64,000 nucleotides of DNA, taken from the NCBI RefSeq assembly GCF_020076305.1, contig NZ_JAIQXE010000002.1, positions 1,054,001 through 1,118,000 of the forward strand. Reading direction: 5' to 3'. The stretch's first letter is position 1. Every line of letters starts with the position of its first letter. Source of the stretch: Flavihumibacter profundi (GTDB lineage: Bacteria; Bacteroidota; Bacteroidia; Chitinophagales; Chitinophagaceae). The notes beneath the pieces are model-generated. The model did no database searches. It was not told the DNA's origin and saw only the letters and a list, made by a program, of their open reading frames with translations. The position numbers and the translations under genes are program-made. Below are positions 1 through 64,000 of this stretch, piece after piece.

Positions 1-1
1 T

Positions 2-469
2 TTCAAAAAGTACAATCCTGAATATCCTTTTGATTACAAGTTTGTGGATGAAGAATATGCCCGGAAATTTGAGAACGAGCAAAGGCAGGGCACACTGGCT
101 GCTTTGTTTGCAGCACTCACGATATTTATTTCCTGCCTGGGTTTATTTGGGCTCGCCACTTATATGGCAGAAAACAGGATCAAGGAAATTGGAGTGCGTA
201 AAGTATTAGGTGCATCCGTTACAGGAATCACTGCCTTGTTGTCCAAGGATTTTGTGAAGCTTGTTGTTATTTCATTTTTACTTGCAGCACCCCTGGCCTG
301 GTGGGGTATGCATAATTGGTTACAGGATTATACCTACCGGGTGAGCATTCAATGGTGGGTCTTTGCGGCCGCCTGCGGCTTATCTGTAGCTATTGCTATC
401 ATAACAGTAAGCTACCAGGCAATCAGGGCAGCAATTGCCAATCCGGTAAAGAGTTTACGCACAGAATAA
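2..469 (+). CDS. FtsX/MacB-type ABC transporter permease, C-terminal part (5' end outside window)
   Basis: The reading frame is open from base 2, so the gene starts before the window; about 155 C-terminal residues are visible. They begin with the stretch FKKYNPEYPFDYKFVDEEY, typical of the end of the periplasmic MacB_PCD domain in Bacteroidota permeases. An FtsX domain follows: three hydrophobic segments and the cytoplasmic motif ENRIKEIGVRKVLGAS, which contacts the ATPase in this family. The family moves lipids, peptides or drugs using energy from a MacB/LolD-type ATPase. No ATPase is visible beside it, so its partner is probably upstream. The first internal ATG (base 44) lies inside the conserved domain and is not the true start. 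Confidence 0.9.
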   Translation, partial: FKKYNPEYPFDYKFVDEEYARKFENEQRQGTLAALFAALTIFISCLGLFGLATYMAENRIKEIGVRKVLGASVTGITALLSKDFVKLVVISFLLAAPLAWWGMHNWLQDYTYRVSIQWWVFAAACGLSVAIAIITVSYQAIRAAIANPVKSLRTE

Positions 470-535
470 AAGCTCCATACATGGATATCCGGTAATGCTG
501 CATCTTCCCGCATACTGGTAAGCCTTCCATAACGT

Positions 536-1150
536 TTAATTAATAAAAAACGAGACAATGCCTGTTGCAATTAATACGAGTCCTGTTATAATGCCGGTAT
601 TGTGCGCCCATTTATGCCAGTTGAGATGTAGCATCCTTTTATAAACAATCCGCACCCATAAAAGCATTCCTGCAATACTGATTACCGAATACATTAGTGC
701 TATGCCCGACATTACATGCCAACCCTTGCTTCCTGCTAAAAGGAAATATGCTTCGATTTCCATGCAAGGGGAAAGGAACATGGCTGTTACCAATGCCATT
801 ATAATGGCAGTTTTTCCCTTTTTCCTGACCTGGTCCTGCTGCAAATGAAAATGATGATGGATATAGTGCTGCCTCAAAAAATAGAGTCCCATTAAAACCA
901 GGATAGAAGGTCCTATGATTCGTGAAAAGTCCTCTATTTGCGCAGTCAGTTTACTGCCGATCATTCCAAGCAACAAGCCAATAATTAGGGTACTAACAAC
1001 ATGTGAGGTACCTGCAATAAAAGTAATGCGGCTTGTTTTGGCAAGGTTCCACCCTTCTTCTTTACCAATGGCTACAATAGGCAACCAGTGATTGGGAATC
1101 ACCGCATGTAATAAACTGATTAATAAACTTCCGATAATTATTGAATACAT
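536..1150 (-). CDS. Multi-pass membrane protein, possible metal-ion transporter (NicO/UreH-like)
   Basis: A 204-residue protein with about six predicted membrane segments. A conserved-looking start (LLHAVIPNHWLPI) and a histidine cluster (HYIHHHFHLQ, about residues 95-104) lie in the loop between the two halves. The acidic in-membrane motif SPCMEIEAY follows. Two half-proteins of three helices with histidines between them resemble the nickel/cobalt NicO and UreH/HupE-like membrane families, but I cannot place it firmly. It is transcribed away from the efflux operon at 1500, so the two share an intergenic region of about 350 bp. The role in metal handling is inference; the membrane topology is clear from the sequence. 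Confidence 0.7.
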   Translation of the reverse strand: MYSIIIGSLLISLLHAVIPNHWLPIVAIGKEEGWNLAKTSRITFIAGTSHVVSTLIIGLLLGMIGSKLTAQIEDFSRIIGPSILVLMGLYFLRQHYIHHHFHLQQDQVRKKGKTAIIMALVTAMFLSPCMEIEAYFLLAGSKGWHVMSGIALMYSVISIAGMLLWVRIVYKRMLHLNWHKWAHNTGIITGLVLIATGIVSFFIN

Positions 1151-1250
1151 ACTGATTCAAAGATCAACTCTTTTTATTTCTCTTTATTTTTTGCTTTTTC
1201 ATCAATTACTGGAAAATTATAATCCTGTCCGCTTCCATAACAGATGAGAG

Positions 1251-1355
1251 ATGGGTGACCATGCTGCTTCTGAATTTAAGACCTGGTACAGTAAGATGCA
1301 GGAAACATCCGGTGTGGATTTTCGGTCTGTTAAAGAAGCCGAGTTACCTGCCTAG
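1251..1355 (+). other. 34-codon open frame, possible small gene or gene remnant
   Basis: An ATG at 1251 opens a 34-codon frame ending in TAG at 1353-1355. The peptide reads like ordinary soluble coding sequence (charged and aromatic residues; motif WYSKMQETSG), unlike the AT-rich spacer around it. The upstream frame is closed by a TGA at 1245. It is too short to identify. It could be a tiny protein, the tail of a decayed gene, or chance. Confidence 0.2.
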
Positions 1356-1374
1356 TCAACATAACGCAAACTTC

Positions 1375-1409
1375 TTTCCGAAATCAAACAGTTTGTCCGA
1401 AACCGGACA
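1375..1409 (+). promoter_or_regulatory. Tandem upstream activator sites for the sigma-54 regulator
   Basis: Bases 1394-1409 are a perfect inverted repeat, TGTCCG-AAAC-CGGACA. A degenerate copy (12 of 16 positions the same) sits 19 bp upstream at 1375-1390. Paired dyads roughly two helical turns apart, centred about 85-105 bp before the expected start of transcription, are the usual layout for NtrC-family activators. The operon downstream encodes such an activator at 7398-8771 with a Fis-type HTH, making it the natural ligand. The repeats are seen directly; the identity of the binding protein is inference. Confidence 0.65.
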
Positions 1410-1459
1410 GGTCATTTGATTTTTTATTTTTCAAATAATTGATTTACAGGTATTTGACT

Positions 1460-1476
1460 TTGGCATCCGTCTTGGA
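1460..1476 (+). promoter_or_regulatory. Sigma-54 (-24/-12) promoter of the efflux operon
   Basis: The string TTGGCATCCGTCTTGGA matches the sigma-54 consensus YTGGCACGRNNNTTGCW. The -24 element is intact (TTGGCA), the spacing is exact, and the -12 element is TTGGA in place of TTGCW. It would start transcription near base 1487, about 13 bp before the ATG at 1500. The activator dyads at 1375-1409 lie at the right distance upstream. The -12 element deviates at the C, which may lower basal strength. Confidence 0.65.
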
Positions 1477-1499
1477 AGTCTATAGATACAAATTTATCT

Positions 1500-2747
1500 A
1501 TGGACAAGATTATTGAAGCAGAAGTCCTCCAACAAAAGAGAAAAAAAACAATCATCACTATTGTTGTCATGATAGTGATACTTATAGCTGCAGCCTGGAT
1601 GCTTCGTTCAAAATTAACATCATCAGTGTCGAGGTCGGTTATCACCACTGCCGTTGTAGAAAAGGGCACAATAGAGAATACGATTTCCGCCTCCGGGGAA
1701 GTATTGCCAGAGTTTGAAGAAACCATAACCAGTCCGATCAGTGCATCTGTACAGGAAGTGCTACTCGATGCCGGTAGTGCGGTGAAACCCGGACAATCAA
1801 TCCTTACTCTCGATAAAACTGCCGCCCAGACAGAATTTGAAAAATTGAAATTTCAGCTCGAATCCAAGCGCAACGATATCAGGAAACTGCGACTGCAGCT
1901 TGATAAAGGTTTCTATGATATCAAGTCTAGCAATGACATCAAACAATTGCGTATCAACAGTTTTGAAGCTGATGTTGAAAATGCAAAACGACTCTTTAAA
2001 GCGGGTGGCGGTACCCGTGAGGATATTGAAAAAGCAGAACAAAACCTGAAAGTAGCCCGACTGGAAAAACTGCAACTTGAAAATGAGATCAGCAGCAAAC
2101 AGCAGACCATGCAGGTTGAAATGCGCGAAGCGGAGATTGCTGCCGCTATTCAGGAAAATGACCTGAAAGGGCTGGAACGCAAGCTGCAGCGTGCCAGTAT
2201 AGTTGCCAGTCGTAATGGTGTAGTTACCTGGGTAAATAAAAATATCGGCGCTGCCATCCGCGAAGGAGATGCACTGGCTAAAATTGCCGATCTCAGCAGT
2301 TTTAAGGTACAGGGCAGTATCTCTGATACCTATCTTGATCAAATGCATCCCGGACTTAAAGCCCTCATCCGCATTAATGAAGAAAAACTCCGGGGAACAA
2401 TCGTCAATATTCAACCTTCAGTTCAAAATAGTGTAGTGTTTTTCGACATACAACTAGATGATGTCAACAATAAAATGTTGCGACCCAATATGAAGGTAGA
2501 GGTCTTCCTGGTAACAGCCTCAACCAAGAACGTGCTTCGTGTGGCCAATGGTCCTGCTTTCAAAGGGGCTGCCGACCAGGATATCTTTATAATGAAAGGA
2601 AACAAAGCAGAAAGAAGAAGTGTACATCTGGGTATGAGCAATTTTGATTTTGTTGAAATCAAAGACAAGGTGAAGCCCGGCGATGTTATCGTAACCTCCG
2701 ACATGAGTGCCTTTAAAAATGCCCAAACAATTACTATTACAGACTAA
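1500..2747 (+). CDS. HlyD/MacA-family periplasmic adaptor of a tripartite efflux system
   Basis: A 415-residue membrane-fusion protein linking an inner-membrane ABC transporter to an outer-membrane channel. An N-terminal anchor helix (about residues 18-37, IITIVVMIVILIAAAWML) is followed by a split barrel-sandwich (lipoyl-like) domain. A long coiled-coil hairpin runs over about residues 105-220, rich in E/K/Q heptads. A beta-barrel domain with the motif IREGDALAKIADLSSFKV and a membrane-proximal domain complete it. It is the first gene of the operon, 6 bp ahead of the TolC-like gene. Transcription is probably from the -24/-12 promoter at 1460. The substrate cannot be told from sequence; MacA-type adaptors handle macrolides, peptides, heme precursors or lipids. 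Confidence 0.92.
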   Translation: MDKIIEAEVLQQKRKKTIITIVVMIVILIAAAWMLRSKLTSSVSRSVITTAVVEKGTIENTISASGEVLPEFEETITSPISASVQEVLLDAGSAVKPGQSILTLDKTAAQTEFEKLKFQLESKRNDIRKLRLQLDKGFYDIKSSNDIKQLRINSFEADVENAKRLFKAGGGTREDIEKAEQNLKVARLEKLQLENEISSKQQTMQVEMREAEIAAAIQENDLKGLERKLQRASIVASRNGVVTWVNKNIGAAIREGDALAKIADLSSFKVQGSISDTYLDQMHPGLKALIRINEEKLRGTIVNIQPSVQNSVVFFDIQLDDVNNKMLRPNMKVEVFLVTASTKNVLRVANGPAFKGAADQDIFIMKGNKAERRSVHLGMSNFDFVEIKDKVKPGDVIVTSDMSAFKNAQTITITD

Positions 2748-2753
2748 CAAGTT

Positions 2754-4214
2754 ATGACAACGCGATTATTCTATATTATTCTCCTTCTCTTTGCAGGTAC
2801 GATGGCTTTCGCGCAAAGTCAGGATACCATTTTGCTCAACCTTCAGGATGTCATCGCTATGGCCAGGGAAAAATCTATTGCTTCTAAACAGGCCAGCACT
2901 ACAAAAAAAACAAAGTATTGGGAGTACCAGACCTTCCGGTCCAATTATAAACCACAATTATTATTGAGTGGAATAATGCCTGGCTACAACAAAACTTTTA
3001 CGGAAGTGCAGCAACCTGATGGTACTATCTTGTTTCAATCCATCCACAACAATAACTCATCACTCGACCTTTCTTTTAGCCAAAGTATTTCAGGGACAGG
3101 GGGAACCGTTTTTGGTACCACACAATTACAACGTTTCGAGGATTATGACAGGAATAATAAACTGTATAATGGGGTTCCTTTCGGAATTGGCTACAAACAG
3201 CCGCTTTGGCAATTCAATGCGCTGAAATGGGATAAAAAAATTGAGCCCTTGAAATACCGCGAAAGTAACCAGGCATATATTGAATCAATGGAGCGGATCG
3301 CCATTATCGCCTGCGGCTATTTTTTTGACCTGCTTGTGGCCCAGGTGAACTTGCAGGTCGCTGAAACCAACTTGGCCAATACACAGAAAATACAAGTGAT
3401 CACCAATGAAAAACTGACTCTGGGGAAAATTTCTAAAAATGAGATTCTGCAATTACAGCTTGAAGAACTTAAATCGCAGAAAGCTGTAGGTATTGCGCGA
3501 CGTGATATGGAAATAGCCCGCCTTAACCTCCGCTCCTATACTGGCTTGAAAAGTGCCGTCCAGATTGCGTTGTCGATGCCAAATGCAACTATCAACATGA
3601 AAGCGCAGGCTGACAGGGTCCTGTCTGAAGCATTTGCCAACCGTAGTGATGCAATAGCGTTTGTGCGCCGGATGGCGGAAGCGAGAAGGGACGTTTCAAA
3701 GGCAAAAGGAGACAACGGACTCAATGCTGCATTAACAGCACAGTTGGGTTTTTCGAAGAGTGCACCTACAATTCCCAAGGTGTACCAGTCGCCACAAGAC
3801 CAACAGGAGGTTAGGCTAACTTTTACTATTCCCATCCTCGATTGGGGAAGGTCTAAGTCACGCACCAAAACCGCAGAGGCCAACCTGGAGTTCACTTCAT
3901 ATTCAGTGGAGCAGGATAAGCAAGTCTTCATCCAGGAAATATTTACACAGGTGACCTTATTTGATATGATGCAGGAGCAATTGGTTTTTACAGCAAGGGC
4001 GGATAGTATCGCCAGTGAAAAATACCAGATTGCCAGTGAAAGGTATGTGTTGGGTAATCTCAGTATTACCGACCTCAGCATTGCCTTCCAGGAAAAAGAT
4101 CAGGCAAAGCGGGATTATATTGCAGCGCTGAGGGATTTCTGGGGCGCCTATTATCAGCTGCGATACCTTTCTCTATATGATTTTGAGAAAGGCGAAAAAA
4201 TATATTATAAATAA
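2754..4214 (+). CDS. TolC-like outer-membrane efflux channel
   Basis: A 486-residue outer-membrane factor with a signal peptide cut near residue 20 (FAGTMAFAQS). Two repeated halves rich in long alpha-helices and short beta-strands follow, the TolC pattern. The helical stretches (about residues 185-265 and 375-450) would form the periplasmic tunnel, and the beta-strands the outer-membrane barrel. It should dock with the adaptor encoded just upstream (6-bp gap) and release substrate outside the cell. It precedes the ABC ATPase gene by 16 bp, so all parts of the pump are cotranscribed. Channel identity is firm; substrate is unknown. Confidence 0.92.
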   Translation: MTTRLFYIILLLFAGTMAFAQSQDTILLNLQDVIAMAREKSIASKQASTTKKTKYWEYQTFRSNYKPQLLLSGIMPGYNKTFTEVQQPDGTILFQSIHNNNSSLDLSFSQSISGTGGTVFGTTQLQRFEDYDRNNKLYNGVPFGIGYKQPLWQFNALKWDKKIEPLKYRESNQAYIESMERIAIIACGYFFDLLVAQVNLQVAETNLANTQKIQVITNEKLTLGKISKNEILQLQLEELKSQKAVGIARRDMEIARLNLRSYTGLKSAVQIALSMPNATINMKAQADRVLSEAFANRSDAIAFVRRMAEARRDVSKAKGDNGLNAALTAQLGFSKSAPTIPKVYQSPQDQQEVRLTFTIPILDWGRSKSRTKTAEANLEFTSYSVEQDKQVFIQEIFTQVTLFDMMQEQLVFTARADSIASEKYQIASERYVLGNLSITDLSIAFQEKDQAKRDYIAALRDFWGAYYQLRYLSLYDFEKGEKIYYK

Positions 4215-4230
4215 AAATAACCATTAAGAT

Positions 4231-4896
4231 ATGATCAGTTTAAGAAACATCGAAAAAGTATACCGGACAGATACAGTGGAAACCCTTGCGCTGAGCCGCA
4301 TCAGCCTGGATATTGCACAAGGTGAATTCCTGTCGATCATGGGGCCATCGGGCTGCGGAAAAAGCACCTTGCTAAATATCATGGGACTGCTCGACGCACC
4401 AACAAAAGGCGACCTGCAGATCAATAAACAGCGGACAACTGATCTTTCAGATAAGGCACTTGCACAGTTCAGGAATAAAATACTGGGCTTTATTTTCCAG
4501 AGTTATCACCTGATTAATGACCTGAAAGTGCTTGATAATGTGGAGTTGCCGCTCTTGTATCGGAACTGCAATGCAAAGGAAAGAAAAGAATTGGCTACTG
4601 AAGCACTTGGGAAAGTAGGGTTGAGTAACAGGATCAAACATTTTCCCAATCAATTATCAGGCGGGCAAAAACAACGTGTGGCCATCGCCCGCGCCATTGT
4701 TGGCCGACCGGAAATCATTTTAGCAGATGAACCTACCGGTAACCTGGATAGTGCCATGGGTAATGAGATCATGGATATCCTGCTGGATCTGAATAAGCGC
4801 GAAGGGACAACGATCGTAATGGTCACCCATGATGAAAACATGGCAAGGAAAACCCATCGCCTGGTGCGGTTATTTGATGGTTCACAGGTTCAGTAA
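4231..4896 (+). CDS. ABC transporter ATP-binding protein, MacB/LolD type
   Basis: A 221-residue ATPase of the family that energises MacB/FtsX permeases. All motifs are intact: Walker A GPSGCGKST (about residues 37-45), a Q-loop (FIFQSYHL), the signature LSGGQKQR, Walker B IILADEPTGNLDS and the switch histidine (MVTHDENMA). MacB in Proteobacteria is a fusion of ATPase and permease; here they are separate genes, as is usual in Bacteroidota. The two FtsX permease genes directly downstream are probably its membrane partners and may form a heterodimer. Confidence 0.95.
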   Translation: MISLRNIEKVYRTDTVETLALSRISLDIAQGEFLSIMGPSGCGKSTLLNIMGLLDAPTKGDLQINKQRTTDLSDKALAQFRNKILGFIFQSYHLINDLKVLDNVELPLLYRNCNAKERKELATEALGKVGLSNRIKHFPNQLSGGQKQRVAIARAIVGRPEIILADEPTGNLDSAMGNEIMDILLDLNKREGTTIVMVTHDENMARKTHRLVRLFDGSQVQ

Positions 4897-4921
4897 TTGT
4901 TCATTTATAAATCTGGCAAAT

Positions 4922-6145
4922 ATGTTGCTCAATTATTTTAAGATCGCCCTGGCTGTATTGAAAAGAAGGAAATTCTTCACTTTTATAAGTTTGTTTGGCA
5001 TCAGTTTTACACTGACCATTCTACTGGTGATGACAGCCTTCATTACTAAGGTTATTGGCGACGATTACCCCGATAAAAAGAGAGACCGGTCCCTTTATAT
5101 TAATAGAATCGAAGAAAGGGGAAAGGAATCCATGCAAAGCGGGTCGTTGTCCTTTTATTTCCTGGACCATTATGTAAGGAGCCTGAAAACGCCATTGAAG
5201 CTGGCTATTTCATCGGGTTTTAATGGAACCAATACTTATGTAAACAACAAAAAGATCGCCCTCAATTATAAATATACCAATGCAGAATACTGGGAGGTAC
5301 TTGACCATGAATTTCTGGAAGGGAAGCCATTTACGGCACAGCAGATCGCCAATGGTGAATTGGTGACAGTGATTTCAGAAGACATTAAAAAAAACTATTT
5401 CGGGAATGTTAGTTCTGTTGTGGGTAAATATATTGAAGCTGATAATGTGCAGTACCGTGTCTGTGGTGTGGTAAGAAATGTGCCTATTACCTTGTACATG
5501 TTGTACAGTGATATTTACCTGCCTTATACGGTTTCCAAAACTGATTATAAGGGTACAGGGTACCAGGGTGGTTATACCGGTATTTTATTAGCTAAATCCA
5601 AAGCGGATATTCCAACTATACAGAAGGAATATGATGCCATGGTTGCAAGGTTGCCAATACAGAGTAAGAATTTCACTAAGATATACTGCCATGCGGATAC
5701 CTTTATCCGTGGTTATGTAAGAACAGGCAATGAAGAGAGTTCCGGCGTTACCATTGCGTTGTTAACCCTTGGGATTTTTGTGTTGATCACCATTTCTTTA
5801 CCAACAATCAACCTGGTGAACATCAATATCACCAGGATTATGGAACGATCTTCTGAAATTGGTGTCAGGAAAGCATTCGGCGCATCCTCTTCAACGCTGG
5901 TTTACCAATTTATTGTAGAGAACCTTATCCTTACCGTAATAGGTGGACTAATCGGGTTAGTCCTGACTGCCATCATCATCTTTTTCATCAACAGGGCAGA
6001 CCTGATTGCCTACCTTGAATTATCCATTAATTATAAGGTGTTAGGCATTGGGCTACTTACCTGCCTGGTGTTTGGTTTATTGTCAGGCGTTTTCCCCGCC
6101 TGGCGTATGTCAAGATTGAAGGTAGTCGAAGCCCTAAAAGCCTAA
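4922..6145 (+). CDS. FtsX/MacB-type permease, first of a pair
   Basis: A 407-residue permease. I start it at the ATG at 4922 (MLLNYFKIALAVLKRRKFF), because an earlier in-frame ATG at 4829 would overlap the ATPase gene and add 31 residues that look like no permease N-terminus. One membrane helix (about residues 20-42) is followed by a periplasmic MacB_PCD domain of about 230 residues. Three C-terminal helices form the FtsX domain with the coupling motif RSSEIGVRKAFGAS. A 25-bp gap separates it from the ATPase gene. With the 394-residue permease downstream it probably forms a heterodimeric membrane part. Confidence 0.92.
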   Translation: MLLNYFKIALAVLKRRKFFTFISLFGISFTLTILLVMTAFITKVIGDDYPDKKRDRSLYINRIEERGKESMQSGSLSFYFLDHYVRSLKTPLKLAISSGFNGTNTYVNNKKIALNYKYTNAEYWEVLDHEFLEGKPFTAQQIANGELVTVISEDIKKNYFGNVSSVVGKYIEADNVQYRVCGVVRNVPITLYMLYSDIYLPYTVSKTDYKGTGYQGGYTGILLAKSKADIPTIQKEYDAMVARLPIQSKNFTKIYCHADTFIRGYVRTGNEESSGVTIALLTLGIFVLITISLPTINLVNINITRIMERSSEIGVRKAFGASSSTLVYQFIVENLILTVIGGLIGLVLTAIIIFFINRADLIAYLELSINYKVLGIGLLTCLVFGLLSGVFPAWRMSRLKVVEALKA

Positions 6146-6174
6146 TAAATTTAATTATCTACAAAAAAGTTACT

Positions 6175-7359
6175 ATGGTCAAGCATTTATTTACGCTGAT
6201 CTGGAATAAGAAGAAACAAAATGCCCTGCTCCTTTCTGAGATACTTGTTTCCTTTTTGGTGCTGTTTGCAGTATTTTCTATGCTGGTGTATTTCTACCAT
6301 AATTATAAAAAGCCTGCGGGTTTTAAGTGCGAGCAGGTATGGGCGGTTTCATATAACCAATCATTTGCCGAAAGCAATACCGACTCAGTGGTGCAATACT
6401 ATGATGCAGTAAAACAATTGTTGTTGTCTCTCCCTCAGGTTAGGTCAGTTAGTTTGGCAAGTAGTAATTTGCCTTATTTTCAAAGAACCATACAATATGG
6501 AATTAAACAGAATGCAATTTCTGTTAATAATGTAAACAGTTATGATATTGAAGATAGTTATGCTGCGATCTTGGGACTCCAGATCATGGAAGGACGATGG
6601 TTTGATAAATCGGATATCACATTCAAAAACAAACCGATCGTGATCAATAATTCTCTAAAGCAAAGGCTTTTTGGAAATGGGAAAGCTATTGGTGAACTAA
6701 TTGGCGACGGGCCAGATAAGGATAAGCGAAAGGTAATAGGAGTGGTGCAGGATCCGAAATTTGATGGCGATTATACTGGGGCGGGTTTGGCTAGTTTTAG
6801 TCGTATTGATACCGGCAATATCCGTTGGGTGGGTAATATGCTTATTGAAGTAGCTCCGGGTGCTGATGCTGCTTTCGAGGCAAAGCTATACAAAGTACTG
6901 GCCAATTCAATGAAGAATGGCAATGTGGAAATTGAATACCTTACTAATAAGCGAAAAAGCATTAATTATTTTGCCCTTGTCCCTATGATCATATTATCCA
7001 TCATTAGTTCATTTCTGATCGTAAATGTGGCACTGGGGCTCTTTGGTGTATTGTGGTATAATATCAATAAACGGCGGGGCGAGATCGGATTGCGCCGTGC
7101 CATTGGTGCCAGCGGGAAATCCATATCGGTTCAATTGGTCACCGAATCGATGTTGTTGGCATGCCTTGCTTTAATGATCGGAAGTTTTTTCGCTATACAA
7201 TTTCCGTTGCTCAATGTATTTGACCTGCCAGCCGGAATTTACCTCTCAGCGCTGCTATTGGCCATTATTTTTGTGTATATGTTGGTGCTGGTCTGTTCCC
7301 TTTACCCGGGCAAGCAGGCTGCAGCTATTTACCCGGCTGCTGCCTTGCATGAAGATTAG
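6175..7359 (+). CDS. FtsX/MacB-type permease, second of a pair
   Basis: A 394-residue permease with the same plan as its upstream neighbour: an N-terminal helix (about residues 18-40), a periplasmic domain, and three C-terminal helices with the coupling motif RRGEIGLRRAIGASGKS. The two are clearly divergent in sequence, which fits a heterodimer better than a recent duplication. The start ATG lies 29 bp after the previous stop. The C-terminal tail (PGKQAAAIYPAAALHED) is the usual FtsX ending. The next gene is the sigma-54 activator, 38 bp downstream. Confidence 0.92.
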   Translation: MVKHLFTLIWNKKKQNALLLSEILVSFLVLFAVFSMLVYFYHNYKKPAGFKCEQVWAVSYNQSFAESNTDSVVQYYDAVKQLLLSLPQVRSVSLASSNLPYFQRTIQYGIKQNAISVNNVNSYDIEDSYAAILGLQIMEGRWFDKSDITFKNKPIVINNSLKQRLFGNGKAIGELIGDGPDKDKRKVIGVVQDPKFDGDYTGAGLASFSRIDTGNIRWVGNMLIEVAPGADAAFEAKLYKVLANSMKNGNVEIEYLTNKRKSINYFALVPMIILSIISSFLIVNVALGLFGVLWYNINKRRGEIGLRRAIGASGKSISVQLVTESMLLACLALMIGSFFAIQFPLLNVFDLPAGIYLSALLLAIIFVYMLVLVCSLYPGKQAAAIYPAAALHED

Positions 7360-7397
7360 GCCCATTATATAAAAAAATATTAAATTGTCTATGTATT

Positions 7398-8771
7398 ATG
7401 ATATTGATTATCGACGATGATCATGCAGTTAGGACTTCCCTGATGCTCTTACTGGTGAGCGAAGGCTTCAATGTCATGGAAGCGCCCGCACCCGGACAGG
7501 CGCTGGATATTGTAGCGAAGGAGCCGGTTACCCTGATCATCCTTGATCTGAATTTTTCTGTCGAAACTTCAGGGGTAGAAGGCATGGAACTACTACAAAA
7601 GATCAGGCAGCTTAAACCAGGGGTTCCAGTGATCCTGATCACAGGTTGGGGTACTATTGAGCTGGCTGTGCAGGGAATGAAACTTGGGGCCAACGATTTT
7701 ATCAACAAGCCCTGGAATAATAGTCATTTGCTGCAGTCTATTAAGACCTTGCTTGAACTCCAGAAAACGGGGGTGGACAAACATACGCGCCAGCAACTGG
7801 ATGAATTATACCATTTTGAACATATTATCGGTGAAGACAAAAAAATGCTGGAGATACTGGAAACAGTGGGCCGGGTTGCCTCCACCGATGCGGCGGTATT
7901 GATCACGGGGGAGAGTGGCACAGGTAAGGAACTCATTGCAGAAGCTATCCACCAAAATAGCAGGCGCCAGCAGAAACCCTTTGTGAAAGTGAACCTGGGC
8001 GGTGTTTCGACTTCGCTATTTGAAAGTGAAATGTTCGGCCATGTGCGTGGTGCTTTTACGGATGCCCGCACAGACAGGGCGGGCCGTTTCGAAATGGCCA
8101 ATAAAGGCACAATATTCCTGGATGAAATTGGCGAACTGGAGATGAGCAGCCAGGTAAAACTTTTACGCGTTTTGCAGGATCGCACCTATGAAGTGCTGGG
8201 CAGCAGCCGCACCAAAACAGTAGATATGCGGGTGGTATGCGCAACGAATAAAGACCTTGAACAAATGGTCAGCGCCGGAGCTTTTCGGGAAGACCTGTTT
8301 TACCGGATCAATCTGATCAGCATCCATTTGCCGGCCTTACGGGAAAGGCCAACCGATATCCCATTATTGGTGAATGCCTTTATCCATAATATGAAAATAC
8401 TATACAATCGTCCTTACCTTGCTGTTGGCCGGGATGCCCTGAAGTGGTTGCAGCAATTGCCACTGCCCGGCAATATCAGGCAGTTGAAAAACCTTATAGA
8501 AAGATCGGTACTGGTAAGCAGGAAAGACCTGTTGGCGGTGGATGATTTCCGGTTGCAACTGGCTGCATCCACAGCTAAAAAAGGCTACCTTCAATTGCCC
8601 GAAGTGGGTACCTTAACACTTGATGAAATAGAAATGGGCATGATAAGGAAAGCGTTGGCTTTTCATAATAATAGAATTTCGAAGGCGGCAGCTTCACTCG
8701 GCATTACCCGTAGTTCACTATACCGGCGGCTGGATAAATACAGTATTCCCTACGATGAGAACCAGGACTAA
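7398..8771 (+). CDS. NtrC-family sigma-54-dependent response regulator
   Basis: A 457-residue activator with three domains. The receiver domain (residues 1-115) has an acidic pocket DDD at 6-8, phospho-acceptor Asp50 and Lys104. The AAA+ domain (about 140-370) has Walker A GESGTGKE at 171-178, Walker B GTIFLDEI at 237-244 and the sigma-54 contact loop at 218-223. A C-terminal Fis-type helix-turn-helix (about 425-450) ends the protein. The contact loop reads GAFTDA rather than GAFTGA; the essential Thr is kept. The gene overlaps the histidine kinase gene by 17 bp, so this is a two-component pair. Together with the -24/-12 promoter and dyads at 1375-1476 it probably activates its own operon. 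Confidence 0.95.
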   Translation: MILIIDDDHAVRTSLMLLLVSEGFNVMEAPAPGQALDIVAKEPVTLIILDLNFSVETSGVEGMELLQKIRQLKPGVPVILITGWGTIELAVQGMKLGANDFINKPWNNSHLLQSIKTLLELQKTGVDKHTRQQLDELYHFEHIIGEDKKMLEILETVGRVASTDAAVLITGESGTGKELIAEAIHQNSRRQQKPFVKVNLGGVSTSLFESEMFGHVRGAFTDARTDRAGRFEMANKGTIFLDEIGELEMSSQVKLLRVLQDRTYEVLGSSRTKTVDMRVVCATNKDLEQMVSAGAFREDLFYRINLISIHLPALRERPTDIPLLVNAFIHNMKILYNRPYLAVGRDALKWLQQLPLPGNIRQLKNLIERSVLVSRKDLLAVDDFRLQLAASTAKKGYLQLPEVGTLTLDEIEMGMIRKALAFHNNRISKAAASLGITRSSLYRRLDKYSIPYDENQD

Positions 8772-10053
8772 ATACATCCTGTTTGTTTCTATTCTGCATT
8801 TGACCGCATTATTGCTGACCTATTTTATTTTCAATGGGAATAAATTGCTCTTTCTTGCTGCTGAAGTGGTGATCCTTGTTTCGGCAGGTCTTTCCTACCA
8901 GTTTTTTAAGCAATTAGTGCGGCCGCTGATGATGTTATCGCAAGGTGCAGAAGCCATGAAGGACCGCGACTTTACTGTCAAACTAGTGCCTTCAGGAAAT
9001 TATGAAGTAGACCAGCTCATATATATCTATAACCAGATGATGGATGAGTTGCGTACTGAAAGAACCCGCCATGAACAACAGCATCTGTTCCTTGAAAAAT
9101 TGATCCAGACTTCACCAACCGGTATTATTATTTTGGATTTTGATGACAACGTCCAGCAGGTGAATCCGAAGGCTCTTGAATTGCTGGAGATGGAGCCTTC
9201 AGCGATTTTATTGAAGTCCATCCAAGAATTATCGCACCCGGTTTTGGACCAGGTCAAATTATTGGATTCGGGCAAATCCATTACCCACACATTCAACGGG
9301 GCAGTCACATATAAATTGCAGAAGTCCCATTTTGTCGACCGGGGCTTTCCCAGGCATTTCATTATGATTGAAGAACTTACTGCAGAAATCCTGGCAGCTG
9401 AAAAGAAGGCCTATGGAAAGGTCATCCGCATGATGGCACATGAGGTGAATAACAGTATTGGCCCGGTTAATTCTATCCTGGCATCCGCGTTATCAGTCAG
9501 AAAAATCTGGTCTTTGCCTGAACACCACGCTTTGGCTCATGCCCTGCAAGTAGCGATTGACCGCAACCACAACCTGAACCTGTTCATGCGAAATTTCGCC
9601 GACCTTGTCAGGTTACCCGCACCGAACAAAACCTGTATTGACATGAATGCCATGATAATTGCTGTGGTTCAATTAATGGAACGGAAGGCAGTAGAAAAGT
9701 CAATCCGATTCAACTATTGCTCTAACGGCGAGTCATTCCATCTGGTAGCCGACAGCCAGCAGATGGAACAGGCGCTGATCAATATTGTAAAGAATGCCAT
9801 GGAAGCTATTGAAGCAGATGGTGTGATAAGTATTGAACTTAACAGGACCACACGGATTTTAATAATTTCAGATAATGGAAAAGGAATAAGTACGGAGGTT
9901 TCGGAACAGTTGTTCAGTCCGTTTTTCAGTACAAAACGTGATGGGCAGGGGATAGGATTAACACTGGTAAAGGAGATCTTAATGAACCATGGTTTTGAGT
10001 TTTCACTAAAACAGGCAGAAACAGGCTTGACGGTATTTACAATACGGTTCTGA
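8755..10053 (+). CDS. Sensor histidine kinase partner of the sigma-54 regulator
   Basis: A 432-residue kinase. Two membrane helices (about residues 7-25 and 31-50) are joined by only a few residues, so there is almost no external sensor domain. A HAMP-like segment (to about 100), a PAS-like domain (about 110-210), a phospho-acceptor His229 in MMAHEVNNS and a HATPase domain with N-box (NIVKNAMEAI), DNGKG and GQGIGL motifs follow. The NN-containing H-box is that of the NtrB/ZraS/NtrY-like kinases. Lack of a periplasmic domain suggests it senses the membrane, the neighbouring transporter or a cytoplasmic ligand. It overlaps the regulator gene by 17 bp and ends the operon 9 bp before a convergent gene. 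Confidence 0.93.
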   Translation: MRTRTKYILFVSILHLTALLLTYFIFNGNKLLFLAAEVVILVSAGLSYQFFKQLVRPLMMLSQGAEAMKDRDFTVKLVPSGNYEVDQLIYIYNQMMDELRTERTRHEQQHLFLEKLIQTSPTGIIILDFDDNVQQVNPKALELLEMEPSAILLKSIQELSHPVLDQVKLLDSGKSITHTFNGAVTYKLQKSHFVDRGFPRHFIMIEELTAEILAAEKKAYGKVIRMMAHEVNNSIGPVNSILASALSVRKIWSLPEHHALAHALQVAIDRNHNLNLFMRNFADLVRLPAPNKTCIDMNAMIIAVVQLMERKAVEKSIRFNYCSNGESFHLVADSQQMEQALINIVKNAMEAIEADGVISIELNRTTRILIISDNGKGISTEVSEQLFSPFFSTKRDGQGIGLTLVKEILMNHGFEFSLKQAETGLTVFTIRF

Positions 10054-10062
10054 TTTTTACAA

Positions 10063-10788
10063 TTATTTTAAACAGGCCATGACATTTGATTTTCTGCTAA
10101 ATTTTGTTTTCCGGTAATTGGCTACTACAGAATCCCTGGTGTAGCTCTTTTGTAAAATTTCGTTTGGTTTCAGGTAAAATATCTTTGCATTGTTCTTATA
10201 GCTTTTTTTAGCATTAGAACAATTAAGGGTATATTCTGTGCCATCGTATAAAGCGAAGCCCAGGTTATGGCCTATTGCAAGCTGGTCTGTAAACCGCTCC
10301 ATTTTTCTTTTGTACCTGGCAAATGAATATTTATACCCCATCCATAATATTCCCCCGTTTGTTTTTTGGGTATAATGCAGGATATGCCCCAATTCATGGC
10401 CAATCCAGCCTACTGTCTGGTTAAAACTCAGTTCATTCCATTTTAAACCTAATTTTGAAGCGCCATCCTGGTTGATGGTAACTATATATAATCTCTTATT
10501 CCTGTTCTTTAGCAGCGAAGACAGGGTTGGCCTTGAAGACATCGTTGTAGAAGCTTTACCAAACCTGAATTCTATATTCACCGTCTTCAATTCAGGGTAG
10601 AACTGCAATGCTGTAAGGCATTCTGTTTCGAGCACAGGCGGAATAATTTTATTCATTCCATAGTTATCTTTTAATGCTTCAAGGTGATTGGTGAAGGAAT
10701 CTTTTTGCAAATAATTGACAGCAATGAACTGTGCATCAGCCCACATGAATAAGTTGGCAAGGAGGCAGATAAGGAGTAGCTTTTTCAT
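10063..10788 (-). CDS. Secreted protein with an HExxH zincin-like motif
   Basis: A 241-residue protein with a signal peptide (LLICLLANLFMWADAQF; cleavage near residue 19). The motif GHELGHILHY in the C-terminal half matches the zinc-binding HExxH of metallopeptidases. I see no extended HExxHxxGxxH, so it is not a classical metzincin. The family is not recognised. It may be a minor Bacteroidota peptidase or an inactive relative. It is convergent with the histidine kinase gene and stands alone. Confidence 0.65.
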   Translation of the reverse strand: MKKLLLICLLANLFMWADAQFIAVNYLQKDSFTNHLEALKDNYGMNKIIPPVLETECLTALQFYPELKTVNIEFRFGKASTTMSSRPTLSSLLKNRNKRLYIVTINQDGASKLGLKWNELSFNQTVGWIGHELGHILHYTQKTNGGILWMGYKYSFARYKRKMERFTDQLAIGHNLGFALYDGTEYTLNCSNAKKSYKNNAKIFYLKPNEILQKSYTRDSVVANYRKTKFSRKSNVMACLK

Positions 10789-10864
10789 GGCTTTATGTTT
10801 GTTGGTTTATTGTATAGCCATCCGAAAATACCTCCAGGATAAAGCCAGCCATAATTGAAAATCG

Positions 10865-10882
10865 CGGCGGGAATTGCCGCCG
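10865..10882. repeat. GC-rich 6-bp inverted repeat in a spacer
   Basis: CGGCGG and CCGCCG are separated by GAATTG, an all-GC hairpin within an AT-rich 228-bp spacer between divergent genes. There is no T-run after it on either strand, so it is unlikely to be an intrinsic terminator. It could be part of a regulator site or a leader hairpin. Confidence 0.3.
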
Positions 10883-10993
10883 TATCGAATATTCTTAAAG
10901 GTGAGAAAATAGTAGTATTGCTGTTAAGGGTTTCCCGTAGTTTAAGATTCAACGGTCAATTGAAAACGGATATTTAAAAAATTGATTTGGGGC

Positions 10994-11012
10994 TTTACGG
11001 AAAATCCGTAAA
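10994..11012. promoter_or_regulatory. Operator-like palindrome before the HTH regulator gene
   Basis: TTTACGGA and TCCGTAAA form a perfect 8-bp inverted repeat with an AAA spacer, ending 4 bp before the ATG at 11017. A dyad placed here would overlap the start of transcription or translation. An autoregulatory site for the HTH protein encoded immediately downstream is the simplest reading. The palindrome is seen directly; the function is inference. Confidence 0.5.
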
Positions 11013-11016
11013 TTAA

Positions 11017-12015
11017 ATGAGCATGACTGAGCCTAATTTCCAGAAAGAACTGTTCAGCTATATCAAGAATAGCCTGCCCCAGCATATTTCCATGGTGGAT
11101 GAGATCGCGGAAATGCTTAATCTCAGTTATGATAGTGTATATCGCCGCATCAGGGGAGAAAAGCCCCTGGCCTTACATGAGCTCAAGCTATTATGTGAGA
11201 AGTTCAAACTGTCTGTAGACCAGCTATTGCATCTGAAAACAGAATCCATTTTGTTTGACGCGCCGGGTATGAATGGGAATTCTGTGGAATTTATTAACCA
11301 TATCAACGGCATTTTACGACAATTCACATACTTCAATTCTTTCAGGGAAAAAGAGATATTTTATTTATGCAAGGATTCAACTATCTGGAATTTTTATCTT
11401 TTTCCTGAAATCGCAGCCTTTAAAACCTTCTTCTGGACTAAAACTATAAACAACGATCCGGCGCTTAGTAATAAGGCTTTTTCTTATAATGAGTATCCCT
11501 TTAAGGACTGTTATGAAGTTGGCCAGAAAGTGTTGCGCGAATTCAATAAAATTCCCTGCGTTGAATTGTGGAATACAGAAAGTATGATCAGTACAATCAA
11601 CCAGATTGCATACTACCGGGATGCAGGCAATTTTAAAACACAAAGTGATTTTGACGGTGTGCTGCAATCCTTTCATCTGATGATCGACCATCTTCAACAC
11701 CAGGCGGAAAAAGGGGTGAAATTCATGCCTGGGGATGGGCCGGCTGCTTACCAGGCGCCCATTCAATTTTATGTAAATGAATTGATTCTGGGCAACAATA
11801 CAATGGCTATTAAGCTCGATAGCAATGTATTATCGATGGTAACCTACAGTGTTTACCATTACCTTTTTACAAGGGATGAGCGATTCGCAAATAAAGTAAT
11901 GTCTTCATTCAATTCTTTATTGAGTCGTTCGACGCTTATCAGTAAGACCGGTGAAAAAGACAGGAACCGCTTTTTTAACGCGATCCGGGAAAAAGTTAAT
12001 AGCCTTAAAAAATAG
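11017..12015 (+). CDS. HTH-domain transcriptional regulator of a Bacteroidota-specific type
   Basis: A 332-residue protein. Residues about 15-70 form an XRE/Cro-like helix-turn-helix (VDEIAEMLNLSYDSVYRRIRG, followed by a 'KPL.L.EL..LC..F' helix). The remaining 250 residues are an uncharacterised, helix-rich domain with many aromatic residues and no membrane segment. Such proteins are common as single-copy regulators in Chitinophagaceae and Flavobacteria, but I know no ligand. It is flanked by a convergent gene 34 bp downstream and an operator-like palindrome just upstream, suggesting autoregulation. Confidence 0.75.
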   Translation: MSMTEPNFQKELFSYIKNSLPQHISMVDEIAEMLNLSYDSVYRRIRGEKPLALHELKLLCEKFKLSVDQLLHLKTESILFDAPGMNGNSVEFINHINGILRQFTYFNSFREKEIFYLCKDSTIWNFYLFPEIAAFKTFFWTKTINNDPALSNKAFSYNEYPFKDCYEVGQKVLREFNKIPCVELWNTESMISTINQIAYYRDAGNFKTQSDFDGVLQSFHLMIDHLQHQAEKGVKFMPGDGPAAYQAPIQFYVNELILGNNTMAIKLDSNVLSMVTYSVYHYLFTRDERFANKVMSSFNSLLSRSTLISKTGEKDRNRFFNAIREKVNSLKK

Positions 12016-12049
12016 GTGCAGCATTCTTCGCTGATTAGCAAAAGAGGGC

Positions 12050-13279
12050 TTATCCTTTTATGATTTTATACACTGCACCTTTAGGGCCTGTTTTAGTGTT
12101 CAGTATGCCCATTACATATATTTCATTGTTTTCATCAATATTACAGCCACAAATTAAAAAGGGATCTGCTGGTTTATTGACTATTTTCAATGGTTGTCTT
12201 ATCCAGGTTCCTGTTGCATTTTTCATAAGGGTGAACATGCTGCCGCCGAAATCTGCAAAAACATATTTATCTTTTAATAAAGGCACTTCCTTTCCGTAAT
12301 AAAAACTTCCACCAATGATGCAAATGCCTTCTTTACGGTTATAAGTATTAATTGGTGAAATAAAAGTGGATTTGTTATTTGAGTCGCTTTTTACAAAACT
12401 GCTGTTTCCTTCTTTTAAAGGCCAGCCATAATTTGCACCTTTCTGAACGATGTCAATTTCCTCCTCCATTTTTTCACCTACATCGGCACCAAATAATTGA
12501 TGGGAAGATGGGTCGAAGGAAAATCGCCACATTTTACGAAAGCCATAAGCCCAGATTTCAGGCCTTGTATTCTTCATCGCAACAAAAGGGTTGTCAGCTG
12601 GAATTGCATAAGGATGCCTGTTTACATCTATCCGCAATAATTTCCCGTTTAAAAGGTTTAAATCCTGGGCGTGGTATCTATATGTGCTGTCACCTAATTT
12701 ATCATCGCCGATAGAAATATATAAAAAGCCATCGGGGCCAAAGGCAATCTGGGCGCCATTGTTTTGAATATTATTCCCTTCTAATCCAATTACCAGATGC
12801 TCAGTTTCCGGGTCTGCAAAATTGTTGTCGGATTTGCTGGCTGTAAATTCTGAAATAACCAGTTTGTATTTTTTTCGTTGGATCGTAGGACGGGTACTAT
12901 AGGCCACAAAAAATTTGCCGTTTGTTGCAAACAGCGGATGGAATGCAACACTGAAGATGGCGCCTGCTTTAGGTTTTTTATCCTGTTGACCAGTTTTGCT
13001 CTTGAGATTTAAAAAAGGTGTTGATAATACTGAATCATTTTTCAGGATCCATACTTTTCCCTGATTATCCGTAAGGAATATCCGGTGGGTATTGTCGGGT
13101 GATACATTCAGTTCAACAGGCGTTTCAATTACGGTTGTGACTAATTCAAGCTTTACTGCAACAGAATCAGTATCTGATTTCTTTTTTGATCCTACTAATT
13201 TTTTTGAATCTGTAGTTTGGCAGGCTATTATACATAAAATAAAGGCAACAGTATTGCCATAACAAAATAACTTTTTCAT
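12050..13279 (-). CDS. PQQ-dependent sugar dehydrogenase-like lipoprotein (GSDH/sorbosone dehydrogenase fold)
   Basis: A 409-residue secreted beta-propeller. The signal sequence ends in a lipobox (LCIIAC, Cys20), so it is a lipoprotein. The propeller has the family landmarks: IFSVAFHPLF, the motif NNGAQIAFGPDGFLYISIGD, LNGKLLRIDV, EIWAYGFRKMWRFSFDP and GANYGWP. In soluble glucose dehydrogenases these carry the catalytic His and the PQQ- and calcium-binding residues. Here the usual 'H.GG.I.FGPDG' reads NNGAQI, so the catalytic His may be missing. Many Bacteroidota members of this fold have unknown substrates. The gene is monocistronic, with an 11-bp inverted repeat upstream. Confidence 0.8.
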   Translation of the reverse strand: MKKLFCYGNTVAFILCIIACQTTDSKKLVGSKKKSDTDSVAVKLELVTTVIETPVELNVSPDNTHRIFLTDNQGKVWILKNDSVLSTPFLNLKSKTGQQDKKPKAGAIFSVAFHPLFATNGKFFVAYSTRPTIQRKKYKLVISEFTASKSDNNFADPETEHLVIGLEGNNIQNNGAQIAFGPDGFLYISIGDDKLGDSTYRYHAQDLNLLNGKLLRIDVNRHPYAIPADNPFVAMKNTRPEIWAYGFRKMWRFSFDPSSHQLFGADVGEKMEEEIDIVQKGANYGWPLKEGNSSFVKSDSNNKSTFISPINTYNRKEGICIIGGSFYYGKEVPLLKDKYVFADFGGSMFTLMKNATGTWIRQPLKIVNKPADPFLICGCNIDENNEIYVMGILNTKTGPKGAVYKIIKG

Positions 13280-13297
13280 AATAGCTGGCTTAATTCC

Positions 13298-13324
13298 ATT
13301 GAAATATATCGTTTATATTTCAAT
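13298..13324. repeat. Perfect 11-bp inverted repeat between two minus-strand genes
   Basis: ATTGAAATATA (13298-13308) and its exact complement TATATTTCAAT (13314-13324) surround TCGTT. It lies in the 52-bp spacer between the aminotransferase stop and the sugar-dehydrogenase-like start. It is AT-rich, with no T-run typical of a terminator. It is either an operator for the downstream lipoprotein gene or an AU-rich 3' hairpin of the aminotransferase message. Confidence 0.5.
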
Positions 13325-13331
13325 ATAAATA

Positions 13332-14684
13332 TTATGAAGTGGCTATTGACTCATCGGCTATTTCAATAGATTTTGAAATAATGGCCAATCCTTCCAGGAT
13401 TTCTTCCTTAGTGACAGTTAATGGTGGGGCGATGAAGATAAAATTCCAGCGCACAAAAGTGTACATGCCCAGTTGCCTGATCCGGGCGGCCACTTTATTC
13501 ATGACAGCCATTTCATGAGGTTTCGCGTTGAAAGGTGCCAGTGGTTCCCTGGTATACCTGTCCTTCACCAATTCAATGCAGCCCAGTAAGCCCTTGTTTC
13601 GCCAATCGCCGATGCTTGGGTGTTTAAGTTTCAATTGTGCCACCTGTTCATCCATAAACCTGCCCATCCTGGCAGCATTTTCAATCAGTGCGTCAGTCTC
13701 ATATATATTCAGCGTTTCCAGGGCTGCCGCACAGGACACCGGATGTGCAGAATAGGTGAGTCCCAATGGCAACATTGTATCATTGTATTTTTCGGCAATG
13801 GTATCGCTAACCATCAGGCAGCCGAAAGGCAGGTATCCGCAGGTTAATCCCTTGGCCATAGCGATCATATCTGGTATAATGCCATGGTGCTCGAAGCCGA
13901 ACCATTTCCCGGTTCTTCCGAACCCGCTCATCACTTCATCGATAATCAGCAGAATACCGTACTTATTACAGATAGCCCTAACCGCTTTCATAAAGCCATC
14001 TGGGTATTGTAAACATCCCGATGTGCCTGATTCCCCTTCCAGCAAAATAGCAGCGATGTTTGACTCTCCCTCATAGGCGATCATCCTTTCCAGGCTGGCG
14101 ATGGATTCTTTCAGCAGGTTTTCTTCACCATATTCCCAGCGGTACCTATTGGGTAGGTCAAAATGAATAAAATTGGGAGCCTGCTGGCTGTCCACCGCAT
14201 GTTTCCTGGGATCGCCGCCCGCAGATATTGCCCCATAGGAGGAACCATGGTAGGACTGGTAACGGGTCAAAATTTTGTGCCTGCCGGTATAGTGCCTTGC
14301 AAGCTTGATCCCATTTTCAATTGAGGTGGCGCCACATAAGGTAAAAAAAGCTTTGTTGAGGTTGCCCGGACAAATTTCCGCGAGTTTTTTTCCCAATTCA
14401 CCGCGCACTTTTGTAATGCAGGATGGGGTAACATAACTCACTTCCTGCATCTGCTTTATAACAGCATCGGTTATACGCCGATCGCCATGCCCGATATTTA
14501 CATTCATTAACCCGGAGGAAAAGTCAATGTACTTCCTGTCATCGTAATCATACAGGTATACCCCTTTGGCATATTTCACGGCAATAGGTGAAAGTCCCGA
14601 TTGTTTGCTCCAGGAAAACAGGGTGTAATCCAGGCTATTCGATACAATTTCTTCGGTTGCGGAGGGAATATTAATGGTACTCAT
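13332..14684 (-). CDS. Class III (omega) aminotransferase, PLP-dependent
   Basis: A 450-residue cytoplasmic fold-type I enzyme that transfers amino groups from an omega-amine or amino acid to a 2-oxo acid. PLP is held by Lys278 (MAMAKGLTCGYLP) and Asp249 in IIDEVMSGFGRTG, with the GATSIENGIK phosphate-binding loop at about 118-127. The full length and motifs match the 'aspartate aminotransferase family/beta-alanine-pyruvate' group; substrate preference cannot be set from sequence. It is 19 bp downstream of the luciferase-like oxidoreductase gene on the same strand, so cotranscription is likely. Confidence 0.88.
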   Translation of the reverse strand: MSTINIPSATEEIVSNSLDYTLFSWSKQSGLSPIAVKYAKGVYLYDYDDRKYIDFSSGLMNVNIGHGDRRITDAVIKQMQEVSYVTPSCITKVRGELGKKLAEICPGNLNKAFFTLCGATSIENGIKLARHYTGRHKILTRYQSYHGSSYGAISAGGDPRKHAVDSQQAPNFIHFDLPNRYRWEYGEENLLKESIASLERMIAYEGESNIAAILLEGESGTSGCLQYPDGFMKAVRAICNKYGILLIIDEVMSGFGRTGKWFGFEHHGIIPDMIAMAKGLTCGYLPFGCLMVSDTIAEKYNDTMLPLGLTYSAHPVSCAAALETLNIYETDALIENAARMGRFMDEQVAQLKLKHPSIGDWRNKGLLGCIELVKDRYTREPLAPFNAKPHEMAVMNKVAARIRQLGMYTFVRWNFIFIAPPLTVTKEEILEGLAIISKSIEIADESIATS

Positions 14685-14703
14685 ACCTCTAATTTAACGA
14701 AAA

Positions 14704-15735
14704 TTAGTGCCGTATGGCAGCTGCCACCCTGGAACCAATCAACGCAATGGCCTGTTGAAGTCTGGCATGCGATAATCCGGCGTTATCCATTTGGAAGCTG
14801 ACCCTGGAAATGCCTCCAAGCGATTCGCTGTGCCGTAAGATTTTGGCGGCAACTTCTTCCGGGCTGCCAATCAGCAATGCACCTGTTGGCCCAATCTGTG
14901 CATTGAACTGAGCCCTTGTAACAGGCGGCCAGCCACGCTCTTTGCCAATACGGGTAAAGGTTTCGGCATATCCCGGGTAATAATCATTAATAGCTTCTTC
15001 TGTGGTCTCTGCCACATAACCCAATGAGTGCAGGCCAACTTTCAATTTTTCCGGGGCATGGCCAGCTTTTGCCCCTGCCTTTCTGTATAAATCTACAAGT
15101 GGCCGGAAGCGATGGGTTTCCCCACCAATTATGGCCACCATCAGCGGCAGCCCCAGGAAGCCGGCCCGTATAAATGATTCAGGTGTGCCGCCAACGCCAA
15201 GCCAAATGGGAAAGGGGTTTTGTAATGGCCTTGGGTAGATAGCCTGGTTACGCAGTGAGGGCCGGAATTTTCCCGACCAATTGACAACCTCGTTGTCGCG
15301 GATATTCAGCAGGAGATCCAGCTTTTCGGAAAAAAGTTCATCGTAATCCTGCAGGTTCAAACCAAAGAGGGGGAAGGCTTCCGTAAATGAACCGCGGCCA
15401 ACCACCATTTCAGCACGGCCACGGGAAATCAGATCGAGGGTAGCAAAATTTTGAAATACCCGTACCGGATCAGCTGCACTTAAAACTGTAACGGCGCTGG
15501 TTAGGCGAATATGTTTTGTACGTGCAGCCGCAGCTGCGAGAATGATGGCCGGTGCGGAATCCAGGAATTCTTTGCGGTGGTGTTCACCGATGCCAAAAAA
15601 ATCCAGTCCGGCTTTGTCTGCCTGTTCTATTCTTTCCAGTAATTCTGCCAACGCATCCATAGAATCATTGGAAGTGCTTTTGCCGGTGCCGGTTGTAGCG
15701 GCTGCGAAACTATCAATCCCTATTTCCATGTGCAT
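14704..15735 (-). CDS. LLM-class flavin-dependent oxidoreductase (luciferase-like monooxygenase)
   Basis: A 343-residue TIM-barrel flavoprotein. It shows the family landmarks: the N-terminal strand MEIGIDSFAA, GLDFFGIGEHH (about residues 39-49), the ILAAAAARTKHIRLTSAVTVLS strand, RVFQNFATLDLISRGRAEMVVGRGSF, and PIWLGVGGTPES. FMNH2-dependent monooxygenases of this type oxidise aldehydes, amines or heterocycles. It may start at the first or third codon (both Met). It precedes the aminotransferase gene by 19 bp and may act in the same small pathway, but that is only context. Confidence 0.88.
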   Translation of the reverse strand: MHMEIGIDSFAAATTGTGKSTSNDSMDALAELLERIEQADKAGLDFFGIGEHHRKEFLDSAPAIILAAAAARTKHIRLTSAVTVLSAADPVRVFQNFATLDLISRGRAEMVVGRGSFTEAFPLFGLNLQDYDELFSEKLDLLLNIRDNEVVNWSGKFRPSLRNQAIYPRPLQNPFPIWLGVGGTPESFIRAGFLGLPLMVAIIGGETHRFRPLVDLYRKAGAKAGHAPEKLKVGLHSLGYVAETTEEAINDYYPGYAETFTRIGKERGWPPVTRAQFNAQIGPTGALLIGSPEEVAAKILRHSESLGGISRVSFQMDNAGLSHARLQQAIALIGSRVAAAIRH

Positions 15736-15759
15736 TTCATATAATAATAAATAAAGGAA

Positions 15760-16446
15760 TCAACTTACCAGCTTTGCGATTCCAAAAGCGGCAGCAGCTG
15801 CGATTAAGCCTATTAGCGTAACTTTTAATGCACCATTAAGTGGTGGCTGTCCTGTAACCTTGCTTTTGAAATACCCGAAAACAAATAAACAAATGGTCGT
15901 GATAATTGCCGATACAATTAAACCTTCTTTAGGAGAAGGGGTAAAAAAATAGGCAGACAAAGGCAATAATCCACCAATAAAGTAAGCTACACCTATTGTT
16001 AGCGCTGAATTCCTGGCCCTGTTGGCATTAGGTTCCTCCAGGCCCAATTCAAATTTCATCATGAAGTTGACCCATTTGGTTTTATCTTTTGCCAACTCAA
16101 GGGCTATAAGGTTTTGCCCTTCAGTACTTATCCCATAATCAGCAAATACATCTTTTACTTCCTGCATTTCCCTTTCCGGGACTCTTTCCACTTCGTCATA
16201 TTCCCGCTTTAATTCGCTTTGGTAATGTTCCAGCTCAGTCCTGCCAGCAAGGTATCCACCAAGACCCATAGCGATACATCCGGCAACTATTTCGGCAATA
16301 CCAGCGGTTATAACAATTTTATTGCTGCTTACAGCACCGCTTAAACCGGCAGCGAGTGCAAATGGAACGGTTAATCCATCACTCATGCCAATAACGATAT
16401 CAGTAATAAATTCTGAACTCTTTAAGTGATTTTCTACATGTGCCAT
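15760..16446 (-). CDS. VIT1/CCC1-family iron/manganese transporter
   Basis: A 228-residue membrane protein starting MAHVENHLKSSEFITD. I use the ATG at 16446 because the family begins this way; an ATG 8 codons upstream adds unrelated residues. The first helices carry the signature DIVIGMSDGLTVPFALAAGLSG. A cytoplasmic segment rich in Glu (about residues 75-130; YDEVERVPEREMQEVKDVF) is the metal-binding domain of the family, followed by three further helices. It moves Fe2+ or Mn2+ by proton antiport. It is monocistronic. Confidence 0.9.
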   Translation of the reverse strand: MAHVENHLKSSEFITDIVIGMSDGLTVPFALAAGLSGAVSSNKIVITAGIAEIVAGCIAMGLGGYLAGRTELEHYQSELKREYDEVERVPEREMQEVKDVFADYGISTEGQNLIALELAKDKTKWVNFMMKFELGLEEPNANRARNSALTIGVAYFIGGLLPLSAYFFTPSPKEGLIVSAIITTICLFVFGYFKSKVTGQPPLNGALKVTLIGLIAAAAAFGIAKLVS

Positions 16447-16622
16447 ATTTCCAAAAATTTGACTTATCAACCTAATAATGAGAATGTAATACTAAACTTT
16501 AAAATGTTAGGTATAACTATTGACAGATTATTGGCTTACTGATTTTTATCATATGAATGTAAGACAAGGGTCAGGAATATCCTATTTACTATTTTTTAAC
16601 TTAAAATAATAAAATTAATAGA

Positions 16623-16778
16623 ATGGGAAGACTACTTTATATCATAGCTGTGATCCTTATAATAGGATGGCTAATCGGGTTCTTTGCATTTCATGTTGGT
16701 GGCATCATACATATTTTGCTGGTAATTGCATTAATCGCCATCATTCTTAGGGTTATTCAGGGGAATAAGGCCATTTGA
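16623..16778 (+). CDS. 51-residue membrane protein, lmo0937 family
   Basis: A short gene missed by length filters. MGRLLYIIAVILIIGWLIG starts a peptide of two hydrophobic helices separated by FHVGG, ending in a short basic tail (RVIQGNKAI). This is the pattern of the widespread lmo0937/DUF5670 small membrane proteins, common in Bacteroidota and often linked to stress. The function is unknown. It sits between the divergent VIT transporter and the FG-GAP protein. Confidence 0.85.
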   Translation: MGRLLYIIAVILIIGWLIGFFAFHVGGIIHILLVIALIAIILRVIQGNKAI

Positions 16779-16930
16779 AATTTGTTCCTAAGGGAAGGGG
16801 GATATGTGGATATGCTCGTCTGTCCGGCACAAAGGGAAAGTCGTTGCGCTGTGGTATAATTTTTTGTGTAATGGCGCAATTGTGGCTTTAGTAAATACAG
16901 TAGATTGCTGTTCAAATTATAAGGCCAAAA

Positions 16931-18100
16931 ATGTTAAACTGCAAGTATATAATACTGTCCTTTTTTTTCCAGTCTACAATAGAAATGTGTTTTTCGCAGC
17001 AAGCCCAGGTTAATACAATACAGCCACCTGTCCATTTCAGGATGCAAAAGGTATCCACAGAAACATATGAGTCGGTAGGTGTTTTCGACGTTGATGGTGA
17101 CGGACAACAAGATTTGGTTTCAGGTGGGTTTTGGTATAAAGGCCCGGAATATATCAAACGCTTTCCTACGAGGGATGTAAAGCGGACCGGCGAGTATTTT
17201 GATGATTTTTTTACCATTCCATTAGATGTGAACGGCGATGGCAGGATGGATTATATTTCCGGCGGTTGGTTCGGAGGAACAATCTACTGGTATGAAAATA
17301 CTGGTAAATATGATGAAAACTGGCCAGAGCATATTATAGCTCAAATTGGTAACCTTGAAACTGCCCGTGCCTGGGATGTTGATGGTGATGGTATTGTGGA
17401 AATTGTACCGAATAACCTGGAAAAGACATTCAGGTTTTATCGTTTGGACCTTGATGCAAAAGGAAAAGGTAAGGGCAGTTTTGCTGAGCATAAGCTGTTC
17501 GATACTCAGGGCCATGGACTTGGTTTTGGTGACGTGAACAATGATGGCCGCTCAGATTTTGTATTAGCTGATGGTTGGCTTGAAGCGCCTAAGAAGCCCC
17601 TGGCTGAACCCTGGAAATGGCATCCCGAATTCCATTTCGATAAAGCCAGTATACCCATACTGGTTGTGGACCTTAATAAAGATGGCCATAATGACCTGAT
17701 CGTTGGAAATGGTCACGGCTACGGCTTGTATTGGTATGAACAAGGTCAAGGAGGGAAATGGATTAAACATGACATTGATCCTAATAACGCACAATTCCAT
17801 ACTATGGCCTGGGCAGATATCACCGGCGATAATATCCCCGAATTATTAACCGGGAAACGCTTCAGGGCACACAATGACCATGATCCCGGTGCTTATGACG
17901 ATTATGGCCTGTATTATTACCAATGGAACGGGGAAGCATTTAGTAAGCAGGTTATTAATTACGGTGCCTTAGGGTTTGCCAAAGGCACCGGTAATTTTTT
18001 TACAGTGACTGACCTTAATGCCGATGGGCGTCCTGATTGGATTGTTGCCGGAAAAGATGGCCTGTGTATTTTTTATAATGAGGGGGTTAATAAGTTTTAA
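16931..18100 (+). CDS. Secreted FG-GAP/VCBS-repeat beta-propeller protein
   Basis: A 389-residue exported protein: signal peptide (LSFFFQSTIEMCFSQ), then seven or so repeats carrying Ca-binding DxDxDGxxD loops (DVDGDGQQD, DVNGDGRMD, DVDGDGIVE, DVNNDGRSD, DLNKDGHND, DLNADGRPD). FG-GAP/VCBS propellers bind calcium and often carbohydrate or protein ligands. No catalytic domain is visible. It is convergent with the interrupted phospholipase C gene, with only 11 bp between stops. Confidence 0.85.
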   Translation: MLNCKYIILSFFFQSTIEMCFSQQAQVNTIQPPVHFRMQKVSTETYESVGVFDVDGDGQQDLVSGGFWYKGPEYIKRFPTRDVKRTGEYFDDFFTIPLDVNGDGRMDYISGGWFGGTIYWYENTGKYDENWPEHIIAQIGNLETARAWDVDGDGIVEIVPNNLEKTFRFYRLDLDAKGKGKGSFAEHKLFDTQGHGLGFGDVNNDGRSDFVLADGWLEAPKKPLAEPWKWHPEFHFDKASIPILVVDLNKDGHNDLIVGNGHGYGLYWYEQGQGGKWIKHDIDPNNAQFHTMAWADITGDNIPELLTGKRFRAHNDHDPGAYDDYGLYYYQWNGEAFSKQVINYGALGFAKGTGNFFTVTDLNADGRPDWIVAGKDGLCIFYNEGVNKF

Positions 18101-18111
18101 GCGGTATATAA

Positions 18112-20637
18112 TTATATTGCCTTGCCCATAGCAGGATCAGTTTTGCTGATTTCCCCGGTTTCTATATGTCCCGCATACCTTGCCTCAAACAAATCATGGC
18201 CATTTATTTTTATGGAAAAATCATACCAGTTATGGCTTTTGTCGAGGTTTAAAATAATTGCAGAGTCTGAACCGGTAACCGCCAGGTTTTTGGTAACAAC
18301 CGGGTTTTTGTAAGCGTTATCAATAATTTCTAACACTTGTTGCCTGCCGCTTTTGTTTTTGAGGTGCAAAGCGATATTCCCGGTGAGCCTTTTTGGGTTC
18401 AGTTTTGCATGTTCATAGTCGCACAGGATATCCACATCGGGGTTATTGCTACTGCCTTTAAATTCCCGGAAAAATCCATTCGGCCCATAGACACAGAGGT
18501 GGTATACATTGTTTTCAAAATTGGCGATTGACCAATAATCTTTTAATGCATCGCCTGCAATTACAGTATACGACCATGTTTCAAGCGTCTTGTTTTTATA
18601 ATTACCGGGAGTGTAAACATTAAAAGGCGAACCCAGGGATTGCTGGCCAAAGACCTTGTTGCCCGACCTGAATTGTATTTCAAAAGATTTTTTGTCTGGG
18701 CTAAGATGGCCATCAACATATAAGTCGTAAGGTAAAGCGCAGGCCGCACGAGTCCCTTTTTCCTGGCGTGGCATAAAATCAACAGCCGACGGATCCTTTT
18801 TTATTTGTTCTATTTCTGCGGCAGTAAGGTTTTTAAAATTAGAAGGCAGCTCTTTAAATTTGGCTTTGTGGATATCTTCTACAACTTCATCCCTTTTAAG
18901 CGGGGCGGGCGTGGAAATCTCTTCACCATTGTATGGCCGGAAATTTGAGGTAAGGTCCCCGCAGACCGTACGGCGCCACTGGCTGATATTTTTTTCTTCT
19001 ATTTTCTTCCCGTATTTATTGTTCAGGAAATTTTCAAGGAATTGCAAAGTGGATGTATGGTCAAATACCTGTGAGTTAACATATCCACCCCGGCTCCATG
19101 GAGAGGCAATTACAAGTGGCACCCGGAAGCCCAGGCCAATAGGGCTTTCCCTAACGGAGCGGGCATCTGAAGATTGTTGTGCTTTAGTTACATATTCCAC
19201 ACCAGCATCAATGCCTTTAGATGTTAACCCTGTTCCTTCCATAGTTGGGTTTGGCACTGTGAAGGGTGGGATATGGTCAAAGTATCCGTCATTTTCATCA
19301 TAGGCGAGAATGAAAATTGTTTTTTTCCATACCTCCGGATTATGTGTAAGGATATCCATCACTTCACTGATATACCAGGCGCCATACCATGCTGCACCAG
19401 GATGATCAGAGAAATTCTCGGGAGCAACAATCCATGATACAGTCGGCAACTCCCCTTTTTTAACATCATCACGAAACTGGTGCAGAACATCACCTTTGGG
19501 TACAAGTACTTCCCTTTCGATATTTCCATCCTTGTATTTCAGGGAAGTCAGTTCATGGTAATGCGGATCATTTTTATTAGTCGTAAAAGCTTTGTTGTGA
19601 ATGTTTTTATCAAATTCACTTAACTGGTTGAATTTTTCAGCAGTATATATTTTTTGCTCATTGGCATTCTTAACCAGGTACTTTTTATATTCTGCTATTT
19701 TATTACTGAGGTCTTCCGCCTCCTTGCCCGTTAAAGTTGGTAAAGCCAGTTCCATTTTTTGTATTTCGGTCTTGGCTAAAGCTGCATATTTGGGCAGGTT
19801 GGCAATATATCCCGGGGTAAGTTTCACATTATATTGTGCAAAAAACTCCAGCGGGTTATCCGTAAAATTTGCCAGCCATGAATCTTCCTCCCCTTCCAGG
19901 CCTACGCCTACACTAAGTTCATTTTGGTAAACTTTCCAGGAGACACCGTTTTTTTCAAGCCTTTCGGGGAAGGTTGTCCAGTTGGCCCAGTTATCGTAAT
20001 CGATATCGCCATTCCAAACCTTTGCATGTGCGGCTGCTAGCTGTTTCTCACGGATAGTTCCGGACCAGAAATAAACCCTGTTTGGCGTGGTGCCAGTGAA
20101 AGCTGAACAAAAATTCTGGTCGCAAACCGTAAAGGCATCAGCAAGTGCATAATAAAATGGAATATCCTGCCGGGTATAATATCCCATGGTTAATGGCATT
20201 TCGCTCTACTCTTTGTGGCCGGAATGCTTTGCATCGAGCCATTTGTCGTACCGGCCATGGTTCCAGGCATCAACCTGGTTGCTCCAGGAGTGGGGAAGAG
20301 AACTCATCCAGGTGGCTTTTGTATCTTTTATATCCAGGTGAAACGGAGGATAAGTTTCCCCTTTTTGATTGGTTTGCAGCCATACTGGGTTTTTGTTGGG
20401 CAAGGTTATTGCCCTGGGATCATTGAACCCGCGTACACCCTGTAATGTGCCATAGGTATGATCGAATGAGCGGTTCTCCTGCATTAATATTACAATATGT
20501 TCTGCATCCAGGTAAGTACTGCCTGGTGTGGGGTTGATGGCTAGTGCCTTTTGGATCGGCATGGGAAGTATATTCAGCATACCTGTACCACCTGCCAGTA
20601 ATGAAGCCCGTTTAAGAAATTCTCTCCTGTTATCCAT
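18112..20637 (-). pseudogene. Phospholipase C (phosphoesterase family) interrupted by one in-frame TAG
   Basis: Two open frames in the same reading frame, divided by a single TAG (20206-20208), make one phospholipase C of about 840 residues. The N-terminal piece (start at 20637) has a Tat signal with RREFLKR and the catalytic motif MQENRSFDHTYGTL. The distal piece resumes two codons after the TAG with PLTMGYYTRQDIPFYYALADAF, which is normally continuous with it. It holds the rest of the phosphoesterase core (AYDENDGYFDH) and two C-terminal beta domains of the DUF756 type. No frameshift is needed. The stop falls inside the catalytic domain, so without readthrough the enzyme is lost. The distal part alone has ATG codons at 20199 and after but no export signal. 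Confidence 0.85.
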
Positions 20638-20687
20638 GATGATTTTATAATAATACAAAGGCGAAAAATTACTAATTAACCTATTAT

Positions 20688-21485
20688 TTATTGAAAAAAA
20701 AAGTTCCTTGGGTAAAAGCGGATATGTTCGAATACATAATTTTCATGCAGCCGGAGTTTGTCAAGCAATTGTTTCAATTCGCTTTCTTCCCATTTCTTCT
20801 GGAACATTTCATCATGCAGTAATACCACTATATGGTCTTTGGTAAAGGTGTTGCCGGTTTCCAGGCGGGATTCAATTTCTTTCAGCATCTGTTCAACAGT
20901 TTGTAAAGGCCTGCCATCTGTAGCATTGTGTTGCCATTCGATATCCCATCCATATAAAGAATAGCCATTCTCTGCCAGTAAATCAGCAGCTGCAGAACCA
21001 CTTACTTCATCATCTTTCTTTCTATTGCCAATTCGCCACATATTCCTTCCGGGCAAGCGGACAATTTTATACCGCAGTTTCAGTAGTTGTTCATTCTTCT
21101 GGATATCGGCCAGTACATTTTTCGGGTTGCTGTAAAAAAGGGTGTATTTGCCATTTGCATGGGAGTAGCTATGGTTGCAGGCTTCCACAAATGGGTTTTG
21201 TTCATATAATTTGTAATAACTATCCAGTTGCCTGCTTTTTTCTGCATGCTCACCAACCAGGAACACATTTATCTTCAAGCGTTCTGCAAGGATTACACTA
21301 TCAATGTTTTCGCTACCTTTTAAAGGGCCGTCATCAAAAGTCAAATAAATATACCTGAGCGGGAAGATTTTTGTCCTGCCTTCAGGTTTAGCTGAATTGT
21401 TAGTTATTATAAAAGAGGAATATACCACTACCAATAATGAGGTTACTATTAGTGGCAGTGTTTTTTTAAAAAAGGCTCTTTGCAT
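20688..21485 (-). CDS. Polysaccharide deacetylase family protein (NodB fold)
   Basis: A 265-residue exported protein: a membrane/signal helix (about residues 11-30), then a NodB-homology domain. It shows the metal and catalytic motifs TFDDGP (about residues 50-55), a His-x3-His site in NHSYSH, and RLPGRNMWR. These match de-N- or de-O-acetylases acting on chitin-like or peptidoglycan sugars with a divalent metal. The C-terminal motif VVLLHDEMF is the family's last conserved strand. It is downstream of the phosphoesterase on the same strand but separated by about 30 bp. Confidence 0.85.
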   Translation of the reverse strand: MQRAFFKKTLPLIVTSLLVVVYSSFIITNNSAKPEGRTKIFPLRYIYLTFDDGPLKGSENIDSVILAERLKINVFLVGEHAEKSRQLDSYYKLYEQNPFVEACNHSYSHANGKYTLFYSNPKNVLADIQKNEQLLKLRYKIVRLPGRNMWRIGNRKKDDEVSGSAAADLLAENGYSLYGWDIEWQHNATDGRPLQTVEQMLKEIESRLETGNTFTKDHIVVLLHDEMFQKKWEESELKQLLDKLRLHENYVFEHIRFYPRNFFFQ

Positions 21486-21628
21486 ATGCCAGTGTTGTCG
21501 GTAAAATTACCATTTGAGCTGGATACGATTAACGGGTAATTCCAGCTATATTTAGGGAATACTGTTTTGCAGAAACATGTAAATTGGGTATCTTATCCGT
21601 TTTTTCAAATGCTCTTTAATTGCCAGAT

Positions 21629-24600
21629 ATGAAAAAAGGTTTTGTATTTAGTAGTGTAGTTTTTACTTTCCTTATTGTATCCTGCAAACAGCAGGCCGTT
21701 ACTGACATTTCTTCCATCAAACAGTTGGAGCCTGCAGTAGCCGTGCGAATGTCAGATTCCATTGGCAGCGTGCTGAAACCCCAGCTGGCAGATGGGTTAA
21801 CTATTAAACTCTGGGGTGTTGATTCATTGGTTATTTCGCCCATTGCCATTGATATTGATGACCAGGGCCGTTTGTACTATACCAAAACCAACCGGCAGGT
21901 GAATTCCGAGTTTGATATCCGTGCGCACCGCGACTGGGAGATCCGGTCCATCAGCCTGCAAACGGTGGAAGACAGGCGTAATTTCCTGCACACGGAATTA
22001 TCACCTGAAAATAGTTACCGCAATAAATGGCTGAAAGATGTGAATGGCGACAGCTCACGCGACTGGCGCGATCTAACTGTTGAAAAGGAAAATGTATTCA
22101 GGCTGGAAGATCTGAATGGTGACGGCGTTGCTGATAAATCCCAGCGGGTAGTGGATGATTTTCATGATGAGGTGACCGATGTGGCCGGTGGGGTATTATC
22201 TGACGGTGATGACCTGTATGTAGCTGTAGCGCCTGACCTGTGGCGTATGAAAGATAAAAATGGTGATGGTATTGCCGATGAAAAAACTTCCCTTTCCCAT
22301 GGCTACGGCGTGCATATTGGCTTTAGCGGTCATGGCATGTCGGGCGTTGAAATGGGCCCTGATGGAAAAATATATTGGCAAATCGGGGATATCGGTTTTA
22401 ACGGCAAATCGGCAGATGGACAAAAATGGGAATATCCCAACAGTGGGGTCATCGCCCGGTCTAATCCGGATGGTAGTGATTTTGAAGTATTTGCCGCGGG
22501 ATTGCGCAATACACATGAATTTGCATTTGATGAGTTTGGGAACCTGATCAGCGAAGACAATGACGGCGACCATGCCGGGGAAAAAGAAAGGCTGGTTTAT
22601 ATAACCAATGGTTCCGATGCTGGCTGGAGATCGAATTGGCAATATGGTAAATACAATGATCCTGATAATAATACCTATAAAGTTTGGATGGATGAAAAGA
22701 TGTACCTGCCCCGTTACGAGGGACAGGCAGCTTACATTACACCATGCATCTCCAATTATGTAAGTGGGCCGGCGGGATTTGTATACAATCCGGGTACCGC
22801 ACTCGGACCGCAATACAAGAACCATTTTTTTGTAGCGGAGTTTGTGGGTAGTCCCGCTGGCTCAGCCATTCACAGTTTCACCTTAAAACCAAAGGGTGCG
22901 ACTTTTGAACTAGGTGATACCAAAAAGATTGTCAGTGGAATTTTGACTACGGGCATGGATTTTGGTCCGGATGGCGCACTTTATGCTGCAGACTGGATTG
23001 ATGGCTGGGCAACGGGAAAATTTGGCCGGATATGGAAGCTGGATGATAAGGCAGGTGCAGCAATGCCGGAACGGAAGCTCACCAAAGATTTGCTGGCAGC
23101 TGATTTCAAGGGTTATAGTAAAGAACAGTTAGGAGAATTGTTAGGTAATGCGGATATGCGTGTGCGTTTGAAAGCACAGTTTGAACTGGTAAAAAGAGGT
23201 ACCCAGTCCATGCCTGTATTGCAACAATGGCTGGCACAGAAAAATAACCAATTGGCAAGGATTCATGGAATTTGGGGTATTAGCCAGTTGGCGCGAAAAG
23301 AAAAGGATCAGGCGACTGTGTTGTTGCCTTACCTGAAAGACCAGGATCCAGAGATCAGGGCCCAGGTAGCTAAGTGGTTAGGTGATATTCGTTATAAGGC
23401 AGCCGGTGAGTCGCTATTGCCACTGTTGAATGATTCGTATAGCCGTGCCCGTTTCTTTGCTGCTGAAGCCCTTGGGAGGATATCTTACGAGCCGGCAATA
23501 CAGCCAATAATTGACATGTTGCGTGCCAACAGGGATGAAGATGCTTATTTACGGCATGCCGGATCGCTGGCTTTATCGCGTATAGGAAAAGCAGATCCAA
23601 TCATTGCTTTGTCAAAAGATACTTCACGTGCGGTGCGCATTGCAGCAGTTGTTGCATTAAGGCGGATGAGCCATCCCAGTATCGCGAATTTCCTGGCAGA
23701 TGCTGATGAATTTGTAGTTACCGAAACTGCAAGGGCAATAAATGATGATAATTCCATTCCGGCAGCTTTGCCTGCATTAGGGGGATTATTGAATACTACC
23801 CACTTTACAAACGAAGCCTTGATCAGGAGGGTTATCAATGCCAATATGCGGGTTGGAACGGAAGACGCCTTGCAGGCCTTAGTGGATTATGCAGCGAAAG
23901 ATGGCAACCCCGTGAACATGCGCCTTGAAGCCATTTCAACCTTAAGCACCTGGGCCAAACCTTCGGTGCTGGACAGGGTGGACGGAAGGCTAAGGGGGGC
24001 GGTAACCCGCGACGCTGCTCCAGTGAAAGCAAAAGCAGGTCCGGTTTTAATGAAGCTATTGGCCAGTAAAGACGGCCAGATCAGGTTGGGAGCTGCTAAG
24101 GCAATCAGTAAGCTGCAAATCAGCGGCAGTGAAAAACTGCTGCTGGGCTTATTAAAAACTGATCCCCAGCCTGCAGTCAGGAAAGAAGCCCTGGAAGCAT
24201 TGGCAAATTTGCAATACGACCAGATTGGAATGGCGATTAAGCAGGCACTTTCAGATAAAGAAAAGATTGTTCGCGTAGCCGGCATTGACCTGCTGGGAAG
24301 ATCAAAAGTGCCGGCTGATCTGATGGTGAGTTTGTTAGCCAACGTAATCAATACCAAGTCGACCGAAGAAAAGCAATCTGCTTTATTGACATTAGGAAAA
24401 TTGCCCCTGGATCAATCTAAAAAAGTCCTTGAAGAGCAATTGGATAAAATGGAAAAGAAAAAACTTTCTCCGGATGTGCTTATAGAACTATCGGAAGCTA
24501 TTGACAGTTCGCGTTCAGCGGAACTGGCATCAAAGTTAAAAGAAGTCAGTAAAACATTAGCAACCGACACACTCACTGCAGCATTTGCAGGCAGTTTGTA

Positions 24601-25027
24601 TGGTGGTAATCCCGAAAAAGGGCGGGACCTGTTTTTTGGTGGTGAAGCAGCCCAATGTATCCGTTGCCATTCTTATGATGATTATGGAGGGAATGCCGGA
24701 CCTCGCCTGAATGGAATAGCTTCGAGGTTAACGCGCCCGCAACTTCTGGAGGCGCTGATTAATCCGAGCGCCAGGCTTTCCCCCGGTTTTGGAATGGTTA
24801 CGGTAACGACAAAAGACGGAAAAACTATATCCGGAATCCTGCAGGAAGAAACAAAAACCCAGTTAATGGTTAAATCGGGGAGTGATGCACCTTTAGCGAT
24901 CTCCAAAGACCAGGTCGGCAAAAGGATCAATGCAAAATCCAGTATGCCGGAAATGCGGTTTATTTTAAACAAAAAAGAGATCCGGGATGTGGTGAGCTTC
25001 CTGGCCACCTTAAAGGATACAAAATGA
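21629..25027 (+). CDS. Large PVC-type lipoprotein: beta-propeller, HEAT repeats and cytochrome c domain
   Basis: A 1132-residue protein. I start it at the ATG at 21629 (MKKGFVFSSVV); a TTG three codons earlier is weaker. Lipobox: LIVSC. Residues about 40-490 form a dehydrogenase-like propeller with DxNGDG loops (DLNGDGVAD, DKNGDGIAD) and FDEFGNLISEDNDGDHAG. Residues about 500-960 are a run of HEAT repeats. The C-terminus carries a c-type heme site CIRCH (Cys1010, Cys1013, His1014). This order is the 'PVC-type heme-binding' architecture, first described in Planctomycetes and also common in Bacteroidota; it suggests oxidation of a sugar or alcohol with transfer of electrons to heme. The substrate is unknown. 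Confidence 0.88.
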   Translation: MKKGFVFSSVVFTFLIVSCKQQAVTDISSIKQLEPAVAVRMSDSIGSVLKPQLADGLTIKLWGVDSLVISPIAIDIDDQGRLYYTKTNRQVNSEFDIRAHRDWEIRSISLQTVEDRRNFLHTELSPENSYRNKWLKDVNGDSSRDWRDLTVEKENVFRLEDLNGDGVADKSQRVVDDFHDEVTDVAGGVLSDGDDLYVAVAPDLWRMKDKNGDGIADEKTSLSHGYGVHIGFSGHGMSGVEMGPDGKIYWQIGDIGFNGKSADGQKWEYPNSGVIARSNPDGSDFEVFAAGLRNTHEFAFDEFGNLISEDNDGDHAGEKERLVYITNGSDAGWRSNWQYGKYNDPDNNTYKVWMDEKMYLPRYEGQAAYITPCISNYVSGPAGFVYNPGTALGPQYKNHFFVAEFVGSPAGSAIHSFTLKPKGATFELGDTKKIVSGILTTGMDFGPDGALYAADWIDGWATGKFGRIWKLDDKAGAAMPERKLTKDLLAADFKGYSKEQLGELLGNADMRVRLKAQFELVKRGTQSMPVLQQWLAQKNNQLARIHGIWGISQLARKEKDQATVLLPYLKDQDPEIRAQVAKWLGDIRYKAAGESLLPLLNDSYSRARFFAAEALGRISYEPAIQPIIDMLRANRDEDAYLRHAGSLALSRIGKADPIIALSKDTSRAVRIAAVVALRRMSHPSIANFLADADEFVVTETARAINDDNSIPAALPALGGLLNTTHFTNEALIRRVINANMRVGTEDALQALVDYAAKDGNPVNMRLEAISTLSTWAKPSVLDRVDGRLRGAVTRDAAPVKAKAGPVLMKLLASKDGQIRLGAAKAISKLQISGSEKLLLGLLKTDPQPAVRKEALEALANLQYDQIGMAIKQALSDKEKIVRVAGIDLLGRSKVPADLMVSLLANVINTKSTEEKQSALLTLGKLPLDQSKKVLEEQLDKMEKKKLSPDVLIELSEAIDSSRSAELASKLKEVSKTLATDTLTAAFAGSLYGGNPEKGRDLFFGGEAAQCIRCHSYDDYGGNAGPRLNGIASRLTRPQLLEALINPSARLSPGFGMVTVTTKDGKTISGILQEETKTQLMVKSGSDAPLAISKDQVGKRINAKSSMPEMRFILNKKEIRDVVSFLATLKDTK

Positions 25028-25045
25028 ACATAAGATTGCTGACAT

Positions 25046-25076
25046 AAAAAAAGGCCGGAATTTTCCGGCCTTTTTT
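25046..25076. terminator. Bidirectional intrinsic terminator
   Basis: GGCCGGAA and TTCCGGCC form a strong hairpin flanked by a run of seven A and a run of six T, so it works on both strands. It lies between the stops of two convergent genes (25027 and 25093). Confidence 0.93.
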
Positions 25077-25092
25077 ATTATTAAGTAAATTA

Positions 25093-25896
25093 TTAATACA
25101 GGTAATTCAATGCCGTTTTATCATTAGCATTAAATGGGCGGTCCATGCCGCTGCCGATACAAGCCAGCATCCAGGAGTTGGCATCAGGTCCGGTAGGTGT
25201 TCCTGGTATATTGATGGCACCAACTGTTGATGCCCCTTCATTTGAAGCAGCACCTCCACAGCTATAACTGCGGTCCATATAATCAGTATGACGGAATCCA
25301 ATGCAATGTCCCATTTCATGCGCCAGTATGGAGGCGACAGTAGCCTGGGGTTGTGAACCGATCTGGCGTGTTGACACCAATACCTGGTTGTATGGGTTGC
25401 CTTGTGCTGTTGGGAATCCTGCTGATGCCAGGTATTGTGCGCTTTTTGGCGCAGGGGTAATGGTAATACTTGGCGATCCGGAAGTAACTCGAAGAAAGCT
25501 TACTTGCAGGTTTTGCGCATTGTAACGGGAAATTGCTTCATCGGTTGCACTAATATAAGATACAGGCAACTTTGTAGAAACAAGAACAGTAATTACCCTT
25601 GGTAATCCAGTTACAAGGTTTGTTGTTCTATACTGCTCAGACTCACCAACCCTAAGTATACTGCCTTTCATGGATCGGTTAAGGTCGCTGTTTGGAATAA
25701 AAATATCCCCTTCAACAATGAATCCGCCTTCAGTGGATGCAATATTCGAGGTCGTGAATCCCATTTCTTTAATACTATTGATCACAGCAGGTGTAACTGC
25801 GAATGTTTCCTCAGCTGAGCTGGAAGACTTTTTACAGGAAAAGCCAGCGAGAAGCAACAATGCTGCCAATGCCGAAATACGTAAATTGTTTTGCAT
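25093..25896 (-). CDS. M57-type zinc metalloprotease lipoprotein
   Basis: A 267-residue secreted protein. I start at the ATG at 25896 (MQNNLRISAL), because the ORF upstream has 38 unlikely residues before it. Lipobox: LAGFSC. The zinc site HEMGHCIGFRH fits the extended HExxHxxGxxH of metzincins and of Bacteroidota 'dual-action HEIGH' peptidases (M57). A cluster of cysteine, aspartate and glycine follows (DYMDRSYSCGG). These enzymes degrade proteins outside the cell. It shares a terminator with the 1132-residue lipoprotein. Confidence 0.85.
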   Translation of the reverse strand: MQNNLRISALAALLLLAGFSCKKSSSSAEETFAVTPAVINSIKEMGFTTSNIASTEGGFIVEGDIFIPNSDLNRSMKGSILRVGESEQYRTTNLVTGLPRVITVLVSTKLPVSYISATDEAISRYNAQNLQVSFLRVTSGSPSITITPAPKSAQYLASAGFPTAQGNPYNQVLVSTRQIGSQPQATVASILAHEMGHCIGFRHTDYMDRSYSCGGAASNEGASTVGAINIPGTPTGPDANSWMLACIGSGMDRPFNANDKTALNYLY

Positions 25897-26038
25897 GTGT
25901 GTGATTTTATGAAATTTAATATTTTTTATGAGATTAAAAAATAATGACTGAAAGTAAGGTAGATTCCCTTCCCTTTTTATAGTAAACATACGATCTCGAT
26001 TAGCAGCCATTTGACTATATTTAACGTTAAGTATACCT

Positions 26039-28888
26039 ATGCGACCCTTTCTCTTTTTGATCTGCTGTCTCCTTTTTACTCATCAGCTCTGGTCGCAGGT
26101 TGCCGGCGAAAAAAGCAAGCTGCTGGAACCTTTCCTGCTGGACCCTGTTGCAAAAGGTGGGCCAATTTCAGCCCTGGCCCGTTATATCCCTGGTCATCTT
26201 GCATATGCTGTGGATGCAGATAAGCTTTCCCGGAAGGAAAATATACTCCGAACGCTACCTGGTCATATTTCCATCATCAATGTGAAAGATCTGCCAGAAT
26301 GGTTAAGTTATAAGAATAGCGGGATAGCCCTGGTTCCTGTAAATGATAAATGGAAATTGTCACCTGAATTATTGGCCGGAATTGATCTTGAGCCGATTAA
26401 AACAGGCAGTAATAAATTGATCATCGGGGTAAATAATTTTAATGATTTTATTGGGAAGCATGGGAGTGAATTGAAAATCATAGAGCAGGATCTTTCTGCA
26501 AAAACTTTCCGGGTACAGGCATCAGATGATTGGATCCACAAACGCGGATTATCGGATGACAATATAATATTCATTGCCACAAGCCGTATTGCACATACAG
26601 AGCGGGAGCTTACCGGCTTTGATCTTTCCGCCAACCTGGTGAACACGGCCCACCGGTATTGGCCAGGAATTAGTGGAAATGGTTTAACGGTATCTATCAA
26701 GGAAAATCGGATGGACACGGCAGATATCGATTTCAGTGGAAGATATGTTTACTCTCCTGGTGCATCAACCCTAATGCAAACCCATGCCACAACCATGGCC
26801 ACAATAGTCGCCGGTGGCGGTAACAGTTTTTATACCGGGAAAGGGGTGGCCTGGGGAAGCCGGATAAGCTCTTCAGATTTTGCCAACCTGCTGCCTGATG
26901 ATGCCCAAAGCCTTATTGCTTTAAACGTTTCGGTCCAGAATCATTCTTATGGTACTGCCATCGAAAACTATTATGGAGCAGATGCCAGGGCCTATGACCT
27001 GCAGGCCGCTAATCTGCCCTACCTGCTGCATGTATTCTCAGCCGGAAATTCAGGTAATGAAACCAGTGCAAACGGTAATTATGCAGGTATAACGGGCATG
27101 GCTAACCTGACTGGAAGTTTTAAAATGGCAAAGAATGTGCTGGTTGTAGCGGCGATGGATTCAATTGGTAGTATCCTGCCGCCCATTTCTAAAGGACCTG
27201 CCTTTGATGGCCGTGTAAAGCCAGAGCTGGTTGCTTTCGGTGAGGATGGCAGTTCTGGCGCAGCTGCTATTGCAAGCGGACTGGCTATTCTATTACAAGA
27301 TACCTATAAACAACTGAACAACCAGTTACCCAGCTCATCATTGGTAAAAGCAATAATGATCAACTCAGCAACTGATGTTGGTCCGGCTGGTATTGATTAT
27401 TTCTCTGGCTACGGTGCAATTAATGCATTCAAAGCTATAAAAACCGTAGGTGAGCATCGTTTTAATTTAGCCACAATCGGCAAAGGAGAAACAAGCAGCT
27501 ACCGCATAAGTATACCTGATAATGCGAGAAACCTGAAGGTTACATTGAGCTGGACAGACCCTGCTGCGATTGCCAATTCTGCCACAGCCCTTGTAAACGA
27601 TCTAGACCTGGAAATACTTAATCAAAGTAGCAGCGAAAAGTGGCTGCCATGGGTATTGAATAGTTTCCCAAACCTTGATTCCCTGCAGCAATTACCAGTC
27701 CGGAAAAGGGATAGCCTTAATAATATTGAACAAGTAAGCCTTGCCTATCCGGTTGGCGGGACATATACAATAAACGTTAAAGGATATTCCCTGTTAACTA
27801 ATCAGCAAGACTATGCGATTTGCTGGGAATATGATACACTGAATTCATTTCAATTCAGTTACCCGGTAAAAGGCGATAATATTGTTCCCGGGAAAAAGAA
27901 TACTATACGCTGGTCTTCTGTAATTGATGGCCAGGGAACCCTTGAGTACCGCCTGGATGGAAGCCCGGACTGGCAGGTTGCCAATAATGCCGTTAACCTG
28001 CCTTTGGGATATTTTAAATGGCAGGCGCCGGATTTGTTTGCCAACATACAGTTCAGGATGAAAACCTCTGATCTGCAGGTATTATCAGATACGGTTAGCC
28101 TGTCCGATAATTTATTCATCAAAACCGGGTTCAATTGTATCGATTCCTTCCTTATCTATTGGCAGAAAGCGCCGGCGGAAGCTAACGGCAATTACCGCCT
28201 CTATAGCCTTCATGAAAAATACCTCGAATCATCCCTTGAAGTAAACGACACAGCTGTGGTCCAAAACAAGGCAAATAATCCTGATGAATGGTTTACGGTT
28301 GCACCCATCCTCAAGAATGGAATTGAAGGAATAAAGGCATATACGTTTAATTATACCCAACAGCAAACAGGATGTTATATCCGAAATTTCCTGGCAGACC
28401 CTGCTGAAATAAACCAGGCCAGGCTGACACTGGAACTCGGCACGACTTATGGTGTTAAACGGATCCAATTCGAAAAACGCAACAATACCAATTATGTAGC
28501 AGTTGGTGAGTTGAGCCCGGTCAATTCAATATTAAACGTATTTACTACAGCTGCGCAGGATGGATTGAACATCTATCGTGCACTGGTTGAACTGGAGAAT
28601 GGGACAACCTACTATACGACCCCGGAATCTGTTTACCAGTTTGAAAACCACTCTTATTTTATATTCCCCAACCCGGTTCAAAAGGGAAACACAATACGCA
28701 TACTTACAAAAGAGCCGGAGAATTCCTGGTTTGTCCTGTATGATATGCTGGGCAGGAAGGTTTTGACAACGGAACTTACAAACACTATTCAGGAAATAGA
28801 TGTATCCCGGATGCAGTCCGGCGTTTATTTTTACAATATTTTTAAGGACGGTATAAGGACAGTCAGTAATAAACTGGTCATTCAGTAA
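26039..28888 (+). CDS. Secreted S8-family subtilase with type IX sorting domain
   Basis: A 949-residue exported serine protease. Signal peptide: HQLWSQ. The likely triad is Asp226 (NRMDTADIDF), His249 (MQTHATTMATIVAGGG) and Ser406 (EDGSSGAAAIASG); the oxyanion Asn is in SAGNSGNE. The Ser motif reads G-S-S-G-A-A-A rather than GTSxAxP, and the Asp-His gap is short, so the triad should be taken as probable. After the protease domain come beta-sandwich domains. The final 80 residues (YFIFPNPVQKGNTIRI...MQSGVYFYNI...NKLVIQ) are a type IX secretion sorting domain. It is probably released or bound at the cell surface. Confidence 0.88.
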   Translation: MRPFLFLICCLLFTHQLWSQVAGEKSKLLEPFLLDPVAKGGPISALARYIPGHLAYAVDADKLSRKENILRTLPGHISIINVKDLPEWLSYKNSGIALVPVNDKWKLSPELLAGIDLEPIKTGSNKLIIGVNNFNDFIGKHGSELKIIEQDLSAKTFRVQASDDWIHKRGLSDDNIIFIATSRIAHTERELTGFDLSANLVNTAHRYWPGISGNGLTVSIKENRMDTADIDFSGRYVYSPGASTLMQTHATTMATIVAGGGNSFYTGKGVAWGSRISSSDFANLLPDDAQSLIALNVSVQNHSYGTAIENYYGADARAYDLQAANLPYLLHVFSAGNSGNETSANGNYAGITGMANLTGSFKMAKNVLVVAAMDSIGSILPPISKGPAFDGRVKPELVAFGEDGSSGAAAIASGLAILLQDTYKQLNNQLPSSSLVKAIMINSATDVGPAGIDYFSGYGAINAFKAIKTVGEHRFNLATIGKGETSSYRISIPDNARNLKVTLSWTDPAAIANSATALVNDLDLEILNQSSSEKWLPWVLNSFPNLDSLQQLPVRKRDSLNNIEQVSLAYPVGGTYTINVKGYSLLTNQQDYAICWEYDTLNSFQFSYPVKGDNIVPGKKNTIRWSSVIDGQGTLEYRLDGSPDWQVANNAVNLPLGYFKWQAPDLFANIQFRMKTSDLQVLSDTVSLSDNLFIKTGFNCIDSFLIYWQKAPAEANGNYRLYSLHEKYLESSLEVNDTAVVQNKANNPDEWFTVAPILKNGIEGIKAYTFNYTQQQTGCYIRNFLADPAEINQARLTLELGTTYGVKRIQFEKRNNTNYVAVGELSPVNSILNVFTTAAQDGLNIYRALVELENGTTYYTTPESVYQFENHSYFIFPNPVQKGNTIRILTKEPENSWFVLYDMLGRKVLTTELTNTIQEIDVSRMQSGVYFYNIFKDGIRTVSNKLVIQ

Positions 28889-28904
28889 ATTGATTCCCAA
28901 CAGG

Positions 28905-29816
28905 TCAGGAATGCCTCAAACCTTCAGCCACTTTAAACACATGCAATACATGTGGAAACAAGGCTTCCATGGTTTCTTCTGATCCCCGCGGTGAACCGGG
29001 CAAGGTAATCACCAGCAGGTTTCCAACAAAACCAGCAATGCCGCGAGATAACATAGCATAAGGCATACGTTGCTGGCCATATTGCCTGGCAGTTTCCATG
29101 ATGCCGGGAATTTCACGGTCAATTAATGGCATGATTGCATCAGGTGTGAGGTCACGTGGAGATAGTCCTGTTCCTCCTGCGAAAAGGGCCAGCCGGAAAC
29201 CTGCAGCGGATAGTTCCTTAACTTTTTCCTGGATAGTACTAAAGTCATCGGGTATGGCTACTCGCTGTGCAGGTGTTAATTTGTAATCTTGCAGCTTTTG
29301 TTCAATCCTGTCGCCGGTGAAGTCTTCGTTGATTCCGGCAGCTACACTGTCACTGCAAATAACAATAGCCGTTTTTACAGTATCGGGAAGGGCATATTTC
29401 AAATCAGACTTTCCGCCTTTTTTCTCCTGAAGTTTTATTGTGGAAATTTCAATGCCTTTATCCAAAGGTTTCAGCATATCGTACATGGTTAAAGCAACAA
29501 CCGAAGCGCCATGCATGGCTTCCACTTCAACCCCTGTTTTATAAATAGTATGCACCTCAACAGTTATTATGATGGTAAGGCCTTCAATACGATGAGTAAT
29601 GGCGGAGTATTCTATCGGGAGGGGATGGCAGTCGGGAATGACATCACTGGTTTTTTTGATGGCCAATAAACCAGCTGCCCGGGAGAATTCAAAAACATCA
29701 CCCTTGGGGACTTTTCTTTGTTCGATGGCATCAATAGTCTGCTGCCCCGACACTTTTACTATCGCAGTTGCGATTGCCTGCCTCAGGCTGGGTGATTTAT
29801 GCGTTATGTTAACCAT
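28905..29816 (-). CDS. Fused MoaC-MoaB: cyclic pyranopterin monophosphate synthase and molybdopterin adenylyltransferase-like
   Basis: A 303-residue fusion. Residues 1-150 are MoaC, with the EVHTIYKTGVEVEAMHGASV region, the DKGI motif and KKGGKSDLKY. Residues 155-303 are MoaB/MogA, with ICSDSVAAGINEDFTGD, AGGTGLSPRD and the PGSPRGSEE tail. MoaC closes the pterin ring after MoaA; MoaB/MogA adenylates molybdopterin before MoeA inserts molybdenum. It is the last gene of the 18-gene operon, 3 bp after moaE, and ends 16 bp from the convergent subtilase. Such MoaC-MoaB fusions are seen in Bacteroidota. Confidence 0.92.
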   Translation of the reverse strand: MVNITHKSPSLRQAIATAIVKVSGQQTIDAIEQRKVPKGDVFEFSRAAGLLAIKKTSDVIPDCHPLPIEYSAITHRIEGLTIIITVEVHTIYKTGVEVEAMHGASVVALTMYDMLKPLDKGIEISTIKLQEKKGGKSDLKYALPDTVKTAIVICSDSVAAGINEDFTGDRIEQKLQDYKLTPAQRVAIPDDFSTIQEKVKELSAAGFRLALFAGGTGLSPRDLTPDAIMPLIDREIPGIMETARQYGQQRMPYAMLSRGIAGFVGNLLVITLPGSPRGSEETMEALFPHVLHVFKVAEGLRHS

Positions 29817-29819
29817 TCC

Positions 29820-30263
29820 TTATTTGTTTTCTTTCCATTGATAGGTTTCATTATCGAAGACTTCCTTACCCCAAACAGGCAATTCAGCCTTAATCCTTTC
29901 AACCAGTTCAGAGCATGCTGCTATTGCGGGTTTACGATGTGCAGAGGAAGTGAATACGAATAAGCAGATTTCACCTGCTGCAACTTTGCCCAGGCTATGG
30001 TAGACATGCATACAGGTAAGTTCGTATTTGGCAAATATAGCCTCCCTGATTTCATGCATTTTTTCCAGGGCCATTTCTTCATAGGTTGTATAATCAATGG
30101 CCGAAACTGTCTTGCCTTCAACCTTGTCTGCCCTTACCTGTCCCAGGAAAATACTATGCCCGCCAATGTCATGGCGGCTGCTGTGTTTCTGGATACTTTC
30201 TGCAATAAATGATGCGCTGACAGCACCCTTTACAAATATATTTTTCGGTTTTCTAGGTTCCAT
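29820..30263 (-). CDS. moaE: Molybdopterin synthase catalytic (large) subunit MoaE
   Basis: A 147-residue MoaE. It shows the family motifs IFLGQVRADKVEGK, the SAIDYTTYEEMALEKM helix, SLGKVAAGE and the catalytic lysines near the end in AELPVWGKEVF. With MoaD it transfers two sulfur atoms to precursor Z (cPMP) to make molybdopterin. It follows moeB by 1 bp and precedes moaCB by 3 bp, so translation is probably coupled. Confidence 0.95.
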   Translation of the reverse strand: MEPRKPKNIFVKGAVSASFIAESIQKHSSRHDIGGHSIFLGQVRADKVEGKTVSAIDYTTYEEMALEKMHEIREAIFAKYELTCMHVYHSLGKVAAGEICLFVFTSSAHRKPAIAACSELVERIKAELPVWGKEVFDNETYQWKENK

Positions 30264-30264
30264 A

Positions 30265-31377
30265 TTAATCGGTTGATGGTGACCGCCAGTTCAGGAGGCC
30301 ACCCTGTAAACTATAAATTTTTTTTACCGGGCTCCTGATTTCGCTTAGCCATTTTGCTGCCTGCAGGCTTCTTTTACCTGACTGGCAAATAAATACAACA
30401 GTTTCTGCCTCAATCGAAGTGAGTTTTTCACGCAGTAAAGATAGCGGAAGCTTTTGGTGAACAAAGGCAGAGATGGCCGGCATTTCACCGGGTTCACGTA
30501 CATCTATTACTGTAACATTGTTTTGGTGCAGCAGGTGATTGAAAAATCCTGGTTCGATTTCAAATTCCGGTGATCCTACACCGCATAGCCAGTCATAATT
30601 GGTGTTTGCAAAGGTTTCCCTGTCTTGCGGCAGTAACCCTGTAGCTGCTGCATTTGGACTTATAAAAAGTTCAAATGCATGGTTAGTGAGCACATTGAAT
30701 GTGAAGAGTTTATTTTCCAATGTTTCGCCGATACCAGTGATAAGTTTAATGGTTTCACTGGCCTGCATAGTGCCAATGAATCCTGGCAGTACGCCCAGTA
30801 CGCCTGCTTCTGCACAGTTTAATACCTCCCCTGATTTTGGAGGATGGGGGAAGAGGTCACGGTAATTAACGGCATCCGCACCGGCATTAAAAATTGCTAC
30901 CTGTCCTTCATATTGCGATACAGCCCCATAGACCAAAGGCTTTCCAAGTAATACACAGGCATCGTTGATCATATAACGCGTGGAAAAATTATCTGTTCCG
31001 TCAATAATGATATCATACCCTGGAAAAAGTTCAAGGCATGTATTATTTGTGAGCTTTAACTGGTAGGGTTGAATAGTTACCTCATTGTTCAATTGCAGTA
31101 ATCTCATTGCGGCGCTGATGGCTTTTGGATGTCCTATATCCTCCATGGTATATAAGACCTGGCGATGTAAATTACTCAGCGCTACGGTATCAAAATCAAC
31201 CAGGCCGATAGTGCCAATGCCTGCGGCTGCAAGGTATAATAGTGCCGGGCAACCGAGCCCGCCTGCGCCAATCACCAATACTTTTGCTTTGCCCAGTTTT
31301 TCCTGGGCAGTAGCGCCAAAGTATTTAAGTGAAAGCTGGCGTTGGTATCTGTCTGGTTTGTTACCGTTTGGTTGCAT
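30265..31377 (-). CDS. moeB: MoeB/ThiF-type MoaD-activating enzyme fused to rhodanese
   Basis: A 370-residue protein. Residues about 10-250 are a ThiF/MoeB domain with the ATP-binding GAGGLGCPAL loop, DFDTVALSNLHRQ and the conserved CAEAGVLG. Residues about 270-370 are a rhodanese domain with the active Cys in FICQSGKRS. It adenylates MoaD's C-terminal Gly-Gly and, with rhodanese sulfur, makes the thiocarboxylate, like MOCS3 of eukaryotes. The zinc CxxC pairs of E. coli MoeB are absent here: the position before FPHPP has YRD in place of YRC. It is placed directly before moaE, after moaD. Confidence 0.92.
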   Translation of the reverse strand: MQPNGNKPDRYQRQLSLKYFGATAQEKLGKAKVLVIGAGGLGCPALLYLAAAGIGTIGLVDFDTVALSNLHRQVLYTMEDIGHPKAISAAMRLLQLNNEVTIQPYQLKLTNNTCLELFPGYDIIIDGTDNFSTRYMINDACVLLGKPLVYGAVSQYEGQVAIFNAGADAVNYRDLFPHPPKSGEVLNCAEAGVLGVLPGFIGTMQASETIKLITGIGETLENKLFTFNVLTNHAFELFISPNAAATGLLPQDRETFANTNYDWLCGVGSPEFEIEPGFFNHLLHQNNVTVIDVREPGEMPAISAFVHQKLPLSLLREKLTSIEAETVVFICQSGKRSLQAAKWLSEIRSPVKKIYSLQGGLLNWRSPSTD

Positions 31378-31379
31378 GG

Positions 31380-31622
31380 TTATCCTCCTGAGAATGGCGG
31401 CAGTAGTGCGATACCTGAATCAAGCTGAAGCGGGGTATTTCCCGCAGCGATTTTTTTATCAACCGCAATTACAAAACTCAATTCCGCCAATTGCGGATAT
31501 TTTGCTATTAATTGGTTTTTAAGCGCATCGGTATCCCCGACTGCCGGGAAATTTATTTCAGCGGCCCCAATGATATCAGTCAATTGTCCGAAGACAATAA
31601 TATTTTTTTTAAAACTACTCAT
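31380..31622 (-). CDS. moaD: Molybdopterin synthase sulfur carrier subunit MoaD
   Basis: An 80-residue ubiquitin-fold protein ending in PPFSGG; the terminal Gly-Gly is activated by MoeB and thiocarboxylated. The N-terminal strand VFGQLTDIIGAAEI and ALLPPFSGG are typical. It lies between the TauE-like transporter (4-bp overlap at its start) and moeB (2-bp gap). Small but well supported by its ending and neighbours. Confidence 0.93.
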   Translation of the reverse strand: MSSFKKNIIVFGQLTDIIGAAEINFPAVGDTDALKNQLIAKYPQLAELSFVIAVDKKIAAGNTPLQLDSGIALLPPFSGG

Positions 31623-32365
31623 GCGCCGGTAAATAATAATTTAAAAGCTGCCAGGCTGAGTACGGAAGCCAGGATGAATTTCAGCACGTCCTGCCTGAAT
31701 TTCAGTGACCCCAGCCAGGCGCCCAGGAATCCAGCGCCAAAAGCGATCAATACCATCAGCAACATATCGCTGCTGAAGCTAATCCCTTTTGTGAGCTGGC
31801 CAAACAACCCGGATAACGAATTTACGAAAATGAACAGGGCGCTGATTGCTGCAGTTTGTTTTTGGTCTGTCCATTTTAACAAAAGCAGTACCGGTGAGAG
31901 AATTATTCCGCCCCCAATACCAATCATTCCGGAAAGTAAACCGATCACTGCTCCAATAAGCACAGATAAACCTATACTGGAAGGGCGCATATCTGATATT
32001 TCGGTGTTTTTAAAAAAGAAAAACCTTGCTACCGGGATTAACAGTAATGCGCCAAGTATCTTTTTGTAGATCACTGCATCAATACTAACTAATCCCCCTA
32101 AAAATGCCATTGGGACAGATGCGACTGCCAGGGGTAAAAATATTTTCCAGTTGAAGTGTTTGCCCCGGTAAAACTGTATAAATGCGGTTATGGATACGAA
32201 AAGGTTGAGCAGCAGGGCCGTAGGTTTCATTACATCGGGTGCGAAACCATAAATAGCCATCAATGCCAGGTACCCGCTTGCGCCACCATGGCCCACTGAT
32301 GCATACAAAAATGCCACTGTAAATAAGAGCAGGTAAAAGACCAGGCTGATGTCCATAGCAGGCAT
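31619..32365 (-). CDS. TauE/SafE-family transmembrane transporter
   Basis: A 248-residue membrane protein with about eight hydrophobic segments. The motif FLYASVGHGGASGYLALM near the N-terminus and the repeat IGLLSGMIGIGGGIILSPVLLLL are the TauE/SafE signatures, including the glycine-rich IGIGGG. Members export sulfite or organosulfonates, or carry other anions and sulfur compounds. It abuts moeA without a gap and overlaps moaD by 4 bp. It may serve molybdate or sulfur flow for cofactor synthesis, but only position says so. Confidence 0.88.
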   Translation of the reverse strand: MPAMDISLVFYLLLFTVAFLYASVGHGGASGYLALMAIYGFAPDVMKPTALLLNLFVSITAFIQFYRGKHFNWKIFLPLAVASVPMAFLGGLVSIDAVIYKKILGALLLIPVARFFFFKNTEISDMRPSSIGLSVLIGAVIGLLSGMIGIGGGIILSPVLLLLKWTDQKQTAAISALFIFVNSLSGLFGQLTKGISFSSDMLLMVLIAFGAGFLGAWLGSLKFRQDVLKFILASVLSLAAFKLLFTGA

Positions 32366-33550
32366 TTATTGGGGTAAAAGGTGGATTTCTGCGGCTTCTC
32401 CTGTTTGGCACTGGGTAACTTCTTCCGGAAGCATGATCAGGCAATTTGCTTTGGCGAAGGAATTGAGTTTATAGGATTCTTGTCCGTCGAGTGGCAAAAC
32501 GGTTGTTCCATTGAAATGCCCTTTTAAATAATGGGTTATGCCTGCTGGTTTTTTAATTTCTTTTTCCAGTGGTGCGGTTTTTTTGGCCAGGGTCACTGAA
32601 CGGTTTTGCAACATGCTGATGGCCAACAATACATATTCATAAAAACAGGTGAGAACCGAAGCTGGGTTTCCTGGTAACCCGAAAACCAGTTTAGTGCCTT
32701 TTTTTGCAAAGAGGATGGGTTTTCCGGGTTTCTGTTTAATTTTATGGAACACTGTTTCTGCGCCGCATTGCATCGCTGCTTTTAAAGTGAAGTCATAGTC
32801 GCCGACACTAATACCGCCTGTTATTAATACGATGTCACTTTGTTCTATCGCATGCCCCAGCGTTTTTGTAAGTGTCTCTAACTGGTCTTCTACGCGATAG
32901 GTCTCTTTCAAGTGTAATGACAGTTGCTGCAATGCAGCTGAGAGGGTCAGGGAGTTAGATTCATAAACCTGTCCGTATGAAAGTGGGTTGCCGGGTGTTT
33001 GCAATTCATTCCCAGTTACAATTATGCTTATTGACGGTGATGGGTAAATGCTGACTTCAGTTATCCCGATGCCCGCTAAAAATCCGATGGCAGCTGGAGT
33101 TAGGAGTGTGCCTTTTTCCAGGGCTAATGCGCCTTTGCTGATTTCGGAACCAACCGGACGAACATTGTCACCAGCTTTGAGTGATGGGTCATCTATCGAT
33201 AATTCATCTTCTACCACACGGCATTTTTCCTGCATTACTACTGTATCTGCCCCGAACGGGACAGGTGCACCAGTAAAAATCCGGAAGGCCTTTCCATCAG
33301 GTAATTCAATACTATCCCCCCTGCCCGCAGCAATTTCCCCAAACAGGTCGAGTAATCCGTATGTCTTCCAGCTCTTGTAGGAAATAGCATAGCCATCCAT
33401 AGATGATTGTGGAAAAGCAGGGATATCGTTAGGCGCCCAGATATCATGGGCAAGGGTTTTCCCAGCAGCCTGAAGCAATGGCATTGTAACCGGTGACAAT
33501 GCCTGGCAATTTGTCCTGATAAGTTCTTTAGCTGCTGTAACTGTGATCAT
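32366..33550 (-). CDS. moeA: Molybdopterin molybdenumtransferase MoeA
   Basis: A 394-residue enzyme inserting molybdate into adenylated molybdopterin. I start at the ATG at 33550 (MITVTAAKELIRTNC); an upstream ATG at 33604 gives 18 residues unlike the family and would run into the receptor gene. Domain landmarks: the DIPAFPQSSMDGYAI segment, IFTGAPVPFGADTVVMQE, IIVTGNEL, ITGGISVGDYDF and GLPGNPASVLTCFYEYV. It lies 13 bp after the TonB-dependent receptor gene and abuts the TauE-like gene. Confidence 0.93.
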   Translation of the reverse strand: MITVTAAKELIRTNCQALSPVTMPLLQAAGKTLAHDIWAPNDIPAFPQSSMDGYAISYKSWKTYGLLDLFGEIAAGRGDSIELPDGKAFRIFTGAPVPFGADTVVMQEKCRVVEDELSIDDPSLKAGDNVRPVGSEISKGALALEKGTLLTPAAIGFLAGIGITEVSIYPSPSISIIVTGNELQTPGNPLSYGQVYESNSLTLSAALQQLSLHLKETYRVEDQLETLTKTLGHAIEQSDIVLITGGISVGDYDFTLKAAMQCGAETVFHKIKQKPGKPILFAKKGTKLVFGLPGNPASVLTCFYEYVLLAISMLQNRSVTLAKKTAPLEKEIKKPAGITHYLKGHFNGTTVLPLDGQESYKLNSFAKANCLIMLPEEVTQCQTGEAAEIHLLPQ

Positions 33551-33563
33551 GTTTTTTGTGTGC

Positions 33564-36122
33564 TTATATTCCCCATGTGGCGGTAAGGTAATACATACCA
33601 CCAATGGATGGTCCGCCTAAAATAGAATAATAATAATGGTTACTTATATTACTTCCCCCTAATTTAAGGCGAAATGGCATTTTCGTAAAGCGATAGCTGA
33701 TGTGCATATCCAGGGTGGTTGTGGCCGGCACATCACCATTTGTCAGGAAGGATTGCCAGTAATACCTGCTTTGCCATCGGAGGCTGATGCCTGCCCCAAA
33801 TTGTTTGTATAATTTTTCGTTGGCAACAGAAGCAAAGGCCATCCATTCGGGCGTGTTGAAACCGTCTTCAAGGCCGTCTTCTCCTTTCGCTTTCTGCAAT
33901 TTGGCATAGGAACTATGCGCAGTAATCATATAGCCCCGGTTTAGTTTCCATTGTATTCCTATACTACCACCATATTGATATACCGATGTTTTTGAATTGG
34001 TCCACATACGGTATTGGTCCTGTTTTGTATTGTCAGCTAAATAGTAGGGAATTGAATCGGGGTCTTCAGTTTTGGGTACATTCATATTTGCCTGTGCAAT
34101 AAAGGACCGGTATTTGTTTATGTAAATTTCAGCATCCAATAGTATTTTTCCATTGGCCATACCCCTTTTATAACCGGCATCAAAAGATTGCACATGTTCA
34201 GGCTGGATATAGGTGTATGGACTTTTTATTAATAATTCCTTGTTTTTTTCAAAAGCCGCTTGCCTTGATACACCTCCCTGGTTAACATCTTTAAGGATTG
34301 CCGACTGGAAAGCCGCAATGGAAGTCTGTAGCCAGGCATTTTCAAATATGCCGTTCGACATTACGGGTAATCCGCCCACGCGTTTTACACCTCCACTATT
34401 TACATTAGAAAAGGCTTCAAACAGAATAGGGTACCTGTATCCGCCCTGGTAGGATATTCTTATGCTCTGTAATGCGGAAGGCGAATAAACAGCGGTAAAT
34501 CGGGGATTGAACAGTACCGGGTAATAATCATTTTTATCGCCCCTGACTGCTGCGCCAAGGCGAAGCTTTCCTGAGAAAAAATTCCGGTTTGCGGAAAGGT
34601 AAACACCGGTCCTGCCATAAACAATATTCTTACCTTCTTTCCCTGCTGCCGGATTCATAAAATAATTACCATCAGGTATTACAATATAACTTCGGTGGTC
34701 GCCGCCTGCCAGCAGTTCGATACCTGTTTTCTCTTTCATTTTACCCAGCCAACTGTCGGTGAGGTTCAATTGCATTTCTGCATGGACAAAGCTGGCTTTC
34801 ACTTTTAGGGCAGCACCCTGGTCCCAGTTGTTGATTTGTTGTAACTGACCCAGTACATCATTGAAAGCAGAGCTTCCAGGTTCGTACCGGCCATTATCGG
34901 CAAATAACCTGGCCTGTTTGTGGGCATTCACTGCATCTGTGCCATTCTGCTGCGACTGGTTGTAACCGGTAGTATAATCTGCAAACCAGGTTTTGTCGGA
35001 TTTGTAATTACGGTCGATATTTTCGGCCATGGAACGCAGGTTATAGGAGTTGCCGGTATTCTCATTGTTCAGGTATAACCGCGCTTGCAGGGCTTTGGAT
35101 TGATAACTGAGAGCATGTTGCTGCAAAAAATAATCAGCCAGCCTGAACCGGTTAGCCCGCTGGTAAATATTGTCTAATACTGCAAAGCGGAATGTATAAG
35201 AAAATTTATCCCCCCTGCTGTTGTGGTAGAAAATCCCCGCGTCTGCTTTAATGTTTTGGAGGCTATAATCGGTCACCTCAATTTCTTTATAACCCGTCCT
35301 TGCAACAACATATGATTTCCCGCCAAGCGTTAGCGTTTTCCGGTTCGATGATTCATTGCCATAGCTGTTTACCGGGTTCAGGGCTGGATTATCTGCACCT
35401 AATAACTGGGTGCTGGAATTGGCATTAGGATTGATGTCCTGGTAATTGTCGGCAATCCAGTCATACCCCTTTGTGAAAGTTCCGTTGAACCTAATGACCC
35501 AGTTAGTGCTTATTTTTTTTACATAACGCAGGCTTGTTTCTGAAAATAATTTGGCGCTGGTGTTGGGATCGCCCAAATGTGTAAGCGCTGTTTTTTGCTG
35601 AACACTGAGTCCCTCTGATGTAAATGGGTCCCTGCTGTTGAATTGAGCCAGTCCATTTACCGTATTCATGCCATACAAAGCAGATGACATACCAGGTATG
35701 ATTTCCACATTATCAATATCCAGGTCGCTGGGCCCTAATACGTTACCGATCGGACTGCCAATATGAGGCGATTGGATGTCCATGCCATCTACCAATTGGG
35801 TAAAGCGAACATTTGTTGTGTTGGCAAACCCGCGGGTATTAAGGATGCGAAAACCCATACTTGGTGTGATCATCTGTACCCCTTTCATATTTTCAAGGGC
35901 GTCAAAAAAAGAAGGAGCGGAGCTATTGGTGAAAAATGAACGACCAGCTTTTTGAATGCTTAAAGGGCTCCGTAAAATATTTTCTGGAATCCGTGAAGCG
36001 CTCACGACCACTTCATTCAGTAATGTAGTATGAATAGTATCCTGATTCGGAGTAGTATGTTTTTCCTGACTCCTGGCCTCGAGGCAAAGTAATAGATGAA
36101 GTATAGTATAATATTTTTTCAT
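33564..36122 (-). CDS. TonB-dependent outer-membrane receptor inside the cofactor operon
   Basis: An 852-residue receptor. A signal peptide (LLLCLEARSQ) is followed by a plug domain starting LLNEVVVSASRIPENI, which serves as the TonB-box region, and containing NTRGFANTTNVRFTQLVDGMD and VEIIPGMSSALYGMN. A 22-strand-type barrel ends in the aromatic WGI. It lacks the N-terminal CarboxypepD_reg domain and a SusD partner, so it is not a SusC-type polysaccharide receptor and is more like a siderophore or metal receptor. It overlaps moaA by 4 bp and lies 13 bp before moeA, so import of a cofactor metal (molybdate, or copper for the Mo-Cu site) is the natural reading. The ligand is inference. Confidence 0.9.
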   Translation of the reverse strand: MKKYYTILHLLLCLEARSQEKHTTPNQDTIHTTLLNEVVVSASRIPENILRSPLSIQKAGRSFFTNSSAPSFFDALENMKGVQMITPSMGFRILNTRGFANTTNVRFTQLVDGMDIQSPHIGSPIGNVLGPSDLDIDNVEIIPGMSSALYGMNTVNGLAQFNSRDPFTSEGLSVQQKTALTHLGDPNTSAKLFSETSLRYVKKISTNWVIRFNGTFTKGYDWIADNYQDINPNANSSTQLLGADNPALNPVNSYGNESSNRKTLTLGGKSYVVARTGYKEIEVTDYSLQNIKADAGIFYHNSRGDKFSYTFRFAVLDNIYQRANRFRLADYFLQQHALSYQSKALQARLYLNNENTGNSYNLRSMAENIDRNYKSDKTWFADYTTGYNQSQQNGTDAVNAHKQARLFADNGRYEPGSSAFNDVLGQLQQINNWDQGAALKVKASFVHAEMQLNLTDSWLGKMKEKTGIELLAGGDHRSYIVIPDGNYFMNPAAGKEGKNIVYGRTGVYLSANRNFFSGKLRLGAAVRGDKNDYYPVLFNPRFTAVYSPSALQSIRISYQGGYRYPILFEAFSNVNSGGVKRVGGLPVMSNGIFENAWLQTSIAAFQSAILKDVNQGGVSRQAAFEKNKELLIKSPYTYIQPEHVQSFDAGYKRGMANGKILLDAEIYINKYRSFIAQANMNVPKTEDPDSIPYYLADNTKQDQYRMWTNSKTSVYQYGGSIGIQWKLNRGYMITAHSSYAKLQKAKGEDGLEDGFNTPEWMAFASVANEKLYKQFGAGISLRWQSRYYWQSFLTNGDVPATTTLDMHISYRFTKMPFRLKLGGSNISNHYYYSILGGPSIGGMYYLTATWGI

Positions 36123-37108
36123 CCACCGATAGTTATCATGCTTCGGTTGTGAATGGTTTCTGCATGTATTTTTTCGAAATCGGTGGTGAATTGCCCTCCC
36201 AATTCCTTTGCTTTTGCCAGGATATTTTGATGGATCAGCGGTAGAATATTTTCACCATTGCGTAATGGCTGCAGCAGGTTGGTTTCCTGTTGGGAGAAAA
36301 GGCAGTTCTTAATCTTGCCATCTGCTGTTAATCGTATACGGTTGCAGTTTCCGCAGAAATTTGCACTCATCGTGCTGATCACAGCAAAAGTGCCGGCATG
36401 ACCGGGAACAATATATTTCTTGGCAGTATCATGCGGGTCGCCAGCCAATGGCAGGATATCATAACGGGCGCCCACTTCTGTTAATATTTCCTGCCAGGTC
36501 ACCACTTTATTGCTGGTCCACCGGTTGCCACTAAACGGCATGAACTCAATGAAACGTACGTGTACCGGGTCGTTTTTTGTCCATGCTACAAAATCATTTA
36601 TTTCATTTTCATTCATTCCTTTCATCACCACCATATTCACTTTTACATGAAAACCTTCCTGCAGTAAAAGTTGGATATTATCATAGACCTGTTTAAACTG
36701 GTCGCGGCGGGTGACTAGTAAAAATTTATCGCGGTCGAGGGTGTCCAGGCTGATATTCAGGGACCGGATGCCGGCTTCTTTTAAGACATCTAGATAATCG
36801 TGAATACGGCTGCCATTTGTAGTAATAGTGAGGTTTACAGGCAATTTTGATAGAGACATAATAATGTCTGCGGCATCTTTTCGCACCAATGGTTCACCGC
36901 CTGTGAGCCGGATCTTATCGACACCCTGTTCAACAAATATTTTTGCTATAGCTTCGATTTCGTGCGCCTGCATCAGCCTGCTGGCAGGCGTAAAATCGTA
37001 ATCTTCCTCGGGCATACAATAGAAGCAACGGAAATTGCAATTATCCGTTAAGGATATCCTGAGATAATTATGCGGCCTGTTAAAGGTATCGACTAGTTTT
37101 TTTTCCAT
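36119..37108 (-). CDS. moaA: GTP 3',8-cyclase MoaA, radical SAM
   Basis: A 329-residue enzyme that rearranges GTP in the first step of molybdenum-cofactor synthesis. The first iron-sulfur site is CNFRCFYCMP (Cys24, Cys28, Cys31). The SAM-binding motif is LTGGEPLVR. The second cluster site is in NFCGNCNRIRLT and KNCLF. The C-terminal Gly-Gly (MITIGG) is the conserved GG tail important in MoaA. It overlaps the MocA-like gene by 16 bp and the receptor gene by 4 bp. Confidence 0.95.
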   Translation of the reverse strand: MEKKLVDTFNRPHNYLRISLTDNCNFRCFYCMPEEDYDFTPASRLMQAHEIEAIAKIFVEQGVDKIRLTGGEPLVRKDAADIIMSLSKLPVNLTITTNGSRIHDYLDVLKEAGIRSLNISLDTLDRDKFLLVTRRDQFKQVYDNIQLLLQEGFHVKVNMVVMKGMNENEINDFVAWTKNDPVHVRFIEFMPFSGNRWTSNKVVTWQEILTEVGARYDILPLAGDPHDTAKKYIVPGHAGTFAVISTMSANFCGNCNRIRLTADGKIKNCLFSQQETNLLQPLRNGENILPLIHQNILAKAKELGGQFTTDFEKIHAETIHNRSMITIGG

Positions 37109-37719
37109 TGCGTTGGATGAATAAATGATTCGTATTCTTCTTTCGTATCTATGTCTATATACCCTTTAGGAAAATCAACTGCCGCCACATCATTACCGTA
37201 TTGTTTAATCAGTTTGCGGGCACCTGCATCACCAGTCAATTCTGATAATGCGGAAAATACCCGTTGGGTAAACAGGGCGGGAGTGCCAAGGGTATCCTGG
37301 TATGAACTCGCTACGATCCATTTCCCGGTTTCAGCCTGTGTGTTCACCAATTCCTGCAACAAGGCGGCTGTGACAAATGGCTGGTCACATACCATAAAAA
37401 TAACTGCATTCAATTCCGGTAGCAGTTGACGGGCTTTATCCAAGCCGCATTGCAGCGAGGTAGACATCCCTTGCTGCCAGTTTTTATTCTCTGCAATGGC
37501 CAGGTCCATTCCTTCCAGTTCTTTTTTCATGGCTTCATTATTTTCTCCCAGCACTACAACTACAGGCTTAAGTCCGGTTGACAAAGCAGTAAATGCTGCC
37601 TGGCCTAACAGGCTTTTCCCATTGAAGGGGAGAAGTTGCTTAGGTTCCCCCAGCCGGCTCGACGATCCTGCAGCAAGGATTACAATGGCACAATAAATAT
37701 CGTTAGGATTTTTGACCAT
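37093..37719 (-). CDS. mocA: MocA-like nucleotidyltransferase (molybdenum cofactor cytidylyltransferase)
   Basis: A 208-residue NTP-transferase. I start at the ATG at 37719 (MVKNPNDIYC); an earlier ATG at 37752 overlaps the XdhC gene by 50 bp. Motifs: LAAGSSSRLGEPKQLLPF (nucleotide and metal binding), CDQPFV and TGDAGARKLIKQY. MocA attaches CMP to molybdopterin. The aerobic CO dehydrogenase uses exactly this cytosine dinucleotide form, and the gene lies next to coxL maturation genes, which favours MocA over MobA (GMP). Confidence 0.85.
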   Translation of the reverse strand: MVKNPNDIYCAIVILAAGSSSRLGEPKQLLPFNGKSLLGQAAFTALSTGLKPVVVVLGENNEAMKKELEGMDLAIAENKNWQQGMSTSLQCGLDKARQLLPELNAVIFMVCDQPFVTAALLQELVNTQAETGKWIVASSYQDTLGTPALFTQRVFSALSELTGDAGARKLIKQYGNDVAAVDFPKGYIDIDTKEEYESFIHPTQWKKN

Positions 37720-38878
37720 CGGATATTCTTTTTTCTTCGATACGGGTTTCATGCCTTGAATGGATCGCTTCTTGTTTATGTCTTAACGATTCACCGGTTT
37801 TACCGGCCTGAATAGCCTTTATTTCAGCAATGACCGACAACGCAATTTCTTCGGCGGTTTCGGCACCAATATCCAAACCAACCGGACCGTATACACGCGA
37901 TAACTGTTCAGCAGTTATTTTCGTGCCGGCTGCTCTAATTTCATCGAGCATACGGTCGAGTTTTTTTTTAGGCCCCAATGCCCCGATATAATTGACTTTG
38001 GTTTTCAACAGGGCCCTTAGCATGGCCAGGTCATAATTATAATTGTGGGTCATCAGTACAAATACAGTTTGTTCGTCTATCGGTATTTGCTCCAGCACAT
38101 GTTCAGGTTTAGAGACCAGCACCTGGCACGCGCTGACAAAACGTTCTTTTTTTGCGTGTGTAGGCCGCCCATCAACTACCCTTGTTTCCCAGCCCAGAAT
38201 ATCTGCAAAATTCACTAGCGGCATTACATCATTACCAGCACCAATAATCACGAGGGATATGGGGGGGGGCTCAAATTCTATAAAAGCAGTAAGGTTGTGT
38301 TCAGCGGATTTATAATTTTTGAAAGCCGGGCGTTGCGTTGTAAGGGCTATACGGGCATCCTCCAGGATTGTATGTTTAAGGAACCCGTCTTCAAGGTTTC
38401 CGGAGATAGTGCCATCGGCTTCTACCAACAGGCAGGTGCCATGTTGGATGGATTTTTTTTCTTCGAGTGCAAACAGGGTTACCAGTACAAAGTTTTGCCT
38501 TTTGGCTGCAGCTTTGCGTAATAATTCTATCGGGTTATTGGGGTCGGTCGAGTTAATCGGTTCCATTAAAACCTGGATCACCCCTGCACAACCCAGCTGC
38601 ACGCCAATAGTAGCATCATCTTCATCGCTGGTATCGTAAGTGACCAGTTTGGATTGCTGCTGGTTTAATACCAGCAATGCTTTGCGAAGGGCATCACCTT
38701 CGAGGCAACCGCCGCTGATGGCACCGGTCATTTGTCCCTCATCGGTTACCAGCATACGAGCGCCCGGCCTCCTGTAAGAAGAACCTTCGAGGTGTACGAC
38801 TGTAACGAGTGCGGATTTTTCCCCCGACTCACGAGCAGCATCAAATGCTTCAATGATGGAATTGATTTCCTTCATCAA
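37703..38878 (-). CDS. XdhC/CoxI-family molybdoenzyme maturation protein
   Basis: A 391-residue protein with an N-terminal XdhC_CoxI domain (ALVTVVHLEGSSYRRPGARMLV, then GAISGGCLEGD) and a C-terminal Rossmann-type XdhC_C domain (LVIIGAGNDVMPLVNFA... FVLMTHNYNYDLAML, NYIGALGPKKK). Members bind the cofactor and promote its sulfuration and insertion into xanthine-dehydrogenase-type enzymes. The gene abuts the XdhC-YHS gene without a gap and overlaps the MocA-like gene by 17 bp. A run of nine C on the coding strand (38261-38269) encodes Pro-Pro-Pro before the Rossmann strand and may be slippage-prone. Confidence 0.9.
   Translation of the reverse strand: MMKEINSIIEAFDAARESGEKSALVTVVHLEGSSYRRPGARMLVTDEGQMTGAISGGCLEGDALRKALLVLNQQQSKLVTYDTSDEDDATIGVQLGCAGVIQVLMEPINSTDPNNPIELLRKAAAKRQNFVLVTLFALEEKKSIQHGTCLLVEADGTISGNLEDGFLKHTILEDARIALTTQRPAFKNYKSAEHNLTAFIEFEPPPISLVIIGAGNDVMPLVNFADILGWETRVVDGRPTHAKKERFVSACQVLVSKPEHVLEQIPIDEQTVFVLMTHNYNYDLAMLRALLKTKVNYIGALGPKKKLDRMLDEIRAAGTKITAEQLSRVYGPVGLDIGAETAEEIALSVIAEIKAIQAGKTGESLRHKQEAIHSRHETRIEEKRISDGQKS
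38261..38269. repeat. Homopolymer tract of nine G (C on coding strand) in an XdhC-family gene
   Basis: Nine identical bases read as EPPPI in frame. One-base slippage would frameshift the gene in the middle, before the Rossmann domain. Confidence 0.9.
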
Positions 38879-39868
38879 TCAGGCTTTTGCTTTGTGCATA
38901 TATTTTTCCGGTTCCAGTTCAAATTTAGTCTTACAGCCATCACAACAGAAATAGACTTTTTCGCCCTGGTATTCGATAATGTGTTTTGGATTATTAATAT
39001 CCACTGGTACACCACAGACCGGGTTGATATAAAACTTCGGTTTGCCGGCTTCCTCCCTGGTTTCATCAAATTTGGTGAATCCTTCAGCGTCCGGTAATTC
39101 GCTTTTAACGGCAATGATTTCTGCCAGGATACTAATTGCCACTTCTTCAGGTGTTTTCGCACTGATATCAATTCCCGCAGGCGACTTAATGGCAGCTATG
39201 GCGTTCTCATTGAGTCCGGCATTCCGGAGGTAATCCATCACTGTCTGGCCTTTTTTTCGGCTTGATACAAAACCTAAATAGCTATGATCCTTACCAAGGG
39301 CTTGTTCCAGCGCTGTTTCATCTTGCTCGCCCTGGGTTGCCACAACAATAAAGGTCGATGGACCTGTTTTAACCTGGTCGAGATTATAGCGGGTGATCAG
39401 TTCATCGGGTTTTTCAAAAGTGTCAATTTTAGCGTCAGATGCTACGGCGGTTACTTTAAACCCAGTCGCTTTCGCCAGTTTCACCAGTGATTTCGCGATA
39501 GCAGTTTTTCCCATTACAACAAGGTGTGGCAGGGGCAAAACGGGTTCAATAAATACTTCAACTGTGCCTTCACTCTGGCAGGTCATTTTATATTCCATAA
39601 CAGATTCCTGATGGGTATTGTGGAGGGAGTTTCCAATCCGGACCAGCCTTGGCTTACCAGATTTCATTGCATCTTCTGCTTCTTTAATAATAATCGCGCG
39701 GACACAGCCGCCGCCTACCCAGCCGATAATATCACCGAATTTATTCACGATGGCTTTATCACCGGTTTTGCCACTGCTGGGCGCTTCCCTTCTCACCACT
39801 ATTGCGATGGCAAAGGGTTCTTGCTTTTTGCGCAGTTCCTGGCTTTTTTCTAGAAATTCATCAAGCAT
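38879..39868 (-). CDS. XdhC-family maturation protein with a C-terminal YHS metal-binding domain
   Basis: A 329-residue protein. The N-terminal XdhC_CoxI domain has VRREAPSSGKTGDKAIV and WVGGGCVRAI; the Rossmann XdhC_C domain has LPHLVVMGKTAIAKSLVKLA and SYLGFVSSRKKG. The last 50 residues are a YHS domain: NPVCGVPVD, then EYQGEKVYFCCDGCKTKFE. YHS domains bind copper or other soft metals. In Oligotropha carboxidovorans CoxF-type proteins are tied to copper insertion in CO dehydrogenase, so a copper role is a reasonable inference. The gene overlaps coxE by 8 bp. Confidence 0.9.
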   Translation of the reverse strand: MLDEFLEKSQELRKKQEPFAIAIVVRREAPSSGKTGDKAIVNKFGDIIGWVGGGCVRAIIIKEAEDAMKSGKPRLVRIGNSLHNTHQESVMEYKMTCQSEGTVEVFIEPVLPLPHLVVMGKTAIAKSLVKLAKATGFKVTAVASDAKIDTFEKPDELITRYNLDQVKTGPSTFIVVATQGEQDETALEQALGKDHSYLGFVSSRKKGQTVMDYLRNAGLNENAIAAIKSPAGIDISAKTPEEVAISILAEIIAVKSELPDAEGFTKFDETREEAGKPKFYINPVCGVPVDINNPKHIIEYQGEKVYFCCDGCKTKFELEPEKYMHKAKA

Positions 39869-41000
39869 CTTGTAATATATTTTCCAGTTCCAACAAACTC
39901 TTCAGGTTATGTGCCGGCCTGAATTCATCTATGGCGGGCAGTGCTGCTTTCATACCCCTTGCCGTTGGCTCATAACCTTTCATTCCCTTCAATGGGTTCA
40001 GCCAGATAATCCTTTTTGCCCGCAGATGAATGCTGCGCATTGCCTTGCTTACCTGCTCAGGCTGGCCGGTATCAAGTCCGTCACTCAGCACCAGGACGGT
40101 TGGTGAGCCGTTCAGCAATTGTTTACCGTATTTATCGGTAAATTCCTGAAGGCAGGCCCCGATCCTCGTGCCACCCGACCAGTTTTCAGCCTGGCTGCCA
40201 ATAGTAGCCAGTACCAGGTCAATCCGGCTGAACTGAAGGGCCCGGGTTACCCTTAATAAAGAAGTACTGAATATAAAAGCTTCGAGCTGCCTGAATTGTT
40301 CACGCAATGCACAAATAAATCGAAGCAGGTAATGGCTGTATTTATCCATAGAACCGCTGACGTCCAGCAAAACGATCAATCTTTGTTTTTTGGCCTTTTT
40401 CGAACGCCGGAATAGTTCCAGGGGTTCACCGCCGAATGGTATACTTTTCCGGATAGTCCTGCGGAGGTATACAGGCCCTTTTTTTTGGGATTCTTTCATC
40501 CTTCGGCGCATCCTGATAGCCATTTCCCTGAAGAGTTTCCTGGAAAGATCTTCAAGTTGGGCAGCATCCATTTCGCTGATTTTTGCCAGGTCGGTGGTTT
40601 TCAGCCTTTCGGTTTCATTGGCCCCGGAAACATTTTTAGCTTCGGTTTCTTCGGCTTCCGGTTTTCCCCGGCCAAGCATAACTAACGAGGCGTTGGTTTT
40701 TTTTTCAACCATTCCCAATATAGAAGTCTTGCTTTTTCTGGACTGAAGGTCAATAGGATTAGTATCCCAGTAAAGTAAAAATATTTTTTCAAAAATTCGG
40801 GCTTCTTCCGGTGATTTGCACATGATCGTTTTCAATGCACTTTTAAAATGTGTCCGGCTGGAAAGCAATCCGGCATCCGCAGCCAGTAAGGCATCCTGGG
40901 CTTCCAATAAGCCCACATTCATTCCATGGCTTCGGGCGAATTGCGCAAAAGCCACAATACTTTGGGTAATACTAGTAGTTTCAAATGCCTGTTGTTTCAT
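39861..41000 (-). CDS. coxE: CoxE-like VWA-domain maturation protein
   Basis: A 379-residue protein. The N-terminal region is helical (about residues 1-190). The C-terminal VWA domain has the MIDAS motif DVSGSMDKYS and VLVLSDGLDTG, and the flanking regions RRTIRKSIPFGGEP and EYARGMKAALP are typical of CoxE. MoxR ATPases such as CoxD act together with VWA partners. CoxE is needed for maturation of the CuSMo site in carboxidotrophs. It follows coxD by 18 bp and overlaps the XdhC-YHS gene by 8 bp. Confidence 0.9.
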   Translation of the reverse strand: MKQQAFETTSITQSIVAFAQFARSHGMNVGLLEAQDALLAADAGLLSSRTHFKSALKTIMCKSPEEARIFEKIFLLYWDTNPIDLQSRKSKTSILGMVEKKTNASLVMLGRGKPEAEETEAKNVSGANETERLKTTDLAKISEMDAAQLEDLSRKLFREMAIRMRRRMKESQKKGPVYLRRTIRKSIPFGGEPLELFRRSKKAKKQRLIVLLDVSGSMDKYSHYLLRFICALREQFRQLEAFIFSTSLLRVTRALQFSRIDLVLATIGSQAENWSGGTRIGACLQEFTDKYGKQLLNGSPTVLVLSDGLDTGQPEQVSKAMRSIHLRAKRIIWLNPLKGMKGYEPTARGMKAALPAIDEFRPAHNLKSLLELENILQDA

Positions 41001-41018
41001 GGGTGTTGATTACAAATA

Positions 41019-41900
41019 TCAAGTCATGAAAGTGCCATGGCCTTCTGCCCTGATCAGCGAAATATCTTCTGCCGATTTCAGGATACTGCCCAGTGATACA
41101 GAGAAAGCTGTTTCGTTTAATTCGCGGTAACCCAGGGCCATTAATGATTCTGCCCAATCGATGGTTTCTGATACACCTGGTGTTTTAGCCAACTTTCGCT
41201 GCCTGAACTGCTGGGCCACATGTACCACCTGTGCCAGTAATTTTTCTTCAATGGAGGGCAGGCGCTTACGTACGATCAGCATTTCCTTATCGAGGCCGGG
41301 ATAGTCTATCCAATGGTACAAACACCTTCTTTTAAGGGCATCACTTAGCTCACGGGTACGATTAGACGTAAGTATCACATAAGGTTTGTGTTTTGCCCTG
41401 ATGGTCCCGATTTCAGGTATGCTTATCTGGAAGGCTGATAATAATTCGAGCAGGAAAGCTTCAAATTCCTCGTCTGACCGGTCGAGTTCATCGATCAGCA
41501 AAACAGGTGACTGAAATTCCTGCGTGATAGATTCCAGTAGGGGGCGCTTCAGCAAGTAATCGTGACCGAATATATGCTTCTCTTTTTCTTCAATTGTTAA
41601 CCCACTCTCTTCCTGTAGTTTGATTCCCAGCAATTGTTTCTGGTAATTCCATTCATAAAGTGCTGCATTCACATCAAGGCCTTCGTAGCATTGCAGCCTT
41701 ATTAATTTGGTTTTAAGCAATTGTGACAAGGCAAGCGCCGCTTCCGTTTTTCCTACGCCCGGCGGACCTTCCAGCAAGAGAGGCTTCCGCAGTTTCAGCA
41801 ACAGGAATAAGGAAGTGGCGAATTCCTCGTCAACAACATACTGCATCTTGTCCAGTGTTTCAATAATCTGTTCCTGATTTTCAATTGTATTCACTGTCAC
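41019..41900 (-). CDS. coxD: CoxD-like MoxR-family AAA+ ATPase
   Basis: A 293-residue AAA+ protein with Walker A GPPGVGKTE (about residues 40-48), Walker B LLIDELDRSDEEFEAF and a sensor I region VILTSNRTRELS. CoxD of O. carboxidovorans is a MoxR ATPase required for cofactor sulfuration and metal loading of CO dehydrogenase. It pairs with the VWA protein encoded next (coxE). Its start overlaps the coxG stop by 1 bp (TAATG-type coupling). Confidence 0.92.
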   Translation of the reverse strand: MTVNTIENQEQIIETLDKMQYVVDEEFATSLFLLLKLRKPLLLEGPPGVGKTEAALALSQLLKTKLIRLQCYEGLDVNAALYEWNYQKQLLGIKLQEESGLTIEEKEKHIFGHDYLLKRPLLESITQEFQSPVLLIDELDRSDEEFEAFLLELLSAFQISIPEIGTIRAKHKPYVILTSNRTRELSDALKRRCLYHWIDYPGLDKEMLIVRKRLPSIEEKLLAQVVHVAQQFRQRKLAKTPGVSETIDWAESLMALGYRELNETAFSVSLGSILKSAEDISLIRAEGHGTFMT

Positions 41901-42424
41901 TATTTTTTACCAAACATTCCTTTAAGCATTCCGCCCACCATGGATCCGGCACTCAATGTATTGTCGACCTGTTCACCTGCCAGTTGCTTCTTGAAATTAG
42001 TCACAAACTGATCGAAGACCTGGTTAGACACATCATTGATGAGCCTTGATCCGAACTGCGCCATCATGCCGGTCACATTTACTTCCATGGTTACATTCAC
42101 ATCAGTGCCTCCGTCTTTTTCTGTAAGCTGTCCATCCATTTTCATGTCTGCGCCACCTTTTCCCTTACTGTCTGTACCTACACCCTTCAGCGACATCTTC
42201 CGGGTGGCTGCATTCCTTTCCAGGAAAGTGATGAGTCCATCGTATTTTGCTTTAACCGGACCGAATTTCAACTCCACCTCACCCTTGTAGTTATCGTTGT
42301 CGACTGTTTCGGTGAGGGAGGCCCCGGGTACGCAAACGACGACCTGCGCAGGGTTAGTGAGATTATTCCATACGGCCTCAATTGGCTGTTCTACATGGAA
42401 TGATTTTGTTATGCTCGTTGTCAT
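41900..42424 (-). CDS. coxG: CoxG-like SRPBCC-fold protein
   Basis: A 174-residue protein of the CoxG (SRPBCC/START-like) family. Motifs: EAVWNNLTNPAQVVVCVPGASL, YKGEVELKFGPVKAKYDG and the FGSRLINDVSNQVFDQFV helix; C-terminal tail GGMLKGMFGKK. CoxG is believed to tether or assist CO dehydrogenase at the membrane. It lies 17 bp after coxL and overlaps coxD. Confidence 0.9.
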   Translation of the reverse strand: MTTSITKSFHVEQPIEAVWNNLTNPAQVVVCVPGASLTETVDNDNYKGEVELKFGPVKAKYDGLITFLERNAATRKMSLKGVGTDSKGKGGADMKMDGQLTEKDGGTDVNVTMEVNVTGMMAQFGSRLINDVSNQVFDQFVTNFKKQLAGEQVDNTLSAGSMVGGMLKGMFGKK

Positions 42425-42441
42425 GATCTGTTTTTTACTGG

Positions 42442-44808
42442 TTATATAGCTCCTTTATCTTTCAATGCCTTCCATACCTTGGCTGGTGTGATCGGGATAT
42501 CAAGATGGGTGATGCCAAATGGACTTAACGCATCTACAATAGCATTAGCAATGGCCGGTGGTGCACCTACAGTTGGTGATTCGCCGACGCCTTTAGCACC
42601 AATCGGATGGTGTGGCGATGGTGTAATTACGTGGCCGGTTTCCCAACTGGGTGATTCTACGGCTGTGGGTACCAGGTAGTCCATCAGTGTTCCATTTAAT
42701 ATGTTGCCATCTTCATCATAGATCAGTTCTTCATACATAGCCGGTGCAATGCCTTGTGTCAGACCTCCGTGTACCTGTCCCTGTACAATCATTGGATTAA
42801 TGATATTGCCACAATCATCTATGGCTACAAAACGGCGCACATGGATTCCGCCGGTTTCCTTGTCAATATCAACCACGCAGATATATGCTCCGGATGGGAA
42901 GGTGAGGTTTGGCGGATCGTAATAATGTGTGGCTTCAAATCCGGCCTCCATACCCTGTGGGTGATTGGTATAGGACGCGAAAACAATTTCCTGGATGGTT
43001 TTTGATTTTTCAGGAGCACCTTTCACCCAGAATTTTCCTGGTTCCCATTCCAGGTCTTCTTCACTGACTTCAAGCAGGTAGGCAGCAATTTTACGGGCTT
43101 TGGCGACTAACTTGCGGGAAGCCATAGCCGCAGCCGCACCTGCAGTTGGTGTACTTCTTGATGCATAGGTTCCCAATCCGTAAGGAGCGGTATCTGTATC
43201 ACCTTCTTCAACCTGGATATTCTCTGCCGGGATACCTAATTCTTCGGCAATGATCTGTGCATAAGTAGTTTCATGTCCCTGGCCCTGGGATTTTGTACCA
43301 AAACGTGCGATGGCTTTACCGGTTGGGTGAACACGAATCTCGGCGCTGTCAAACATTTTTATACCGAGGATATCAAAGTCTTTTGAAGGACCGGCACCTA
43401 CAATTTCTGTAAATGTGGAGAGGCCTATACCCATCAGCTCACCTTTCTTTCTTTTTTCAGCCTGTTCTTTCCGCAATTCCCAATAGCCAACGGCATCCAT
43501 AGCCTTTAAAAGCCCTTTATGGTAATCGCCGCTATCGTAGATCCAGCCGGTTGGTGATTTCCAGGGGAAGTCCTCTTTCTTGATGAAGTTTTCCATCCTA
43601 AGGTCAGCCGGGTCTTTTCCTATTTCTAGGGCGAACCTGTCGGTCATGCGTTCGATCGCATGCACAGCTTCGGTAACCCTGAATGAGCAACGATAGGCAA
43701 CACCACCAGGAGGTTTGTTGGTATAAACAGCATCGCATTCCATATAGGAAGTGTCGTAATCATAGGAGCCAGTTGCAATGGAGAACATACCCGTCGGGAA
43801 TTTTGATGGGTTGGCAGATGCATCGGTATAACCGTGGTCGGCGAGAATTTTGAAACGAGTAGCGAGGATCTTACCATCTTTTGTACCTGCCATTTCTGCT
43901 GTGATATGATAGTCGCGCGCGAATGAATCGGCCTGCAGGTTTTCACTGCGGTCTTCGATCCATTTCACGGGTTTGCCAACCAGGAAGGAAACAGCAATGG
44001 CAATTACATAGCCGGGATATACCGGCACTTTGCCACCGAATCCCCCTCCAATATCAGGGGAAATAACCCGAATCTTTTCTTCTGTTAAACCAACGTGACC
44101 TGCCACCAGCGCAATTACCGTGCGGATGGCATGCGGCGCCTGTGTGGTCATATACATCGTGAGGTGATTGTTGATTTTGTCATAATCGGCTACACAACCA
44201 CAGGTTTCGATGGAAGCCACATGGATGCGGGGGATATGCATCTGTTCTTTAACCACTACATCGGCCGATGCGAAAACGGCTTCCGTTTTGGCTTTGTCGC
44301 CTGCCTCCCAATGCCAGATATGGTTATCTTTTTTACCAGCTTTGTCTGTCCTTAAAACGGGAGCATCCGGATCCATGGATTTGTAAGGATCGATCACGGG
44401 TTTCATCTTCTCATAATCAACTTTCACTGCTTCACGACCATCACGTGCGGCATACCTGCTCGTGGCGATAACCGCAGCCACTTCCTGCGCCTGGTACATC
44501 ACTGTGTCTGTTGGCAATACCATTTGCGTATCAGACATCAGGGTGGGCATCCAATGGAGATTGTATTTCTCAAGGTCGCGGCCGGTAACCACTGCAACTA
44601 CCCCAGGCACTTTCATGGCCTCTTCAATATTGATCTTTTTTATTTTGGCATAGGCATACGGACTCCTTACAATATCCATATACAGCATGCCCGGAAGTTT
44701 GATGTCATCCACATAATGGCCCTTACCCTGTATGAAGCGGATGTCTTCCTTTCTTTTCAGGGAATGGCCCATGCCACCGATTTCCTTTGATGTTTTACAC
44801 TTATTCAT
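42442..44808 (-). CDS. coxL: Aerobic carbon monoxide dehydrogenase large subunit (form I CoxL)
   Basis: A 788-residue molybdopterin-binding subunit oxidising CO to CO2. The active-site loop GGVAYRCSFRVTE contains AYRCSFR, the motif that separates form I CO dehydrogenases (AYxCSFR) from form II enzymes (AYRGAGR). Cys374 corresponds to the cysteine that holds copper in the Mo-Cu site, and Glu743 (KGVGESPTVG) to the catalytic glutamate. SQGQGHETTY contacts the cofactor, and IGGGFGGKVPVYPG is intact. The length matches the family (about 800). It follows coxS by 32 bp. The form I call rests on the motif and the complete gene set; enzymatic activity is inference. Confidence 0.95.
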   Translation of the reverse strand: MNKCKTSKEIGGMGHSLKRKEDIRFIQGKGHYVDDIKLPGMLYMDIVRSPYAYAKIKKINIEEAMKVPGVVAVVTGRDLEKYNLHWMPTLMSDTQMVLPTDTVMYQAQEVAAVIATSRYAARDGREAVKVDYEKMKPVIDPYKSMDPDAPVLRTDKAGKKDNHIWHWEAGDKAKTEAVFASADVVVKEQMHIPRIHVASIETCGCVADYDKINNHLTMYMTTQAPHAIRTVIALVAGHVGLTEEKIRVISPDIGGGFGGKVPVYPGYVIAIAVSFLVGKPVKWIEDRSENLQADSFARDYHITAEMAGTKDGKILATRFKILADHGYTDASANPSKFPTGMFSIATGSYDYDTSYMECDAVYTNKPPGGVAYRCSFRVTEAVHAIERMTDRFALEIGKDPADLRMENFIKKEDFPWKSPTGWIYDSGDYHKGLLKAMDAVGYWELRKEQAEKRKKGELMGIGLSTFTEIVGAGPSKDFDILGIKMFDSAEIRVHPTGKAIARFGTKSQGQGHETTYAQIIAEELGIPAENIQVEEGDTDTAPYGLGTYASRSTPTAGAAAAMASRKLVAKARKIAAYLLEVSEEDLEWEPGKFWVKGAPEKSKTIQEIVFASYTNHPQGMEAGFEATHYYDPPNLTFPSGAYICVVDIDKETGGIHVRRFVAIDDCGNIINPMIVQGQVHGGLTQGIAPAMYEELIYDEDGNILNGTLMDYLVPTAVESPSWETGHVITPSPHHPIGAKGVGESPTVGAPPAIANAIVDALSPFGITHLDIPITPAKVWKALKDKGAI

Positions 44809-44840
44809 ATAATGATGAATTGAATCGTTTTAAATAATTT

Positions 44841-45344
44841 TTATACAAATTGCGGTTCGGTGGATGGCAATTCTTCGCCACGCATTTTAGCGCCGGCATA
44901 AATAACCGCTTTCACAATATTATTATAGCCGGTGCAACGGCAAAGGTTACCCGAAATACCCCAGCGAATTTCTTCCTCAGTGGGATTGGGATTATTAGCC
45001 AGTAATTCTGTTGCCCGCATGATCATGCCCGGTGTGCAGAAACCGCAATGCAGCCCGTGGTTTTCCTTGAATCCTTCCTGGAGTGCAGAAAGCTCCCCGT
45101 TTACGGCCACTGCTTCAATAGTGGTAAGGGATTTCCCATTGGCCTGTACGGCTAGGACAGTGCAGGATTTGATGGATTTGCCATCCATTAATATGGTACA
45201 GGCGCCGCAGCTGGATGTATCGCAGCCAATATGTGTGCCCGTCAGGTTCAATACTTCCCTGATCATGTGCACCAATAGTAATCGGGGCTCCACTTCGAGG
45301 GTATGCTTTTCGCCGTTAACGGTTACGGTTATTTCTTTTAACAT
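44841..45344 (-). CDS. coxS: Carbon monoxide dehydrogenase small (2Fe-2S) subunit CoxS
   Basis: A 167-residue iron-sulfur subunit. The plant-type site is [21 protein letters not shown] (Cys pattern C-x5-C-x2-C-x11-C). The second, distal cluster is CGFCTPGMI with CRCTGY (four more cysteines). The wording CDTSSCGAC is characteristic of CO dehydrogenase small subunits. It passes electrons from the Mo-Cu site of CoxL to FAD in CoxM. It lies 25 bp after coxM and 32 bp before coxL. Confidence 0.95.
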
Positions 45345-45369
45345 ATATTGTTCAGTTTATCAGTTATTG

Positions 45370-46242
45370 TTAATTGTTACTGGCCCGGTTGGCAGCTTCA
45401 TGGATCATACGTTTCACCAGCACGGCCACCATAGCGCGTTTGTATTCTTCGGAGCCCCGCAGGTCGGCAGACGGACTGCAATCTTCCGATGCATACAGGG
45501 CTGCTTCAGCAATGCTGTGTTCGGTAAGTGGCTTGCCGATTAGTGCCTGTTCGGAGCGCACTGCGCGCAAGGGTGTCGGGTTCACATTGGTTAATCCTAT
45601 TCCCGCAGCTTTCACTATACCATCATCCCCGATGGTAATTTGGACAGCAACACCTGCAGTAGCATAATCACCCACTTTTCTTTCCAGTTTGTGGTAGGCA
45701 CTACCGGTGCCTGTAGGTGGAATCGGAATCTGAATTTCTGTAAGGATCTCACCAAACTGCAGGGCAGTTGAGTAAAAGCCGAAGAAGAATTCATCAATTG
45801 GGATTTCTCTTGATCCTTCGGCACCCGTTGCAATAACGGTGGCATTCAAAGCCAGCATTACAGCAGGATGGTCATTTGCGGCATCGCCATGGGCAAGGTT
45901 ACCACCAATGGTGCCACGGTTGCGTACCTGCGGATCAGCGATCAGTTTGGTGACATCTTTGAATATCGGAAAAATCTTGGCCAGGGCCGCCGAATGTTCT
46001 AATTCGGATTCGCGGGTCAGTCCGCCAATTTTCATCTTGCCGTTTTCTTCAACAATGTGGGAAAGTCCGGGGATGTTATTAATGTCCACCAGCACTTCAG
46101 GTGTGGCGAACCGCAATTTCATCATGGGAATCAGGCTATGACCCCCGGAAAGGATCTTTGCCTCTTCGCCATACTGGTGTAATAATTTAATGGCCTCTTC
46201 TAATGTGCCTGGTGATTCGTACTGGAAGGATTGGGGGATCAT
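45370..46242 (-). CDS. coxM: Carbon monoxide dehydrogenase medium (FAD) subunit CoxM
   Basis: A 290-residue FAD-binding subunit. The motif AKILSGGHSLIPMMKLR (about residues 33-49) and NRGTIGGNLAHGDAANDHPA (about 107-126) hold the isoalloxazine and pyrophosphate. CoxM passes electrons from CoxS toward the quinone pool. Order M-S-L is that of carboxidotroph cox operons. An 11-bp gap follows the cysteine-rich membrane gene, which suggests a shared transcript. Confidence 0.95.
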   Translation of the reverse strand: MIPQSFQYESPGTLEEAIKLLHQYGEEAKILSGGHSLIPMMKLRFATPEVLVDINNIPGLSHIVEENGKMKIGGLTRESELEHSAALAKIFPIFKDVTKLIADPQVRNRGTIGGNLAHGDAANDHPAVMLALNATVIATGAEGSREIPIDEFFFGFYSTALQFGEILTEIQIPIPPTGTGSAYHKLERKVGDYATAGVAVQITIGDDGIVKAAGIGLTNVNPTPLRAVRSEQALIGKPLTEHSIAEAALYASEDCSPSADLRGSEEYKRAMVAVLVKRMIHEAANRASNN

Positions 46243-46253
46243 AACTGTTGATT

Positions 46254-46748
46254 TTATTGCTTTGTCAGATAATTAGTGGAATTGTTTTTGGATTGGGTAA
46301 GGGCAGTAATTTTTTCTAGCCAGCCGAAACGCTTCATGTTCATACCGATGCCGGTTAACATAATGAGCACGCCGGTAAAATAAAGGGCTTGACCACCTGC
46401 AGTAGTAACACTATAAAATATACAGCTACTACCCGCCAGGGCCAGCCCCAGAGCATACCAGGTTCTTTTGTCTTTAAAGCTCAGGGTCAGGCTAACAAGG
46501 GTAAGCGAACAAAAAAAGAGGGAAATATAGAGTGTAACTGGATGGGTATGCGATACAGTAGAAGAAACCGAGCCTCCCTTGCCGCAGAGTACCATCGTGC
46601 TGGAAAAGGCCAAAACACAAAATGGGCATTTTGGGAGCACTGCCAGTATTATACCAGACAACAGGCCAATGCCTTTTTCCCGCTTTGATGGCGGTTTTGA
46701 CTCGCTTTTACAAGGAGCGCAATCGTTAACTTTTTGAGAGCAGGGCAT
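46254..46748 (-). CDS. Cysteine-rich membrane protein, first gene of the cox operon
   Basis: A 164-residue protein with cysteines at residues 3, 10 and 13 of a soluble N-terminus (CSQKVNDCAPC). A first helix carries PKCPFC, and three further helices follow (about residues 60-85, 95-115, 120-140). In-membrane CPxC pairs are found in MerC/MerT-like and other metal-handling membrane proteins, so copper or soft-metal transport is a plausible role. I do not recognise a named family. It is the first gene of the operon, 11 bp ahead of coxM. Confidence 0.65.
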   Translation of the reverse strand: MPCSQKVNDCAPCKSESKPPSKREKGIGLLSGIILAVLPKCPFCVLAFSSTMVLCGKGGSVSSTVSHTHPVTLYISLFFCSLTLVSLTLSFKDKRTWYALGLALAGSSCIFYSVTTAGGQALYFTGVLIMLTGIGMNMKRFGWLEKITALTQSKNNSTNYLTKQ

Positions 46749-46824
46749 CTCGTTACGAATTTATATGGCTTAAGTGCTGAGGACTATTAATTTACGACAA
46801 TTCGCAGATAAAACACCGCGGCGG

Positions 46825-46840
46825 GGAAAGTTAAATTTCC
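46825..46840. repeat. 16-bp palindrome in the cox operon leader
   Basis: GGAAAGTTAAATTTCC has seven of eight base pairs matching. It lies between the candidate promoter and the start of the first operon gene. It could be an operator. Confidence 0.35.
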
Positions 46841-46970
46841 GGTCTGTCGCTTCGTTAAACAAATACCTCGTAGAGTAAATAGGAAACATAAACAGATTTC
46901 AAAAATTGCCACCGGTTTGGTTGCAATTTAAAGGGTTGGATTTGCAAAAATACAAAGAGTGGTTAAACAT

Positions 46971-47003
46971 CGAATGTATGATTTTCAACGATTATTGTCA
47001 AAA
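46971..47003 (-). promoter_or_regulatory. Candidate primary-sigma promoter of the cox operon
   Basis: On the minus strand a TTTTG (47003-46999) is followed 20 bp later by TACATTCG (46978-46971). The Bacteroidota consensus is TTTG, about 19-20 bp, TAnnTTTG, so the -7 box matches five of six fixed positions. The expected transcript start near 46964 gives a leader of about 215 bp before 46748. The -33 box lies in one arm of a 12-bp inverted repeat. Confidence 0.45.
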
Positions 47004-47049
47004 TTTGTTCGGTTACTGGTGCTGTTATTTCATGATTATTTTGACAATA
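46993..47049. repeat. 12-bp inverted repeat between divergent genes
   Basis: TATTGTCAAAAT (46993-47004) and ATTTTGACAATA (47038-47049) are perfect complements separated by 33 bp. Each arm carries a TTTTGACAA facing outward, one toward the cox operon and one toward the plus-strand cupin gene. This could be a shared regulator site for divergent promoters. The rest of the 377-bp spacer (46749-47125) shows no gene that I trust. Confidence 0.55.
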
Positions 47050-47125
47050 GCCATAGGAAAAAAATATTGTACCTTAAATTCTATCCTGATAGGGTAGCGT
47101 GAGCAAAAAAGAAATAATATAATGA

Positions 47126-47797
47126 ATGCTAAATGCTAAATTCTTGAATATCTTATTGATCGGGTTATCATTGTTACCTTCAAAATCAATATTGGCGCAG
47201 GTTCCTGTCAGGGAAGAACCCCGGCATCACAATGTTTTTGAAAATAAATACCTCAGGGTCTTAGATGTATGGCTGCCCCCGGGTGACACCACTTTATTCC
47301 ATATACACGCCACACCTTCTCTCTTTGTGCATTTTTCTACAACGAATATCGGTTCCCAGGTAAAGGGGGATGAATGGGTTAAAGATCGGCCCTCTTCAGG
47401 CAATGCGTCATACCGGTCCTTTATTGGGGATACTTTGGTTCACAGGGTAAGTAATTTTGATAAAGGTCCATTTCATGTAAATGATATTGAAATTCTCTCG
47501 GCTTATAATACAAGTAGCAACAATACCCCCTTGCCATTCCCTGTATTATTTGACAACGAAAGGGCGACAGCATATCAATTGGTAAATCATGGATTCAATA
47601 AGGTGCCTATCCAGGGCCGCGGCCCCATGGTTGCAGAACTAATTTCAGGTGATGGGCTTCAATTTCACGCTGTAAAAAATAATCTGGTGAAGGAAATAAT
47701 CGCCGGGAAGTATCTGTATATAGAGCCAGGGGAATCATTTTATTTTTCTTCCAGTGGAATGGGTGATATTAACCTTGTGCTATTTGAGCTTAAATAG
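47126..47797 (+). CDS. Secreted cupin-like protein
   Basis: A 223-residue exported protein (signal peptide SKSILAQ). The motif HNVFENKYLRVLDVWLPPGD followed by HIHATPSLFVHFS (histidines, then an aromatic strand) is a cupin-like metal-binding barrel. The function is unknown. The ATG at 47126 is used because an ATG at 47122 hits a stop after five codons. It starts a plus-strand run with the peptidase 27 bp downstream. Confidence 0.75.
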   Translation: MLNAKFLNILLIGLSLLPSKSILAQVPVREEPRHHNVFENKYLRVLDVWLPPGDTTLFHIHATPSLFVHFSTTNIGSQVKGDEWVKDRPSSGNASYRSFIGDTLVHRVSNFDKGPFHVNDIEILSAYNTSSNNTPLPFPVLFDNERATAYQLVNHGFNKVPIQGRGPMVAELISGDGLQFHAVKNNLVKEIIAGKYLYIEPGESFYFSSSGMGDINLVLFELK

Positions 47798-47824
47798 GAT
47801 GATCAACACTATAATAACCTTCTC

Positions 47825-48988
47825 ATGAGACTTTCTGCCTGGCTTATTTTTTACCTGTTTACACAAATTGCTTCCTATGGACAAAAACCCAGGGCAAGGG
47901 ATATCGGTATACCATTTGAAGGGAATACAGGCAAATACAACGCCATTACAGATGTCTATGGTGTTGAAGTGGGGTATAGTACTATAATTACCGGAAATGG
48001 TAAAAATATCTTGGGCAAGGGTCCTGTCAGAACCGGGGTTACAGCCATCCTGCCCAGGGGGAAGAAAAATAACCCGGTTTACGCCAATTGGTATTCCTTA
48101 AACGGAAATGGTGAAATGACCGGGACCACCTGGATTACAGAATCGGGTTTTCTGGAAACACCCATCATGATCACTAATACCAATAGTGTTGGTGCAGTGC
48201 GGGATGCAGTGCTGAAATGGTTTGTAGATAAACATTGGTACAAAGAAGATTTTTGGTACACCTATCCAGTGGTAGCGGAAACATACGATGGTGGCCTAAA
48301 TGATATTTATGGTTTCCATGTAACTGCCGAAAATGCCTATGAAGCCTTAAATACCGCTGGTACAGGCTTTTTAAAGGAGGGTAATGTTGGCGGCGGAACC
48401 GGTATGATGTGCCTTGGTTTTAAAGGGGGGACGGGAACCTCTTCCCGGATTGTAAAAATCAAAGACTCTTCCTATACCGTTGGTGTATTGGTGCAATCCA
48501 ATTTCGGAAGAAAAAACAACCTGACCATTGCCGGTGTGCCTGTTGGTATTGAACTAAAAGATACCCTGAACTATGATATTAAATCTCCTCCGGCATCATA
48601 TCGCCAGGAAGGCGATGGTTCAATAATAGTTGTCGTTGCTACGGATGCTCCATTACTACCGCATCAATTAAAAAGAATCGCTGCGCGGGTACCCCTTGGC
48701 GTTGGGAAAGTTGGCGGCCGGGGGGAAAATGGATCCGGAGATATTTTTATCGCTTTTTCCACGGCCAATCCTGATGCCTTCCAACGGGAAAAATTCGTAA
48801 AAGTTGATGTTTTGCCTAATGACATCATCAATCCTTTATTCGAAGCGACTGTACAAGCTGTTGAAGAAGCGATTATCAATGCGATGGTAGCGGCGGAAAC
48901 CATGGAAGGTGTCAATGGGAACAAGGCCTATGCGATGCCCCATAAATTAGTCATTGACTTGTTAAGAAAGTATAATAGGATAAAATAA
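47825..48988 (+). CDS. P1/DmpA-family N-terminal nucleophile aminopeptidase
   Basis: A 387-residue exported enzyme (signal peptide ASYGQ). The motif ITDVYGVEVGYSTI near the start and TNTNSVGAVRDAV are typical. DmpA enzymes cut themselves before a serine that becomes the N-terminal nucleophile; here ENGSGDIFIAFS places it at Ser304. GNVGGGTGMMCLGFKGGTGTSSR is the other conserved region. They remove N-terminal D- or L-amino acids, often from beta-peptides. It lies 27 bp after the cupin gene and 21 bp before the C45 hydrolase. Confidence 0.88.
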   Translation: MRLSAWLIFYLFTQIASYGQKPRARDIGIPFEGNTGKYNAITDVYGVEVGYSTIITGNGKNILGKGPVRTGVTAILPRGKKNNPVYANWYSLNGNGEMTGTTWITESGFLETPIMITNTNSVGAVRDAVLKWFVDKHWYKEDFWYTYPVVAETYDGGLNDIYGFHVTAENAYEALNTAGTGFLKEGNVGGGTGMMCLGFKGGTGTSSRIVKIKDSSYTVGVLVQSNFGRKNNLTIAGVPVGIELKDTLNYDIKSPPASYRQEGDGSIIVVVATDAPLLPHQLKRIAARVPLGVGKVGGRGENGSGDIFIAFSTANPDAFQREKFVKVDVLPNDIINPLFEATVQAVEEAIINAMVAAETMEGVNGNKAYAMPHKLVIDLLRKYNRIK

Positions 48989-49009
48989 TATTGCCTGAAA
49001 CCAACCACC

Positions 49010-50191
49010 ATGAGATCAATCTGTTTTGCATTTTTATTGCAGTTACTTTTTATTGGCGCTTTTTCCCAGCCGGGTTCGAAGGCCAGAAATTTAAAAACCA
49101 TAACAGTTTCGGGAAATGGTTACCAGCGTGGGCTGCAGCATGGACAACAATTAAAAAAGGATATTGCTGAGGTGCTTGTACTTTGGAAAGATGACCTGCA
49201 AAGCAGCATGAAAATGCCGGCGGATAGTTTTATTCAACAATTCATGTCCGGCACAAATTTTTTACCCGCCATAAAAAAATATACTCCCGATTTACTTGAA
49301 GAGGTAAAAGGAATAGCGGTTGGCTCGGGGCAATCTTTTAATGATATCCTTGCCTATCAATTGGTTGATGAATATTGGGTTTACCAGGATAAACTGAGCA
49401 ATGACCCTTCTCACCACCATTGCAGTGGCATTGGGGTTCCGGCGATGAACGGGCAACCGGCTTTAATTGCCCAGAACATGGACCTGGAATCCTGGATGGA
49501 CGGCTACCAGGTGGTGATGCATATTCTCCCCAATGGGAATACGCCTGAACAATTTGTGTTTACCAGTGCCGGATTGATCGGGTTGAATGGACTCAATGAA
49601 CATGGTATCGGCACTTGTGTGAATACGCTCATGCAGCTGAATGCAAGTGGTGATGGGTTACCGGTAGCTTTTATAATTCGCGGTATCCTGGCACAGAAAA
49701 AAAGCAAAAACGCAGTCGATTTTGTGCAGCATACAAAACATGCATCCGGACAAAATTATATACTCGGAACAGTTGATAGTGTTTATGATTTTGAAGCTTC
49801 AGGATCCAGGGTGGTTCGAATGCAACCTGATTTATCGGGTGCTGTTTACCATACCAACCATCCTGTTGTAAATGATGATATCAAATCGTGGTATACCAGT
49901 TATTATCAAGACTACCTTGCCGGAAAGACACAGAATGATAACAGCGAACTTAGATTCGCAGCAGTGAAGTTCAGGGTAACGCGGGCTGATGTGAAAGATG
50001 ATCAGCTGATTAAGTCCACTTTAAGGTCAAAAGACAATTTGGAAAACCCGGTTTGTCGTGCACATTTGCCCAATCATGCAGGCTTTACTTTTGGCTCCGT
50101 AATATATACTTTATCGGGTAAACTAACCATGCAGGTAACTGCTGGTCCGCCTGATGAATCGGAGTACCAGTCTTTTTATTTCAAAAAATGA
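49010..50191 (+). CDS. C45-family (isopenicillin N acyltransferase-like) hydrolase
   Basis: A 393-residue exported protein (signal peptide IGAFSQ). The motif YQRGLQHGQQL and the predicted nucleophile Cys138 in HHHCSGIGVP are the autoprocessing features of the C45/AAT group, followed by ALIAQNMDLES and GLIGLNGLNEHGIGTCVNTL. These enzymes hydrolyse or transfer acyl groups from peptides or N-acyl amines. It follows the DmpA-type gene by 21 bp and ends a group of three secreted enzymes. Confidence 0.85.
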   Translation: MRSICFAFLLQLLFIGAFSQPGSKARNLKTITVSGNGYQRGLQHGQQLKKDIAEVLVLWKDDLQSSMKMPADSFIQQFMSGTNFLPAIKKYTPDLLEEVKGIAVGSGQSFNDILAYQLVDEYWVYQDKLSNDPSHHHCSGIGVPAMNGQPALIAQNMDLESWMDGYQVVMHILPNGNTPEQFVFTSAGLIGLNGLNEHGIGTCVNTLMQLNASGDGLPVAFIIRGILAQKKSKNAVDFVQHTKHASGQNYILGTVDSVYDFEASGSRVVRMQPDLSGAVYHTNHPVVNDDIKSWYTSYYQDYLAGKTQNDNSELRFAAVKFRVTRADVKDDQLIKSTLRSKDNLENPVCRAHLPNHAGFTFGSVIYTLSGKLTMQVTAGPPDESEYQSFYFKK

Positions 50192-50413
50192 ATGACCCTG
50201 TTTCCCAAAACATTAGAGCCGCATAGTTTTGTCATTGGTTTACTGGGAAAAAGTCAAACAATAAAGTAAAAAACAGAAGTCTCAAGGGAGGATTCGTTTC
50301 ACTGGTAATGATAATAATCGTACTTTTTGCACTATTTATTAAAGGTTGGTGATGTTCTTTTAATAGTACATTAAGCAATTAAATTTCAATTATATACATA
50401 AAAAGTAGGATCC

Positions 50414-51166
50414 ATGGCATTACTTGAAAAATTTGAGCAGGACGGTGTTTGGCTTTTTAAATACCGCAGTACACTTCCAATAATTATTTTGGTAATTGGG
50501 TTAATTGTCTACCTGTTTACTGAAATCAATCCAGGACCGGTTACATTAGAAGGGACTATTTATGAACATTATTATGAAATACTTTGTCTTGCTTTTAGTT
50601 TATTAGGATTATTTATAAGGGTATATACGGTTGGACATACACCCTCAAATACATCCGGTAGAAATACTGAGGAACAAGTAGCTGATTCCCTTAACACAAC
50701 AGGAATATATTCCATTGTAAGGCATCCCCTGTACCTGGGGAATTTTTTTATGTGGCTAGGCCCGGCATTATTGACGGGGCATTTATGGTTTGTAATATCC
50801 TTTTGTTTATTTTATTGGTTGTATTATGAAAGGATCATGTTTGCAGAAGAGCAATTCCTGAGACGGAAGTTCGGGACCATGTATACTGATTGGGCAGAAA
50901 ACAGGCCTGCTTTTATTCCTGACTTTAAAAATTTCGTAAAGCCCAACCTGCCCTTTAGCTGGAAAAAAGTGATGAAACAGGAGAAAAATGGACTGTTAGC
51001 GGTTTTTTTAGTTTTCCTGGGTTTTGATATCGTCGGAAATCTGATAAGACACAGTACTGACTTCAATGATTTTTTAATCGCAGGTACCATTCTCACCTTA
51101 CTTCTTTATGTTGTATTTAAGTATCTTGATAAATGGACGAGAGTTTTCAGTGAGGAAGGCAGGTAA
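50414..51166 (+). CDS. ICMT/PEMT-like membrane methyltransferase
   Basis: A 250-residue membrane protein with about six hydrophobic segments. The motif GIYSIVRHPLYLGNFFMWLG and the later YERIMFAEEQFLRRKFGTMY (RHPxY then EExxL..fGxxY) match isoprenylcysteine carboxyl methyltransferase and phospholipid N-methyltransferase families. They methylate a lipid or lipid-like acceptor with S-adenosylmethionine. The substrate is unknown. It stands alone after a 222-bp spacer. Confidence 0.8.
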   Translation: MALLEKFEQDGVWLFKYRSTLPIIILVIGLIVYLFTEINPGPVTLEGTIYEHYYEILCLAFSLLGLFIRVYTVGHTPSNTSGRNTEEQVADSLNTTGIYSIVRHPLYLGNFFMWLGPALLTGHLWFVISFCLFYWLYYERIMFAEEQFLRRKFGTMYTDWAENRPAFIPDFKNFVKPNLPFSWKKVMKQEKNGLLAVFLVFLGFDIVGNLIRHSTDFNDFLIAGTILTLLLYVVFKYLDKWTRVFSEEGR

Positions 51167-51226
51167 TTTTATTGTATAGGAAAATGATGCTTAAGTTTTA
51201 GTAAATTGTCATATAAGCCTTATTAT

Positions 51227-52009
51227 ATGACTATCCATCTAATTAGAATCAAATTTTTAAGTGCTCTGTTATTCATTTCCGGACTATCTATTGGTCAGAA
51301 GAATATCATTATAAGTGACAGCCTTGCCAACAATGCTGAAAAATTGCCCGTAAAAATGGGGTCGCAGTCTTTTGGGAAAATCTGGAAGTTTAAGTTTGGG
51401 GATTATGCTGTTGTATCCAGTAAGCTGGGCTGGACTACAGGAAGCTCAAAAAGTAATTTTTGGAATACTAAAACAGACAGTAAAACAACACAAAAGTTTT
51501 CCTTTAACTTGACCAATAAGGCCAGTGATACGGCCAAAGTAAATGCTGCAGATAATATTGAAGTACAGGCCCTGCAATCCTTTCCGCTGACAGCAAATTT
51601 CTCCATAGGAACTAACGAATTGGTACAGGAGTCTAAAAATTTCAGTGCATTTATCAATATTAATAGTGATACCGCCGAAACATGGGTCCTGTTAATGAAT
51701 GTGATCAGAAAAGCAAATGCAGAGGGTAACTATGAAGCATTTATGACAAATGGGGAAAGGAAAATCTTTATCATTCCGGCAAGCTCAAATAAACCCGGTG
51801 ATGACCATCAGTCGATGCCGGCGCAGGGTTATGAATTTACGGAGAATGGCTATCCATTGTGTGCTGTTCAGTACCTTGGCAGCGGTGCTTTGGGGATGAA
51901 TAAAAATATTGTCTGGATCAATGCTAAATCCGATGCGAAAATGCAACTTATTCTTGCTGCTGCCATGACAGCATTGCTGCAGTTAAAAGTTACATCGCCT
52001 TCATTTTAG
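51227..52009 (+). CDS. Secreted protein of unknown function
   Basis: A 260-residue exported protein. I start at the ATG at 51227 (MTIHLIRIKFLSALLF) because the TTG at 51206 gives residues that look like spacer. Signal peptide: FISGLSIGQ. The rest is beta-rich with many Asn, Lys and Ser residues (GWTTGSSKSNFWNTK) and no known catalytic motif. It sits 19 bp before the BNR-repeat protein, suggesting cotranscription. Confidence 0.6.
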   Translation: MTIHLIRIKFLSALLFISGLSIGQKNIIISDSLANNAEKLPVKMGSQSFGKIWKFKFGDYAVVSSKLGWTTGSSKSNFWNTKTDSKTTQKFSFNLTNKASDTAKVNAADNIEVQALQSFPLTANFSIGTNELVQESKNFSAFININSDTAETWVLLMNVIRKANAEGNYEAFMTNGERKIFIIPASSNKPGDDHQSMPAQGYEFTENGYPLCAVQYLGSGALGMNKNIVWINAKSDAKMQLILAAAMTALLQLKVTSPSF

Positions 52010-52028
52010 GTTCATTTTAAAAAATGCC

Positions 52029-53060
52029 ATGTTAGCGTTACTGTTATTTTTCATTTCCTTGTTTGCGTCATCTGATTCATTTGTAGCAACCGGATCCCAG
52101 CCCCAGGTTGCCCTGGATTACAATGGTGTAATAAGAGTAGTTTTTGGCCGGGCGGATAGTATTTTTTGTTCCTCGTCAACGGATACGGGAGAAACTTTTT
52201 CAGACCCTGTTTTGGTTGGACATATATCAGGCATGCACCTTGGTATGACCAGGGGCCCTCAGATAGCCAGCTCTTCCAGGTATACGATTATCACTGCAAT
52301 GGATAAAGCAGGTAATATCCACTTTTTTGAATTGTCGAATACTGATTCAGGCTGGACTTACAAAGGTCTGGTAAATGATGTTCCGGATACTGCTCCAGAG
52401 GGCCTCATGAGCATAACTGCCGATGCCAATGATAATTTTTATGCGGTTTGGCTGGATATCCGAATTGGCAGGCACAACAATATTTTCTTTGCCAGTCTTT
52501 CCGGGGAAAAACCCAAATGGACAAAAAACAGGATGATTTACCAATCGCCCGACGGCCATGTTTGCGAATGCTGCAAGCCAGGTATTGCAGTTAATGGTTC
52601 CAGGTTAGCGTTGATGTACCGAAACTGGCTGAAAGGATCCAGGGACCTGTACATGAGCAGTTCTGAAAATGGGGGACAAACCTTTGACGCTTCGAAAAAA
52701 CTGGGCAACGGAACCTGGAAATTAGATGGCTGCCCGATGGACGGTGGTGGAATAACAATTGATGACGCAGGCCAAATTCACACGGTTTGGCAGAGGGAAG
52801 GTGCTGTTTATTATTGCCGGCCGGGCCAACCTGAAATAAACCTTGGAAATGGAAAGATTTGCAGTTTTAGTTCAGGCCTGAATAACGATAAAATATTCAT
52901 TGCAATGCAGCATGGCGGTGAAGTCAAAATAGCAGATTTCAATAACCGGGAATCTGTCACTATTGGAAAGGGTGTCTTCCTGAAATCAGTTACCCTGCCA
53001 GGTAATAAAATCCTTTGTGCCTGGGAACAGGGCAATCAAATAAAAGTCAGGAAAATGTAG
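52029..53060 (+). CDS. Secreted BNR/sialidase-like beta-propeller protein
   Basis: A 343-residue exported protein (signal peptide at the start, LLLFFISLFASSDS). Repeats carry SSTDTGETFSDPV, SSENGGQTFDASK and similar Ser-x-Asp-x-Gly-x-Thr-Phe motifs (Asp-boxes), as in sialidase-fold propellers. A cysteine pair cluster (HVCECCKPGI, about residue 178) is a known feature of some exo-sialidase-like proteins. Catalytic residues cannot be placed, so a non-enzymatic role is equally possible. Confidence 0.78.
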   Translation: MLALLLFFISLFASSDSFVATGSQPQVALDYNGVIRVVFGRADSIFCSSSTDTGETFSDPVLVGHISGMHLGMTRGPQIASSSRYTIITAMDKAGNIHFFELSNTDSGWTYKGLVNDVPDTAPEGLMSITADANDNFYAVWLDIRIGRHNNIFFASLSGEKPKWTKNRMIYQSPDGHVCECCKPGIAVNGSRLALMYRNWLKGSRDLYMSSSENGGQTFDASKKLGNGTWKLDGCPMDGGGITIDDAGQIHTVWQREGAVYYCRPGQPEINLGNGKICSFSSGLNNDKIFIAMQHGGEVKIADFNNRESVTIGKGVFLKSVTLPGNKILCAWEQGNQIKVRKM

Positions 53061-53384
53061 GGTTTCCCTCGTTTTGAAATCAATTTCTTTATTGTATAAC
53101 AATTGAATTATTGGGTGTATATTCAGTGTGTTTAGTTAAGTCTTTCTTTACCCTATTAAATGTATTAACCAGGAAAGATTTATTTCTAAATGGCACGTAA
53201 TGATGGAAGTCCGGCAACTTGAATTTCTGTTTTTTCTCCTTTTCTAATTAGCAAAGTTTAGCCCTGTGGTAGAGCAACTTATTTCCGATAACCGTACCTG
53301 AAATAGTGAGATGAATGGGGCAATGGAAATTGTATTCCCCTTGATTAAAGAGTTGCACTAATAATAAGTTCCTAAAAATTTGGA
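53061..53384. other. 324-bp spacer ahead of the kinase array
   Basis: Between the BNR-repeat protein and the first kinase there is no convincing gene. It contains a tRNA D-arm-like fragment near 53258-53275 and a perfect -24 sigma-54 half (TGGCACG at 53191) without a matching -12. It probably holds the promoter of the kinase array, but I could not pick it out. Confidence 0.7.
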
Positions 53385-55427
53385 ATGGTCAGCAAACTCA
53401 TTTTTTTGTTATTACTACTGCATACAGCAGCGGGAAGCAGAGCTCAACTAAGGGTCATTGATAGTTTGCAGCATGAGTTGGTAATAGCTAAAGATGACAC
53501 AATGAAAATGGTTTTGTATAATTCCATTTCAGAATCTTATGCTGAACTAAATCCGGATAGTTCATTTTATTATAGTGAGCAGGCATTGGCTTTTACCAGG
53601 AGATTAAAGTTTCGCCTTGAAGAAGTACTCTCTTTAGGGAAAATGGGCTATGCACTCATAAATCTGGGTAACTTCCCCCGGTCTTTACAAACACTTTTAT
53701 CGGCGATCGCAATTGCTGAAGATCCAAAATGTGAACAAAATGTTTTATCTGTTAAATATAACGACAATGATGAATTAATAGACCGCTCCGCATCGGCCTA
53801 TTTTCAACGACTCAGCAGATTAGGCCGGATTTACCAGAATATTGGTATTTTATATGGTAATGCAAATAATCATGAAAAGGAGTTATACTATTATTTGCAG
53901 GCAAGGCAAATTGTTGAGCCAACTGGCAACACCCGGCTGCTCAGTATTATCAACGGTACAATGGGAAGGGTATATCTTTCTTTAAATAAACCTGACTCGG
54001 CATTAATCACCGTTCAGTTAGCGTATGACCAGGCAGTAAAGGCAGGATTTAAAAGATACTTTGGAAGTATATTATTGAATTTTGGAAGGATTCAATTGGC
54101 TCTTGGAAACAAACAATCCGCTACCGAATTTTTCAATAGGGCAATAACCGCCAGCTTAGAGCAAAGCTACCTCAGGGGTGTGGTTGCGGGAAATCTTGCT
54201 TTGGCCGAGTTATACAGGCAGTCCGGGAATGACGACTCATGCCTTTATTATGCAAACATTGCCCTGAAGGTAGCCGGGGATTTGAATTCCCCCGGACTTT
54301 TATTAAGGTCTTATAAAACACTGGCAGCATTTTACAATTCAGCTAATCGCAATGACAGCATTGTTAAATACCAGGCACTGATCATTAAAATCAATGACAG
54401 CCTATTTAATGCAAAACAGGTACAACAGTTTCAAAATATTGATTTTGAGGCACGGCAGCGCAAGGAGGAGATCCGGGCAGCGACAAATGCTTACCGGAAC
54501 CGGTTGCAGGTCTATTGGCTGATTTCAGGGATGGCCGTATTCTTCTTAGTAGCAATTTTACTTTGGCGAAGTAACAGGCACCGGCAAAAATCCAATGCCA
54601 TCCTTCAGAGGCAGAAAATGGAAATTGAAAAAACGTTGGCAGAACTAAAAGCGGCTCAGGCCCAACTTATACAATCTGAGAAAATGGCATCTTTGGGTGA
54701 GCTCACAGCCGGTATTGCCCATGAAATAGATAACCCGCTAAATTTCATTAATAATTTTTCAGAAGTTAACCGGGAATTGCTGGTGGAAATGAAAGCCGAG
54801 ATTGCCAATGGTAACCTTGATGGTGCAAATGCAATTGCTGATGATGTAATTGAGAATGCAGGAAAAGTAATTAACCACGGAAAAAGGGCAGATGCAATTG
54901 TGAAAGGCATGCTGCAGCACAGCCAAAACGCCAAAGGGGTAAAGGAACCAACAAATATTAATGCCCTTGCCGCAGAATATGTCCGGTTGGCATATTATGG
55001 ATTAAAGGCAAAGGATGAGTCTTTTGACGCTGACTTGAAAACAAATTTTGATGACAGTATTGATAAGATTAAAATTATTCCTCAGGATATCGGAAGGGTA
55101 ATACTCAACCTCATCAATAATGCTTTTTATTCCGTAACCGAAAAGAAAAACCAAATTGGCGAAGCCTATGAGCCTCTCGTTTCGATAATAACAAAAAGGG
55201 TGAATGCTGGTGTTGAAATAATTGTGAAAGATAATGGTAATGGCATTCCCCGGAAAGTGGCGGATAAAATATTTCAACCCTTCTTCACCACCAAGCCAGC
55301 CGGACAGGGAACTGGATTAGGCTTGTCGTTAAGTTATGATATTATCAAAGCGCATGGGGGCGATATTAAAGTTGAAAGCACAGAAGGTGAAGGGGCTGAA
55401 TTTATTATTCAATTACCAATCGTTTAA
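53385..55427 (+). CDS. TPR sensor histidine kinase (array member 1)
   Basis: A 680-residue kinase. A signal peptide (LLLHTAAGSRA) is followed by about six TPR repeats in the periplasm (about residues 40-340) and one membrane helix (about 377-396, VYWLISGMAVFFLVAILLW). A coiled coil, the H-box [15 protein letters not shown] (His446) and a HATPase domain with NLINNAFYSV, DNGNGIP and [14 protein letters not shown] complete it. The TPRs probably bind a periplasmic or outer-membrane partner. It is the first of four consecutive kinases; the next starts 11 bp after its stop. No response regulator is next to it. Confidence 0.92.
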   Translation: MVSKLIFLLLLLHTAAGSRAQLRVIDSLQHELVIAKDDTMKMVLYNSISESYAELNPDSSFYYSEQALAFTRRLKFRLEEVLSLGKMGYALINLGNFPRSLQTLLSAIAIAEDPKCEQNVLSVKYNDNDELIDRSASAYFQRLSRLGRIYQNIGILYGNANNHEKELYYYLQARQIVEPTGNTRLLSIINGTMGRVYLSLNKPDSALITVQLAYDQAVKAGFKRYFGSILLNFGRIQLALGNKQSATEFFNRAITASLEQSYLRGVVAGNLALAELYRQSGNDDSCLYYANIALKVAGDLNSPGLLLRSYKTLAAFYNSANRNDSIVKYQALIIKINDSLFNAKQVQQFQNIDFEARQRKEEIRAATNAYRNRLQVYWLISGMAVFFLVAILLWRSNRHRQKSNAILQRQKMEIEKTLAELKAAQAQLIQSEKMASLGELTAGIAHEIDNPLNFINNFSEVNRELLVEMKAEIANGNLDGANAIADDVIENAGKVINHGKRADAIVKGMLQHSQNAKGVKEPTNINALAAEYVRLAYYGLKAKDESFDADLKTNFDDSIDKIKIIPQDIGRVILNLINNAFYSVTEKKNQIGEAYEPLVSIITKRVNAGVEIIVKDNGNGIPRKVADKIFQPFFTTKPAGQGTGLGLSLSYDIIKAHGGDIKVESTEGEGAEFIIQLPIV

Positions 55428-55438
55428 ATTTTAATACG

Positions 55439-57397
55439 ATGAAAATATTCCGTGCATTTCTTGTTTTTACAATGTTTATTGCATCAGCAGTAAATGCACA
55501 AAAAAAAGGGAAACCCAAAGACCTTTTGGAAAATTCTAAGCCAGATACCAACCGGGTGAATTTATTGCTGGAGCTTGCCGATCAATATTACTTCAATAAA
55601 CCAGACTCCTGCCTGTTCCTGTCTAAACAAGCCATTGAACTTTCAAGGAAATTGAGCTATTCCAAAGGAGAATTAATGGCCTTAAACAAGGCTGGCGAAG
55701 CTCTGCGATTTCTTGGTGATTTTCCGCAGGCATTGGAAATGCAATTTAAAGCACTTCAATTAAACAGAATTAGTGGTGATAAAATGGGTGAGGCAGTAAC
55801 AATGGGTTTTATCGGCTTTGTTTTTATAGAATTAAATGAATACAGGCAGGCGCTGAATTTTCTTTTCCAGTCAAAAAAAATATATGAAGGCATTTCTGAG
55901 CCAATAATGAATACGTTTACTTTATCGAACATCGGGAATGCTTATGAAGGCATGAATATGTTGGATTCTGCCTTGTTTTTTCAGCAGCTGGCCCAAACAA
56001 AATCACTTGAATTTACCCACGGAAATTTAAAGATATTAATCCTGAGCAGGCTGGGAATCGTTTTTGCAAGGTTGGGAAAATACGAACAGGCTTTAAGGTA
56101 TTATCATGAAGCCCTTCAGAATGCCTACAACATAAATGATATAGTAAATCCAAGTAAAATTCAGGAACGGATTGCTGAAACATTCCTGGTGATTAATCAA
56201 AAAGATTCAAGCCTTTTTTATGCCCGCCTGGCATTTGTTAATGGGCAGCAGGTATCCCAAAAATTGCAAATACTGGAGTCAAGCAATTTGCTGGTTAAGT
56301 TATTCAGGGATAAGAATATGCCTGATAGTATAATACATTACCAGGATATCGCTATTGCTATGAATGATAATTTATTTGGACCAGAAAAAATCAGGCAACT
56401 CCAGATCCTGACACTTAAAGAACAACAGCGACAGCAGGAAATATTACAGGAACAGGAGCGCTTTAAAAATAGGATAGGCATGTTTGCTTTGTTGGGAATG
56501 TTGGCCTTCTTATTGATTATTGCAATAATACTTTACCGGAATAACCGCCATAAGCAAAAGGTCAATTTGTTACTCCAGGATCAGAAAAATGAGATCCAGG
56601 AAACACTGACAATATTGAAATCCACTCAAAAACAATTGGTGCAGAAGGAAAAAATGGCCTCCTTAGGAGAGTTAACTGCAGGAATTGCCCATGAGATTGA
56701 GAACCCGTTGAATTTTGTCAATAATTTTTCTGAAGTAAATAAAGAATTGATTGAAGAGCTGCAAAGGGAAATTGAAAAAGGCAATTTTAACGAGGTGAAA
56801 AATATTGCTCTTGATATTAAAGGAAATGAAGATAAAATTATTCATCACGGCAAGCGGGCAGATGCCATTGTAAAAGGCATGTTGCAACACAGCAGGACCA
56901 GTACCAGCGAAAAAGAGTTGACAGCTATTAATGTCTTGGCAGATGAACATCTTCGGTTAGCTTACCATGGGCTTCGGGCGAATGACAAAAAATTCAATAC
57001 AGCATTGCATACTGAGTTTGACCATTCAATAGGCAAAATCAATATTGTTCCACAGGATATTGGCCGGGTATTGCTTAATCTATATAACAATGCTTTTTAT
57101 TCAGTTTATGAAAAGAGCAGGCGGAATTTTCCAGGCTTTGAACCAATGGTGTCAGTCAGTACAAAAAAAATCGGTGATAAACTGGAAATCAGGGTTATTG
57201 ATAATGGCATGGGTATACCGGGCAATGTAAAGGAAAAGATTTTCCAGCCATTTTTCACGACTAAGCCAACTGGCCAGGGAACAGGATTGGGGTTGAGTTT
57301 GAGTTATGATATTATCAAGGCGCATGGCGGGGAATTGACTGTAGAGACAAAAGAAGGCGAGGGGGCTTGTTTTATTATCAGTTTACCGGTTAACTAA
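55439..57397 (+). CDS. TPR sensor histidine kinase (array member 2)
   Basis: A 652-residue paralogue of the upstream kinase: signal peptide (IASAVNAQ), periplasmic TPRs (about residues 35-320), membrane helix (about 348-366), coiled coil, His418 in [15 protein letters not shown], and a HATPase domain with [17 protein letters not shown] and GQGTGLGLS. The sensor TPRs differ strongly from those of member 1 while the kinase core hardly differs. The stop is followed after 5 bp by the next kinase. Confidence 0.92.
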
Positions 57398-57402
57398 AAA
57401 AA

Positions 57403-60381
57403 ATGAAGCTAAACGCAGATATGGAATCAGCAGTAATGGAAGTTTATTTTGCATACTGGGAAAGTTATATTAATGGTGACGTTGATAAACTTGCATCTTT
57501 TCTTGATGATGGTTATACCCAGGTGGGAAGTGCTGAAAGCGAAGTGTTTTTCAATAAAAAGGATGCTGTCAATTTCGTGGCATCTACTATTAACCAGGTT
57601 GCGGGAAATGTGAATATGCGCAACAGGATAATTAAAACCGAACCGCTTGATGGTCTTATTCTGATCAACGAGCAGGCTGATTTATATTTTAAAATGGAAG
57701 GCACCTGGGCTTTCTATGCCAAATTCAGGGCATCATCAATTTTACAAAATAAGGAAGGTGGCTGGAAGTTCATTCACCAGCATTCTTCCATGCCTGACCT
57801 TAGAACGCTGGAGGGTGAAAATATTGCCATTGAAAAGATCACAGCCGAAAACCTCGAACTAAAGGATGCGATCAAAAGACGTACTATTGAACTGGACCAA
57901 AAAAACCGGGAACTGGAACTGGAAACGGCGCTGGAAAGAGTTCGTGCAGTTGCCATGGGTATGCGGAAAGGCAATGACCTGCTCGATATCTGTGAAGTGC
58001 TGTTCAGCGAACTTGCTAAATTGGGTTTTAGTCGGCTCCGCAATGCAATGATTAATATTTATGATGATGCAAAGGAGTCATTCATGAATTATGACTATTC
58101 CCCTGAACAGGGTAAAACTGTCACATTATTTTCCTATAATATCCATCCCATTATTCAAAAGCAGGTGTACCAACTCCGGAGCTCGCCAGATGCTTTTTCA
58201 GAAATCATAATTGCTGGCAAAGAATTGGCTGATTTCAGGGCGATGCGTTTAAATAACGGCGAATCCGATGATCCGCGGTTCGATAATATTGATGCAATCA
58301 CCTATTATTTTTATTCAACGGGCACAGGCGCTATTGGATTATCTACCTTTAATAATATTGCTGAGGAGAATCGAATTGTACTCAAACGTTTCCGGAATGT
58401 ATTTGATCTGGCCTATCGTCGATACATGGATATTTCACAGGCAGTTGCCCAGGCAAGGGAATCACAGATTGAGACGGCATTGGAAAGGGTGCGCAGCCGG
58501 TCCATGGGTATGCAAAAGAGTGACGAACTTCGCGATGTTATCCAGGTGATTTATGAACAAATGGTCGGTTTAAATATTAACATTGATAGTGCGGGCTTTG
58601 ACCTGGACTTTAGAGAAACCGATGATTGGAATCTTTGGCACGCAGACGCTTACACTCCATTTCCAAATAAAATTCATATTCCCTATTTCGATCACCCTTT
58701 TACTAATGCTATTATCGAAGCAAAGAAAAAGGGTGTTGAATCCTTAACATTCAACCACACAATTGAAAACCGGAATAAAATATTCGATCAGGTGTTTAAA
58801 TATGCTCCCGCGAAGCCAGAAGCAAAAGAAGCGCTTTACAATACTACGGGCCTTGCAGAATCTCATGTGTATTTGAAAAACGTTTGGTTGTACATCTCAA
58901 ATTATGCGGGCATTCCTTATACGGATGCTGAGAATGCAATACTCATGCGCTTTGGCAAAGTTTTCGAGCAAACCTACACCCGATTTAAAGATTTAGAACA
59001 GGCCGAAGAGCAGGCATTGGAGGCCGTTAAACATGCCTCTGTAGACCGGGTCCGTGCTGAAATTGCCTCCATGCGTTCCACCAGTGACCTGGAAAAAATA
59101 ACCCCTTTAATTTGGAATGAATTAACCACACTCGGCGTACCCTTTATCCGTTGTGGTGTATTCATAATGGACGAAGAACTGCAACAGGTGAATACTTATT
59201 TATCTAATCCGGACGGGGAGGCCATTGCCGCTTTTCATCAGCCGTACAATACAACGGGGGAAATTTCCGAACTTGTGAAAAGCTGGCGCAAAAATGAAAT
59301 GTACACACAGCATTGGGATGAAATGATGTTTATTGAGTTTGACAAAAACCTTGTGCAAGAAGGCGCTATAACTTCCGGCGAAAAATACCTGACAGAAAAC
59401 CGGCCAACAGATTTGTATTTGCATTTCCTTCCGTTTTTCCAGGGCATGTTATATGTAGGAAATATTGCAGCATTAAGTGTTGATGAATTGCAATTGGTTC
59501 AAAACCTCGCTGATGCATTTTCCACGGCCTATGCGCGGTATGAGGATTTTAAAAAACTGGAGGCCGCCAAGCAGCAGGTAGATAAAACGTTGATCGATTT
59601 GAAACAGGCACAGTCCCAGCTGGTGCAGGCAGAGAAAATGGCATCCCTTGGTGAATTAACCGCAGGCATCGCTCATGAGATTCAAAACCCGTTAAACTTT
59701 GTGAATAATTTTTCGGAAGTGAATACCGAGTTGATAGCAGAAATGCAGAATGAGATGGATAAAGGGAATTTTGATGACGCGATATCCATTGCTAATGACA
59801 TTGCTGTTAACGAACAGAAGATCAATCATCATGGCAAACGTGCAGATGCTATTGTAAAAGGCATGCTGCAGCATAGCCGGAGTAGCAGTTCAACGAAAGA
59901 GCCCGCCAACATTAATGCGCTGGCAGATGAATATTTAAGATTGGCTTATCATGGTTTTCGTGCAAAGGACAAATCTTTCAATTCAGGCATGAAAACAATT
60001 TTCGATGAAAGCTTAGGAAAAATAAATATCATTCCGCAGGATATCGGAAGAGTGATGTTGAATTTAATTAACAACGCTTTTTATGCAGTTGCGGAAAGGA
60101 ATAAACTGGCTAATGATAATTATGAACCAACAGTTTCAGTCTCAACGAGAAATTTAAACCATAAAATGGAAGTAAGGATTGCTGACAATGGCAAAGGCAT
60201 TCCTCAAAAACTATTGGACAAAATCTTCCAGCCATTCTTTACCACTAAACCCACCGGACAGGGAACCGGCCTCGGACTTTCATTAGCTTATGATATAGTA
60301 AAAGCACATGATGGTGAATTAAAAGTGGAAACAAAGGAAGGGGAAGGGACTGAATTTATTATTGTATTACCGATAACCTAA
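57403..60381 (+). CDS. Soluble histidine kinase with NTF2/SnoaL-like and GAF-like domains (array member 3)
   Basis: A 992-residue kinase without a signal peptide or membrane helix, unlike its TPR neighbours. Residues 1-140 form an NTF2/SnoaL-like domain (VYFAYWESYINGDVDKL, with FFNKKDAVNFV). Three GAF-like sensor segments follow, two begun by ETALERVR-x4-MGM linkers and a third by VDRVRAEIASM. A coiled coil, His758 in [15 protein letters not shown] and a HATPase domain with NLINNAFYAV, DNGKGIP and [14 protein letters not shown] end it. An NTF2-like domain at the start of a kinase is unusual and may sense a small hydrophobic ligand. Its stop overlaps the next start by one base. Confidence 0.9.
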   Translation: MKLNADMESAVMEVYFAYWESYINGDVDKLASFLDDGYTQVGSAESEVFFNKKDAVNFVASTINQVAGNVNMRNRIIKTEPLDGLILINEQADLYFKMEGTWAFYAKFRASSILQNKEGGWKFIHQHSSMPDLRTLEGENIAIEKITAENLELKDAIKRRTIELDQKNRELELETALERVRAVAMGMRKGNDLLDICEVLFSELAKLGFSRLRNAMINIYDDAKESFMNYDYSPEQGKTVTLFSYNIHPIIQKQVYQLRSSPDAFSEIIIAGKELADFRAMRLNNGESDDPRFDNIDAITYYFYSTGTGAIGLSTFNNIAEENRIVLKRFRNVFDLAYRRYMDISQAVAQARESQIETALERVRSRSMGMQKSDELRDVIQVIYEQMVGLNINIDSAGFDLDFRETDDWNLWHADAYTPFPNKIHIPYFDHPFTNAIIEAKKKGVESLTFNHTIENRNKIFDQVFKYAPAKPEAKEALYNTTGLAESHVYLKNVWLYISNYAGIPYTDAENAILMRFGKVFEQTYTRFKDLEQAEEQALEAVKHASVDRVRAEIASMRSTSDLEKITPLIWNELTTLGVPFIRCGVFIMDEELQQVNTYLSNPDGEAIAAFHQPYNTTGEISELVKSWRKNEMYTQHWDEMMFIEFDKNLVQEGAITSGEKYLTENRPTDLYLHFLPFFQGMLYVGNIAALSVDELQLVQNLADAFSTAYARYEDFKKLEAAKQQVDKTLIDLKQAQSQLVQAEKMASLGELTAGIAHEIQNPLNFVNNFSEVNTELIAEMQNEMDKGNFDDAISIANDIAVNEQKINHHGKRADAIVKGMLQHSRSSSSTKEPANINALADEYLRLAYHGFRAKDKSFNSGMKTIFDESLGKINIIPQDIGRVMLNLINNAFYAVAERNKLANDNYEPTVSVSTRNLNHKMEVRIADNGKGIPQKLLDKIFQPFFTTKPTGQGTGLGLSLAYDIVKAHDGELKVETKEGEGTEFIIVLPIT

Positions 60382-62366
60382 TGTTCATGAGTAGAATACT
60401 AATCTGTTTTTATTGTTTGATGAGTTTTCAGTTCGTTATGGGCCAGGATGATATTATCCAGGAAACAAACCGAAAAGTTGAATCGGTTTTACGACAATTT
60501 GGTACAGGCGTTGAAGAAAATAAACGATTTGATCTGATCCTTGCTTTATTTGGAACCGGCGTTGAATCATATCCTGGCCTTGTATTTGAAACAGCTCAAA
60601 AACTATACACGATTTCACAGAAAAACAAAGACATTATCTGTGAAACAGCTGCCTGGAGTTTTTATGGCCAAAGCTACCGCTTATCAGCCAATTATATTAA
60701 AGGCCTGGAATGCCACCATAAAGCCATTGCGCTTGCAGAAAAATCAGGCAATAAATCCCTGCTCGCACTTGCCCAAAACCAGATGGCACATATCTACAAG
60801 GACAGGGAAGAGTATGATAAGGCCCTGCGTTTATATACGGTGGCTAAGGATAATGCCAGATTGGGCGTTAACGAACAGATGTTGCTCTGGCCAATGATGA
60901 ACCTCGGCGCAGTATTCCTTGGTACTAACCAATTGGATTCCTCCCTATTTTATTCCATGCAGGTATATGAAAAAGGACTGAAGAATGATATGAGCCGGAA
61001 CCTGCCCTATATTTTATCCAATATTGGTGGTGCTTACAGTAAGTTGGGAAACGCTACTGAAGCTGCCAGGTTTTTTAAACTGGCAGTGGATTCGGCCATT
61101 CAAAGCGGGTCAAACCGGTATTTGTATTTTGCATACCTGGGGCTCGCCGAGCATTACCAACGCTATAAGCAACAGGATTCCTCCATTTATTATTCTAAAA
61201 AGGCAATTGAGGCAGTTCAGCATACTGTCTTTTCCTACCTCAGTTTTAAGCCGGCGAGATTGCTTACTGACATGTATGAAAACTCGAATGCCGATAGCAC
61301 CATAAAATATTTAAAGATTTACAGGGCTGCGAATGACAGCCTTTTCAATACCCGCGCTAACCAGCAATTGCAGATGATGACATTTGAAGAAGACCAGCGG
61401 CAGCAGGAATTGGCTGCTCAACGGATCAGCTACCAGAATAAGATCAGGACCTCGGCATTACTGGCTGGCTTATTGGCAATTTCTCTCATAGGTCTCATCT
61501 TGTATCGCAATAACCGGCAAAAACAAAAAGCCAATAGTTTATTGCAACAACAAAAGGAAGAGATAGAATCCACCCTGGCTCAATTGAAATCCACACAGAC
61601 CCAACTGATCCAATCTGAAAAAATGGCTTCTCTTGGTGAGCTTACTGCCGGTATCGCCCACGAGATCCAGAACCCATTGAATTTTGTCAATAACTTCTCC
61701 GAGATCAACAAAGAATTACTGGCCGAAATGAAGGAGGAAATGGATAAGGGCAACCTGGTCGATGCAAAATCCATTGCCGGTGATTTGATTCAAAACGAAG
61801 AGAAGATCAATCACCACGGAAAGCGTGCTGATGCTATTGTAAAGGGAATGCTGCAACATAGCCGCCTTGGCAGTGGCATGAAAGAGCCTACAGATATCAA
61901 TGCACTTGCCGATGAATATTTGCGGCTGGCTTATCATGGCCTGCGAGCAAAGGATAAATCGTTTAATGCGAACATGAAAACTGATTTTGACGTGCATATC
62001 GGGAATGTGAATGTCGTTCCGCAGGATATTGGCAGGGTTATACTGAATTTAATAACCAATGCATTTTATGCCGTAAATGAAAAAAAATCACACCACCCCG
62101 AAAACTATGACCCAACTATTTTCGTAAGTACTAAAAAGTTGAATAATTGGTTGGAAATAAAGGTTGCAGATAATGGACCGGGTATCCCGAAAAAAGTAAT
62201 GGACAAAATTTTCCAGCCTTTCTTTACCACAAAGCCAACCGGCCAAGGTACTGGCCTGGGATTAAGCCTTAGTTATGATATCATAAAAGCGCATGGCGGA
62301 CACCTGAAAGTGGAAACCAAAGACGATGAAGGTGCAACATTCATTATTCAATTACCTTTAACCTAA
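60381..62366 (+). CDS. TPR sensor histidine kinase (array member 4)
   Basis: A 661-residue kinase: signal peptide (FQFVMGQ), periplasmic TPRs (about residues 70-330), membrane helix (about 357-375), coiled coil, His427 in [15 protein letters not shown], HATPase with NLITNAFYAV, DNGPGIP and [14 protein letters not shown]. The start codon shares the A of the preceding TAA, so translation is probably coupled to member 3. It is followed after 14 bp by the propeller protein. Confidence 0.92.
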   Translation: MFMSRILICFYCLMSFQFVMGQDDIIQETNRKVESVLRQFGTGVEENKRFDLILALFGTGVESYPGLVFETAQKLYTISQKNKDIICETAAWSFYGQSYRLSANYIKGLECHHKAIALAEKSGNKSLLALAQNQMAHIYKDREEYDKALRLYTVAKDNARLGVNEQMLLWPMMNLGAVFLGTNQLDSSLFYSMQVYEKGLKNDMSRNLPYILSNIGGAYSKLGNATEAARFFKLAVDSAIQSGSNRYLYFAYLGLAEHYQRYKQQDSSIYYSKKAIEAVQHTVFSYLSFKPARLLTDMYENSNADSTIKYLKIYRAANDSLFNTRANQQLQMMTFEEDQRQQELAAQRISYQNKIRTSALLAGLLAISLIGLILYRNNRQKQKANSLLQQQKEEIESTLAQLKSTQTQLIQSEKMASLGELTAGIAHEIQNPLNFVNNFSEINKELLAEMKEEMDKGNLVDAKSIAGDLIQNEEKINHHGKRADAIVKGMLQHSRLGSGMKEPTDINALADEYLRLAYHGLRAKDKSFNANMKTDFDVHIGNVNVVPQDIGRVILNLITNAFYAVNEKKSHHPENYDPTIFVSTKKLNNWLEIKVADNGPGIPKKVMDKIFQPFFTTKPTGQGTGLGLSLSYDIIKAHGGHLKVETKDDEGATFIIQLPLT

Positions 62367-62380
62367 ATGAAAAATTTATA

Positions 62381-64000
62381 ATGTATCGAAGTTGTAACCA
62401 GGGACTTTTATCGATTGTATTACTGCTGACCATGATGGCCTTGTCTTCAGTTCAAAGTGAAGTTCAAGCCCAACTCAATGCCGACCGGCTAATGCAATAC
62501 AGCGAGAAAGACGGGCTCCCCGCTTCAGAAGTTTTTGCGGTAATGCCCGATCGCTCTGGCTATATCTGGACGGGTACCATCAATGGCCTCTCCCGCTTCG
62601 ATGGCTATGAATTCAAACGCTATTATTATAATCCCAACGACAGCAATTCCATTAAAGGCAGTTTGATTTGGTCACTCTTCGAACAACCCAATGGTAATAT
62701 CTGGATCGGTGGGGTCAGTGCCCTTAACCGTTATGATCCGGTCACCAAAATATTTCACCATTATAATTATTTACCACTAATAGACCAGCCTGAAAATGTT
62801 GAAACCGGAATTCTCGCCATCAATAGCGATGCAAAAGGTCGGATATACTTTGGGGTAAGGATAAACCGTGGAACTGGTATCACACATGGACTTTTGTATT
62901 ATGATGAAAAAACGGATGCATTAAAAAGGTTTGAATATCCAGACAGCCTGGTTATCGGCGAAGTCTGGTACTCAAGCCTGGCCAAGTCCGGCGACTTTTG
63001 GTTCCTGAGTAACACTGGGCTTTTTAAGATCAACCCGGCGGGTAAATTATCAAGGTACACTGGGTTGTCTGAAATAATTAATTCGCAAATCTACCCTTCA
63101 GGCCTTTATGCAGATGAGGAGGGATATTTATGGACAGGGTTATCAAATGCTCAATTGTGCCGGATTAACCTGTTGACTGGCGAAAAAACATTGTACTCCC
63201 TGCAGGGATTATTTGGAAACAAAAAAGAAGGCATGTCTTTCAATTCGATGGATGGCGGGCCAAACCAAACACTTTGGATCGGTTCTAATTATGGCCTGGT
63301 TGTGTTTAATAAGAACACCCAAAAAGCAGAAATTTTTAAGGAGGTATCAGATAAAAAAATTGAACGCGAAGGTTTGTGGAGTATCAAATTTGACGCATTC
63401 GGCACCTTGTGGATGGGCTCCAACACAAAGGGATTGTTGAAATATGATAACACGTCACTACTCAAGACCTACAGTAATAAAAATGAAGTAAAAAACTCCT
63501 TGTCTCCCGGCTGGGCTAATAATGTCCGGGAGATTAGCGGAGGAAAGATTCTGATCACAACAGGTGGGCAAAATGGTACGGGTGGTTTTAATGTACTGGA
63601 TCCCGTGACCGGCATGATCAGTATAATTCCCAACAACGAGATAGCGCCATTGATCTGGGGTATAAATGGTGTATACGAAAATGCACCCGGGGAATATATT
63701 ATCAATACTTACCGGGATAATTACCTTTTTTGGCCAGCCACAAAAAAAGTTGAAAAATTAAATTTACCAGGTGTTCCGGATAATACTGTCATCTGGACAT
63801 TTTATACCGACAAGCAACAGAATTTCTGGTTGGGAACTTCCCGTGGTCTCTATAAAAGAGACAAAGGCGCCAGTACATTTAAGCTTTACGAACTTTCTGT
63901 TTTGCCCGGGTCTAACCTCACCAGCAATGAAATAAACGGCATCCTCGAAAGCCGGTACAATGGTTTATGGCTAAGGACCAATAACGGCTTATTTTTTTAC
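62381..64000 (+). CDS. Two-component-regulator propeller protein, N-terminal part (continues past window)
   Basis: The frame is open from the ATG at 62381 to the window end (540 codons without a stop). An ATG at 62367 is closed after four codons. Signal peptide (LSSVQSEVQAQ), then 'regulator propeller' (Reg_prop) repeats: SGYIWTGTINGLSRFDGYEF, GNIWIGGVSALNRYDP, GYLWTGLSNAQLCRI, QTLWIGSNYGLVVFN, GTLWMGSNTKGLLKYD and QNFWLGTSRGLYKRD. In Bacteroidota such periplasmic double propellers usually precede a membrane helix and a histidine kinase, sometimes a full hybrid regulator. The part that would tell lies outside the window. Confidence 0.9.
   Translation, partial: MYRSCNQGLLSIVLLLTMMALSSVQSEVQAQLNADRLMQYSEKDGLPASEVFAVMPDRSGYIWTGTINGLSRFDGYEFKRYYYNPNDSNSIKGSLIWSLFEQPNGNIWIGGVSALNRYDPVTKIFHHYNYLPLIDQPENVETGILAINSDAKGRIYFGVRINRGTGITHGLLYYDEKTDALKRFEYPDSLVIGEVWYSSLAKSGDFWFLSNTGLFKINPAGKLSRYTGLSEIINSQIYPSGLYADEEGYLWTGLSNAQLCRINLLTGEKTLYSLQGLFGNKKEGMSFNSMDGGPNQTLWIGSNYGLVVFNKNTQKAEIFKEVSDKKIEREGLWSIKFDAFGTLWMGSNTKGLLKYDNTSLLKTYSNKNEVKNSLSPGWANNVREISGGKILITTGGQNGTGGFNVLDPVTGMISIIPNNEIAPLIWGINGVYENAPGEYIINTYRDNYLFWPATKKVEKLNLPGVPDNTVIWTFYTDKQQNFWLGTSRGLYKRDKGASTFKLYELSVLPGSNLTSNEINGILESRYNGLWLRTNNGLFFY

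Follow-up and report, generated by a model that had tools for sequence, protein, structure and literature searches.

Form I carbon monoxide (CO) dehydrogenase genes that stand on one strand with the genes of the molybdenum cofactor (Moco) pathway raise the question of whether such a locus is a self-sufficient unit that travels between species or an assembly of parts with separate histories. The present locus was found in a window (the whole stretch of DNA analysed, 64,000 nucleotides of contig NZ_JAIQXE010000002.1) from Flavihumibacter profundi, and a sequence-only reading had described it as a self-contained operon that could move and work as a unit. We consider it likely that it is a form I CO dehydrogenase (CODH) module placed before the Chitinophagaceae Mo-hydroxylase/Moco operon, with a TonB-dependent receptor inserted and with the metal supply proposed below.

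Gene content and identity of the CO dehydrogenase

The run of 18 minus-strand genes was confirmed at 28905..46748, every open reading frame lying where the sequence-only reading had placed it, with spacing between neighbours of -50 to +32 bp; the host is a member of Bacteroidota, as had been supposed. From the first gene of the run to the last, the features are:

46254..46748, minus strand: MerC-like Cys-rich membrane protein, 164 aa (Pfam MerC 21.1 bits, below the cut-off of 27.6)
45370..46242, minus strand: coxM, FAD subunit of the CODH (matches FAD subunit models of Mo-hydroxylases with scores under the equivalog cut-offs)
44841..45344, minus strand: coxS, iron-sulfur subunit ([2Fe-2S] subunit models, below equivalog cut-offs)
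42442..44808, minus strand: coxL, form I Mo-Cu catalytic subunit, 788 aa (TIGR02416 1231 bits, cut-off 991)
43678..43698, minus strand: AYRCSFR, the form I signature, which includes the Cu-binding Cys (CoxL residues 371-377)
41900..42424, minus strand: coxG, membrane/quinone adaptor by family (Pfam COXG 84.4 bits)
41019..41900, minus strand: coxD, MoxR-type AAA+ ATPase (266.8 bits with the MadB-type AAA model, under that model's equivalog cut-off; Walker A GPPGVGKT)
39861..41000, minus strand: coxE, von Willebrand A protein (Pfam VWA_CoxE 194.8 bits; MIDAS-type DVSGS)
38879..39868, minus strand: CoxF-type XdhC fused to a C-terminal YHS domain (Pfam XdhC_CoxI 62.5, XdhC_C 104.4, YHS 48.9 bits)
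38891..39028, minus strand: YHS metal-binding domain (PVCGVPVD...YFCCDGC) of the CoxF-type protein (Pfam YHS, residues 281-326)
37703..38878, minus strand: second XdhC, first gene of the general Moco operon (Pfam XdhC domains only, no metal domain)
37093..37752, minus strand: mocA, molybdopterin cytidylyltransferase (TIGR03310 148 bits, below the cut-off of 186; Pfam NTP_transf_3 131 bits)
36119..37108, minus strand: moaA (TIGR02666 350.6 bits, cut-off 284)
33564..36122, minus strand: TonB-dependent outer-membrane receptor (Pfam Plug and TonB barrel)
32366..33604, minus strand: moeA, for the insertion of molybdate, probably starting at an ATG near 33550 (328 bits with the MoeA model, under its equivalog cut-off)
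31619..32365, minus strand: TauE/SafE-family membrane transporter (Pfam TauE 116.3 bits)
31380..31622, minus strand: moaD, sulfur carrier ending in GG (TIGR01682 38.7 bits, below the cut-off of 66; C-terminal SGG)
30265..31377, minus strand: moeB with a C-terminal rhodanese domain (Pfam ThiF 256.7, Rhodanese 33.1 bits)
29820..30263, minus strand: moaE, molybdopterin synthase large subunit (75.7 and 50.5 bits with MoaE-type models, under their cut-offs)
28905..29816, minus strand: moaCB fusion (NF002947 366 bits, cut-off 285; Pfam MoaC and MoCF_biosynth)

Curated cut-offs were exceeded by CoxL (TIGR02416), MoaA (TIGR02666), and MoaCB (NF002947), and Pfam models support CoxG, CoxE, both XdhC proteins, TauE/SafE, MoeB (ThiF and rhodanese), MocA (NTP_transf_3), and the TonB receptor. 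CoxM, CoxS, CoxD, MocA, MoeA, MoaD, MoeB, and MoaE fall below NCBIfam equivalog cut-offs with the right superfamilies, and MoeA scores 96.7 bits over a cut-off of 85 with TIGR00177. The overlaps of moeA and mocA shorten with internal ATG starts near 33550 and 37719, respectively (translations read by eye), and MocA carries LAAGSSSRLGEPK.

The survey of other Bacteroidota that had been suggested recovered this gene order in six more Flavihumibacter genomes, one of which (F. stibioxidans, G309) lacks the TonB gene, and in two genomes of another genus (G263 and G291); recurrence in six more genomes of the genus would not be expected by chance. F. stibioxidans YS-17 and F. fluminis RY-1 are named strains with the operon. 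Within the run, the numbers of promoter-like (42 vs. 35.3) and terminator-like (24 vs. 21.0) matches are about equal to those in shuffled sequences, and no operon boundary is claimed from them. Of seven genus genomes, one has the motif TAnnTTTG within the 400 bp that precede the first gene. In the window, a single promoter-like match (10 of 12) stands ahead of the run, at 47001-46973.

The profile model, the motifs, and the tree all identify CoxL as a form I Mo-Cu CO dehydrogenase, as had been proposed. Its AYRCSFR loop, with the Cu-ligand Cys, and GAKGVGES (residues 737-744), with the catalytic Glu, align with solved CO dehydrogenases (8uem, 1ffu). In the CoxL tree, 96 form I rows, the window's CoxL among them, were separated with an SH-aLRT support of 100 (quick method) from 11 rows on the form II side, ten of which carry AYRGAGR and one neither motif. 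The coxM-coxS-coxL order is present with the FAD motif (GGHSLIPMMK and TIGGNLAHGDAAND in CoxM) and two [2Fe-2S] motifs (eight cysteines of CoxS at positions 41, 46, 49, 61, 100, 103, 135, and 137), and coxD, coxE, and coxF also belong to the cluster, coxF being assigned by its position and XdhC domains. It could be argued that the enzyme is another Mo-hydroxylase, acting on purines, aldehydes, or aromatic substrates, since the genome has four further proteins of this type and such enzymes fill the same slot in 7 of 20 family loci. However, the form I signature, the score of 1231 bits to the CODH model, the attached coxG, coxD, coxE, and CoxF-type genes, and the best PDB matches, all CO dehydrogenases (8uem, 1ffu/1ffv, the 1n5w group, and 1zxi, at 1037-1067 bits, with the next enzyme at 470), make that alternative extremely improbable.

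The statement that Bacteroidota members are few is not supported. Among 298 genomes sampled from the order, 13 carry a CoxL above the TIGR02416 cut-off, and 7 of 15 genomes of the genus carry one at 93-100% identity (own genome included in both counts); 68 of the 80 nearest loci, a set picked by similarity, bear Bacteroidota names, and the accessible text of Cordero et al. 2019 (PMC6794299) already names Bacteroidota among the carriers of form I coxL. No literature on Flavihumibacter and carbon monoxide was found among open-access papers.

History of the cofactor half

The gene content bears out a near-complete Moco pathway in a single run. The claim that the system is self-contained stands insofar as the run holds the only MoaA found in the genome (the next best protein scores 49.3 bits against the cut-off of 284); only one MoCF_biosynth protein was found in the genome outside the operon, at position 292459 of contig C1. 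On the other hand, the cofactor half is the Moco operon that is usual in the family. It is present with unchanged gene order in three species of the genus that have no cox genes (G304, G305, and G306), and the same order occurs in 12 of 20 further Chitinophagaceae Moco loci, where a Mo-hydroxylase-like gene pair lies upstream in 7 of the 20. The second XdhC is likewise present in cox-less relatives, and tauE lies between moeA and moaD in 12 of 13 genus Moco loci, the thirteenth being a 4.5 kb contig.

The same two genes, pdxJ and a CBM9/DUF5916 gene, flank both the joint cox and Moco operon of F. stibioxidans and the clusters without cox in G304-G306, and cox was thus gained or lost separately from the Moco genes. 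In the Moco tree, cox switches state three times, and G304 and G305/G306 fall inside groups of rows that have cox. These results weigh against the proposal that the 18 genes form a mobile CO-oxidation island, the cofactor pathway coming along as they travel between species. Such an island would fit the tight run on a single strand, the flanking genes that are located elsewhere in some relatives (the left-flank subtilase in G302 and G309, the right-flank peptidase in G300), and the metagenome-assembled genomes (MAGs) named Mucilaginibacter (L028), Jiulongibacter (L075), and Saprospiraceae (L016 and L020) that stand among Chitinophagaceae in the CoxL tree with supports of 80-88, although these stray rows may reflect either transfer or wrong MAG names. 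However, the cofactor genes are neither specific to cox nor inherited with cox alone, the fetched flanks of L028 and L075 have cox genes without the Moco order, and no integrase or transposase was seen among the five flanking window genes scanned. The island was rejected once flank searches in other genomes had shown the Moco half alone filling the site, and we regard it as decidedly unlikely. Of the claim that the locus moves and works as a unit, about half survives: one run does hold a near-complete pathway, but its cofactor half also stands by itself in the genus and the family.

Proposed supply of molybdenum and copper

With regard to molybdenum, no ModABC gene lies within the 18-gene run, and ModB over the cut-off is absent from all 15 genus genomes. 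The TonB-dependent receptor is probably a receptor for molybdate or a molybdenum chelate, because its closest relatives outside cox operons adjoin molybdenum genes. Three of the four relatives at 50% identity or more adjoin modE, modA, or moaA: in G168, which has no form I CoxL, moaA and the gene of a ModE-type regulator precede a receptor of 62% identity; in G156 the relative follows modE; and in G182 it precedes modA, with modE nearby. The second-nearest relative (G159, 54%) has no Mo gene near it. The corresponding proportions are 1 of 24 at 38-45% identity and 1 of 21 at 36% or less (Fisher p 0.005 against the 38-45% class and 0.002 against all lower matches), where the queries were the ModE and ModA proteins of the close relatives themselves, which favours those relatives, and where one 39% match in G168 and partial matches were left out. 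A genomic link to molybdenum regulation and transport is accordingly present in relatives, in few cases and with queries from the same loci. A PDB sequence search found no relative of the receptor at E 0.01, and no title on a TonB-dependent molybdate or ModE-linked receptor appeared among the matches listed for open-access papers.

The receptor had initially been read as an importer of copper, or of a copper chelate, for the CODH, a reading that came from its link to coxL in the genus and was overturned by the order-wide search and the gene neighbourhoods. In its favour, the TonB gene occurs in six of seven cox-bearing Moco loci of the genus and in none of five cox-less ones (Fisher p 0.015; a divergent cluster on a 4.5 kb contig, G308, was left out), and the CODH is what we take to be the only copper enzyme of the operon. 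Copper import nevertheless appears unlikely in view of the Mo genes that adjoin the relatives in G168, G156, and G182. The TonB gene is absent from the operons of G309, L012, L013, and L021 and is thus dispensable there. Since no ModB was found, the TauE/SafE protein is one candidate for inward molybdenum transport, a role suggested by its position and the missing ModB, and a sulfur role would fit equally.

Two proteins of the module may concern copper. The MerC-like protein is inferred to be a candidate copper handler: of the 62 loci with at least 1.5 kb of upstream sequence, 44 have a same-strand homologue no more than 3.5 kb ahead of coxM (18 lack the gene, 10 of these Bacteroidota), and Cys41, Cys44 (PKCPFC), and Cys55 are invariant in 45 of 45 rows. 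Membership in the MerC family was not found, as the window's protein and its F. stibioxidans homologue score 21.1 and 22.8 bits against the cut-off of 27.6 and the homologues of L018 and L043 gave no match, and a PDB sequence search returned nothing.

The other is the CoxF-type XdhC, whose YHS tail we regard as a new point; no literature on CoxF with YHS was found among open-access papers. The tail occurs in 58 of 60 complete copies (those of the 80 loci whose match exceeded 100 bits and was 300 aa or longer, with the remaining 20 loci left out), 51 of them recognised by a wider YHS pattern and 7 by reading the tail, with Pfam confirmation on samples; a stricter pattern gave 28 of 65, because it required a Gly absent from most copies. 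It is also found in Thermomicrobium, Paraburkholderia, and a haloarchaeon, with Deinococcus borderline. In Rhodothermus (L085), an HMA copper-type domain takes its place at the same protein end, with copper-ATPase domains and CopZ as best PDB matches and some zinc ATPases further down. None of six alphaproteobacterial form I clusters, Oligotropha included, showed YHS by pattern or Pfam, and the tail is thus not required, although the pattern missed the Deinococcus YHS (Pfam 29.1 bits), so that these negatives are not proof. Two full-length tblastn matches in Roseivivax were rejected as fusions: they cross a stop codon, and the gene (one of the two was read) is without YHS.

It was reported that CODH of Oligotropha coxE and coxF mutants keeps its Mo and sulfur with Cu contents of 0.00 and 0.04, each mutant being without both CoxE and CoxF (PMC4240915, accessible parts); the Cu loss is not assignable to CoxF, because CoxE was lost in each mutant too. 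For copper delivery by the window's CoxF-type protein, the position and domains are present, and the loss phenotype comes from Oligotropha only. The tail could instead bind zinc or aid folding with no tie to copper. YHS is, judging from domain matches, not a copper-specific domain, the PDB matches of the window's tail being limited to phenol hydroxylase and zinc fingers, and Oligotropha CoxF functions without it. On the other hand, the tail sits on the XdhC of a Cu-enzyme module and is absent from the general XdhC of the same operon, and the best solved relatives of the Rhodothermus HMA domain are mostly copper-binding; the zinc or folding role is therefore rather unlikely, though of appreciable weight. 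Somewhat ahead of it, yet still tentative, is the reading that CoxF acts as a dedicated copper chaperone in several form I lineages, with its YHS (Bacteroidota, SAR324, Thermomicrobium, Deinococcus, Burkholderiales, and a haloarchaeon) or CopZ-like HMA domain (Rhodothermus) handing Cu to the sulfurated Mo site, to which Bacteroidota would add the MerC-like protein and, in some cases, the TonB receptor.

Briefly, the cox module comprises the MerC-like gene, coxMSL, coxG, coxD, coxE, and the CoxF-type XdhC with YHS. Molybdenum would cross the outer membrane through the TonB receptor and be carried inward by a further transporter, possibly TauE/SafE, and MoaA, MoaCB, MoaD, MoaE, MoeB, MoeA, and MocA would build the cofactor, which would serve CODH and presumably the other Mo-hydroxylases of the genome as well. 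The MerC-like protein may handle Cu at the inner membrane, and the CoxF-type protein would hold Cu on its YHS tail and, together with CoxE and CoxD, help place it on the sulfurated Mo site. CoxMSL is predicted to oxidise CO, perhaps at trace levels, at the resulting Mo-S-Cu-S(Cys) centre, with electrons passing via CoxG into the quinone pool, which would supplement the energy supply of the cell. If true, a TonB-dependent receptor for molybdenum, in genomes that yielded no ModB, would be a new trace-metal route, and steps in the supply of both active-site metals, from outer membrane to enzyme, would be encoded by one run. The final part of the 2014 Oligotropha paper (PMC4240915) sets the missing maturation factors as a task, and a metal-binding domain on the CoxF-type protein in several phyla, of copper-chaperone type in one, offers a direct test of copper delivery.

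Comparison with known systems

The Bacteroidota CODHs of Cordero et al. 2019 and of two 2026 ocean surveys likewise have form I CoxL within the phylum; the accessible parts of these papers cover CoxL, the coxMSL order, and CoxG, and not the Moco, TonB, MerC-like, or YHS parts. With the cox cluster on pHCG3 of Oligotropha (Afipia) carboxidovorans, the window's run has in common the coxMSL order, AYRCSFR, coxD, coxE, a CoxF-type XdhC, and coxG. Unlike pHCG3, it has coxG ahead of coxD, Moco genes following cox on the same strand, and none of the flanking MHYT-domain genes. Its CoxF-type protein has a YHS tail, whereas that of Oligotropha does not, and lacks the exact CoxF motifs RGD, RHGxR, and MCPxHG, the Cys of the last stretch being retained as MTCQSEGT.

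The second half of the run agrees in content and order with the Chitinophagaceae Mo-hydroxylase/Moco operon (xdhC-mocA-moaA-moeA-tauE-moaD-moeB-moaE-moaCB), and differs from it by the CODH module in the slot of the Mo-hydroxylase-like pair and by the TonB receptor between moaA and moeA. The operon is better viewed as a CODH added to an existing Mo-hydroxylase operon than as a self-sufficient unit that travels.

Gene content of the run and identity of its enzyme

The 4.87 Mb genome (6 contigs) carries 18 minus-strand genes from 46748 down to 28905 with intergenic gaps of -50 to +32 bp, an arrangement that the sequence-only reading had described correctly. One flank is a T9SS-sorted subtilase gene on the plus strand, and the other, 377 bp past the first gene, consists of plus-strand genes without evident link to the run. 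The order is as follows.

Plus strand, past the first gene: a gene without Pfam match, a peptidase S58 gene and an acyltransferase-like gene
46748 downwards, minus strand, first half in order of transcription: MerC-like membrane protein, coxM, coxS, coxL, coxG, coxD, coxE, XdhC with YHS tail
Down to 28905, minus strand, second half: second XdhC, mocA, moaA, TonB receptor, moeA, TauE/SafE, moaD, moeB-rhodanese, moaE, moaCB

CoxL, MoaA, and MoaCB score above curated NCBIfam cut-offs, and several other proteins of the run match the correct superfamily with scores under the equivalog cut-off of the profile models. MoeB (30265-31377) is devoid of CxxC pairs, in contrast to E. coli MoeB, which binds zinc. 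A stretch GTAA[AC]TTA at 46788-46795, 39 nt before the ATG of the first gene, is common to the aligned upstream regions of seven genus genomes and could be a promoter element.

The proposal that the enzyme is a form I CO dehydrogenase was confirmed. CoxL scores 1231 bits against TIGR02416, its top PDB matches are entries named CO dehydrogenase (1037-1067 bits; the next enzyme, quinoline 2-oxidoreductase, 470 bits), and its AYRCSFR and GAKGVGES motifs align with solved CO dehydrogenases. The phylogeny against form I and form II references, which that reading had suggested as a check, places it with form I at a split with support 100 (107 rows; quick method, with the joining of two long reference rows flagged as doubtful). 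The other side holds 11 rows, ten with AYRGAGR and one (locus L110) with neither motif. A form II-like gene occurs in two genus genomes, G303 and G309 (F. stibioxidans), in the latter together with a form I gene. Separately, a Caballeronia sp. SBC1 plasmid (L248, about 3860-6211) encodes a full-length CoxL with AYRCSFM in place of AYRCSFR.

Distribution and history of the two halves

The host is a member of Bacteroidota, as had been stated, with Flavihumibacter stibioxidans (94%) and F. fluminis (93%) as closest named relatives. Rarity of such genes in this phylum, also claimed, did not hold: across 298 evenly sampled genomes of the order, 13 (own genome included) have CoxL above the curated cut-off, and form I CoxL at 93-100% identity is present in 7/15 genus genomes (own included; two of the 15 are only 55% and 75% complete). 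Bacteroidota form I coxL was already named by Cordero et al. 2019 (PMC6794299), and also in two 2026 ocean surveys (PMC13203968, PMC13240472); in the parts of these three sources consulted, no physiological test of any Bacteroidota form I enzyme was found.

The Moco half is an ordinary operon of this family. Three cox-less genus genomes (G304, G305, G306) have xdhC-mocA-moaA-moeA-tauE-moaD-moeB-moaE-moaCB in the same order as the window, and two others (G301, G303) have mocA (in G303 also xdhC) through moaCB, adjoining another Mo-hydroxylase-like gene. A further 20 family genomes, sampled at one Moco locus apiece, show the order moaA-moeA-tauE-moaD-(moeB)-moaE-moaCB in 12 cases (L237 without a moeB match); the order is partial in L232 and differs in the other seven. 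In 7/20, the slot taken by the cox module in the window holds a Mo-hydroxylase-like gene pair, upstream and on the same strand. No MoaA other than that of the run was found in the genome; therefore, its four other Mo-hydroxylase-type proteins presumably rely on this MoaA too.

The whole cox-Moco operon of G309 sits between pdxJ and a CBM9/DUF5916 gene. The same pair flanks the Moco clusters that lack cox in G304, G305, and G306, where one or two additional genes adjoin pdxJ in each case. A different site, near the subtilase, is occupied by the operon of the window and by that of G300. Mapping cox onto a tree built from five concatenated Moco proteins (29 rows, careful method) takes three changes, all forced by well-supported branches. 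In the simplest scenario, cox was gained once before the genus arose and lost twice, while repeated gains at one slot may be the alternative. Flavihumibacter rows group together on both the CoxL and Moco trees, as do L012, L013, and G263 (another genus). Because G291, also of another genus, is placed elsewhere on the CoxL tree, with MAGs of other families (supports 80-88), either some movement of cox between families or misnamed MAGs may be involved. The suggestion of a unit that moves was half wrong, as the Moco half stands without cox in relatives and cox changes state three times. In a Bacteroidota MAG (L022), the operon's parts occur in a different order, with xdhC2 and mocA preceding the MerC-like gene and coxM (5921-8112 and 15985) and moaA after the CoxF-type gene.

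Proposed molybdenum supply

Two points of metal supply are worth following: the CoxF-type protein, which has a copper-type tail in several phyla, and the TonB receptor, which, judged by gene neighbourhoods, is probably for molybdenum. The gene is present in 6/7 cox-bearing versus 0/5 cox-less genus Moco loci and in 0/20 of the further family loci. The link to cox within the genus suggested a copper role, which is countered by the Mo-gene neighbours of its nearest relatives outside cox operons. These receptors follow moaA and a ModE-type regulator in G168 (62% identity; a genome without CoxL above cut-off), follow a ModE-type regulator in G156 (50%), and directly precede modA, with modE nearby, in G182 (50%; coxL elsewhere in the genome), and that of G159 (54%) has no Mo-gene neighbour. 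On TIGR00637 (cut-off 98.5), the ModE-type proteins fall short with 79 and 78 bits, and ModA reaches 204 bits against a cut-off of 62.5. Overall, a Mo-gene neighbour was detected for 3/4 receptors at >=50% identity versus 1/24 at 38-45% (Fisher p 0.005) and 1/21 at <=36% (0.002 against all lower), with ModE and ModA queries taken from the close relatives themselves, so that distant ModE near other receptors may be missed. Two further receptors in the own genome (C1:992906-995473, 39%; C1:689453-691876, 34%) had no Mo-gene matches nearby.

ModB above cut-off was found in none of the 15 genus genomes (G300 alone has weak matches, 67 and 44 bits) and, among 15 chosen genomes, in 0/6 inside the family and 8/9 outside; hence, the usual molybdate permease seems to be missing from these genomes. 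TauE/SafE, present in 12/13 genus Moco loci, is a candidate molybdenum carrier, a role in sulfur supply being as likely.

The MerC-like gene and the tail of the CoxF-type protein

Where >=1.5 kb of upstream sequence was available (62 loci), a MerC-like gene with three invariant cysteines precedes coxM in 44 and is absent in 18, ten of them Bacteroidota; a search of 11 plasmid loci from other phyla gave no tblastn match to it at 1e-5. In two Bacteroidota cox loci (L043:7077-8425, L018:7242-8336), a ThiS/MoaD-like small protein and a BNR/sortilin-like repeat protein are encoded between the two genes.

The XdhC directly after coxE has a C-terminal YHS domain by Pfam, which detected no metal domain in the second XdhC. 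CoxF-type homologues were counted as complete at >100 bits and >=300 aa, as in 60 of 80 CoxL loci, and the YHS tail is present in 58 of these 60 (recognised by pattern in 51 and by eye in 7). The exceptions are that of Rhodothermus (L085), which has an HMA domain with GMSCAHC, and L074, which has neither domain. YHS scores above the Pfam cut-off in the window, L018, L043, L066, L080 (SAR324), Thermomicrobium roseum, Paraburkholderia, and the haloarchaeon Natronorubrum, and just under it in Deinococcus AJ005 (29.1 against 30.3). The plasmid-borne genes of the last three and T. roseum are all in clusters with form I CoxL; adjacency to coxE is not constant among the four, the gene following coxL in T. 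roseum and Natronorubrum. An XdhC-YHS fusion (by pattern) also lies beside the AYRCSFM-containing CoxL of Caballeronia SBC1. We infer that the YHS or HMA tail would be a copper-holding part of the CoxF-type protein.

Some variants were also observed. The C-terminal HMA of the Rhodothermus protein (L085:15007-16149) has copper-ATPase domains and CopZ as top PDB matches. In a deltaproteobacterial MAG (L072:7087-9024), an XdhC_CoxI domain and a class V aminotransferase share one frame, by real fusion or, given the ordinary XdhC at this place in the kindred L074, through a deletion or assembly artefact. In another MAG (L012:14203-15060), the CoxF-type gene is in two frames (153 and 144 aa).

YHS was detected in 0/6 alphaproteobacterial form I clusters (Pfam, XdhC domains only, in four; pattern scan for Rhizobium jaguaris and Oligotropha). 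In the consulted part of the Oligotropha study (PMC4240915), it was reported that the CO dehydrogenase of coxE and coxF mutants contains Mo and sulfur and practically no copper, and that both CoxE and CoxF are absent from either mutant; its authors proposed CoxF as the copper supplier. Their suspected Cu motif, MCPSHGTM, corresponds to MTCQSEGTV of the window protein with the cysteine kept. Oligotropha CoxF (280 aa) has no YHS by pattern scan, whereas the window CoxF-type protein bears the YHS tail.
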